From a virus: DNA of 35,559 nucleotides. Position 1 is the first letter of the stretch. Every line of letters starts with the position of its first letter. Under the pieces are notes generated by a model. The model did no database searches, had not been told where the DNA came from, and saw only the letters and a program-made list of their open reading frames with translations. Made by a program: the position numbers and the translations under genes. The stretch covers positions 1 through 35,559 of the IMG/VR virus record IMGVR_UViG_3300047557_002625; one strand, written 5' to 3'. Of this stretch, positions 1 through 35,559 are shown piece by piece.

Positions 1-2
1 AG

Positions 3-893
3 TTATTATGGTTCCTTCGTGGTGATACAAACATCAAGTTCCTTGTTGATAATGGTTGTCATATTTGGGATGGTGATGCGTATAAGAACTACTGTGAACA
101 GCAATCAAGACAATTGATTAAAGGTTGTACTTATCAAGAGTTTATTGACAAAATCAAAACAGATGATGAGTTTGCTAAGAAGTTTGGAGAATTGGGAAAA
201 ATTTATGGATCACAATGGAGAAGTTGGGGTAAGGATTTCAAACAAATACCAAATGAAACGGGGGATGGTGTTTACGATATTACAATAACAGGTATAGACC
301 AAATCCAAAACCTGATCAATGACCTTAGAACAAATCCTGATTCAAGACGATTAATGGTTACTGCGTGGAACCCATCAGATTTACCAAAACAAGTGCTTCC
401 ACCTTGTCATTATGGATTCCAAGTTTATACAAGAGAGTTGAGTTTGGAAGAGAGATATAAAATAGCATTTCCAATATGGAAAGAAAAATATGGTCCATTA
501 GCTGATACGATGGTCCCAACTAATGTGGATAACACACCTTACAAAATACCAACCAGAGCAATCTCTTTAATGTATAATGCTAGAAGCCAAGATGTTCCAC
601 TTGGAACACCATTTAATTTGGCATCTTATGGATTACTTTTAACAATATTAGCAAAGGAGGTTAATATGGTTCCTGATGAGTTGATTACGAATATGGGTGA
701 TTGTCACATTTATCTAAATCAGATTGATGGTGTAAAAGAACAATTAACAAGAGAACCATTTGAGTTACCGACTCTTAACCCATTCCCAACATATGAAGGG
801 TCAAGACCATCTATAGAATCTTATGTTATTGGTGATTTCACACTTAAAAACTACCAATCACACCCGACTATCAAAATGCCACTTTCTAATTAA
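3..893 (+). CDS. thyA: Thymidylate synthase, 5' end outside window
   Basis: ThyA methylates dUMP to dTMP using methylene-tetrahydrofolate; phages carry it to boost dTTP supply. The reading frame is already open at base 3 (LLWFLRGDTNIKFL, then IWDGDA), which is the typical ThyA N-terminal third, so the start lies upstream. Visible family motifs are SQWRSWG, the catalytic Cys in LPPCHYGFQ, LGTPFNLASY, GDCHIYLN and the C-terminal DFTLKNYQSHPTIKM. Two commonly conserved positions differ: the usual RSxD motif reads RSQD where many homologues have Cys before Asp, and the usual YxNH reads YLNQ. The 3' end is intact and is followed by a GIY-YIG gene after 55 nt. Family assignment is secure; activity is only inferred. 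Confidence 0.96.
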   Translation, partial: LLWFLRGDTNIKFLVDNGCHIWDGDAYKNYCEQQSRQLIKGCTYQEFIDKIKTDDEFAKKFGELGKIYGSQWRSWGKDFKQIPNETGDGVYDITITGIDQIQNLINDLRTNPDSRRLMVTAWNPSDLPKQVLPPCHYGFQVYTRELSLEERYKIAFPIWKEKYGPLADTMVPTNVDNTPYKIPTRAISLMYNARSQDVPLGTPFNLASYGLLLTILAKEVNMVPDELITNMGDCHIYLNQIDGVKEQLTREPFELPTLNPFPTYEGSRPSIESYVIGDFTLKNYQSHPTIKMPLSN

Positions 894-911
894 CTTTTCC
901 AAAACTTCAGA

Positions 912-919
912 TATTTATA
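912..919 (+). promoter_or_regulatory. TATTTATA motif, putative phage late promoter
   Basis: TATTTATA lies in the short gap after thyA and 29 nt before the ATG of the GIY-YIG gene. The same octamer core stands before several other operon-heading genes in the window, which is the main reason to call it. The role as promoter is inferred by analogy with single-box late promoters of T4-like phages. Confidence 0.4.
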
Positions 920-948
920 TTAAAGGATAAACCTTAAAGTAAATCAAT

Positions 949-1782
949 ATGAAAAAGTTTTTAGTGTATGAAATCAAAAACAATATAAATGGTAAATCTT
1001 ATATTGGACAATATAGCGGATTATCATTTGAGAAATATTTTGGGAGTGGTAAGTTGATTAAGTTAGCGATAAAAAAATATGGGTTAGAAAATTTCTCTAA
1101 AACTATTTTAGAAGAGTGTTCTAATAAAGATGAGTTGAATGAAAAAGAGATTTTTTGGATTGATAGATTTAAGACGATTGAAAACGGATATAATTTAACT
1201 GAAGGAGGTACTGGTGGTGACCTATCCGAATTTATCAAGTATGATGAAATTTGGGTTGAAAATCAAAGAATCTCAACAAAAAAGTATTGGGATAATATCA
1301 GTGATGATGAAAGAAAAATGAGAAGTGAAAGTGTATCTGGTGAAAAAAATGGAATGTATGGTAAAGAAGGATTTTGGAAAGGTAAAAAAATACCTAAAGA
1401 AATTGTAAAAAAATCATTAGATAATAGAAGAAGTTATGATAAAGAACAAAATCCTAATTGGAAGGGAGGTTTAACTTATGTCTATTGTGAATGTGGTAAA
1501 AGAATAGGTTACGGTCACACTCATTGTAATAAATGTAGACCGAGAAGTAATGACGATAACCCTTTTTTTGGTAGGCAACACACTGAAGAAACAAAAAAGA
1601 GATTAAGTGAGAAAAGAAAGGGAACATACAATGGAGAACAGAACATACCTATAATAATTGATAATGTGGAATATAGGTCTGCGGGTGAAGCATCTAAAAT
1701 ACTTAACATACCTATGGTAACCATTAGATGGAGAGTTAAAAGTAAAAACAAAAAGTTTGACAATTACAAATATAAAGATTAG
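949..1782 (+). CDS. GIY-YIG homing endonuclease with NUMOD-type tail
   Basis: A 277-residue free-standing homing endonuclease. Residues 1-95 form a GIY-YIG nuclease domain: LVYEIKNNINGKSYIGQY, then GSG and KKYGLENF, and the metal-binding Glu in the EKEIFWI segment. The middle carries NUMOD3-like DNA-binding repeats (NGMYGKEGFWKGKK around 130-145 and NPFFGRQHTEETKKRLSE around 204-222) and a small Cys/His cluster (C180, C182, then HTHCNKC near 192-197) that may bind zinc. The C-terminus is a NUMOD1-like helix-turn-helix (SAGEASKILNIPMVTIRW). It sits just downstream of thyA, a gene that is a classic homing target in T4 (td intron, I-TevI). I see no intron; thyA is continuous as far as visible. 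Likely a selfish element with its own promoter-like motif. Confidence 0.93.
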   Translation: MKKFLVYEIKNNINGKSYIGQYSGLSFEKYFGSGKLIKLAIKKYGLENFSKTILEECSNKDELNEKEIFWIDRFKTIENGYNLTEGGTGGDLSEFIKYDEIWVENQRISTKKYWDNISDDERKMRSESVSGEKNGMYGKEGFWKGKKIPKEIVKKSLDNRRSYDKEQNPNWKGGLTYVYCECGKRIGYGHTHCNKCRPRSNDDNPFFGRQHTEETKKRLSEKRKGTYNGEQNIPIIIDNVEYRSAGEASKILNIPMVTIRWRVKSKNKKFDNYKYKD

Positions 1783-1791
1783 AATTAAGGT

Positions 1792-1998
1792 ATGGAAATT
1801 AATAATAAATTCAATATCGGTGATGTTGTTTACATAAAAACAGATGTGGAACAAAAACCAAACATTATAATTTGTATAAAAGTTTATAGTGACGATTTCT
1901 ACACATATAACCTTAATTCACCTACAGATTCTAATGATTATCGCGATTATGAAATTTCAAAAGAAGAGGATAAGTTAATTAAAGTAAGTAATTATTGA
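1792..1998 (+). CDS. Small hypothetical protein, possible SH3-like fold
   Basis: A 68-residue acidic protein of unknown function that starts 10 nt after the endonuclease stop codon. The opening NKFNIGDVVYIKTDVEQ resembles the first strands of small SH3-like barrel proteins (pattern F-x-I-G-D-x-V-Y) that are common in phages and Bacteroidetes. The rest is rich in Asp, Glu, Tyr and Lys. No signal peptide or membrane segment is seen. The fold suggestion comes from pattern only. Confidence 0.7.
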   Translation: MEINNKFNIGDVVYIKTDVEQKPNIIICIKVYSDDFYTYNLNSPTDSNDYRDYEISKEEDKLIKVSNY

Positions 1999-2017
1999 TC
2001 ACCATTAAAATAAAAAA

Positions 2018-2620
2018 ATGGAAAATAAATTCATAGTTAAAGGAAACGACTCCTTTTTCAAATGCAGAAAGTTAGACCCTTACATGTCAAATCATAAAGG
2101 ATTTATTGCTGGTGGGTGTTTTAAAGACATTTTCTCAAATAAGAAATTCAGAGACATTGATATTTTCTTTGAAACAAAAGAAGATTTCAATGAAGCACTT
2201 GATTTTTACAGAAAAAATGAGGATTATCTATTTGTATACGAGAATGACAATGCTGTCTGTTTCTCAAACAAAAACACAAAGAAAAAAATTGAATTGGTTA
2301 GATCAAGATTTTGTAGTGTTGAAGAAATGTTAAGAGGATTTGATTTTACTATTGTTAAGTTTGCATACTACAAAGAAGTTGATGGTGATAGTACGGAATG
2401 GAAATATATGTATCATCCTTCCTTCTTTGAAGATTTAACCAACAAAAAATTGGTAATTGATGAAACAAGTTCATTCCCGATCAATACATTTGAACGAACA
2501 TACAAATACAGAAAATATGGATTTGGTATGTGTAGAGAAACAAAACAGAAACTCATTGAATTGTTGCAAGGTGCGAATGTGAATGATTTAGGTAGAGATT
2601 TATATTTCGGATTTGATTAA
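2018..2620 (+). CDS. Nucleotidyltransferase-like protein
   Basis: A 200-residue protein with the signature of the polymerase-beta-like nucleotidyltransferase superfamily. GFIAGGCFKDIF (G32-G33) is followed by FRDIDIFF (D46, D48), matching the GG...DxD arrangement that binds nucleotide and two metals in these enzymes. A third acidic residue could lie in the strand KKIELVRSRF (E near 90). Similar stand-alone domains are common in large phages. The substrate (tRNA, protein or small molecule) cannot be told from the sequence. It belongs to a run of closely spaced rightward genes from 1.8 to 5.7 kb, probably co-transcribed. Confidence 0.75.
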   Translation: MENKFIVKGNDSFFKCRKLDPYMSNHKGFIAGGCFKDIFSNKKFRDIDIFFETKEDFNEALDFYRKNEDYLFVYENDNAVCFSNKNTKKKIELVRSRFCSVEEMLRGFDFTIVKFAYYKEVDGDSTEWKYMYHPSFFEDLTNKKLVIDETSSFPINTFERTYKYRKYGFGMCRETKQKLIELLQGANVNDLGRDLYFGFD

Positions 2621-2629
2621 ATAAAAAAT

Positions 2630-2839
2630 ATGGAAAAAAATAACACAAAAATATCGTTTGAGTTAAACGATAAACAACAAGAAATGTTTGATCAATGGAA
2701 ATCACATATCAAGGCATTACACGGAGAGTATGGACAATTCACTTGGAAGTATACATCAAATGGTATTGGTCCTGAGATCACTGTGTATAGTCACTTGGTA
2801 AAAATTGAATTAGTATTAACAGACATAGATAGTTGGTAA
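2630..2839 (+). CDS. Small hypothetical protein
   Basis: A 69-residue protein with no recognised motif. It opens with a polar Lys/Asn-rich segment, then an amphipathic helix (DKQQEMFDQWKSHIKALHG), then beta-prone sequence. It lies 9 nt after the nucleotidyltransferase-like gene and has an A-rich, SD-less leader like its neighbours. Confidence 0.7.
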   Translation: MEKNNTKISFELNDKQQEMFDQWKSHIKALHGEYGQFTWKYTSNGIGPEITVYSHLVKIELVLTDIDSW

Positions 2840-2855
2840 AAAAAAACATTGAATT

Positions 2856-3122
2856 ATGAAATACAGAAAAAAACCCGTAATTATTGATGCGGAACAATGG
2901 TTTAAAAATGGAGATGTTCCCGAAGCGAATACACACCCAATTGATTCTGACACCGAATGGATATGTCAACAATGTGGAAACAAGGCATCCAAACACAATA
3001 ACTGCCCAACACTAGAAGGTTGGCATATTGTATGTCCTGGTGACTACATAATCAAAGGAATTAAGGGTGAATTTTATCCGTGTAAGCCTGACATTTTTGA
3101 ATTAACATACGAAAAAGTATAA
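2856..3122 (+). CDS. Conserved phage protein, PGDYIIKGIKGEFYPCKPDIF family
   Basis: An 88-residue protein of a family that is widespread in phages and prophages: it starts MKYRKKPVIIDAEQWF and ends with PGDYIIKGIKGEFYPCKPDI. The family has no established function that I know of. Here the middle carries CQQCGNKASKHNNC (C57, C60, C70 in approximate numbering), a possible small zinc site inserted between the two family motifs. It is 16 nt downstream of the previous gene and 2 nt upstream of the next, so it is clearly part of the operon. Confidence 0.85.
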   Translation: MKYRKKPVIIDAEQWFKNGDVPEANTHPIDSDTEWICQQCGNKASKHNNCPTLEGWHIVCPGDYIIKGIKGEFYPCKPDIFELTYEKV

Positions 3123-3124
3123 TT

Positions 3125-3358
3125 ATGAAAAAAAACAACATAATCTCGGACTGGTTAGACCAACACGGTGACCCTGAAATTGATAGATTAGTTCAAGAAA
3201 ACTTGGAAAAAACAATTAAAATAGATATGAAACCACAACCAATTAAAGAAGGAAAAACAAAGAGTAATAGTAAACCATTTACTGGTGAAGGTAGACAAGC
3301 TCCTCCACCACCTAAACCACCAAAACGAGCGACTAACATTGAAATAACAATTAAATAA
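3125..3358 (+). CDS. Small basic proline-rich protein with antitoxin-like N-terminus
   Basis: A 77-residue protein. Its first part, ISDWLDQHGDPEIDRLVQEN, resembles the stretch that precedes the helix-turn-helix in XRE-family antitoxins of Bacteroidetes, but no helix-turn-helix follows. Instead there is a Lys/Ser tail and a proline block (PPPPKPPK). It may be a truncated relative of an XRE regulator or a chance similarity. It is tightly packed between two neighbours (2 nt upstream, 1 nt downstream). Confidence 0.65.
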   Translation: MKKNNIISDWLDQHGDPEIDRLVQENLEKTIKIDMKPQPIKEGKTKSNSKPFTGEGRQAPPPPKPPKRATNIEITIK

Positions 3359-3359
3359 T

Positions 3360-3797
3360 ATGAAGACAAAAGTATATTCAGCATTTCCCGGTGTAGGGAA
3401 GACAACCTACTTCAACACTACAGATAGAAATGTGTTGGACAGCGATAGTTCAAAGTTTGATAAGAAACATTTTCCTGATAACTACATTGAACACATTGAA
3501 AGGAACATTGAGGATCCAAAGGTAGATAAGATCTTGGTATCATCACATAAAGATGTGAGAGACGCACTTCTTAAAAAAGGTATTCCATTTGTATTAGTTT
3601 ACCCAAACAGAGATATCAAAGATGAATACATTCAACGATACAAAGACAGAGGAAACAACGATGCGTTTGTTGACTTATTGGAGAAAAATTGGGATAATTG
3701 GATGGACGAGATGGATCAAATGGAAGCACCACAAGGTCAAACTTTATACAAAGTTAAATTAGGTCCAGGTCAGTACTTGGCGGATGTAATTGATTAA
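3360..3797 (+). CDS. P-loop kinase-like protein
   Basis: A 145-residue protein with a Walker A loop at residues 8-16 (AFPGVGKTT) followed by a DSDSS segment (27-31), as in small phage nucleotide/polynucleotide kinase-like proteins. The strand KILVSSHKDVRDALL and the later FVLVYPNRDIKDEY match the core beta strands of a P-loop fold, and the final helix contains a lid-like Arg/Lys-rich region (IQRYKDRGNN). It is shorter than a typical deoxynucleoside monophosphate kinase (about 200 residues), so the substrate is uncertain. It could support nucleotide metabolism together with thyA. Confidence 0.75.
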   Translation: MKTKVYSAFPGVGKTTYFNTTDRNVLDSDSSKFDKKHFPDNYIEHIERNIEDPKVDKILVSSHKDVRDALLKKGIPFVLVYPNRDIKDEYIQRYKDRGNNDAFVDLLEKNWDNWMDEMDQMEAPQGQTLYKVKLGPGQYLADVID

Positions 3798-3800
3798 ACT

Positions 3801-4043
3801 ATGAGAACAATTAAAATCAGATTTGTAAAAACTAACAAAGACTCTTACTACCTCCAAAGAAAAGGGTGGTTTGGTAGATGGAAAGATATTGGTTATAGTG
3901 TTGATATGGGATATGGTGGTTTCTATATGATATACACTGGTGAAACAAAAGAAGCGTTACTTGATGAGGTTTTAGATAAACATTATCAAGTGTGTAGAAA
4001 ACACGTTAACATTATAGAATACCCAACGATAAAATATCATTAA
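3801..4043 (+). CDS. Small conserved-looking phage protein
   Basis: An 80-residue protein of unknown function rich in aromatic residues (YYLQRKGWFGRWKDIGYSVD). It has a beta-rich pattern and no membrane segment. It is 3 nt downstream of the P-loop gene. Comparable aromatic-rich small proteins are common in early regions of large phages, but I do not recognise a named family. Confidence 0.7.
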   Translation: MRTIKIRFVKTNKDSYYLQRKGWFGRWKDIGYSVDMGYGGFYMIYTGETKEALLDEVLDKHYQVCRKHVNIIEYPTIKYH

Positions 4044-4044
4044 A

Positions 4045-4215
4045 ATGGAAAGAACATTTGAAGAGATATACGATGAGATAGTTGAAGACTTAAGAGGTAA
4101 TCTAACTAATGAGGAATACCGAGAATTGATAACCTTAGAGTATGTTGTAACACAAGGTTATGATAAGAAAGGTGATTATGAAAGATATAAAGAATTAAGT
4201 GAAAAGAAAAGATGA
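4045..4215 (+). CDS. Short acidic helical protein, 56 residues
   Basis: A short gene starting one base after the previous stop codon (MERTFEEIYDEIVEDLRG...) and ending in the TGA that overlaps the ATG of clpP in an ATGA junction. The product is a charged, mostly helical 56-residue protein ending in LSEKKR. Its tight fit between two real genes on the same strand, with the classic 4-base overlap, is the main evidence that it is translated. Function unknown; translational coupling with clpP is likely. Confidence 0.75.
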   Translation: MERTFEEIYDEIVEDLRGNLTNEEYRELITLEYVVTQGYDKKGDYERYKELSEKKR

Positions 4216-4940
4216 ATTACGGAAAAGAGTTTAGAAGTTTCGCAAAGAGCGAAGGAATTAGTACACTGGCGTTAGACCAGTTTGAAGCATCACTAACCCC
4301 CTACATTTTGGAGGAAAGAGAATTAAGGGCAACACAAATCGATATCTTCTCGAGATTGATGCGTGATCGTATCTTGTGGTTATCAGGACCGGTAAATCAA
4401 AGAATGTCTGACATTGTACAAGCACAATTATTGTTCTTGGATTCAGTTGAGAAGAAGGACATCACACTTTATATCAATAGCCCTGGTGGATCTGTTATGT
4501 GTGGTCTTGGTATTGTAGACTTGATGAACTATGTGAATTCAGATATCGTAACCACAAATTTGGGTATGTGTGCTTCGATGGGATCTGTTCTATTATCATC
4601 AGGAACAAAAGGTAAAAGATCATCACTTATCCATTCAAAAGTAATGACTCACCAAGTAAGTCATGGAACACACGGGAATATCCAAGATACACGAATTAAC
4701 CAAATGGAGGGTGAGAAATACAATTACATCCTATTCAAAATGTTGGCGGAGAATTGTGGTAAAACATTCCAAGAGGTCTTAGATTTCTCTGCGAGAGATA
4801 GATGGTACACTTCAGATGAAGCGGTTGAATTCGGTTTGATTGATGAGGTTATTGGAACAGATAAAACAAAATCAATCACCAACTATTTGGATGGGTTTGA
4901 TGACTACTACAATAAAGAAGTATTAACCATTAGAAAATGA
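4212..4940 (+). CDS. clpP: ClpP-like serine protease (S14)
   Basis: A 242-residue ClpP homologue. The catalytic triad is complete: S122 in GMCASMGSVLL, H147 in VMTHQ, D196 in ARDRW, and the oxyanion/strand motif INSPGGSVMCGLGI is present. The mature core matches bacterial ClpP (about 195 residues), with an extra N-terminal stretch of about 40 residues that may be a propeptide or phage-specific region. ClpP cuts peptides inside a tetradecameric barrel fed by ClpX or ClpA. Here it could join host Clp ATPases and redirect proteolysis. S14-fold enzymes also act as head-maturation proteases in some phages, but its place in a small-gene operon and the full similarity to housekeeping ClpP make that less likely. 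Confidence 0.93.
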   Translation: MNYGKEFRSFAKSEGISTLALDQFEASLTPYILEERELRATQIDIFSRLMRDRILWLSGPVNQRMSDIVQAQLLFLDSVEKKDITLYINSPGGSVMCGLGIVDLMNYVNSDIVTTNLGMCASMGSVLLSSGTKGKRSSLIHSKVMTHQVSHGTHGNIQDTRINQMEGEKYNYILFKMLAENCGKTFQEVLDFSARDRWYTSDEAVEFGLIDEVIGTDKTKSITNYLDGFDDYYNKEVLTIRK

Positions 4941-5137
4941 AATTTCTAAAATATCTTCTTCTTTGGGTTTCTTCCAATTTATCAATACCATTTTGGATGG
5001 TAGGTCATATCCATCTAACAATGAATGTTTATGAAGATGTTTATGAAATATTAGCGTCTTTTGGTATGAACATTATTGTTGGTATTGGATTTTGGATAAG
5101 TTGGATAGATTACAAAAAAGAAACCCAAAGTAAATGA
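4937..5137 (+). CDS. Small membrane protein, two predicted TM segments
   Basis: A 66-residue protein coupled to clpP through an ATGA overlap. Two hydrophobic stretches (about residues 3-27 and 38-56) are joined by a short polar loop, and the C-terminus is charged (DYKKETQSK). No family recognised. It could be an inner-membrane accessory protein; a holin-like role is possible but better candidates lie near the endolysin. Confidence 0.72.
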   Translation: MKFLKYLLLWVSSNLSIPFWMVGHIHLTMNVYEDVYEILASFGMNIIVGIGFWISWIDYKKETQSK

Positions 5138-5179
5138 TTTACAAAATCAAAAAATTAACTATTTTTTAGGAAAAAAATA

Positions 5180-5476
5180 ATGGAAAAAGAAGTATTAAAA
5201 GAAACACATAGAAGTACAAAACCAAAGCCAACACCTTCGGGTGAGAAGAAAAAAAGATCATACAAACCAAGAAAGAAAAAAGAACCTAAGTTTGATCTAA
5301 ATGAAGAATTTGTTATGAGATCAGAAGAAGTACCAAATATCCCTGGTTTGAAAAAGCAAGTTGGTTACTATAAAATTGGTAAAAGTTTTCACATTTTCTT
5401 TGAAGAAAAACCAAACGCAATTTACAGATTCTTTACCAAACTATTATTAGGTTGGAAATGGCACGACCAAAAGTAA
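5180..5476 (+). CDS. Basic hypothetical protein
   Basis: A 98-residue protein with a strongly basic, disordered N-terminal third (STKPKPTPSGEKKKRSYKPR) followed by a compact region with VGYYKIGKSFHIFFEE. The basic arm suggests nucleic-acid binding, but no domain is recognised. Its end overlaps the start of the next gene by 19 nt. Confidence 0.72.
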   Translation: MEKEVLKETHRSTKPKPTPSGEKKKRSYKPRKKKEPKFDLNEEFVMRSEEVPNIPGLKKQVGYYKIGKSFHIFFEEKPNAIYRFFTKLLLGWKWHDQK

Positions 5477-5706
5477 AACGTATTCATGTTAATCAACACC
5501 ATATCAGATCTAACAAAACAAAAGGAACTGATCTACCTGTGATTACAATAAAAGAAGGTAAAACAAATACCTATTGTAATGAAGTTGAAATCTTAGGTCC
5601 ATCTAAAATTATATATGGAGGACATGGTGTTGATGCCAAACCACTCTTGAGTTGTGGAGCAAGAGTAGTTATTGAAACAACAAGTGAGATAAATATTATA
5701 TCATAA
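5458..5706 (+). CDS. Conserved phage protein, VNQHHIRSNKTKGTDLPVIT family
   Basis: An 82-residue protein from the ATG at 5458; a TTG six bases upstream is in frame but less likely. The pattern MARPKVKRIHVNQHHIRSN, then LPVITIKEGKTNTYCNEVEI and a Ser/Cys-Gly-Ala-Arg-Val end (LLSCGARVVIET) matches a small beta-rich family seen in many phages and prophages, of unknown function. It is the last gene of this rightward operon and ends inside a terminator hairpin. Confidence 0.82.
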   Translation: MARPKVKRIHVNQHHIRSNKTKGTDLPVITIKEGKTNTYCNEVEILGPSKIIYGGHGVDAKPLLSCGARVVIETTSEINIIS

Positions 5707-5736
5707 AAAAACCCCGATTTGAGTCGGGGTTTTTTG
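5705..5736. terminator. Bidirectional rho-independent terminator
   Basis: Stem AAAAAACCCCGA / TCGGGGTTTTTT with a 6-nt loop, flanked by an A tract on one side and a T tract on the other. It lies between the end of a rightward gene (5706) and the end of the leftward endolysin gene (5739), so it can stop transcription from both sides. Confidence 0.9.
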
Positions 5737-5738
5737 TT

Positions 5739-6575
5739 TTATTTAAGTAAGTTATAATATTCTTTAAAGTGTTTGATCCTGTCTGCTAACCCAATAGTTC
5801 CACCATTAACTCTTTTTGTTACTGCTGTCACCGTAGCGTCATCTGCACCTTTATCACAGATTGACCACAATTTATTTGAGTCAAAGAAGAATGCTGCAGA
5901 TGCCAATGGATATTTGGTTGCAACTAAATCAGGATTAGTAACACAATCTTCACCAATGAATTTAGAAAAGTTTGTGTAATTATTTTTACCTGTAAGTTGA
6001 ATGTAACCTCTTCCTCTGAATTTGAATCCTTCCTTCGATGCTTCATCACCATTACCCATTCTTGATGCATAAACACGAGATGCGATCTTTTCAGGTTGAC
6101 GAGCATAAGATTCATTTAAGTTGCCAGGGAAGTACTTACCGAAGATCTTTTTCAAACCATCCGCAGAGTAATTTAAGTTCTCACTTACAGCTTTAAAATT
6201 ACCTGACTCGTGACCACATTGTGCTAAGAAGTGAGCCAATCTTAAATTGTTTGTGATGTTAAATTTCTTTGCAGTTTCAGGTATTTGAGCGAGAACCGTA
6301 TCAGGAATATGACCCTTCAACTTATCGATGTTTAGTGAACCTACAGGTGCAATTACGACATCCTCTTTAATAACCTCAGCTTTAGGTTTTGTTTCGCCAA
6401 ATAGTTTAGACCAAGTAGCATCACCAACGATACCATCATCTTTTAAACCATTCGCTTTCTGCCATGCTTTAACAGCCGCTTCAGTTTTAGGTCCGAATTT
6501 ACCTATAGCTTCTACACCTAATTTTTCTTGGAGTTTTTTTACATCAGCCCCTTCTGATCCAACTTTTAGTACCAT
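5739..6575 (-). CDS. Endolysin: peptidoglycan-binding domain plus GH19 glycosidase
   Basis: A 278-residue lysin. Residues 4-60 are a PG_binding_1 domain (VGSEGADVKKLQEKLGV, FGPKTEAAVKAWQKANGL, DGIVGDATW). Residues about 80-278 are a glycoside hydrolase family 19 domain of the lysozyme type: FLAQCGHESGNF with catalytic Glu123, then FKFRGRGYIQLTGKNNY and RVNGGTIGLADR. It cuts the glycan strands of peptidoglycan at lysis. No signal peptide is present, so export should depend on a holin. I chose the ATG at 6575; an upstream in-frame ATG would add 13 residues unlike the family start and would include the TATTTATA motif 15 nt upstream. It is the only leftward gene in this region and is divergent from the next wall enzyme. 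Confidence 0.94.
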   Translation of the reverse strand: MVLKVGSEGADVKKLQEKLGVEAIGKFGPKTEAAVKAWQKANGLKDDGIVGDATWSKLFGETKPKAEVIKEDVVIAPVGSLNIDKLKGHIPDTVLAQIPETAKKFNITNNLRLAHFLAQCGHESGNFKAVSENLNYSADGLKKIFGKYFPGNLNESYARQPEKIASRVYASRMGNGDEASKEGFKFRGRGYIQLTGKNNYTNFSKFIGEDCVTNPDLVATKYPLASAAFFFDSNKLWSICDKGADDATVTAVTKRVNGGTIGLADRIKHFKEYYNLLK

Positions 6576-6590
6576 AATTTTTGATTTTCC

Positions 6591-6598
6591 TATAAATA
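6591..6598 (-). promoter_or_regulatory. TATTTATA motif before endolysin
   Basis: Read on the minus strand, TATTTATA lies 15 nt upstream of the chosen endolysin ATG. The plus strand reads TATAAATA, identical to the T4 late promoter core. It lies in the 108-nt divergent gap between the two wall-enzyme genes and could in principle serve either side; a TACTTATA variant at 6662-6669 stands before the rightward gene. Confidence 0.45.
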
Positions 6599-6683
6599 GT
6601 AAATTCATAAACAAAGTAAAGATTTAATGACAAAAAAATTGTCAGATCGTCAACTTTAAGATACTTATAGAAAAAACATATTT

Positions 6684-7283
6684 ATGGGATACACAAGAGA
6701 ACAGGTCGAGGCTGCCGTTAAAGCCAAAGGGTATGTTTACTTCGAGGACACTTCAAACAAAGGGTTCGATGTAAATATTATTAGTATAAGAAACTCATCA
6801 ACGGGACAAAAAGTCACGAATGTGTTTGACGACTTAATTACATTAAGTTACAAAGATGAAACAGGTATGTGGAAATATCACGAATGGCCTGGAACAACAG
6901 ATCCTGGTAAAAAAGGGGTAATGGAATACCACAACAAAGCCGGTGTTGCAAGACTAGTTGAGGGACAATATAGAGGTTCGCACTCTATTGGTCTTCATCA
7001 AGGTAAGTACGAGGCACTTAAACAAGCAAAGAACGTAAAAGTTTATCGTGATGCAAATCGTGATATGACTTATGATGAGAGTAAAATTGCTGAAGGTGTG
7101 TTTGGTATTAACATTCACAAAGCAGGTACTGACTCAACTTATGTTGAAAATTGGTCGGAAGGTTGTACTGTGTTTAAAAAAGCTGCAGACTTCGAAGAGT
7201 TTATGAAGATCTGTAGAAAGGCTCGTGACATTCACGGAAACTCTTTTACGTATACACTAATTGAAAGTTCAGATATTAAATAA
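6684..7283 (+). CDS. YkuD-like putative cell-wall peptidase
   Basis: A 199-residue protein. The C-terminal half has GINIHKAG (H145) followed by VENWSEGCTVF (C161), which matches the His...S-x-G-C catalytic arrangement of L,D-transpeptidase/YkuD-type cysteine enzymes; phage versions of this pattern (INIH...W-S-x-G-C-x-V-F) are common near lysis genes. Residues 1-20 (YTREQVEAAVKAKGYVYFED) look like a small substrate-binding helix. No signal peptide. Divergent from the endolysin, so the two probably act together on peptidoglycan glycan strands and peptide stems. Enzyme class is inferred from the motif only. Confidence 0.72.
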   Translation: MGYTREQVEAAVKAKGYVYFEDTSNKGFDVNIISIRNSSTGQKVTNVFDDLITLSYKDETGMWKYHEWPGTTDPGKKGVMEYHNKAGVARLVEGQYRGSHSIGLHQGKYEALKQAKNVKVYRDANRDMTYDESKIAEGVFGINIHKAGTDSTYVENWSEGCTVFKKAADFEEFMKICRKARDIHGNSFTYTLIESSDIK

Positions 7284-7864
7284 TGGAAATTGGGATTTAC
7301 AAGATTGTTAATCAAATCAACGGTAATTTTTATGTGGGTTCATCTAAAAATATTAGAAGAAGGTGGAGAGAACATTTACAAAAATTAAAATCTAACAACC
7401 ACCAAAATATTCTATTACAAAGATCTTGGAATAAGTATGGTGAAAATAATTTTAGATTTGAAATTATTGAAGAATGTAAGTTAGAACATTTACTCGAAAG
7501 AGAAACTTTTTATCTAAATCAAAACCCTAAGTATAATATCGTAAAAATTGCCAAAGGAGGAGACACAATTTCAAACAATCCCAAAAGAGATTTAATAATA
7601 GAAAAAATTTCTAAAAGTAGTTCAGGTGTTAATAACCCTAATTATGGTGGAAAATTCAAAAATGACGATTGGTTAGAAAAACAAAAATTGTCAAATAGTA
7701 AGGTTCACTTGAGAATCATTGACATAATTACCGGAGATGAATACGAATTCTTGAATTCTAAAGATGCCGCAAAATTCTTTAATTGTTCTGCAAGTGCCAT
7801 ACGAGAAAATAAAAAAAACAATTGGAAACTAAAAGGTAGATTTCTGATTACAAATAAAAACTAA
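7283..7864 (+). CDS. GIY-YIG homing endonuclease
   Basis: A 193-residue protein with a standard GIY-YIG domain in residues 1-90: IGIYKIVNQINGNFYVGSSK, RRRWREHLQKL, NKYGENNFRF and the ERETFYL segment with the metal-binding Glu. A NUMOD-like stretch follows (SGVNNPNYGGKF near 113-124) and a C-terminal helix-turn-helix-like part (LNSKDAAKFFNCSASAIREN). It starts by a TAATG overlap with the YkuD-like gene, which suggests insertion exactly at the gene boundary. It is a second, distinct homing element and splits the lysis cassette from the exported-protein genes. Confidence 0.92.
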   Translation: MEIGIYKIVNQINGNFYVGSSKNIRRRWREHLQKLKSNNHQNILLQRSWNKYGENNFRFEIIEECKLEHLLERETFYLNQNPKYNIVKIAKGGDTISNNPKRDLIIEKISKSSSGVNNPNYGGKFKNDDWLEKQKLSNSKVHLRIIDIITGDEYEFLNSKDAAKFFNCSASAIRENKKNNWKLKGRFLITNKN

Positions 7865-7882
7865 AACTTAAGAACCACGTTA

Positions 7883-9790
7883 ATGAAAAAACTAAAAGGT
7901 CTATTATTTGGACTTTTACTTACATTACCATTTATTGGTATTTCACAAACGGTTCCCCAAGCTCCATCAAATGGTGTGTGGGGTATCATTGCTTCCCAAT
8001 ATCAAGTTGGGACAACTGCACAAGGTAACACAACAGCTAAAGTTACATTACAGAATACAACTCTAACAAAGTATGCGGGTATTCAGTTTAGATTATTCTA
8101 CGACAATACTGCGTTTACAAATGCAACAGTATCACTAATCGGATCAACGACAAACCTTGACCTTCAATTTGTAACAAACACTGCGAATGGGTTTATCACG
8201 ATCACTTTAGTATATACAGGACCAAGTGCAAGTTACACGTTAGCGAATGGTGAAAGATTTTTAATCACCTTCACTCACGCAGCACCTGCAGTGTTCAATA
8301 ACTTATCATCTATTACACCACTTACTTGGACAGGAGCACAAACGTTCCAACCAATAGCGGCGAAACAAGATGGTATGGATACAACCCTAAACGTTCACAA
8401 CTACGGTGGTAACTTCATCTTCCAAAACTTCCAATTTGCAGGAACATTTACAAACGTAACTGGAACACCAGCTAAGTTCTTATCATTGGCATTAGAAAGA
8501 AGACCATCAACAGGAGGATCTTGGGTTCAACACTCAACATACACAACTGACTTAAGTGGTAACTTCTCAATCTCAGTTCCATTAGACACGACTTATTGGG
8601 ATGTAAGGTTGGCGGTTAAAGGTGATACTATGGGTGTTGGAAACATCATCTCTACGACTGATGCTCAACAGATCAACCAATGGTTATTAGGTGTTGGTAC
8701 AATGTCAGGGTTTGATTACTACCACGCTGATGTAAACGGAACTAACTCATTATCAATTTCTGATGTATGGGGTGTGTTCGGTAGAATATCAGGTAGATTC
8801 ACACAATGGCCTAACAACGTTGAGGATGTTAAGTTCTTTACAACATCTGAGTACAACACAATCAACGGTTCATCTACTAACTTCACTTCATCAATTGCGG
8901 GTGTGACTAACTTCACGTTTGAGATCTTACCAGGTACAACATCTGTAACATATTATGTTATGGTTCCTGGTGATGCTAACGGTACAGGTTACAACATGGC
9001 TCGTGTTACTCCGATTGAAGTATTGGTTGGACCACTACCAGGTTTACAATCACAAATCTATAATGTGATTGACACAAAGGTTGAGTACGATTTCCCAACG
9101 GCAACTATTGAAGTTAATGTCCCAAACATTACGGTAGATGCGGGTAACTTGGTAAATCTTCCCGTTAAAGTTTTTACAAACGGAGAAGAATTATCAGCAC
9201 TTCAGTTCGGGTTAAAGTATGACACAACATTGTTGACATTCAAAGGTGTAATTTCTTCATCAAACGCGATGGAATGGATTACATACATCAATGCTAATGA
9301 TGACCAAGTTGATTGGGGAGGGTTTGATAAAACAAACAACGAACAAACACTTCAAGACGGGGATGAAGTTGTAACATTACAATTCATTGCAAGACAACCA
9401 CAAAATCTTTGGGAAGAAAGTCCTTTGTATACTTCATTGAAGTTTGCAGGTACTACTCAATCTGAAGATCTAACAATCACACCTACCAACGGAATCTTAC
9501 AAGTATTGAAAAGTACAATGGGTAATGTAAATGGAAACACAATCGAAGTTTTCCCTAACCCAACTACTTCAGATATTACGGTAACTTTCGAAGTAGAAGA
9601 AACAACAAACGCTAACCTATCAATTTACGATGTAATTGGTAGAAAAGTAATTACAATCTTAGACGGTCAATTACCAAATGGTAAGTACGCTTACAACGAG
9701 AACTTAGGTCAATTAGAACCTGGTCTTTACATGGTGACTTTAAGTTTGGAGAATGACGGAGTTAAAGTAAGTAAAGTTGTAAAACAATAA
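7883..9790 (+). CDS. T9SS-exported protein with cohesin-like and dockerin-like domains
   Basis: A 635-residue exported protein. A signal peptide covers residues 1-21 (LLFGLLLTLPFIGIS). Next come a cohesin-like beta sandwich (about 36-160, YAGIQFRLFYDNTAF), a Cna/carboxypeptidase-regulatory-like segment (176-247), a dockerin-like pair of helices with an EF-hand-like loop (252-302, HADVNGTNSLSISDVWGV), a small beta module (310-385), and a second, clearer cohesin-like domain (408-505, ALQFGLKYDTTLLTFKG). Residues 553-635 are a T9SS C-terminal sorting domain: EVFPNPTTSDITVTF, IYDVIGRKV, GLYMVTL, KVVKQ. In Bacteroidetes this domain sends cargo through the outer membrane by the Por system. No catalytic site is seen, so an adhesin or scaffold is likely. 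Shares its middle modules with the protein at 12802. Confidence 0.9.
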   Translation: MKKLKGLLFGLLLTLPFIGISQTVPQAPSNGVWGIIASQYQVGTTAQGNTTAKVTLQNTTLTKYAGIQFRLFYDNTAFTNATVSLIGSTTNLDLQFVTNTANGFITITLVYTGPSASYTLANGERFLITFTHAAPAVFNNLSSITPLTWTGAQTFQPIAAKQDGMDTTLNVHNYGGNFIFQNFQFAGTFTNVTGTPAKFLSLALERRPSTGGSWVQHSTYTTDLSGNFSISVPLDTTYWDVRLAVKGDTMGVGNIISTTDAQQINQWLLGVGTMSGFDYYHADVNGTNSLSISDVWGVFGRISGRFTQWPNNVEDVKFFTTSEYNTINGSSTNFTSSIAGVTNFTFEILPGTTSVTYYVMVPGDANGTGYNMARVTPIEVLVGPLPGLQSQIYNVIDTKVEYDFPTATIEVNVPNITVDAGNLVNLPVKVFTNGEELSALQFGLKYDTTLLTFKGVISSSNAMEWITYINANDDQVDWGGFDKTNNEQTLQDGDEVVTLQFIARQPQNLWEESPLYTSLKFAGTTQSEDLTITPTNGILQVLKSTMGNVNGNTIEVFPNPTTSDITVTFEVEETTNANLSIYDVIGRKVITILDGQLPNGKYAYNENLGQLEPGLYMVTLSLENDGVKVSKVVKQ

Positions 9791-9812
9791 ACCCAAATAA
9801 ATAAAAACAAAA

Positions 9813-10133
9813 ATGTCAGAAGAACAAGAAAACGATGGAACATGGTCAGGACTAAGAAAGACCATTGTCGGAACATTATCAACTGTAATTGCTGGTGGTG
9901 GAACTTGGTTAGGAGTAACGTTATATGGTGGTGGTCAAGACGAACCCGCTGAAGAAACAAAAACTGAACAAGCGGCACCTGCTGCGGCTCCTGTAGTTGT
10001 AAACGTTCAACAAAATCAAGAGAACAAACAAAAGGTTGAAAACGGTGGAGGAACTCACGTAATCGAAAGAGTAGTTGAGAAACCAACAACACAACCTGAA
10101 AAACCAAAAAAGGTTGAAGAAGAATCTTGGTAA
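9813..10133 (+). CDS. Single-TM protein with Pro/Ala/Glu-rich tail
   Basis: A 106-residue protein with a polar start, one hydrophobic segment (about 17-38, TIVGTLSTVIAGGGTWLGVT) and a long low-complexity tail rich in Glu, Ala, Pro, Gln and Lys (TEQAAPAAAPVVVNVQQNQE). The layout, a short cytoplasmic end and an extended probably periplasmic tail, would fit an inner-membrane spanin-like or lysis accessory protein. It is directly upstream of the holin-like gene. No sequence family is recognised. Confidence 0.75.
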   Translation: MSEEQENDGTWSGLRKTIVGTLSTVIAGGGTWLGVTLYGGGQDEPAEETKTEQAAPAAAPVVVNVQQNQENKQKVENGGGTHVIERVVEKPTTQPEKPKKVEEESW

Positions 10134-10167
10134 TAAAAAAATAAATAAAAAATAAATTAAAAATAAA

Positions 10168-10449
10168 ATGGCACAAAAGAAAACAAAAAAATCATTCTTC
10201 GTAAGAATGTTTATGGATCAAAATGATATCAACGAAAAATCAATCGTAGGTTTCGGATCATTTATAATGATGGTAATTTGTCTTGGTGTTGATATCTATA
10301 CAGGATTACACGGACAAGAAATGCCAATCAATAAATTCATCTATGATGGTTTCTTATGGATCACTTTAGGTTCATTTGGAATTGCTTCAGTTGACAAATA
10401 CTTGTCAGGAAAAAACCAAACTAACGACGAAGAAGAAGTAGAAGGATAA
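10168..10449 (+). CDS. Putative holin
   Basis: A 93-residue protein with a basic N-terminus, a first TM segment (about 26-46, IVGFGSFIMMVICLGVDIY), a short loop, a second TM segment (60-77, FLWITLGSFGIASVDKYL) and an acidic C-terminal tail (NDEEEVEG). Size, two TM segments, charged ends and position next to lysis genes fit a small holin, which would make inner-membrane holes for the GH19 endolysin. The leader is a very A-rich stretch with no SD, and the stop codon overlaps the start of the next gene (TAATG). Confidence 0.65.
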   Translation: MAQKKTKKSFFVRMFMDQNDINEKSIVGFGSFIMMVICLGVDIYTGLHGQEMPINKFIYDGFLWITLGSFGIASVDKYLSGKNQTNDEEEVEG

Positions 10450-11189
10450 TGAAAAACCTACTTTACATATTACCATTCTTTTTGATTGGATGTAAAACAT
10501 TACAAGCCCAGCCCCCTCAAAACGGAGGGGGTATTGGCTCTGTTAAGACAGAACAATATCAGGCTGAGTTTGAGAAAAAACAATCAATAGATGCGGTAGC
10601 AGACTACGATGGAAAGATTCAGGTCCCTATCCAATTGTTAAAGATTGGTATCAATGAGGAACTATATGAAATGTATCCTGAGTTAAAAGATAAAAGAGTA
10701 GGTCTTGGTGTAACAAATATTGTAATTGAATATTTGGAATATACTAACAGATTTATTTTCACTGAAGAAAAAGAGGAGATCAAACAAAGAATGATTGCGC
10801 AAGACAAAGCATCAGACAAGGGAGTATCTTCAAACAAAATAGAGGTGAAAGGTAATGTTGTTTTAGCCAAATACTTTGTATACATTGAGGTATATGATTT
10901 CTCAGTATCAGAAGACGAAGTTGTGAAAGTTAATGGACAACAAACCGTAAATCAAACTACAAGATTAGGTCTCCAAATCAAATTCGTAGATGCTGAAACA
11001 AGTCAAGTTATCGTAGGATCAGGACTTGGAGAAGCTGTTACAATTAAAACCTCATCAATATTAGGAGACATCAGTGACGAGGTAAAATTCAATCAATCAA
11101 CAATAGGTATTTCTACAAAGAAAGCCTTAGAGACGGCATCATCAAGAGTTGTTTCTAGACTAATCACAAAAGGTGTATTTCCAAATTGA
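10449..11189 (+). CDS. CsgG-like outer-membrane lipoprotein
   Basis: A 246-residue lipoprotein: signal peptide with lipobox LIGC (lipidated C15). The body matches the CsgG/HfaB family pattern: a strand with RVGLGVTNIVIEYLEYTNRF, IAQDKASDKG, KYFVYIEVYDFSVSE, the LGLQIKFVDAETSQVIVG segment, and a final helix with KKALETASSRVVSRLI. CsgG forms a nonameric outer-membrane pore that exports curli subunits. Here no curlin-like gene is seen; the partners are the exported proteins downstream, which begin with a 3-base overlap. It may export one of them or open the outer membrane during lysis. A GC-rich hairpin (10512-10531) lies in the coding sequence just after the lipobox. Confidence 0.82.
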   Translation: MKNLLYILPFFLIGCKTLQAQPPQNGGGIGSVKTEQYQAEFEKKQSIDAVADYDGKIQVPIQLLKIGINEELYEMYPELKDKRVGLGVTNIVIEYLEYTNRFIFTEEKEEIKQRMIAQDKASDKGVSSNKIEVKGNVVLAKYFVYIEVYDFSVSEDEVVKVNGQQTVNQTTRLGLQIKFVDAETSQVIVGSGLGEAVTIKTSSILGDISDEVKFNQSTIGISTKKALETASSRVVSRLITKGVFPN

Positions 11190-12832
11190 GAACTAATATC
11201 TTAATATCGTTATTGTTTGTTTTGTTTAATTTTTTTAACACAAACGCACAAACCTATAACTATTCTTACACTGATCCTTGTACAGGAAATATTAAAAACA
11301 TCATAGTCCCCATCAATGGCTCAGTCACGGTGGGGTACTATGGTTTTGTCGAGAACTTTACTCAACAACAATTTACCGATGGAACTTTTGAAACTTGGGC
11401 TAACCAAGTTTTTTCGCAATATGACGGATCACCTTGTGCTGAGATTGTAGGACTTGGTGGGCAAATAAACATTACGCAGGATGTGACACTTAATACGGTT
11501 GGACTCTTGAATTCATTATCTGCATTGATGGATTTATCAAACGGAGCAACAGATTTTTTAAGTGGATCATTAACCGCAGCATCTAATTCTTCTAACACCA
11601 ACAATTCAGGTGGTAATAAGAAGAACGGGAATCGTTCCCAAAATGGAAGTGGAAATAATAATAACTCCACAACCAATAACAATCAAATACAAAATAATGG
11701 AACAAGTAACACTAATGAAGGAAGTACAACCACTTCTGGAACAAATGAAACAAGTTCAAACAACGGAGGAAATGGAACCACTAATCCAAATGGTGGAACT
11801 CAAAATCCAACACCAACAGGAGGAACTTCAACTGAAGGTGGATCAAATGAGAATGGAAGTCAGCAGGCTGTCACGCCTATAAACCAAAATCAAAACGGAA
11901 ATGAAAATAATAATAACCCTAATAGTAGCGGCAATGTTGGGAACACTGGTAACACTGGGAGTAATGGGAATGTGGAAGGATCTAACCAACAAGAAGTAAC
12001 TCCAAATGGTTCTACAACTGACCCTAATTCTAATGGTGGTAATGGTGGTAATGGTTCTAATGTGGGGAATAATGGTGGAAACCCGCCCAATAGTGAGGAG
12101 ACCACAACCCAAACAGAAGAACAAGGTGGAGGACAAACCAACATCACACAAGGGGCAACAAAAACAGTAAATCAGAATAAGGAAGGTGGTAAACCCACAG
12201 TAATCGCATCAAGCGACTTTGTGGGTTTCAACTTTCAGAACTCTGAAGTTAGAACAGGATTAAAACTAACAGGTGGATATCACAATATGAGATGGGATGG
12301 TGAAACTGCTCGTGGTGGACTAATTGATTATGTATCAGCACAACAAGGACCAAACCTGACAGGATATCATGCTTGGATCAATAAAAGATCTGTCAACTTA
12401 TTATCAGGAACCTTATCGGTAGGATTTGAAGGTAGAGGTTCAATCTACGGAACAATTGCTGGAGGACAGATGTTAACCTTCCCAAAGATAAAAAGTTTGA
12501 AGGCGATATATATGGGTACAGTATCTTACGGACAAGTTTACAAGACAGAGTTTTTGGGAACTGCGGTAATTGCCGGAGGTATGTACGATTTGAGATTCGG
12601 AAAAAGAATCGACATGAAATTGATGGGGTTATTTGTTTACTCACCCTATATTAGTTATTACAACGACTTGTTATTAAAATCACCTTATGTTGTAATACCT
12701 AGTTTGGGAACAAATATCAACATAACAAAAAGATTTAAGTTTAACATAAACGCTGGAGGTGCTTGGGCGATAAAAGAAAACGCACTTAATTATACGGTAA
12801 CATGTGGAGCAAGATTATTAGTTGGGCAATAG
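11186..12832 (+). CDS. Exported Gly/Asn/Thr-rich protein with putative outer-membrane C-terminal domain
   Basis: A 548-residue protein that starts with TTG overlapping the csgG-like stop codon (TTGA), so its translation is probably coupled. Signal peptide 1-21 (ILISLLFVLFNFFNTNAQ). Residues 22-130 form a folded N-domain with YSYTDPCTGNIKNIIVP and paired Cys residues. Residues about 132-335 are a long low-complexity linker of Asn, Gly, Thr and Ser. Residues 340-548 alternate aromatic/hydrophobic and polar residues in short strands (TGLKLTGGYHNMRW, GTLSVGFEGRGSIYGTIAG, KRIDMKLMGLFVYSPYISYY) as in a small outer-membrane beta barrel. Position right after CsgG suggests a functional partner. No named family. 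Confidence 0.82.
   Translation: MRTNILISLLFVLFNFFNTNAQTYNYSYTDPCTGNIKNIIVPINGSVTVGYYGFVENFTQQQFTDGTFETWANQVFSQYDGSPCAEIVGLGGQINITQDVTLNTVGLLNSLSALMDLSNGATDFLSGSLTAASNSSNTNNSGGNKKNGNRSQNGSGNNNNSTTNNNQIQNNGTSNTNEGSTTTSGTNETSSNNGGNGTTNPNGGTQNPTPTGGTSTEGGSNENGSQQAVTPINQNQNGNENNNNPNSSGNVGNTGNTGSNGNVEGSNQQEVTPNGSTTDPNSNGGNGGNGSNVGNNGGNPPNSEETTTQTEEQGGGQTNITQGATKTVNQNKEGGKPTVIASSDFVGFNFQNSEVRTGLKLTGGYHNMRWDGETARGGLIDYVSAQQGPNLTGYHAWINKRSVNLLSGTLSVGFEGRGSIYGTIAGGQMLTFPKIKSLKAIYMGTVSYGQVYKTEFLGTAVIAGGMYDLRFGKRIDMKLMGLFVYSPYISYYNDLLLKSPYVVIPSLGTNINITKRFKFNINAGGAWAIKENALNYTVTCGARLLVGQ
11580..12190 (+). repeat. Low-complexity Asn/Gly/Thr/Ser coding repeat
   Basis: About 600 nt of imperfect short repeats (AAT/GGT/GGA/ACA/AGT codons) encode the linker of the surrounding exported protein. 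Period is irregular. Such tracts vary in length by slippage and act as flexible spacers at cell surfaces. Confidence 0.8.
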
Positions 12833-13881
12833 CCCTTTTTATTACATTTATTGGTTATTCACAATCAACATTGTGTACGAGTTACCCTACTTCGTTTTGT
12901 TGTGAATATGTTGAAAGTGTGACGATCAACGGACAAACATTTGCCGGTAGTAATGGTTATGCTGCGAGTTCAGGGGGTAATCCACCTGGTTATTACAATT
13001 ATACAAACGGACCTTTAATACCAACGATCACCGCAGGACAAAGTATTTCTTTAAATTATACTGCAAAGACCAATGGTAATTATATGGAATACTTTAAGAT
13101 GTGGATCGACTTTAATGGGAATGGTGTGTTAACAGATCCAGGTGAGTTAGTTCACGAATATAATTTTTCTTGGTTGGGGACACACACAAAATCTGCGACT
13201 TTCACCGTACCAACAACAGTATTTAATGGACCTGTATATGTTAGATTTGTTATGGTTTATGCTAACATACCAAATCTTTGTGGAACATATGCATATGGAA
13301 ACACATTTGACTTTAAAACGAATATTACAGGTGCGATTGATCCCTACAATCATTCTGGGTTTGTTTATGGTTCAGAAGGAACAGGTATACCAAACGTACC
13401 TGTTAAGTTATTTAAGAAATTAACAAGTGAAACTAACTATACCCTTCACGGTACATATAATACAAATGCTAACGGACAATACAATATCACAACAAATCTA
13501 AACGCAAACCTCTACAACTTCCAAATTGTTGTTGACAATCTTACAGTTGCAAACCCAACTATATCAGACGCACAATTCTTTAATCAAAAGATTTTAACAC
13601 AAGGATTCACATCAAAAGATTATTATAGACTTAACACCAATGGGAATAATATATTGACAATATCTGATATATACGAAGTATATCAAAAAACATTTAACGT
13701 GCCTTGGGAAAGTGGTGTCCCGACCTATAGATTATTTAACCAAATACAATGGAACTTAATCAATTCATCTTATGGTGATTTAAGGTCAACATATCCAGGA
13801 ACTCAAAGCATAACAATACAAAGTCCCCAAAATAGTGGGACATCAAACATTTATTTAATAAGAACAGGCTATGCGAATTAA
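12802..13881 (+). CDS. Exported GEVED-domain protein with dockerin-like module
   Basis: A 359-residue exported protein whose start lies 31 nt inside the previous gene. Signal peptide 1-20 (IISWAIALFITFIGYS). Residues about 25-180 hold a GEVED domain, known from Bacteroidetes surface proteins, with YFKMWIDFNGNGVLTDPGEL at 97-116. Residues 187-247 are a Cna-like sandwich (IPNVPVKLFKKLTSE, NANGQYNITT). Residues 248-300 are dockerin-like (TISDAQFFNQKILTQGF, then LNTNGNNILTISDIYEVY), and 303-359 repeat the small beta module that follows the dockerin-like part of the protein at 7883. It has no T9SS sorting domain, so it may remain periplasmic or attach through partners. Confidence 0.85.
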   Translation: MWSKIISWAIALFITFIGYSQSTLCTSYPTSFCCEYVESVTINGQTFAGSNGYAASSGGNPPGYYNYTNGPLIPTITAGQSISLNYTAKTNGNYMEYFKMWIDFNGNGVLTDPGELVHEYNFSWLGTHTKSATFTVPTTVFNGPVYVRFVMVYANIPNLCGTYAYGNTFDFKTNITGAIDPYNHSGFVYGSEGTGIPNVPVKLFKKLTSETNYTLHGTYNTNANGQYNITTNLNANLYNFQIVVDNLTVANPTISDAQFFNQKILTQGFTSKDYYRLNTNGNNILTISDIYEVYQKTFNVPWESGVPTYRLFNQIQWNLINSSYGDLRSTYPGTQSITIQSPQNSGTSNIYLIRTGYAN

Positions 13882-14458
13882 ACTATTATTTTTATTTCTA
13901 TTCCCATTATTCGTTTTCGCTCAGAAAACATTACGAGATTCAATCTACATCAAAACAAATATGTTTGAGATTGTTTACTCAGAAAAATTACAACAACCAA
14001 AATTCATTAGGTACACAGTACAATGTCCTAACGGAACTGCATCAAGAAAAGGTATGGACTTTTATACCGTTGACTCAATCCTAACATCGGATAACTTGGA
14101 TTATGTAAACAATCCATACGACAAAGGTCACTTGGCACCTGCGGCTAGTTTTAGTTGTGATAGAGAAACTCTATACAAAACATTCACATACTTAAATTGT
14201 TCTTTACAACAAGAAAATTTGAACAGAACGACTTGGAGATTACTTGAGGAAAGAGAAAGACAATTGGCGAAAACTAATAAGGTAGTTATCGTTGAGATCC
14301 GTTGTGTTTACTCACCTAAATCAGTAGTCCTACCAACAGGAGCGACAGTACCTGACGGATATTACAAGACAATTAAATACGGTAAAACTATGGAGAGATA
14401 TTACTTCAAGAACGAAAAACCATTAACAACTGATTACACAAAATTCATAATAAAATGA
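13871..14458 (+). CDS. Exported DNA/RNA non-specific endonuclease
   Basis: A 195-residue nuclease of the Serratia NucA/EndoG (DNA/RNA non-specific endonuclease) family with a signal peptide (1-17, LLFLFLFPLFVFA). The family DRGH motif appears as DKGH with general base H87, and the magnesium-binding Asn is N118 in ENLNRTTWRLLEERER, which closely matches the family pattern LNxGxWxxLE. Upstream strand CPNGTASRKGMDF is also typical. It is shorter than Serratia nuclease (about 245 residues) but keeps the catalytic core. Export means that it would act in the periplasm or outside the cell, not on host chromosome in the cytoplasm. Overlaps both neighbours. Confidence 0.9.
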   Translation: MRIKLLFLFLFPLFVFAQKTLRDSIYIKTNMFEIVYSEKLQQPKFIRYTVQCPNGTASRKGMDFYTVDSILTSDNLDYVNNPYDKGHLAPAASFSCDRETLYKTFTYLNCSLQQENLNRTTWRLLEERERQLAKTNKVVIVEIRCVYSPKSVVLPTGATVPDGYYKTIKYGKTMERYYFKNEKPLTTDYTKFIIK

Positions 14459-14907
14459 AACACTTAAACTTACTATTTGGTATGTTACTACTTGGTAACA
14501 TTGCAACAGCACAACAATGTGTTTATGTTGATTCAGTTTACAACACAGCAAAATTAAGAGAGATGGGAAACAGAGACATTCGTTTTGGTATAAGACAGAT
14601 TGTTGAAGAAGAACTATCAGAAAAGTTTTGTTTGTCTGATGACGGGAAAGACATTGATGTTGAGGTGTTTTACTTTGGATTACCAAAGACGACGATTAGA
14701 GTTGTTGGTATTGAGAAGACAGAAGCGATGACACAAGTTGGGGTTAGATTATACTACGACGGGAAATGTTATGAAGGTATCGGGGAATCTTCAACAGAAG
14801 TCAGAGCGATGATGATAGAAGTAAAAGAAGGAATGATGCCGTTTGAAAAGATGACGGTATCATCGGCACTTAAAAAAGCCATACACGAAGCAATTATCAA
14901 AATATGA
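14455..14907 (+). CDS. Exported protein of unknown function
   Basis: A 150-residue protein with a signal peptide (1-19, LLFGMLLLGNIATA) coupled by ATGA overlaps to the nuclease and to the next gene. The mature part has two Cys near the start and middle (QQCVYVDS, EKFCLSDD) and alternating strands (DIDVEVFYFGLPKTTIRVVG, TQVGVRLYYDGKCYEGIG) ending with a helix (SSALKKAIHEAIIK). The strand/helix order faintly recalls small periplasmic partners of CsgG-type pores, but I cannot name a family. It could be an inhibitor, chaperone or subunit for its neighbours. Confidence 0.8.
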   Translation: MKHLNLLFGMLLLGNIATAQQCVYVDSVYNTAKLREMGNRDIRFGIRQIVEEELSEKFCLSDDGKDIDVEVFYFGLPKTTIRVVGIEKTEAMTQVGVRLYYDGKCYEGIGESSTEVRAMMIEVKEGMMPFEKMTVSSALKKAIHEAIIKI

Positions 14908-15350
14908 AAATATGGCAACTTTTGATATCGTTAATGTTTTGGTCATACTCTATATCTCAAATTAACATTGCAGATGTTGGAGATGGTTGGAAAGGTAAAG
15001 TCCAACAGGCGTTAGATACCATACAGAAATACGACACGGTTAAATATAATAACCTCATCACCAAATGTAATAACATCGGATATTGGAATAACACATTTGC
15101 CACAACTGAACCACCACACACAATCCTTATCCCAACCTCAGAGATGAATTTTGGAAACATCTATAACATATGTGCAATACTAATCCACGAAAGTTATCAT
15201 CTATTGATCTACGGAAGAAATATGGACCCAAACCAAGAAGAGTATTGGGCTTATTCATATGAGTTGGACTTCTTAACAAAAGTCCCAAATGTCGATGGTT
15301 GGTTGATCCAAAACGCACAAAACAAAATGAATTATTATTCAAAACCATAG
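14904..15350 (+). CDS. Exported HExxH protein, putative zinc metallopeptidase
   Basis: A 148-residue protein with a signal peptide (1-18, IWQLLISLMFWSYSIS). AILIHESYHLLIYG contains an HExxH zinc-binding motif (H95, E96, H99), and E113 in NQEEYWAYSYELDFL is a plausible third ligand in a following helix, as in gluzincins. Preceding TILIPTSEMNFGNIYNI would form the edge strand over the active site. The domain is small for a protease, so it could be a minimal zincin or an inactive relative. It ends the exported-protein operon. Confidence 0.72.
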   Translation: MKIWQLLISLMFWSYSISQINIADVGDGWKGKVQQALDTIQKYDTVKYNNLITKCNNIGYWNNTFATTEPPHTILIPTSEMNFGNIYNICAILIHESYHLLIYGRNMDPNQEEYWAYSYELDFLTKVPNVDGWLIQNAQNKMNYYSKP

Positions 15351-15385
15351 TTGATTTATCCACACAAATCATTTATTTTTAGGGT

Positions 15386-15715
15386 ATGAAAAGACCTAAA
15401 ATAGACTCAAACAAAGTTATTAGAGTAGAACCAAAAATGGTTAAAGAAGGTCCTGAAGTTGGGGCATTATTTATTATGATATTTGGATTTACGATTGGAA
15501 TGTTATTCATCTTACTAATGTCTTGTGAAGAACAAAAATCTAAACCAGTAGTAGAACCACCGAAAGAATTAAGTAAAACTACTGATAATTATTATCAGCG
15601 TGTATCCGAATTTACTTACGAAGGTTGCGAATACATTAGAGTAGGATATGGAAAAAGTATTTGGGGTTCACATAAAGGAAATTGTAAAAACCCAATACAC
15701 AAAACTAATGAGTAA
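15386..15715 (+). CDS. Membrane-anchored small protein with phage GNCKNP domain
   Basis: A 109-residue protein. After a basic N-terminus comes a TM segment (about 29-47, LFIMIFGFTIGMLFILLMS) that ends in LMSC, a possible lipobox far from the start. A proline-rich spacer leads to a compact C-terminal domain (FTYEGCEYIRVGYGKSIWGS, then HKGNCKNP) with two Cys; this C-terminal pattern occurs in small proteins of many phages. It probably exposes this domain to the periplasm. Function unknown. Confidence 0.75.
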   Translation: MKRPKIDSNKVIRVEPKMVKEGPEVGALFIMIFGFTIGMLFILLMSCEEQKSKPVVEPPKELSKTTDNYYQRVSEFTYEGCEYIRVGYGKSIWGSHKGNCKNPIHKTNE

Positions 15716-16082
15716 AAAACCCGACAATGTTGCTGACAACCCAGCACTATTACCTTATGGATCAAACGTTGGTGCACCAGCAATTGTCGTAAATGATATT
15801 CAGTTTTGGAAAAGCCCAAGAGTTAATCATGTTAATCAACAATTTGAAGACAAGTTTGAAGAACTCAAAAAAGAATATGAAAAACTTATTGAGGAATACA
15901 GGTGGAACGACTTGGTCTACAAATCAAAATTCAGTTTTGAACCTGTAATTGGAAAAATTTATCACTTATATTATGGTACAGATGGAAAAATATTCTTATC
16001 TTTGATATCACCAAGTGAATGGAACCGAGAACACATCGGGTCATTCAAGTATAACCACGACAATAAATGGATTAAGATATGA
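15708..16082 (+). CDS. DUF2452-like protein
   Basis: A 124-residue protein from the ATG at 15708, which overlaps the previous stop codon; an upstream in-frame start would add 20 residues that do not fit the family. The pattern LLPYGSNVGAPAIVV, VNQQFEDKFEELKKEYEKL, WNDLVYKSKFSFEPVIG, YHLYY and FLSLISPSEW matches what I recall of DUF2452, a family found in Bacteroidetes and other bacteria with no known function. Phage copies suggest host-derived acquisition. Confidence 0.78.
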   Translation: MSKKPDNVADNPALLPYGSNVGAPAIVVNDIQFWKSPRVNHVNQQFEDKFEELKKEYEKLIEEYRWNDLVYKSKFSFEPVIGKIYHLYYGTDGKIFLSLISPSEWNREHIGSFKYNHDNKWIKI

Positions 16083-16786
16083 TACTTACAATAATTTCAG
16101 ATACTCACAACAAACACAAACACATTACAGGTGATTTGAAGGGTGGTGATTTACTACTACATGCTGGTGACATTTCTTCTATGGGATATGAACATGAGAT
16201 TCGTGAGTTTGCGAAGTGGTATAATAATTTAAGTTACTACCACCATAAAGTGTTTATTGCTGGTAATCACGATTGGGGTTTTCAAAACAATGTTGAGAAA
16301 GTCAAAAGTATATTATCCGAATACGACACTATCAATTATCTACAAGACGATTGGATTACAGTTGGTGATGGTGATCCACATGATCCTAATGTAAATACTG
16401 TTAAAATTTGGGGTAGCCCATGGCAACCTGAGTTCTATAATTGGGCATTTAACTTACCACGAAATGGTGAAGAGTTGAAAGCGGTATGGGATATGATACC
16501 TGATGATATTGACATCTTGATTACTCACGGTCCAGCTTGGGGATTCTTGGATGATGTTGAAGGTCGTCGAAACGATCACTTGGGTTGTGAATTACTCGCA
16601 GAACGAATTAAACAAATCAAACCTAAGATCCATATCTGCGGACATATCCATACTGGTTATGGACACTACTACGATGGACATACACACTACTTCAACGCTG
16701 CCGTATTGAATGAACGATACAATTATGCTCATTTACCTTGGCACATTGATTGGAACCCAATAACAAATGAAATACAATTTTTATGA
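16079..16786 (+). CDS. Calcineurin-like metallophosphoesterase
   Basis: A 235-residue phosphoesterase with all core motifs in order: SDTH (D8, H10), HAGDISS, AGNHDWG, ILITHGPAWG and CGHIHTGYGH. These bind two metals and hydrolyse phosphoesters. Stand-alone enzymes of this type act on nucleotides, RNA ends or small phosphoesters; the substrate is not visible. It is coupled by overlaps to the DUF2452-like gene and the RmlC-like gene. It could process nucleotides or counter nucleotide-based host signalling, but that is only a guess. Confidence 0.9.
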   Translation: MILTIISDTHNKHKHITGDLKGGDLLLHAGDISSMGYEHEIREFAKWYNNLSYYHHKVFIAGNHDWGFQNNVEKVKSILSEYDTINYLQDDWITVGDGDPHDPNVNTVKIWGSPWQPEFYNWAFNLPRNGEELKAVWDMIPDDIDILITHGPAWGFLDDVEGRRNDHLGCELLAERIKQIKPKIHICGHIHTGYGHYYDGHTHYFNAAVLNERYNYAHLPWHIDWNPITNEIQFL

Positions 16787-17283
16787 TGGAGAAAGCACAT
16801 TTTATTGAGAACAGAGTTTTCAGAGATAAACGAGGAACATTCAGTCCATTGGATCTTGCCAAATTAGATAAGAATTGGTTACAGAGTAATATTAGCATAA
16901 ACCCCCGTAAATACACACTTCGGGGGTTACACTTCCAAAAGAATGAATACGCTCAAGCCAAACTAATTAAAGTGATCTCAGGTAAGATATTGGACTTCGT
17001 TATCGATATGAGACCTGTATCTGAAGATTACAATAAAGTATTTTTCTTTGAGATGAATGAAGGTGATGAGGTGTATGTCCCAAGATACTTTGCTCACGGT
17101 TTCATAACAACCGAAGAAAACTCGGTAGTTCAATATTTGGTTGATAATGATTATAGTCCCGAGAACGAAGGAGTTAAAGTTTGGACTGATTATCCTGAGA
17201 TTGAAAGAAAAATGAGAGAGTTAGATCCGTTCTTTGGAAAAGAACTTGTGATCATACATGATAAAGATTTAGTTGAGAAATAG
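16783..17283 (+). CDS. rmlC: RmlC-like dTDP-sugar 3,5-epimerase
   Basis: A 166-residue cupin of the dTDP-4-dehydrorhamnose 3,5-epimerase family. RDKRGTF, the catalytic His in LRGLHFQ, KLIKVISGKILDFVIDMR, VPRYFAHGFIT and the Tyr in VVQYLVDNDYSPENEG are all present. RmlC turns dTDP-4-keto-6-deoxyglucose into the rhamnose precursor. No rmlA, B or D gene is in the window, so it would depend on host precursors or act on a related sugar, for example to alter surface polysaccharide or modify phage components. A GC-rich hairpin (16900-16928) lies inside the coding sequence over the RGLHFQ codons. Confidence 0.9.
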   Translation: MMEKAHFIENRVFRDKRGTFSPLDLAKLDKNWLQSNISINPRKYTLRGLHFQKNEYAQAKLIKVISGKILDFVIDMRPVSEDYNKVFFFEMNEGDEVYVPRYFAHGFITTEENSVVQYLVDNDYSPENEGVKVWTDYPEIERKMRELDPFFGKELVIIHDKDLVEK

Positions 17284-17294
17284 AAACTCACAGA

Positions 17295-17302
17295 TATTTA
17301 TT
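17295..17302 (+). promoter_or_regulatory. TATTTATT motif, putative late promoter
   Basis: GATATTTATTATT stands 14 nt before the ATG of the DUF5856-like gene, in a 33-nt gap after the RmlC-like gene. It has the same core as the motifs at 18483, 19405, 23475, 26725 and 31157. Confidence 0.5.
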
Positions 17303-17316
17303 ATTAAAAATAGATT

Positions 17317-17805
17317 ATGAACAAAAAAGATTTAACTGATACGTTTCTTGAAGAAATCAAAAGAATTTTGATGGAACAAGAAGAAGAGAATGAAACTGAG
17401 ACAGAAGAAACCGAAGGAGACGGAGGACAAAATTCTGATTTTGATGAAATGGTTTCAAGATTACTACACTCACAAACACAGGTACACATATTCCATTTAG
17501 GTACAAAAGGAGCAGGATCTTACGCAGCTCACAAAGCACTTCAAGGGTATTATGAGGGTATTGATGCGTTAGTTGATGGTTTAATCGAATCCTTTCAAGG
17601 TAGATATGGTTTAGTTACAAACTACGAAACTTATGATATGGATAAATTTGAATCGGTTGCAAAATGTATTTCATATTTAACTGATTTGAACAAAATGATT
17701 ACTGAAAAAAGAAAGTCAGTGAAAGATTCTTATTTACAAAATCAGATCGATACGGTCCAAGAGTTGTTGTTTTCAACACTATACAAACTAAAATTCTTAA
17801 AATAA
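17317..17805 (+). CDS. Ferritin-like DUF5856-type protein with (I/L)xE N-terminus
   Basis: A 162-residue protein. The N-terminal helix (LEEIKRILMEQEEE) ends in I-L-M-E and is followed by a disordered acidic stretch. The folded part has SRLLHSQTQVHIFHL, AAHKALQGYYEGIDALVDGL and SFQGRYGLV, a four-helix pattern like Dps/ferritin-type proteins that I associate with phage family DUF5856; iron ligands are not complete enough to claim ferroxidase activity. It has its own putative late promoter and a terminator directly after it, so it is a single-gene unit. The N-terminus suggests head packaging. Confidence 0.8.
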   Translation: MNKKDLTDTFLEEIKRILMEQEEENETETEETEGDGGQNSDFDEMVSRLLHSQTQVHIFHLGTKGAGSYAAHKALQGYYEGIDALVDGLIESFQGRYGLVTNYETYDMDKFESVAKCISYLTDLNKMITEKRKSVKDSYLQNQIDTVQELLFSTLYKLKFLK

Positions 17806-17828
17806 AAGGGGTCTCAACCCCTTTTTTT
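17804..17828. terminator. Rho-independent terminator
   Basis: AAAAGGGGT / ACCCCTTTT stem with a 4-nt loop (CTCA) and a run of T. It begins at the stop codon of the DUF5856-like gene. Confidence 0.9.
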
Positions 17829-17863
17829 ATTTAACTCTATTCTTTTACCATTATTTTTTGATA

Positions 17864-18127
17864 GTGGAAGTTAATAAAAATCTTTTCTATTATTTGGTTA
17901 GGAATTATCCTATAACCGAAGTCGAAAAATTAAATAAACAATACCTAAAGTTAGGTAGTTGTCCTTATTTTTTACACGAGTCTAAGAGAAGGATGAAAGA
18001 TTACTTGTTCGAAGAGTTAGAATCAAAAGTGCCTGAACACTTTGAAACGGATCAAGATAAAAAAGAAGTTTATTTTACGATAAAAAATTACATCGACTCG
18101 GCAAGAGAATTAAAAAACATAACATAA
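17864..18127 (+). CDS. Small hypothetical protein
   Basis: An 87-residue protein; GTG at 17864 (MEVNKNLFYYLVRNY) is chosen over the TTG six bases upstream. It is rich in Lys, Glu and Tyr and mostly helical (EVEKLNKQYLKLG, ESKRRMKDYLFEELESK). No motif is recognised. It follows a terminator and is coupled to the next gene by TAATG, so the pair must have a promoter in the 35-nt gap, where I see only AT-rich sequence. Confidence 0.7.
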   Translation: MEVNKNLFYYLVRNYPITEVEKLNKQYLKLGSCPYFLHESKRRMKDYLFEELESKVPEHFETDQDKKEVYFTIKNYIDSARELKNIT

Positions 18128-18480
18128 TGGCACACCCAATACTTCATGCTAAAAGTTCCGCTAAAAAGTTTGGTGGAAAATGGGAAGATTACATTCATCT
18201 TCATAATTGGATTGATGAAACTAAAGGATGGTATGGACATTCTTTACACAGAGCATTTAGACATCATAGTGAGGGCATATTCGAACTACAAGAAAAGTTT
18301 GGTGCTGAGTTCAAGAATAGTGACGGTAAGACGGTTTATACTAGATATGTTGGCGAACAACATGTAAAAGAGGATTGTAATGGTATTGTACCGTCAGCAT
18401 CTGATTGGATTAAAATCTTGATTTCAAATGAAAGACCTTTGTGGGTTACAAAGACTATTAAGTTAGAGTTTGAAGACTAA
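18127..18480 (+). CDS. DUF6915-like protein
   Basis: A 117-residue protein that starts MAHPILHAKSSAKKFGGKWE and continues with DYIHLHNWIDETKGWY, HRAFRHHSEGIF, and YVGEQHVKEDCNGIVPSASD. This His-rich pattern matches DUF6915 as I recall it, a family in bacteria and phages of unknown function; the conserved His residues suggest metal binding. Coupled to the preceding gene. Confidence 0.82.
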   Translation: MAHPILHAKSSAKKFGGKWEDYIHLHNWIDETKGWYGHSLHRAFRHHSEGIFELQEKFGAEFKNSDGKTVYTRYVGEQHVKEDCNGIVPSASDWIKILISNERPLWVTKTIKLEFED

Positions 18481-18482
18481 TA

Positions 18483-18490
18483 TATTTATA
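18483..18490 (+). promoter_or_regulatory. TATTTATA motif, putative late promoter
   Basis: ATATTTATA follows directly after the DUF6915-like stop codon and lies 12 nt before the chosen ATG of the next gene at 18503. Confidence 0.45.
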
Positions 18491-18502
18491 GTTAAAAAGA
18501 TC

Positions 18503-19225
18503 ATGAAATTATCACCAGAACAATATAAAAAATTCAAAAGATTTAACAACTTTTTAATTTCTGAAGACGCTTCAACATTGGAGTGGCAAAATTATACGTA
18601 CGAATACGGTGGTTATATGGATTCACCATACGGACCTTATTCTCGAGGAAGAGAAGTCGACGGACTACAAAACTTCAGAGAAGAGGTTCGAGTACTTGAA
18701 GATATACTTGAAACAGAACTCCAGGAATTAGATTTTGCAAGACACATGGAGTGTGAAAACTGTACTGGAAATGCTACGATCAATATTATTTACGATGCCG
18801 AAACAATGACCATAAACTTTCAAGTAGACGTTGAATTTATGGAAACCCATGAACATAATAACGAACAAACTTTTGATAGAATCTCAGCTATAGAAAGAAG
18901 TGAATGGTCTACTTACAAATATTTAAAACTATTGGGGAATCAAGAATTTGTTGATGATATTAAAAATAAATACGGCGATGAAATCACGGTTGAATATAAT
19001 GGAGGTGGTGATAGCGGATATATTCAAGATAATGATATACCTGAAGTTTTAGAAAATATTACTTATGAAATTTTAGATGCGTATTATTCTGGATGGGAGA
19101 TCAACGAAGGATCCACAGGTAATATAATTTATGATTTCAAAGATAAAACGGTTATTATTTACCATGACCTGTTCGAAAACAGTACATTCGGTGTTGAATT
19201 AGGTGAAATAAAATTGACACAATAA
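18503..19225 (+). CDS. Acidic hypothetical protein with FLISE N-terminus
   Basis: A 240-residue acidic protein of unknown function. I chose ATG 18503 (MKLSPEQYKKFKRFNNFLIS) because the longer frame runs through the putative late promoter. The N-terminal helix ends L-I-S-E, a possible cleavage site of the kind described for the neighbouring proteins. The body is rich in Asp, Glu and Tyr and beta-prone, with CENC near 83-86. Head packaging is possible by analogy. No family recognised. Confidence 0.75.
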   Translation: MKLSPEQYKKFKRFNNFLISEDASTLEWQNYTYEYGGYMDSPYGPYSRGREVDGLQNFREEVRVLEDILETELQELDFARHMECENCTGNATINIIYDAETMTINFQVDVEFMETHEHNNEQTFDRISAIERSEWSTYKYLKLLGNQEFVDDIKNKYGDEITVEYNGGGDSGYIQDNDIPEVLENITYEILDAYYSGWEINEGSTGNIIYDFKDKTVIIYHDLFENSTFGVELGEIKLTQ

Positions 19226-19226
19226 T

Positions 19227-19257
19227 TTGGTAGTCTGTATAAATGTTATTATATTTG
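19227..19257 (+). promoter_or_regulatory. Bacteroidetes-type promoter
   Basis: TTG (19227-19229), 20 nt, then TATATTTG (19250-19257), 6 nt before the ATG of a 46-residue gene. This fits the -33/-7 consensus TTG...TAnnTTTG of the primary sigma factor of Bacteroidetes. The same arrangement occurs before the genes at 30758 and 34875 (minus). Confidence 0.7.
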
Positions 19258-19263
19258 TGGACT

Positions 19264-19404
19264 ATGAAAAAGGAAGAAATTACAATCAATGGTTTATCAC
19301 TTAGACACGTTGCTCAGATCGTCAGAAGAAAGATGATCCAAAAATCTGTACCCTCAAAAAAAGTCTATACTCGAAAGAATAAGCATAAACTTTCGGAGTG
19401 TTGA
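19264..19404 (+). CDS. Small basic protein, 46 residues
   Basis: A short gene (MKKEEITINGLSLRHVAQIV...) encoding a highly basic 46-residue protein that ends with KVYTRKNKHKLSEC. It has a good host-type promoter right upstream, which makes expression likely. The first half looks helical and the tail is Lys/Arg-rich, so nucleic-acid or ribosome binding is possible. No family recognised. It lies between two genes with late-type motifs, so its timing may differ from theirs. Confidence 0.7.
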   Translation: MKKEEITINGLSLRHVAQIVRRKMIQKSVPSKKVYTRKNKHKLSEC

Positions 19405-19412
19405 TATTTATT
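19405..19412 (+). promoter_or_regulatory. TATTTATT motif, putative late promoter
   Basis: GATATTTATTATTG begins right at the stop codon of the 46-residue gene and ends 4 nt before the ATG at 19417. If it is a -10-like box, the transcript would be almost leaderless. Confidence 0.5.
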
Positions 19413-19416
19413 ATTG

Positions 19417-20268
19417 ATGAGAGATTTAATCAGAGAAGAATTAAGAAAATTCCACAGCAAGGTCTTATTAGAAGAAGAGGATAATTACTATACCTGTAAA
19501 CGATTTGCAGGTAATAGACCCAAATATACTTTATGTAGAAGTATATCATCTACAGGATTCTGGTTACATGACGATAAAGGTCTACAAATGAAAGACCTAA
19601 TCATTAGCACCCTTAAACCACTTTTCGTTAAGTTCAGTGATGAGGAAAAAGAAAAATTTAAAAAGGGTGTTAGAATTCTCACCAAACTTGGTAAAATAAC
19701 TCAAGATAAAAGAGATAAGTTTATTGAAGAAAAAATTGAGAATAATGGTATTGTAAAAGTTAATGGTGTATGGCATCCAGTTAATAAATTAAATACCAAT
19801 CACAGAGACTTATCTGAGTTTTTAACTGATCTTATCAGTAAAACTAACGACAGACAATTGATAATGAATATTCTCCAAGATCCCAAAAAAGGATTAAATC
19901 AAATCAAATACGAATTACCCCAACTAATTAAAGACCACTTCAAAAATACCCAAGACCTATTTGATTACACTAAAAACATTACACAAACATCCAGAGTTGG
20001 TGAAGCCGCAGAAGAGAAAGTAAAAGAAGAATTGCAGGATATGGGATTCACGGTTGGTTATCAAGGAGGTGATGGTGATGTTATTGACATGAATTTTGGT
20101 ACCGATTTAATTATGGGTAGACCCGACATTGGATGGAAAACAATCCAAGTAAAAAGAAATGAAGGTGCTTGGGACAAGAGCAAAAAATACTATTATGTTG
20201 ATTGGGTAATTATTGCTGATCCATTTACCATCTACGATAATAAAACAAAACAACCTGTTGAGTTATGA
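19417..20268 (+). CDS. Putative packaged nuclease: (I/L)xE N-terminus and PD-(D/E)XK-like C-terminus
   Basis: A 283-residue protein. The first 20 residues form a basic helix with L-L-E-E at its end (FHSKVLLEEE). The middle (60-190) is helical and unrecognised. Residues about 193-283 look like a restriction-endonuclease fold: VGEAAEEKVKEELQDMGF with an early Glu, then FGTDLIMG (D230) and TIQVKR (Q244, K246), giving the D...(E/Q)xK pattern seen in PD-(D/E)XK nucleases. If packaged and ejected, it could attack host or competing DNA early in infection. It heads a coupled operon (ATGA overlap) with three more proteins of similar N-terminus. Domain call is motif-based. Confidence 0.75.
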   Translation: MRDLIREELRKFHSKVLLEEEDNYYTCKRFAGNRPKYTLCRSISSTGFWLHDDKGLQMKDLIISTLKPLFVKFSDEEKEKFKKGVRILTKLGKITQDKRDKFIEEKIENNGIVKVNGVWHPVNKLNTNHRDLSEFLTDLISKTNDRQLIMNILQDPKKGLNQIKYELPQLIKDHFKNTQDLFDYTKNITQTSRVGEAAEEKVKEELQDMGFTVGYQGGDGDVIDMNFGTDLIMGRPDIGWKTIQVKRNEGAWDKSKKYYYVDWVIIADPFTIYDNKTKQPVEL

Positions 20269-20612
20269 AATACATAATAACAGAATCACAAGAACTAAGT
20301 CTTAGGTTATTAAGACGAGGAATTGAACTTGAAAAGATTGATAAACTAATTGAAGGTCAAACGGAGATACAAGATCCTTGTACGTTTGATGGTCCTGAAG
20401 ATTATGCTGACTTTTGTATTGGACAGGCTTTAGGTTTTTATTATTGTGATGAAGGATATTGTGATAATGAAGACGATGAAGAAGATAATGAAGGTAGAAA
20501 AGGACCAACAGAAGAAATGTGGGAAGTGAGAGAGGACGTTGAATTATATGTGGAGAATAAGTACTATGACTATCTATACGGATTATATGAAGATTCAAAT
20601 TGCGAAGAATGA
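20265..20612 (+). CDS. Acidic protein with IITE N-terminus
   Basis: A 115-residue, very acidic protein. It starts MKYIITESQELSLRLLRRG, an N-terminal pattern (I-I-T-E-x-Q) shared with the next two genes. The middle has a Cys/Asp/Glu cluster (YYCDEGYCDNEDDEEDNEGR) that might bind a metal. Coupled by ATGA overlaps on both sides. Function unknown; acidic composition could mimic DNA or neutralise basic proteins. Confidence 0.78.
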   Translation: MKYIITESQELSLRLLRRGIELEKIDKLIEGQTEIQDPCTFDGPEDYADFCIGQALGFYYCDEGYCDNEDDEEDNEGRKGPTEEMWEVREDVELYVENKYYDYLYGLYEDSNCEE

Positions 20613-20911
20613 AAATAATAATAACCGAAAAACAAGCTGATCAGATTTTCACAGAAAAAATAGTATGTGAAAAGTGTGAACATTCTTGGAAAAAAGAAGA
20701 GGGTGATAAACATCCTTATCTATGTCATGATTGCGGTTGGGACCAAAAAGAAAAAAGATACGACGATAAGGAACTCTTTAATTTTTGGAAAAACAAATTA
20801 TCAGGTGAGATGAATGAGAAATGGTCTGAAAAATATAAAAAATCAATCGACTGTAATAACCCCAAAGGATTTTCCCAAAGGGCTCATTGTCAGGGAAGAA
20901 AGAAAAAGTAA
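20609..20911 (+). CDS. Zinc-ribbon protein with IITE N-terminus
   Basis: A 100-residue protein from the ATG at 20609 that overlaps the previous stop codon. MKIIITEKQADQIF is followed by a four-Cys zinc ribbon (C20, C23, C39, C42; CEKCEHSW and CHDCGWD), and by a C-terminal motif CNNPKGFSQRAHCQGRKKK that recurs in large-phage proteins. It probably binds nucleic acid or a partner protein through the ribbon. Confidence 0.8.
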   Translation: MKIIITEKQADQIFTEKIVCEKCEHSWKKEEGDKHPYLCHDCGWDQKEKRYDDKELFNFWKNKLSGEMNEKWSEKYKKSIDCNNPKGFSQRAHCQGRKKK

Positions 20912-20917
20912 TAAGAA

Positions 20918-21835
20918 GTGAAGGTAATTTTAACAGAGGAACAATTAGATTTGGTAAACGCCAAAATGAACTACATTCAGATATTGGATGAGATGGTTTT
21001 TTCTTTGTCATTACTAAGTGAGGATGAAGAAAGAGAACCTGATATGGTATGGGACTTCACCACAGCCAAAGATCAAATCAAACAGGCGAGTAGATGGGTT
21101 AAAACAAAAGAAGATGCCATTGAATTTCTTAGAACAGTCCGTGATAAAATTAAAGAACTACCAGACAATACAAAGTTAAAGATCATGGAATATGTGATCT
21201 TTGCACTTATGGGTGTTGTTGGTCTGAAACTAATTTACAGAGTCCTTAATCCACCATTGGAGACTATACAGAAAGTGGAGAAAAAAGCTCTCGAAGATAT
21301 CAAACCAAAATACGAAAGAATTCGTAAATCAGATGAAACCTTATTAAATCATTTGAAGTGGGAAGAAGGATCAATCAGAGATAAAGGAGAACCTGTATTA
21401 AGAGCATACGATCTTGGTGATGGGGCATATACGATTGGTTATGGACACGCCATATTTAAAGGTGAAAATGAAGGGTATGACTTCCTTCCAAACTATAATA
21501 AAATTAAACCTGGTGTTACAAGAATAACTAAAGCTCAGGCGGACACTTTATTAAAAGATGATATTAAAATCGCTGAGGGAATTATCAATAAGATATTAGA
21601 TGAATGGGAAGAACAAGGTATTAAACCTGAATTAACTCAAGGTATGTATAACACTTTGGTTTCTATGGCATATAATATGGGACCTGGTATTAGAACTAAA
21701 GACTTTTTACAATCAATCAAGAAAGGTGATTTTGAAACTGCGAGACAAGAAATCGCAAACACAAGTAGTAACCTATTCAAACAATTCCCTGGATTACAGA
21801 TTCGTAGAGAAAAAGAAGCTCAAATGTTTGTATAA
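20918..21835 (+). CDS. GH24 (T4-type) lysozyme with N-terminal helix and TM segment
   Basis: A 305-residue lysozyme that starts with GTG (MKVILTEEQLDLV). N-terminal region: I-L-T-E-type start, then helices, then a TM segment at about 90-109 (EYVIFALMGVVGLKLIYRVL). The C-terminal domain (about 138-305) is glycoside hydrolase family 24: Glu at 149/150 in LKWEEGS, AYDLGDGAYTIGYGH with Asp165 and Thr172, and YNTLVSMAYNMGPG and QFPGLQIRREKEA. It cleaves peptidoglycan glycan strands. The N-terminal region sets it apart from the lysis-cassette endolysin and fits an entry lysozyme carried in the virion or anchored in a membrane. Confidence 0.92.
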   Translation: MKVILTEEQLDLVNAKMNYIQILDEMVFSLSLLSEDEEREPDMVWDFTTAKDQIKQASRWVKTKEDAIEFLRTVRDKIKELPDNTKLKIMEYVIFALMGVVGLKLIYRVLNPPLETIQKVEKKALEDIKPKYERIRKSDETLLNHLKWEEGSIRDKGEPVLRAYDLGDGAYTIGYGHAIFKGENEGYDFLPNYNKIKPGVTRITKAQADTLLKDDIKIAEGIINKILDEWEEQGIKPELTQGMYNTLVSMAYNMGPGIRTKDFLQSIKKGDFETARQEIANTSSNLFKQFPGLQIRREKEAQMFV

Positions 21836-22497
21836 TGAACGAAGAAAAAATACTTAAATTATTTAAAAAATTTGTCGGAGGTGTTATAGATCTTCACGGG
21901 TTAAAATGTATTCCTGTTTCGGTCGGTGAATTTGGGACACCACATAAATTAATTATAGAGTTTTATCCCATCCGATTTAAATTAGAGAACCCAAATGATG
22001 TTCCTTACTACTACCCAATAGTTGAAAGTGAACTATATGACATTGTTGAAGAATTTTCAGAATATATAAATCTTAATTTAGAATCTGAGGTGTTGTTAGA
22101 TAAAACGCCAGAATTATATTTTAATAATGAGGTTAAAAATAAAATACAAAAAGTTTTTGATTCCGTTAAAGAAATTAAATTCATTACAGGAACTCCATTT
22201 GTTGGATATAGAAGATGGGTCATCAATATAAAATCCGTTGGATTTAAAACTGAGTATTTTGACGCAGATTCGTTTTATATTAAAAATACCGTTGTTCCAA
22301 TATCAGCAACAAAAAATGGTGAAAATGTTGATGTTAATGAAGCAATAAATGAATATATTGATGAATTCTTACCACAGGCAGAAATATACCATGAAACTGA
22401 AGAATATTATGAAGATATTGATCAAGTGATTGCTCAATACCCACTTTTAAGTGCTGACTATGTTGCTACTTACTACGATACCAAATTTATACGGTAA
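21835..22497 (+). CDS. Hypothetical protein
   Basis: A 220-residue protein coupled to the lysozyme gene by TAATG. It starts NEEKILKLFKKFVGGVIDLHG and has a mixed alpha/beta pattern with an acidic C-terminus (YHETEEYYEDIDQVIAQY). Phrases such as SVGEFGTPHKLIIEFYP and RWVINIKSVGFK occur as beta strands. It resembles the many small paralogue-like proteins of the 27-34 kb region in composition but lacks their N-terminal motif. Function unknown. Confidence 0.75.
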   Translation: MNEEKILKLFKKFVGGVIDLHGLKCIPVSVGEFGTPHKLIIEFYPIRFKLENPNDVPYYYPIVESELYDIVEEFSEYINLNLESEVLLDKTPELYFNNEVKNKIQKVFDSVKEIKFITGTPFVGYRRWVINIKSVGFKTEYFDADSFYIKNTVVPISATKNGENVDVNEAINEYIDEFLPQAEIYHETEEYYEDIDQVIAQYPLLSADYVATYYDTKFIR

Positions 22498-22586
22498 GTC
22501 TTATCATAGGTCAAGAAATTATTCGTTTACAAGTCAAAAACAAAAAACTATATTTTTATTAGAAAATAAACAAAAATTAAATTAAA

Positions 22587-23108
22587 ATGAAAAAATTAAT
22601 AATCGATTCAGCACACTCAGAAGTTGGGTTTAAAGTAAAACACTTAATGATTTCTACGGTTAAAGGTAATTTCAGTACCTTTGGTGGTGGTGTACAAGAA
22701 GACGGTAGTGTATTCGTCTCTATTAACACTAACTCTATTAACACAGGGAATGTGGACAGAGACAATCACCTTAAGTCAGCGGACTTCTTTAACGTAGAGG
22801 AGAACCCTACAATCACTTTTGCAGGTAAGATGACTGAAGATATGAAAACAGTTACAGGTAGTGTTACGATCAAAGGAATCACTAAAGACATCGAACTTAA
22901 CACTGAGTATAACGGTATGAGTGTTGATCCTTGGGGAAACACTAAACACGGATGGGAAATCACAGGTACAATCAATAGAAATGATTTCGATCTTACATGG
23001 AATGCACCATTAGAAACAGGCGGTGTATTAGTAAGTGAAAAAGTTACCTTAACTTTTGATATCCAAATGTCGGAAATGGTTGAACAAACTGTAGAACAAG
23101 AAGCGTAA
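22587..23108 (+). CDS. YceI-like lipid-binding-type protein
   Basis: A 173-residue protein of the YceI family, a lipocalin-like barrel known to bind isoprenoids such as ubiquinone precursors. Visible motifs: IDSAHSEVGFKVKHLMISTV (start of barrel), SINTGNVDRDNHLKSADFFN, NPTITFAGK, VTIKGITKDIELNTEY and a C-terminal FDIQM strand. Host YceI proteins usually have a signal peptide; this one has none, so it should stay in the cytoplasm. An 89-nt AT-rich gap before it contains a weak TATATTTT box, and a terminator follows it, so it seems to be a single-gene unit. Confidence 0.92.
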   Translation: MKKLIIDSAHSEVGFKVKHLMISTVKGNFSTFGGGVQEDGSVFVSINTNSINTGNVDRDNHLKSADFFNVEENPTITFAGKMTEDMKTVTGSVTIKGITKDIELNTEYNGMSVDPWGNTKHGWEITGTINRNDFDLTWNAPLETGGVLVSEKVTLTFDIQMSEMVEQTVEQEA

Positions 23109-23128
23109 TACAAACAATACGGTTATGG

Positions 23129-23155
23129 AACCCCACTCAAAAGGTGGGGTTTTTT
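23129..23155. terminator. Bidirectional rho-independent terminator
   Basis: Stem AACCCCAC / GTGGGGTT (23129-23136 with 23144-23151), 7-nt loop, then a T run. It lies between the YceI-like gene and the end of the leftward gene at 23154. Confidence 0.88.
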
Positions 23156-23447
23156 ATTTCATATTCTTTAAGACCATCCCCAAAGAATATATGGACTCTT
23201 TGTCTTGTTTGGTCTTAACTTGTTTGCTTTTGAGATAGTTTAGTGAGTCTATAATCTCTTGCTTCTTGTTAGAAACCTTTGGTGCTGGTGGAGTTTCGAC
23301 GGTAGAATACTCATACTCTAACTCATCGTCAAAAAAAGAATTCTCAACAGGTGCGTTGATACCAAAATAAATCATTTGATAAATCTTAGCTGCCATCATG
23401 GCATCTTTGGTGGTCCAGTAAATGAGTAAGTATCTAAATAGTTTCAT
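23154..23447 (-). CDS. Small hypothetical protein (leftward)
   Basis: A 97-residue protein. The first 30 residues form an amphipathic or weakly hydrophobic region (LFRYLLIYWTTKDAMMAAKI) followed by an acidic segment, a proline spacer (TPPAPKVSNKK) and a helical Lys-rich tail. It lies alone on the minus strand. TATCTTTG at 23452-23459 (minus) matches the -7 part of a Bacteroidetes promoter just upstream of its ATG, but no TTG is found at the right distance. Confidence 0.75.
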   Translation of the reverse strand: MKLFRYLLIYWTTKDAMMAAKIYQMIYFGINAPVENSFFDDELEYEYSTVETPPAPKVSNKKQEIIDSLNYLKSKQVKTKQDKESIYSLGMVLKNMK

Positions 23448-23474
23448 ACTACAAAGATAATCAAAAAATCGTAG

Positions 23475-23482
23475 TATTTATT
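23475..23482 (+). promoter_or_regulatory. TATTTATT motif, putative late promoter
   Basis: GTATTTATTATT ends 3 nt before the ATG of the DHH-family gene, in the 38-nt divergent gap shared with the leftward gene. Confidence 0.5.
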
Positions 23483-23485
23483 ATT

Positions 23486-24928
23486 ATGGAAAAACAAAAT
23501 CTTATTTTGAAGAAAAACATTCTATCTGAAAGTGGTATCAGGGGAATGAAAGAATTGGCAAAAAGATATCCTAAAGCAAAGATTTATTTTCACCAAGACT
23601 TAGATGGTGTGACTACTGCTTTAGGTATGAAAAACTATCTCGAACAAAATGGTATCAAAGTTGTTGATGCTGAGGTTATACAATACGGAGCAAGAGAATT
23701 CGCGGTTAAGAAACTTGACGCTCAAGGTGACACAATGCCAGTGTTGGTAGACTTTGCTCACGGTAAACCAATGTTCGTTATTCACACAGACCACCACGAT
23801 ACACAAGCTGGTGTTGAGCCAGGAACGGCAACCAACTTCAGACCTTCAAGATCAAACGTTGAAACTATTTCCAAAGTAATTTCACCAAAAGAAATATTTC
23901 CTGCTGACGACGTTGAACTAATCACTATGGTCGACTCAGCCGACTATCTTAAATATAACGTAACACCTGATCAGGTGATGAACTACATCTTCAAATTAGA
24001 TAAAGATGAAGATCTAAAGAAAAACAAAAGAGCACTAGGTTTGATGGTTAACAAAATCTTATTGGCTTACAAAAACAAACCAGGTTTCATGGAAAGAATT
24101 GTACTTAACGCACAACCATCTTTACTTAGTATATTAAACACAATCAAACAAGATGCTAAAGAACAAGGATTTGCAGGTACTGAAGAGATGGTTAAAAACC
24201 AAGAACTTTACATCAAAGATATGGAAAGATATCCTAAGAGAAAAGTTGAAAATGGTGTGATCACACAATATGGTGGTGGTTATGCTGGTAGACCTGGATC
24301 TTATGATAGATTCGTTCCTTACAAACTTTATCCTGATGCTGACTTCTTAGTTATTGGTTGGCCGTTAGGAATGGTACAAGCTTCATGTAACCCATTCAAA
24401 CAAGACAGAGCACTCAAAGGTATTAACTTAGGTGAAGTTAAAGATGAGGTTTTATCGAAATGGGAATCACAATTAAAAGACCGAAAAGTTAAACTATCAA
24501 CTATTAAATGGGTTTCTGAAAGTGACTCAAGTTTTGGAGAACAATCTGCAGGATTTACATTTAAAGATCTCTTAGCAATTTACGGTGAAGAGTTTAAAAA
24601 GATGGTTGATGGTGAAGAAGTTTTAGAGGATGTAAGAGAGGCTTTGGACGAACCATTTGATACATTGACTGAAGAGCAAAAACAACTATTGGATTCAATT
24701 ACAATTAGTGTTTGGGATATAATAGACGCAAACAGTGGAGGACACAAATGTATCACAAATATTTCAGGACTCAATTATATTGGAAGAGGGTCAAGACCTC
24801 CTCAAAACAAATACAAAAGTAAAGAACACGAACAAGAAGATTCACCTTCAGTTAAGTTCATCAAAATGTTAATGAATGAATTTACAAAAATCCTACAAAG
24901 AAAAATTAAAGAAGAAAACGGGCAGTAA
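23486..24928 (+). CDS. DHH-superfamily phosphoesterase with ILSE N-terminus
   Basis: A 480-residue protein. FHQDLDGVTTALGM (H36, D38, D40) and VIHTDHHDTQAGV (D102-H103-H104) are motifs of the DHH phosphoesterase superfamily (RecJ, nanoRNase, PDE); a further Asp lies in MVDSADYL. A distant SGGHK motif (about 418) resembles the GGGH of the DHHA1 domain. Members hydrolyse single-stranded DNA, short RNA or cyclic dinucleotides. The N-terminal helix, NLILKKNILSESG, ends L-S-E like the putative packaged proteins. It is longer than a bare DHH-DHHA1 pair, with an inserted region at about 200-330. If ejected, it could degrade host nucleic acids or signalling dinucleotides. Confidence 0.85.
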   Translation: MEKQNLILKKNILSESGIRGMKELAKRYPKAKIYFHQDLDGVTTALGMKNYLEQNGIKVVDAEVIQYGAREFAVKKLDAQGDTMPVLVDFAHGKPMFVIHTDHHDTQAGVEPGTATNFRPSRSNVETISKVISPKEIFPADDVELITMVDSADYLKYNVTPDQVMNYIFKLDKDEDLKKNKRALGLMVNKILLAYKNKPGFMERIVLNAQPSLLSILNTIKQDAKEQGFAGTEEMVKNQELYIKDMERYPKRKVENGVITQYGGGYAGRPGSYDRFVPYKLYPDADFLVIGWPLGMVQASCNPFKQDRALKGINLGEVKDEVLSKWESQLKDRKVKLSTIKWVSESDSSFGEQSAGFTFKDLLAIYGEEFKKMVDGEEVLEDVREALDEPFDTLTEEQKQLLDSITISVWDIIDANSGGHKCITNISGLNYIGRGSRPPQNKYKSKEHEQEDSPSVKFIKMLMNEFTKILQRKIKEENGQ

Positions 24929-24931
24929 TCA

Positions 24932-26521
24932 GTGGCGACATCAAGACCTTTTGCATTCAACACAGGATCTACAATTTCGGGGACCGAACAATTAGGTGAC
25001 TTAGCGATTGGAGTTGATGATATAGACTATGATGGTGGTGTTGGTGGTGTTACTTGGTGGATGGGACCTGATGAAGATTTAGGTTATATAATATGTAGAC
25101 CAAATTTTACTGGTACACAACCAAATCCCGTTGGTATACCTGCGTACGTCAGATTTCTTAGATCGAAGTTGAAAACAGAAGAATCTTTTGTTAGTTTAGT
25201 TAATGCTGTTTATGGACAGTCATTTACGACAGGGAATGAATGTAAAACTTATCTAAATAACAATGGATTTTGGACATCATGGGTATCAAATTTAAAATTA
25301 TACTTAGATGCGTCAAACCCAAGTAGTTACTCTGGGGCGGGCACTACATGGTATGATTTAAGTGGTAACGGTAATGACGTTGAAATGGTAAACTCAGGAA
25401 GTATTTCTTGGAGTAATACAGGACCCACTTATTTTTCGACAGGTGCTAATGGTTGGTTCAGTAATCCATCAGGATCAAATTTACCGATAGGAAATTCAAA
25501 TTACACATTTATTATTTGGGTCCAATTGGGAACCGTTTGGAATGCAAACGGATTTATGAGTATTGGACCATTTGGGGCTCTTAACATGTCAAATGCTTTC
25601 AGAGCTGGTGGAACTAATCAATTAATAAACTATTGGTGGGGTAATGATTTGTCTGTTTTTACTTCTGTGTCACCAACAGATGGATGGTTCAATGCTGTTG
25701 CAAAATACGACGGAATAACAAGAAGTATTTGGGTTAATGGTGTTTTAGTTGGTTCTGATACCCCTGTTGGACATAACGTGACTACAAATGCATTACAGAT
25801 TGCAAAAACAACAAGTACTGAATATCTACAAGGTAATGTTGGTGAAGTGTTAATTTACGACACTGCTTTATCTGACTCAAGTATATTACAATATTATAAT
25901 GATACATATACAAAATACATTAACGTAACACCAACACCGACGGTTACACCAACTAATACACCTACAATTACCCCAACAATTACCCCAACTAAAACTCAAA
26001 CACCAACACCTACAGTAACACCAACTAATACAGTAACCCCAACTATAACCCCAACCTCAACTGTCACACCAAGTATTACGCCAAGTCTATCTGTTGGAGT
26101 AACTTTTAGTCAAACTTTTACAAGTGGTGCTGCACCAGGATCAACCATAGAAAATGCGTGGACTAGCTTTAGATCACAATTAACAGGATCTTATAGTACT
26201 ATGACATTATCGAGTTCATTAGGAACTACTTTAACAGTAAACGACCCATTAGTTCAAAATGTTGCGAATGCTTTAAAAACAGGAACTACAGGAACTAACT
26301 TTTCAATTGTTATTGGGTCAAGGACTTGGAGAGTAATTCATGGATGTGTTCAAGGAACTCCAGATGCTAACTCAATATATTTAACAAGTTCTGGTACTTG
26401 TGATTGTGGTGGTGGAACAACTTATACAGTAAGACCAATGATTAAAAATGCCAACTGGGGTGGTTTAAATGGGTCTGCCTGCGGTCAACCAACTCAAACA
26501 TTAACAGTAACTTTTTCTTAG
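24932..26521 (+). CDS. LamG-domain fibre-like protein with Thr-Pro linker
   Basis: A 529-residue protein starting with GTG 3 nt after the DHH gene. Residues 1-115 are unrecognised. Residues about 121-326 form a LamG/concanavalin-like sandwich: LKLYLDASNPSSYSGAGTTW, YDLSGNGND, YTFIIWVQLG, GWFNAVAKYDG, SIWVNGVLVG, GNVGEVLIYD. Residues 332-386 are a Thr-Pro-rich linker, and 388-529 a Gly/Ser/Thr-rich C-terminal domain with several Cys (CDCGGG, GSACGQP). It lacks a signal peptide, so it is more likely a virion fibre or decoration protein binding host glycans than a secreted protein. Confidence 0.85.
   Translation: MATSRPFAFNTGSTISGTEQLGDLAIGVDDIDYDGGVGGVTWWMGPDEDLGYIICRPNFTGTQPNPVGIPAYVRFLRSKLKTEESFVSLVNAVYGQSFTTGNECKTYLNNNGFWTSWVSNLKLYLDASNPSSYSGAGTTWYDLSGNGNDVEMVNSGSISWSNTGPTYFSTGANGWFSNPSGSNLPIGNSNYTFIIWVQLGTVWNANGFMSIGPFGALNMSNAFRAGGTNQLINYWWGNDLSVFTSVSPTDGWFNAVAKYDGITRSIWVNGVLVGSDTPVGHNVTTNALQIAKTTSTEYLQGNVGEVLIYDTALSDSSILQYYNDTYTKYINVTPTPTVTPTNTPTITPTITPTKTQTPTPTVTPTNTVTPTITPTSTVTPSITPSLSVGVTFSQTFTSGAAPGSTIENAWTSFRSQLTGSYSTMTLSSSLGTTLTVNDPLVQNVANALKTGTTGTNFSIVIGSRTWRVIHGCVQGTPDANSIYLTSSGTCDCGGGTTYTVRPMIKNANWGGLNGSACGQPTQTLTVTFS
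25925..26090 (+). repeat. Thr-Pro-rich coding repeat
   Basis: About 165 nt of imperfect ACA/ACC-CCA repeats encoding TPTPTVTPTNTPTITPT-like sequence. Such rigid linkers join domains in phage fibres and cell-surface proteins. Copy number may vary between relatives. Confidence 0.85.
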
Positions 26522-26522
26522 T

Positions 26523-26663
26523 ATGTATTATATAATTGATTTAGAAACTAACCCACCACAAGAAGTCCCAAACTTAAGTTTTGAAACTGAAAACCAAGCT
26601 TGTGATTGGATCAACCAAAATGGAAATGCTATAATTTATAGTATTATTGAAAAATCAGAATAG
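26523..26663 (+). CDS. Small hypothetical protein, 46 residues
   Basis: Starts 1 nt after the fibre-like gene (MYYIIDLETNPPQEV...) and ends ENQACDWINQNGNAIIYSII plus a short tail. The pattern of a first beta strand, a helix and a second strand would fit a tiny alpha/beta protein. Spacing and codon use match neighbours. Function unknown. Confidence 0.65.
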   Translation: MYYIIDLETNPPQEVPNLSFETENQACDWINQNGNAIIYSIIEKSE

Positions 26664-26724
26664 TTTCAGAATTCCTCAAGATAAAATTATTATGAAATCT
26701 TGTGTTCATAAAGTTTTATAGTAA

Positions 26725-26732
26725 TATTTATC
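26725..26732 (+). promoter_or_regulatory. TATTTATC motif, putative late promoter
   Basis: AATATTTATCAAT ends 3 nt before the ATG of the SLT-like gene. It heads the 26.7-30.7 kb operon of proteins with (I/L)xE N-termini. Confidence 0.5.
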
Positions 26733-26735
26733 AAT

Positions 26736-27488
26736 ATGAAAAGAATTGTAGATTTAAACGAACAAGATATCAAAAGGATTGTTCTCAGAGTTATTGAAGA
26801 AAACCAATTTGCCGATGCATTGACACAAGTGGGTGATTTAGCAAAAACTTCTTTTACCAAACTAATGGATGACCTTAAATCTTACGCCAAAGGCGAGACT
26901 CCTGCTTCCGATACATCAAGTCAAGAAACACCTAAAAGCGATGAAGAGAGTAAAAGTAATACTTCAATTGGTAAAGTGTCGGCGAAAGGACAGAAATTAT
27001 TAAATGACCCAATCTTCAAGAAGAAACTCAAAGAAATATCCAACGCAATTAAGATAGATGAAAATTCAATCATTAAATTGATGAAACATGAATCAGGTTT
27101 GGATCCAAGTATAAAGAATAGTATTGGTTGTGTTGGTTTAATTCAGTTTTGTCCTGGTGGTGGTAGAACAAAAACCGTTAACGGTAAAACTTATACTATT
27201 GAAGAATTAGGTGGTAATTTGGAAGCTCAGATGGATGCGATTAAAGATTTTTGGTTAAGCGGTTATCAACGTGGTAAAATCAAAAATGCTGCCGATCTAT
27301 ATCTATATAACTTCTTCCCTGTTGCCGCAGGAAAACCTGATGATTTTGTATTACAAGCAAAAGGATTATCAGCTGAAAAAGTGGCAAAAGCAAATCCAGG
27401 TTTTAATAGAAAATTAGGTAAACCTGTATCATCACCTTTAACCGTTGGTGATATGAAAAAATATTATCGATTAACAGGAATGGTTTAA
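26736..27488 (+). CDS. SLT-like lysozyme/transglycosylase with (I/L)xE N-terminus
   Basis: A 250-residue protein. The N-terminal helix DIKRIVLRVIEENQ ends V-I-E. A disordered Ser/Thr/Lys linker (50-85) follows. The C-terminal domain has KLMKHESGLDP with candidate catalytic Glu119, SIGCVGLIQFCP (131-140) and a YLYNFFP segment, as in lysozyme-like transglycosylases of phage virions. It should cut glycan strands during DNA entry. It is the first gene of an operon of proteins with similar N-termini and has its own late-type motif. Confidence 0.86.
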   Translation: MKRIVDLNEQDIKRIVLRVIEENQFADALTQVGDLAKTSFTKLMDDLKSYAKGETPASDTSSQETPKSDEESKSNTSIGKVSAKGQKLLNDPIFKKKLKEISNAIKIDENSIIKLMKHESGLDPSIKNSIGCVGLIQFCPGGGRTKTVNGKTYTIEELGGNLEAQMDAIKDFWLSGYQRGKIKNAADLYLYNFFPVAAGKPDDFVLQAKGLSAEKVAKANPGFNRKLGKPVSSPLTVGDMKKYYRLTGMV

Positions 27489-27489
27489 T

Positions 27490-27849
27490 ATGAGAAACCT
27501 AATCAAAAAAATATTACAAGAGGAAACGGGATCTCCTGAAATTATGAATACGTCTACAACCGAAGACATTCATAAAAAAAACATTGAGTTTATCCAAGAT
27601 CTATTATTGACAAGAGACTTACCAAACATTTGTTATATTGATGTGATATATAATGATTATGCTGATGAATACCGAGTTGAACTAACAATGGAAGGTGGAC
27701 TTACACAATGGTCTTCAAAAAATATGTCCTATGTCATGTCAGACATAGAAGAACAAGCAAAAGAAATTAGAGAAATAAATGTAAATTTGTACATGCCAAG
27801 ATTTATTGATAATTGTGGTGAACTTGATCCAGGAATACAAAGATTGTGA
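27490..27849 (+). CDS. Small protein with LIKKILQEE N-terminus
   Basis: A 119-residue protein. MRNLIKKILQEETGS is the shared basic helix ending L-Q-E. The rest is a mixed domain (FIQDLLLTRDLPNICYIDVI, YRVELTMEGG) ending with NLYMPRFIDNCGELDPG. No family. It starts 1 nt after the SLT-like stop codon and overlaps the next start codon, so it is clearly operonic. Probably a small virion-internal protein. Confidence 0.78.
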   Translation: MRNLIKKILQEETGSPEIMNTSTTEDIHKKNIEFIQDLLLTRDLPNICYIDVIYNDYADEYRVELTMEGGLTQWSSKNMSYVMSDIEEQAKEIREINVNLYMPRFIDNCGELDPGIQRL

Positions 27850-28289
27850 TGAAAGAAATTATTAGAAATATATTGATTGAGGAGACTGAAGGTACTAAAG
27901 ATCCTGAAGTAATTAAAAATGGTGTTAGAGCCGCAGTAAAGATAGTCAAAAGAGAATATCCTTTTGTTGTTGGTGTAGATTTTATTTCGGAATTGAATAC
28001 AGCACTTTACATCAAAGTTAATATTGTTTGTGATATGGATAAAGTTGCTGAATTCTATAAGTCTGAAATCTCAGTAAAAAGATCGTATGCAAAGAGTGAA
28101 TTATTTGCGTATCAATTCTCAATTTTAGACCTTACACTACTATTAACTCAAAGAGAAAAATTTGAGGAATTCATGAAATTCCAAAAATATCTAAATGAAG
28201 TTTATAGTGTAATACCTGATGATTTAAAAGAATTTGATAAATGGGGTGACCCTAAAAAAATTGACGTTGAAGAATTTAGATTTGTATGA
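27849..28289 (+). CDS. Small protein with IIRNILIEE N-terminus
   Basis: A 146-residue protein from the ATG at 27849 (a GTG three bases upstream is in frame). MKEIIRNILIEETEG is the shared helix ending L-I-E. The remaining domain (AAVKIVKREYPFVVGVDFIS, ALYIKVNIVCDMDKVAEFY) looks alpha/beta with a Lys-rich middle. Function unknown. TGATG overlap upstream, ATGA downstream. Confidence 0.78.
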   Translation: MKEIIRNILIEETEGTKDPEVIKNGVRAAVKIVKREYPFVVGVDFISELNTALYIKVNIVCDMDKVAEFYKSEISVKRSYAKSELFAYQFSILDLTLLLTQREKFEEFMKFQKYLNEVYSVIPDDLKEFDKWGDPKKIDVEEFRFV

Positions 28290-28609
28290 GAAATTTAATT
28301 GAGATGGTATTAAAAGAAGAAACCGAAGAGATCGATCAAAAGGTTATGAATTTCTTGCTTAGAAGATATGAAATCAATGAAGTAAATATCGATGACAACA
28401 TTAAATTTAAAGAGGTATACTTCAAAGTAGGAGATGAGTATTATGGTGTTTCCATGTGGGATAATAAAAAAAGACAAGTAAGAGTCATTTTGAATATGTT
28501 AGACGAAAATAATGTTATTGAACTTACACACAATTTTGCTAATGAATATGACCCGTACAGACAAAAAATTGTTAGAACAATTAAAAAGTTTCTATATGAA
28601 GTAATGTAA
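28286..28609 (+). CDS. Small protein with LIEMVLKEE N-terminus
   Basis: A 107-residue protein: MRNLIEMVLKEETEE, the shared helix ending L-K-E, then FLLRRYEINEVNIDD and VYFKVGDEYYGVSMWDNKKR, a short beta domain, ending IRTIKKF-like basic helix. Coupled on both sides. Function unknown. Confidence 0.78.
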   Translation: MRNLIEMVLKEETEEIDQKVMNFLLRRYEINEVNIDDNIKFKEVYFKVGDEYYGVSMWDNKKRQVRVILNMLDENNVIELTHNFANEYDPYRQKIVRTIKKFLYEVM

Positions 28610-29241
28610 TGAAAGAATTGATTAGACACATATTAAAAGAAGAAGTTAGTAGAAAATATGTTAAAGCTACACCAAAGATAGAACGACTTGTCTACAGATG
28701 GTTAAATGACTATTTTGATGGTGCACAAATATATCATAAAAAACATTATGAATCAACACATAGTTTTGAATTTTGTAAAAACGGAAAAGAAATATTAGAT
28801 GTTGTTTTATATTTCGGTAATGATGATGACGACAACAGAAAAACTGAAGAAATGAGTTTTAACAGGGGGATTACGAGAGTCCCAAAAAATGTATTTGATG
28901 ATTTAACCACAGATCTTCCAATGAGAGTAAGTTATTTAAAATACCTTCTTGAAGAATGGTTTGATGATACTTATTTAGGTGAAATCCAAAAAAAGATGGG
29001 TAGAAATGATATTTACATCCCTGAACTTGATATATCTAATACTGACGGTGATATTTGTTTTCCACCGATAACAAAACCTGATGATGTAACTGAAGAAGAA
29101 ATGATAGAATACATTCTTAAATTGGGAAAATATAAAATGGAAGATATATTGTGGTGGGAAGAGAGATTACCAGGATGGATTGAACAAACTTATTTAGAAC
29201 AACTTAATGCTGCTGAATACAGAAGATTGAAAGGACAATGA
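28609..29241 (+). CDS. Protein with LIRHILKEE N-terminus
   Basis: A 210-residue protein: MKELIRHILKEEVSRKY, then a domain with RLVYRWLNDYFDGAQIYH and EILDVVLYFGNDDDD. The C-terminal half is acidic with aromatic residues (DILWWEERLPGWIEQTY). No family recognised. TAATG overlap upstream and ATGA downstream. Confidence 0.78.
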   Translation: MKELIRHILKEEVSRKYVKATPKIERLVYRWLNDYFDGAQIYHKKHYESTHSFEFCKNGKEILDVVLYFGNDDDDNRKTEEMSFNRGITRVPKNVFDDLTTDLPMRVSYLKYLLEEWFDDTYLGEIQKKMGRNDIYIPELDISNTDGDICFPPITKPDDVTEEEMIEYILKLGKYKMEDILWWEERLPGWIEQTYLEQLNAAEYRRLKGQ

Positions 29242-29753
29242 GAGAACTAATTAGAAAAATATTAAACGAAAGTAAAGTTAAGGATGAACTTAGACAATCC
29301 ATCGAAGACGATGGAATAGCTGAAACTGTAGAAAAAGTCGGTGGGTATGATAATTTGGTAAAAATGTTATACAATGGTGATGTCATGGAGTTCTACAATA
29401 TTACAGGTTTTGAACCCATTAAGATTACTGAGAATGGAATGAATATGTATATTGATGATTTGATTATACAATCATTAGGTTTACCTATAAACACTAGAAT
29501 TCGCATTCAAGAAGAAGTTTTGTTAGGCGATTTTAATTGGCGTAGTAGGGGCTCAAACTATAAGTTTACTGCGAGGGCTCATTCATTTATTAGTCAAAAA
29601 AACGGACAAAAACTATGGAGAGTTGTTGGTACCTCAGGTGATTATGGATTTGGTTACTCCTTTATACCAACAAGAAATATTCTTGGTAAGAGATTTAGAA
29701 AACAAATATTTGATCAAATTATAGATAAATACGATTTACAACAATATCTGTGA
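29238..29753 (+). CDS. Protein with LIRKILNE N-terminus, VGG-motif family
   Basis: A 171-residue protein: MRELIRKILNESKVKDELRQ, followed by a VEKVGGYDNLVKMLYNGD segment that recurs in a looser form in the next protein (LVGGIPTLKRIF). The two genes therefore share both the N-terminal helix and an adjacent helical motif, which points to duplication. The body is alpha/beta; a C-terminal stretch contains FTARAHSFISQKNGQKLWRV. Function unknown. Confidence 0.78.
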   Translation: MRELIRKILNESKVKDELRQSIEDDGIAETVEKVGGYDNLVKMLYNGDVMEFYNITGFEPIKITENGMNMYIDDLIIQSLGLPINTRIRIQEEVLLGDFNWRSRGSNYKFTARAHSFISQKNGQKLWRVVGTSGDYGFGYSFIPTRNILGKRFRKQIFDQIIDKYDLQQYL

Positions 29754-30727
29754 GAGAACTAATCAGACATATCTTAAAAGAGAATAGAGTCCAACAGGAG
29801 TTGAAACAAGTTATCAAAGATAGTGATATTTTTAACGCTGCGGATTTGGTTGGAGGAATCCCAACACTCAAAAGAATATTCAAAGATGACCCTGAAATGG
29901 GTTCTTTATTTGAGAAACTAACAGGAACAATTACTTTTTATTATCCTGTTATTGCTTATGAAGATATAGAATTTCCTTTAGATTATGAAATAATTGGTAG
30001 ACATAGTAATATTGTTAAGACTAACCATTGGCCTATAATAAATGTCTTATATGATGAAAACAAACTAACACCTGAAGAAAACGAAGATTTCAAGTCTATG
30101 ATTAAGTACTTATATGATGATGCACAACATAGTGCATTTAAAAGTAAGTTTGAGGATAGTACGATATTCAACGCAAATTATTTTACCGTTGAAGAAATAA
30201 ATGGAGAAAACATTGATCTAATCGGAAGTGGGAGTTTTTCTCTTAGTGAAGTTGAAGAATTACACGATAAATTTTATGGTGGTAATCAAAGTTTGAACGA
30301 AGGCTCCAATAAAGAAAAATCTTTAATTAAGATAATAGAAAACCAAGGACTATACGACTTTATTGAAATGACAGGATTAGACTTCAATAAAGTTAGGTCG
30401 TTGATAAAACAAATGGATAACCCCAAAGACATATTAAAACAATATATTAGAGAATTTGTTTTAGAACATGATGGGATGAGTAATGGGGATTATGGATCTC
30501 TTTTCGCATTAAGATTACCATTGAGTAACACCAAGTATGTTAATGACATATTAGTTCAAGATAGAGAACAAATTGCTGTTGAAATATGGGGATATGAAGA
30601 AGATGAATACGGTCATACAGAACAAACAGAGCAATACCTAACATCAATTAACAATCTAACCAATGAAGAGTTACTATCAATCATTTCTTGGATGATGGAA
30701 ACTATTGAAGGTGGTTATTGGGATTAG
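29750..30727 (+). CDS. Protein with LIRHILKE N-terminus, related to previous gene
   Basis: A 325-residue protein starting with GTG in a GTGA overlap: MRELIRHILKENRVQQELKQ, then DLVGGIPTLKRIFKDDPEMG, parallel to the gene before it. Residues about 190-325 appear to be a second, separate domain after a possible linker (NQSLNEGSNKEKSLIKIIEN), so it may be a fusion of two such proteins. No enzyme motif is seen. It is the last gene of the operon that starts at 26736. Confidence 0.76.
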   Translation: MRELIRHILKENRVQQELKQVIKDSDIFNAADLVGGIPTLKRIFKDDPEMGSLFEKLTGTITFYYPVIAYEDIEFPLDYEIIGRHSNIVKTNHWPIINVLYDENKLTPEENEDFKSMIKYLYDDAQHSAFKSKFEDSTIFNANYFTVEEINGENIDLIGSGSFSLSEVEELHDKFYGGNQSLNEGSNKEKSLIKIIENQGLYDFIEMTGLDFNKVRSLIKQMDNPKDILKQYIREFVLEHDGMSNGDYGSLFALRLPLSNTKYVNDILVQDREQIAVEIWGYEEDEYGHTEQTEQYLTSINNLTNEELLSIISWMMETIEGGYWD

Positions 30728-30749
30728 TCAAATAATTTTATTATATTTG
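30718..30749 (+). promoter_or_regulatory. Bacteroidetes-type promoter
   Basis: TTG (30718-30720), 21 nt, TATATTTG (30742-30749), 8 nt before the ATG at 30758. The -33 element lies in the last codons of the previous gene. Confidence 0.65.
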
Positions 30750-30757
30750 TTTTTGAT

Positions 30758-31051
30758 ATGAAAAAAGATCTGTCAAAAATACTTCACACTTTTACAAAAG
30801 TCGTTTACTCACATAGAGACGATTTGACTATACAGATCACTAAGAAGAATATAAAACGTAAGCCTCATTACAATATCCACATATTAGTCCATATAAAATT
30901 AACTGATGGGTTGTATGCTATGATTCATAAGGGTATTGATAGAAATTATTTAAGAAGTGAAATCAAAAGTCATCTTAACTTGACAGAGGATGATTTTAAT
31001 GTTACATATCAAAATGTTTATCCTGAAACTTTAAATAATAAACTACAATAA
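30758..31051 (+). CDS. MKDLSKYI-family small protein (diverged)
   Basis: A 97-residue basic protein: MKKDLSKILHTFTKVVYSH, followed by LTIQITKKN and YNIHILVHIKL strands and a C-terminal helix plus strand. Start and beta pattern match, loosely, the small tandem family at 32.6-34.4 kb. It has its own host-type promoter. Function unknown. Confidence 0.72.
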   Translation: MKKDLSKILHTFTKVVYSHRDDLTIQITKKNIKRKPHYNIHILVHIKLTDGLYAMIHKGIDRNYLRSEIKSHLNLTEDDFNVTYQNVYPETLNNKLQ

Positions 31052-31052
31052 T

Positions 31053-31142
31053 ATGGAATTAGAACAAATTTTAAGTATGGGGATTGGGTTGTTCGCAACA
31101 TCAATGATGATTATCATTTTTGTGTTCAAGATAGAGGATTAA
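31053..31142 (+). CDS. Micro membrane protein, 29 residues
   Basis: A 29-residue product (MELEQILSMGIGLFATSMMI...) with one TM segment (about 8-25) and a charged end (FKIED). It starts 1 nt after the previous gene. Phages often encode such single-TM microproteins as host-membrane modifiers, but only size, hydrophobicity and position support it. Confidence 0.5.
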   Translation: MELEQILSMGIGLFATSMMIIIFVFKIED

Positions 31143-31156
31143 ATACGTTTACCGCG

Positions 31157-31164
31157 TATTTATC
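31157..31164 (+). promoter_or_regulatory. TATTTATC motif, putative late promoter
   Basis: CGCGTATTTATCTAAT ends 4 nt before the ATG of the zinc-finger gene at 31169. It is unusual in having a CCGCG stretch directly upstream. Confidence 0.5.
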
Positions 31165-31168
31165 TAAT

Positions 31169-32209
31169 ATGAATCTCAAAGGACATATTAAAAAAGTATT
31201 AAGGGAAGAGACATCCAAGAGAGCCTCAAATCACGATCACTCAAATCTAATTGAAAAGATCGCACTTGATTATGTTGATTTTGATGTATGTAAAATGGTG
31301 GTTAAGAAAATTGATAACCTCAAAGATCAATATCTTATTATTTTAATGACGGAAAAATTTCTTAAGTCTTCTTACCGCGAGGAACTTCAAAATCACATTG
31401 AAGAATTAATTCCATTTACAATATATGTATCTATCGCCGATGGTTTATTGGATTGTAAAAAATATGTAAAAAAGTCAAACTCTGAACAGTTATCTGAGTC
31501 AAAAATACCACCACAAGTTTTAAGAAGACACAATTTAATAGATGATTTGTTTACAACTGTAAGAAGTAGATTTTCAAAACGTATTTGTGACTATAGACAT
31601 CCTGATCATTTTCTTAATACAATTTACGAAAGAACTTTAGAGGATTTATATCATGCTTGGTTTTATGATATAGTAACTGATGACGAATGGGACGTTGCCA
31701 GTAAGTACATCGAAGAGTATATTGATGAAAAATATAGAGAATCAACCGTGATGTACTGGATTAGGCAATGTAAAAAAAATAATCGTCTTTACGAAGATGA
31801 AACTAAAGAAGGTTTACTTGATGATCTACAAAATTTCTTTACAAAGAAAAAAAATCGAAATACTAACGACGATATAAAAAGATTTACTTGTGAGGATTGT
31901 GGTGATCCTGATTATCAAATGTACATGGTTAATGACAACATTTGGAATGAATACGGAAATAATTCAAATACTTTATGTATGAGTTGTTTGGAAAAAAGAA
32001 TGGGTAGAAAACTTACAAAAGATGACTTCTCACAACACAAAGATGCTTTAACCAACCAACACAACGATGAGGTACAAGATATACTCTCGAACGATGTAGA
32101 ACACTCATCACAGGAACTTCAAGAAAGATGTTGGAAAGGGTATACCCAAAAAGGTATGAAGACAATGTTTGGTAAACGATACCCTAACTGTGTTAAAAAG
32201 ACAAAGTAA
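31169..32209 (+). CDS. Mosaic protein: (I/L)xE N-terminus, zinc finger, Cys-rich C-terminal motif
   Basis: A 346-residue protein. MNLKGHIKKVLREETSKRAS is the shared basic helix ending L-R-E. A helical region (25-200) is unrecognised. A four-Cys zinc site follows (C241, C244, C270, C273; CEDCGDPDYQMYMVNDNIW ... CMSCLEKRMGRKLTKDDF), a pattern I have seen in other large-phage proteins. The C-terminus carries CWKGYTQKGMKTMFGKRYPN, then a final Cys, a motif that also recurs at the ends of phage proteins. An internal NRLYEDETKEGLLDDLQNF looks like a second short helix start, so the gene may combine pieces of several proteins. Confidence 0.78.
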   Translation: MNLKGHIKKVLREETSKRASNHDHSNLIEKIALDYVDFDVCKMVVKKIDNLKDQYLIILMTEKFLKSSYREELQNHIEELIPFTIYVSIADGLLDCKKYVKKSNSEQLSESKIPPQVLRRHNLIDDLFTTVRSRFSKRICDYRHPDHFLNTIYERTLEDLYHAWFYDIVTDDEWDVASKYIEEYIDEKYRESTVMYWIRQCKKNNRLYEDETKEGLLDDLQNFFTKKKNRNTNDDIKRFTCEDCGDPDYQMYMVNDNIWNEYGNNSNTLCMSCLEKRMGRKLTKDDFSQHKDALTNQHNDEVQDILSNDVEHSSQELQERCWKGYTQKGMKTMFGKRYPNCVKKTK

Positions 32210-32607
32210 TGAACTTACAAGAAAACATATCAAGAATACACGAAGTGATGGGAATAAAAGACATGTTCAAAAACATGTTTGGTAAAAAACCATTAACCAA
32301 CGATGAGAGGTTGGTAAATGTTTTAGTTAAGTTTATTAAGGAAACTTACTCAATAGATTTTTCTTCTAATGATGAAGGTGAAATAACTTATTATGAAACG
32401 GATGATACAGGTGTGTGGAACACCCCAATTATGAAATATTTTCCTAAATATAAAAGATTAGAGTATAATTGGGATTTTGCTAAAGATATTCATAGTATGA
32501 TTAGTGATGATAGATTATTACATCTTGATAGTAAAATGATGGGTAAAATATTTGAAAAGTTATACAAAAAGAAAGTTGATAAAGTAAACGGATATAGTCG
32601 ACTATAA
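32209..32607 (+). CDS. Small protein with NISRIHEVMG N-terminus
   Basis: A 132-residue protein coupled by TAATG overlap. It starts MNLQENISRIHEVMGIKDMF; the ENIxRIxEVMG pattern recurs at the start of many proteins in large phages and contains I-H-E. The rest is a helical/beta mix with GEITYYETDDTGVWN. Function unknown. Confidence 0.75.
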   Translation: MNLQENISRIHEVMGIKDMFKNMFGKKPLTNDERLVNVLVKFIKETYSIDFSSNDEGEITYYETDDTGVWNTPIMKYFPKYKRLEYNWDFAKDIHSMISDDRLLHLDSKMMGKIFEKLYKKKVDKVNGYSRL

Positions 32608-32612
32608 ATTTG

Positions 32613-32646
32613 ATCCTCCACTTGTAAAGATGGGGGATTTTTTTTA
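32613..32646 (+). terminator. Imperfect hairpin with T run
   Basis: ATCCTCCA (32613-32620) can pair with TGGGGGAT (32631-32638) with one G-U pair and a 10-nt loop, followed directly by eight T. It could end transcription of the 31.2-32.6 kb operon. It overlaps a promoter-like sequence for the next gene. Confidence 0.6.
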
Positions 32647-32652
32647 TCTTAG
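32622..32652 (+). promoter_or_regulatory. Bacteroidetes-type promoter, imperfect -7
   Basis: TTG (32622-32624), 20 nt, TATCTTAG (32645-32652; consensus TAnnTTTG, one mismatch), 4 nt before ATG 32657. It overlaps the hairpin above, so termination and initiation may be combined. Confidence 0.5.
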
Positions 32653-32656
32653 CGGT

Positions 32657-32896
32657 ATGAAAGATCTATCAGGTTACATCCACTCACTTCTTGACAACGC
32701 CGCATTTGATTATCAAGTCACCTACAATGGCGGAGATGTTTATGTAATTGATGTTTTTCTAACAGACATTAGATATACGAATAATTCTGTAAAACTCCTA
32801 CTCCAAAACGCAATTGCGGAGAGCATTGATCAATACATCCCAAAAGGTACCATAGAGTATGCTGTTAAGATTAACATCGATAATAAGAAGAAATAA
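32657..32896 (+). CDS. MKDLSKYI-family small protein 1
   Basis: A 79-residue protein: MKDLSGYIHSLLDNAAFDYQ, then a central strand (DVYVIDVFLTDI), a helix and a final strand after YIPKGTIEYAVKI. Start chosen at ATG 32657, which aligns with the family; an upstream in-frame ATG lies in the promoter hairpin. First of a run of tandem paralogues. Function unknown. Confidence 0.8.
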   Translation: MKDLSGYIHSLLDNAAFDYQVTYNGGDVYVIDVFLTDIRYTNNSVKLLLQNAIAESIDQYIPKGTIEYAVKINIDNKKK

Positions 32897-33129
32897 TGAA
32901 AGATCTATCCAAATATATAGAATCCCTTTTTGATGGGGTAATCGGAGGATTAAATGTGAATAAAGATGGTGACGCATATGTTATTACTATAACTAGAAAA
33001 ACCTTTAACTATCACCATGCAGAAAAAGGCTTCATTGAATTATCCAATTCAGTAACTGTTAGACGAATTTTAGGGATTTATTTTCCTAATGATGATATTA
33101 AGTACAAAATTAAACATATCTTTGTATAA
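32896..33129 (+). CDS. MKDLSKYI-family small protein 2
   Basis: A 77-residue paralogue: MKDLSKYIESLFDGVIGG, central strand DAYVITITRK, C-terminal YFPNDDIKYKIKHI. Coupled to the previous gene by TAATG; the next ATG follows immediately after its stop codon. DNA over the first codons (ATGAAAGATCTATCCAAATA) is nearly identical to copies 3 and 4. Confidence 0.8.
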   Translation: MKDLSKYIESLFDGVIGGLNVNKDGDAYVITITRKTFNYHHAEKGFIELSNSVTVRRILGIYFPNDDIKYKIKHIFV

Positions 33130-33426
33130 ATGAAAGATCTATCCAAATACATAGAAACCCTTATTGATGAGTTTAATCTCCCGTTAGAGATCCGTTTGCG
33201 TGAAGATGGGGTGTATAGAATTGATGTGAACGTAGATCTTAAAGGAAGTTGGGTGTTATATAGAATTAACTATGAAAGAGATAACAAAGACGTTAGAAAC
33301 ATACGAGTGCAGTTAAAAACGTATCTTCCACAATTAGAGTTCGTGGTTAAAGTAAAATATATCAATTACCCAAATGACGTCACCATACCGATTTTACATG
33401 AGTATGTAATTAAACCAAGAAGATGA
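33130..33426 (+). CDS. MKDLSKYI-family small protein 3
   Basis: A 98-residue paralogue: MKDLSKYIETLIDEFN, strand VYRIDVNVDL, C-terminal YLPQLEFVVKVKYINYP plus an extra tail. The longer C-terminus separates it from copies 1 and 2 and resembles that of copy 5 at 34023. Confidence 0.8.
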   Translation: MKDLSKYIETLIDEFNLPLEIRLREDGVYRIDVNVDLKGSWVLYRINYERDNKDVRNIRVQLKTYLPQLEFVVKVKYINYPNDVTIPILHEYVIKPRR

Positions 33427-33680
33427 CTAAGTTAGAACATACAATATCAGAATACTTTAAAATAATCTGCCCATTACCATATAATAGTTTTGAGGTTAAG
33501 ACGGGATTGGTGGAATATTTTGGGGTTGTGTTGATCAATATATACATCTCAAATAGAGAATACGAACAATACCTTAAAAGAGAACGGGGTATAGGAAAAA
33601 AGACCGTAAGGGAAATGATAAAGGAAGATATGTCAGATATGTTTCCATATGTGTTCGCAATAGAATTCAAGACTGTATGA
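33423..33680 (+). CDS. Small protein in MKDLSKYI cluster (diverged)
   Basis: An 85-residue protein coupled by ATGA overlap. It starts MTKLEHTISEYFKIICPLPY instead of MKDLSKYI, but the order strand (FGVVLINIYI), Lys-rich helix, final MFPYVFAIEFKTV strand matches the neighbouring family. Its stop codon falls inside the start of the structured repeat at 33679. Confidence 0.72.
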   Translation: MTKLEHTISEYFKIICPLPYNSFEVKTGLVEYFGVVLINIYISNREYEQYLKRERGIGKKTVREMIKEDMSDMFPYVFAIEFKTV

Positions 33681-33750
33681 TCAATTCATTCGGTTCATAG
33701 TCCTACACTGGCGTTTCGGAATTCACCTCATAAATTTATCATACACCCTT
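33679..33750. repeat. Structured repeat, copy A
   Basis: A 25-nt left arm (33679-33703), a 14-nt variable centre (TACACTGGCGTTTC) and a 23-nt right arm (33718-33740), plus a weaker downstream match. Both arms are identical in copy B at 34921. The arms can pair with each other as an imperfect hairpin: GAT/ATC, AATT/AATT, AT/AT, GGT/ACC, AT/AT and TCC/GGA, separated by small mismatches. Lies in the 106-nt gap between two MKDLSKYI-family genes. Confidence 0.85.
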
Positions 33751-33786
33751 ATTAATAAAGTGGGGGATTTAATATATATTAACCTT

Positions 33787-34035
33787 ATGAAAGATCTATC
33801 TAATTACATATCATCCATTCTTGATGACAGAATGGATTTAGATGTTGACTATAAAGTTCAGTACAACAGAGGGGTTTATGTGATTAAGATACGAGCTAAG
33901 GATTATAGTCATAACAATGACTTAGTACGAAAACACATTAAGATAGCGGTGGATGAAGTATTAGATACTTACTTCCCAAAAGGTAGCATACAATATGTTG
34001 TTAATGTTTTATATTACATGGCATGGAAGATCTAA
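33787..34035 (+). CDS. MKDLSKYI-family small protein 4
   Basis: An 82-residue paralogue: MKDLSNYISSILDDRMDLDV, strand GVYVIKIRAKDY, C-terminal YFPKGSIQYVVNVLYY. ATG 33787 aligns with the family. The upstream GTGGGGGATTT resembles the sequence before copy 1, so the 5' region was duplicated with the gene. Overlaps the next gene by 13 nt. Confidence 0.8.
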   Translation: MKDLSNYISSILDDRMDLDVDYKVQYNRGVYVIKIRAKDYSHNNDLVRKHIKIAVDEVLDTYFPKGSIQYVVNVLYYMAWKI

Positions 34036-34379
34036 CTAAATACATAGAATCACTTCTTGATGGGATAAAAAACCCGTGTGAAGTAACATATGTGGATAAT
34101 GTATATTATGTGGATATCACATATGACTACGGAAATAGTGTGGATCTATATCGTTTTGGTGATTTCTTAATAAAAAACTTGGTTGATAAAACAGAATCTA
34201 TGTTAAAAATGTATCTACCTGAGATTATGTTTAAAGTTAGAGTTAACCGTATTAACATACCAATAGAATACCAAACTATTAATGTGAGTTTTACTGTATC
34301 GTCAGAAATAGATTTAATGGAGATCTCAAGTTATGTGGTAGATAATAATCCTATGGGTTATTTAAACAATACTGATTAA
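34023..34379 (+). CDS. MKDLSKYI-family small protein 5
   Basis: A 118-residue paralogue: MEDLTKYIESLLDGIKN, strand NVYYVDITYDYG, C-terminal YLPEIMFKVRVNRINIP with a longer acidic tail. The C-terminus aligns best with copy 3. Last rightward gene of the window. Confidence 0.8.
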   Translation: MEDLTKYIESLLDGIKNPCEVTYVDNVYYVDITYDYGNSVDLYRFGDFLIKNLVDKTESMLKMYLPEIMFKVRVNRINIPIEYQTINVSFTVSSEIDLMEISSYVVDNNPMGYLNNTD

Positions 34380-34395
34380 TTGTAAAGATGAGGTA

Positions 34396-34875
34396 TTAAT
34401 AAGAGTCTGAAGATAATCTCTCAAAGTTCCTACTAACAGCAATTAGATCATAGTCATCAAGACACCTCCAAGAGTTTACGGGAAGAATACGATTATATCC
34501 AATCTCAGACACTTTATTGTAGTATTCAAGAACTTCATCATCAATAATGAGAAACTTGGAATAACCCTCTGATTTACGTTTGATAACAAACCCAGCACGA
34601 TCATCAGGATCACCAAACGTAAGACCATTTACAATAATACCTCTACTAATCAAGAAGTCCTTAAATTCATTACCATCTTTAGATCCGTTCCAATAAGGAC
34701 GACCCCAAGTAGAAACAATACATATATGGGCATCAAACATAGAGATGATACTATTAAGGACCTCAACAGATTTAGGGATGAAAGAATGTTTACCATCAGG
34801 ATCCCTATCCATTAGTTTAAGATAACTAACAAGAACACCGTCAATGTCAAGATATATAGTAAATGGTTTTTCCAT
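34396..34875 (-). CDS. HAD-like hydrolase
   Basis: A 159-residue protein. FTIYLDIDGVLVSY supplies the nucleophile Asp10 and general acid Asp12 of the HAD superfamily; CIVSTWGRPYW is motif II and KFLIIDDEVLEYY the acidic motif III/IV strand. The pattern resembles the HAD domains found in RNA-repair and polynucleotide phosphatase proteins (HAD/SAK type). Stand-alone phage copies may remove 3' or 5' phosphates from nucleic acid or nucleotides. Leftward, with its own strong host-type promoter, so probably expressed early. Confidence 0.86.
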   Translation of the reverse strand: MEKPFTIYLDIDGVLVSYLKLMDRDPDGKHSFIPKSVEVLNSIISMFDAHICIVSTWGRPYWNGSKDGNEFKDFLISRGIIVNGLTFGDPDDRAGFVIKRKSEGYSKFLIIDDEVLEYYNKVSEIGYNRILPVNSWRCLDDYDLIAVSRNFERLSSDSY

Positions 34876-34879
34876 AGTA

Positions 34880-34910
34880 CAAATATAATAATATTATATG
34901 TAATAAACAA
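34880..34910 (-). promoter_or_regulatory. Bacteroidetes-type promoter for HAD-like gene
   Basis: On the minus strand: TTG (34910-34908), 20 nt, TATATTTG (34887-34880), 4 nt before the ATG at 34875. Element sequence and spacing equal those of the promoter at 19227. Confidence 0.7.
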
Positions 34911-34920
34911 AAGAGTATAA

Positions 34921-34993
34921 GATCAATTCATTCGGTTCATAGTCCTCCGTTGTCACTACGGAATTCACCTCATAAATTTATCCTACACTCTTA
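34921..34993. repeat. Structured repeat, copy B
   Basis: Left arm 34921-34945 (25 nt) and right arm 34960-34982 (23 nt) are identical to copy A; the 14-nt centre differs (TCCGTTGTCACTAC). In this copy the centre itself can extend the stem (CCGT with ACGG). It is followed by CTACACTCTTA against ATACACCCTTA in copy A. Confidence 0.85.
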
Positions 34994-35270
34994 CATTCCT
35001 ATAAAGGATATGTCCCATTAATTACCACATATCTTATACAGTATTGTAATGGTCATTACAGTAATCCACATTACGATAAGATAATGTATACTCTTTATAC
35101 ATAAGAACTCTATCGTGTATAAATTATTTAGTTTTCTATACATAACAATTTCCCCCCATTTAGTCACTCCACTTCGTTCCGTTCTCCCCACATAAACGAA
35201 AGACCCCCATTCATGAGTAGACAATAGAGTAGACGATTAGTGATCAGGATGAGGTGTTCATTATAGATGA

Positions 35271-35291
35271 ATGTTCAGTGACACTGAACAT
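35271..35291. repeat. Perfect 10-bp inverted repeat
   Basis: ATGTTCAGTG, one central base, CACTGAACAT. It is the longest perfect inverted repeat in the region without genes. Short spacing suggests a protein-binding operator-like site rather than an RNA hairpin, since a 1-nt loop cannot form. Confidence 0.75.
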
Positions 35292-35559
35292 GTTAAATGA
35301 GTGAACAGTATAGTAGATCAATAGAGTTACTTATGTTTTATATCATTCAGATCAGGTTTCACCTGACAAGAGAGATATGATTAGTAAGTAGTTTACATGT
35401 CTTTATGGTTGTCTATTATTAAGGGGTCAGATGTTGAAGGGAACCCTAATGGGTCGTTGAAGTAATGTACTTATATGTCATTTAGTCATACTCTAACGTC
35501 CTAAAGGACTGTCCCCGCTTCATGTACTTTTACTCTATATTTTTTGCTGGAGAATGTAT

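Follow-up and report, generated by a model that had tools for sequence, protein, structure and literature searches.

A family of short N-terminal leaders ending in (I/L)-x-E, resembling capsid-targeting sequences, in an uncultured giant phage and its relatives

The window analysed here is the whole 35,559-nucleotide stretch of the viral IMG/VR record IMGVR_UViG_3300047557_002625. In its second half, about 15 neighbouring genes, all on the plus strand, start with a short leader that ends in (I/L)-x-E. The first, at 17317-17805, encodes a DUF5856 protein (6e-17) with the leader MNKKDLTDTFLEEIKRILME (17317..17376); in its 21-member family the site is kept and the leader is variable. It is followed by gene 18503-19225 with MKLSPEQYKKFKRFNNFLISE (18503..18565), which satisfies the strict rule defined below and has distant homologues without the site, and by gene 19417-20268 with MRDLIREELRKFHSKVLLE (19417..19473), the leaders of whose homologues end in ...TLNE/S or ...VLNE/Q (here and below, a slash marks the predicted cut). 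Three shorter starts come next. MKYIITE (gene 20265-20612; 20265..20285) has its (I/L)xE at residue 7, the T4 Alt propeptide being likewise seven residues long (PMC9026906); MKIIITE (gene 20609-20911, Cys-rich; 20609..20629) is kept by homologues; and the leader of the phage-lysozyme protein (gene 20918-21835; 20918..21022) has two possible cuts, one after residue 7 (VKVILTE, from a GTG start) and one after residue 35 (SLLSE/D), conserved in homologues as (I/L)(S/T/F)ED.

Further downstream are the leaders of a DHH protein (MEKQNLILKKNILSE, 23486..23530; gene 23486-24928) and of an SLT protein (MKRIVDLNEQDIKRIVLRVIEE, 26736..26801; gene 26736-27488), the latter obeying the strict rule. Then comes a run of genes that all obey it: MRNLIKKILQE (27490..27522; gene 27490-27849), MKEIIRNILIE (27849..27881; gene 27849-28289), MRNLIEMVLKE (28286..28318; gene 28286-28609), MKELIRHILKE (28609..28641; gene 28609-29241), MRELIRKILNE (29238..29270; gene 29238-29753) and, from a GTG start, MRELIRHILKE (29750..29782; gene 29750-30727), the homologues of which start MRELIRHILKEN. 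The last leader, MNLKGHIKKVLRE (31169..31207; gene 31169-32209), has a homologue reading MNLKKHIRKVLEE; the same protein ends in a module, ELQE/RCWKGYTQKGMKTMFGKRYPNCVKKTK (32117..32206, plus strand), with a possible second cut, and (I/L)xE stands before 11 of 14 modules of this type. The leaders listed in the original prediction were found where it had placed them, with the same open reading frames and starts; it had overlooked the one at 28286, where MRNLIEMVLKE is followed by E.

Leaders were counted with a strict rule: (I/L)xE lying within residues 1-30 and preceded, 3 or 6 positions ahead of its E, by a hydrophobic residue; at least two K/R; and a preceding helix without P or G. It was met by 11 of the 29 plus-strand genes in 17317-34379, against a mean of 2.73 and a maximum of 8 when residues 2-30 of the same proteins were permuted (11 was reached in 0 of 1000 shuffles), and by none of the 28 genes over 1-17316, the first half of the window. 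The total of about 15 includes looser members, i.e. 31169 (G in the leader), 20918 (through its conserved (I/L)xE site, which is at residue 35) and starts of the form MKxI(I/L)TE; the three MKxII(L)TExQ starts (20265, 20609 and 20918) that had been proposed as relatives of the family were accepted as such. The leader family predicted for this half of the window is in this way both borne out and extended.

Tagged genes are also clustered, with 9 adjacent pairs in the window against 2.6 by chance. Clustering is what would be expected if the similar starts were functionless, recent neighbouring copies sharing their first codons through gene-start recombination. This explanation is hardly credible: the near-identical leaders of 27490-29750 have the same residues with different codons, as had been noticed from the start, the mature parts belong to many unrelated families, and homologues keep the site despite different tag types or lengths. 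Copying could account for the spread of the tag, but not for its maintenance. An effect of the first codons on translation start was also rejected, since the codons differ.

The enzymatic labels initially given to the tagged products stood up unevenly. That of lysozyme for 20918 is clear (Pfam 3e-18); those of SLT for 26736 (Pfam 1.4e-4, just above cut-off) and DHH/RecJ for 23486 (6e-5 and 1.5e-4, below curated cut-offs) are weak; that of nuclease for 19417 was not supported, no match being found in Pfam, PHROG or NCBIfam.

Because the strict rule was composed post hoc, once the tags had been seen, and so derives from the examples, a rule-independent family test was added. For this, 2017 proteins, encoded in the window or on related contigs, were clustered on what follows residue 35, and each of the 471 resulting families was given a single count. 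The (I/L)xE motif was present within residues 1-30 in 219.9 families versus 152.2 after shuffling (z 8.9). None of the control motifs was enriched over the same residues (VxE, z 0.4; [FYWM]xE, -2.0; AxE, -1.5; [KR]xE, -5.1; (I/L)xD, 1.5; (I/L)xQ, 0.7; (I/L)xK, 0.4), nor was SxE (ratio 1.04) or (I/L)xE itself in residues 41-70 of the 471 families (z 0.5). The AxE and SxE values led us to reject processing of the phiKZ/SPN3US type, the A/S-X-E motif not being enriched. A profile centred on the Glu showed L/I at -2, T/E/S at -1, Q/E/S at +1 and K/R at -5 to -9. One contig, W01, was left out of the specificity argument because (I/L)xE is only weakly specific there and (I/L)xD is raised too.

In T4, gp21 cuts after L/I-X-E, and replacement of the Glu by Asp blocks cutting (PMC9026906). 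The specificity of the leaders is, at the level of sequence only, the known specificity of this prohead protease, in keeping with the original prediction. The leaders are basic and amphipathic-looking, as they would be if they were membrane- or DNA-binding helices acting independently of any protease, with (I/L)xE a mere part of the helix. We regard this as very improbable, since the enrichment needs I/L and E exactly two residues apart and is obtained neither with V nor with D, and since the site remains fixed even where the leader shrinks to 6-7 residues.

Such variation around a fixed site was followed in relatives of the DHH protein, which number in the hundreds in IMG/VR (at least 600 matches) and include distant ones in phage genomes of 634 and 642 kb (39% and 36% identity) and of 735 kb (28% identity, partial). 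In 55 distinct N-termini the Glu is present in 55, and I or L two residues before it in 53; in the two exceptions, which we read as the 634- and 642-kb phages, INE lies one residue nearer the N-terminus. The middle residue is of seven kinds, Ser follows the Glu in 52 of the 55, and the leader, measured to the nearest ATG, ranges from 6 to 19 residues. That of the 634-kb phage is different (MISKYNQFINE/EVGLRNI). On contig G047, a distant homologue without the tag reads M-SGIKKIRK; its start coincides exactly with the predicted cut and is immediately preceded by a stop codon. In the DUF5856, lysozyme and 19417 families as well, the site is kept and the leaders vary; in the 18503 family it is not kept in distant homologues.

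The tag also occurs inside longer reading frames. In contig L058, three modules are joined in one 612-aa ORF: the second is homologous to the product of 28609 in the window, the homology starting exactly after the internal tag SLKESIKNVLDE/E, and the third lies behind the internal tag NLQENIRIVLRE/E. Further internal tags were found in L597 and G012. No start codon is present among the 14 codons that precede the G012 tag, and the sole ATG before the first L597 tag is 14 codons upstream; re-initiation is possible at the other four internal tags because an ATG or GTG lies 4-8 codons upstream. Tagged modules thus appear to be fused into polyprotein-like ORFs in some relatives; each case rests on a single contig, and assembly error cannot be excluded. 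In AlphaFold models of the 27849 and 28609 products, the leader is a low-confidence helix ahead of a confident domain (for 27849, pLDDT is below 50 over residues 1-14 and the remainder is a confident domain); the fold of the mature 27849 protein had no PDB match.

If the leaders are removed by a gp21-like protease, as originally proposed, its gene should exist in these phages. This expectation was met in a relative and not in the window, a 35.6-kb fragment on which neither a prohead protease nor head genes were found. No prohead protease was found either on 32 fragmentary contigs carrying the DHH gene, and the contigs flanking DHH yielded neither protease nor MCP. The relative, G064 (IMGVR_UViG_3300031951_000001, 322,372 bp), was reached by walking with the tail sheath. 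It has the same tags, including a DHH protein 61% identical to that of the window (N-terminus MKKLINE/SGIRDI), and a T4 head operon with terminase (6e-14), T4-type portal (2e-77), Gp23 (2e-73), a scaffold-like gene and a gp21-family S77 protease (Pfam E 1.2e-24, 87 bits versus a cut-off of 27). The protease matches the solved structure of T4 gp21 (5jbl) at 1.5e-15; at ELNHP it has a His, the 5jbl chain reading NAP there, and it keeps the serine of ISSRG or VASRG. The crystal form is presumably that of an inactive His mutant of gp21.

The S77 proteases themselves carry the site: (I/L)xE is present in all of the 88 distinct N-terminal segments collected, mostly followed by Ser or Asn, upstream of the catalytic domain and behind a variable leader, which is a further argument against a protease-independent helix. 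T4 gp21 has its own site, LIE-9, and removal of nine residues is believed to activate it (PMC9026906, PMC9958956). The Gp23 capsid protein of G064 has LINE/ATSD near residue 60, a predicted propeptide site at which cutting has not been shown; the T4 capsid protein loses 65 residues. Among 21 large contigs picked solely because their DNA encodes the RLTES[D/E]L tag, 18 have a protease above the Pfam cut-off, including all 8 of those of at least 257 kb. This is support and not proof, because a base rate from size-matched untagged contigs is lacking and the 32 fragmentary DHH contigs have no protease. One more idea, that the tag imitates the scaffold, was suggested by the first 60 scaffold residues of G064, against which 11 N-termini scored at least 28, versus 2 internal and 0 C-terminal stretches; it is not claimed, because the region was chosen afterwards and there was no overall excess in W01.

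The tagged genes share an upstream element as well. In this clade no 7-mer is more frequent ahead of gene starts than TATTTAT, which mostly lies 11-13 or 20-24 nt upstream of the start codon. In the window it precedes each of the five tagged genes whose upstream region is free (17295..17301, upstream of 17317; 18483..18489; 19405..19411; 23475..23481; 26725..26731; all plus strand), as well as 31169 (31157..31163, plus strand), and almost no others. Over families, where the upstream region is free, it was found before 71% of tagged and 22% of untagged genes (family-weighted; Fisher p 5e-28), and the Bacteroidota-like TAnnTTTG showed the opposite trend (7% versus 18%). In G064 or G021, TATTTAT also precedes the terminase, protease, scaffold-like, neck, sheath, tube and some large tail genes. 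It was not found before the portal, MCP, RNR-like and DnaK-like genes of G064; in G021, the DnaB gene has it. We infer that it is a promoter class common to tagged and virion genes. The association with the tag is limited to the near clade, because it was not significant in W04, G061, W01 and G047.

Because the leader is T4-like and related phages carry the matching protease, the tag probably marks, in some 15 neighbouring genes of the window, proteins that are carried in the head and perhaps delivered into the bacterium. We are fairly confident in reading the leaders as T4-type capsid-targeting propeptides; that the proteins are packaged, cut and ejected, and what they do, is inferred, in the absence of a virion proteome. 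What can be read from the DNA and its translations goes as far as the tag family, its motif specificity, the fixed site behind a variable leader, the untagged homologue, the modularity and the gp21 gene in tagged relatives. In T4, such leaders bind the prohead core, gp21 cuts and the mature proteins are ejected (PMC9026906, PMC3012670, PMC9391042). Here, each tagged protein would be built into the head because its leader helix, of 7-35 residues, would bind the growing prohead core; a gp21-type protease would then cut after (I/L)-x-E, the leader would leave and the mature protein would stay in the head with the DNA. At least some mature proteins would probably be ejected into the host, as are the T4 internal proteins and Alt.

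The T4 core proteins gp22, gp67 and gp68 are cut at (I/L)xE too (PMC9026906), and some tagged genes sit inside the head operon; the tagged proteins could, then, be a scaffold-like prohead core, cut by gp21 and afterwards expelled, or kept as structural filler, without being delivered. We find this unlikely, as the tagged set includes enzymes (lysozyme, SLT, DHH), a single N-terminal site has a folded domain behind it, and the tagged proteins, unlike core genes, are poorly conserved and variable among phages. The enzymes do not all favour head cargo: in relatives, lysozyme and SLT domains often belong to tail or lysis proteins, which counts against it, and these domains may either help DNA entry or reflect tail membership. 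Nucleic acids are a possible substrate of the DHH/RecJ-like protein. That the tagged set stores effectors of host takeover is still only a hypothesis.

A broader proposal can be made only tentatively, and we would not yet lean towards it: a general cargo code in uncultured phages of the T4 superfamily, probably infecting Bacteroidota, in which each genome has dozens of unrelated proteins, some of them as tag-separated polyproteins, that share a virion-class promoter, have interchangeable leaders, are released by gp21 and are injected as host-takeover or anti-defence effectors. If the capsid-targeting reading is right, an N-terminal code would predict from DNA alone the head cargo of abundant uncultured giant phages, many 'hypothetical proteins' would become candidate injected effectors, and the gp21/CTS mechanism, which in T4 covers four proteins, would widen to dozens of families. 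Proteins of this kind in T4 block restriction by the host, and certain strains cannot be infected without them (PMC9391042, PMC3012670). That the CTS is a general route by which T4-like phages carry diverse proteins has already been proposed in a review on T4 (PMC9026906). In the literature searched, we found no description of the tag, no virion proteome for phages of this type (immuto included), and no mention of its scale, leader families, tag-separated ORFs or promoter link.

Three known systems can be compared. The giant phages phiKZ and SPN3US (gp175, gp245) likewise have numerous internal proteins that a protease related to gp21 cuts after Glu, but at an (A/S)-X-E motif and with propeptides mostly of more than 100 residues, against (I/L)-x-E and short leaders here. 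The cultured Flavobacterium phage immuto (NC_055915) has gp21 (E 7e-36), Gp23 and T4 gp20, and its repeated-leader genes (MENFDLKKFLVENKLT) adjoin the head operon; it differs by a smaller genome and a leader family of its own, and makes the present reading directly testable. The closest likeness is to the CTS of T4 IPI-IPIII and Alt, processed by gp21 (peptidase S77): short N-terminal leaders (7-19 residues in T4), the (L/I)-X-E site, a protease that shares its Pfam family with gp21 and bears an N-terminal site itself, and Gp23 and a T4 portal in a tagged relative. The differences are the dozens of cargo families per genome, their presence in virions being unproven, against four proteins in T4; other leader sequences (ELIRHILKEE, RLTESDLxxLVKxVINE, MKYIITE); and multi-module ORFs separated by tags. 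To conclude, the principle is that of T4, and what appears to be present here is the gp21/CTS mechanism in a large new form, by its scale, its leader families, its tag-separated ORFs and its promoter link.

Shared N-termini were encountered in several forms among the related phages. Small genes arranged in tandem arrays on the contigs G021 (201050-204076, in stretch L140) and G064 (32037-34179, in L465) start with MKYLITESQIDxxxFKYLD. In the more distant giant phage LR756508 (L350, 484 kb), several genes start with MRLSERKLRRIVKEEIxRVLxE or close variants, which constitute another tag family. In the sister clade (G047, L360-L367, and W01, L010-L041), many genes begin with MK(Y/H)(L/I)KxFExF. 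This second common N-terminus is not fully accounted for when (I/L)xE is read as the end of a T4-type capsid-targeting propeptide. The small tandem paralogues at 32630-34379 of the window, which have counterparts on contig G013, share the N-terminus MKDLSKYIESLLD and are without an (I/L)xE site.

The C-terminal additions carried by the tagged DHH protein (window 23486-24928) differ from phage to phage: that of L058:3678-6023 is about 300 aa long with no family assigned, and that of L066:1595-3553 is, as judged by eye, acetyltransferase-like. Different proteins (window 32117-32206; L526, L590, L073 and others) have in common a module at the C-terminus, CWxGYTQKGMKTMFGKRYPNCVKK; (I/L)xE precedes it in 11 of 14 cases and may mark a site of C-terminal processing. 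The phages of 634-735 kb (L007:1447, L006:1417 and L019:18546 onwards) carry the S77 (gp21-family) prohead protease as a fusion with a long scaffold-like region, in which there are about 11 repeats of DKNIAYSEYIAEN, every one of them containing (I/L)AE.

The protein encoded at 7883-9790 of the window (635 aa) has a signal peptide and ends in a type IX secretion sorting domain (TIGR04183, 5e-11); it is apparently a phage-coded product destined for export by a Bacteroidota host.

At many tagged and virion genes of the window, G021 and G064, the 7-mer TATTTAT lies only 11-13 nt ahead of the start codon, so that their transcripts may be nearly leaderless. It looks like a phage-specific promoter class, distinct from that of T4, where the late promoter is TATAAATA.
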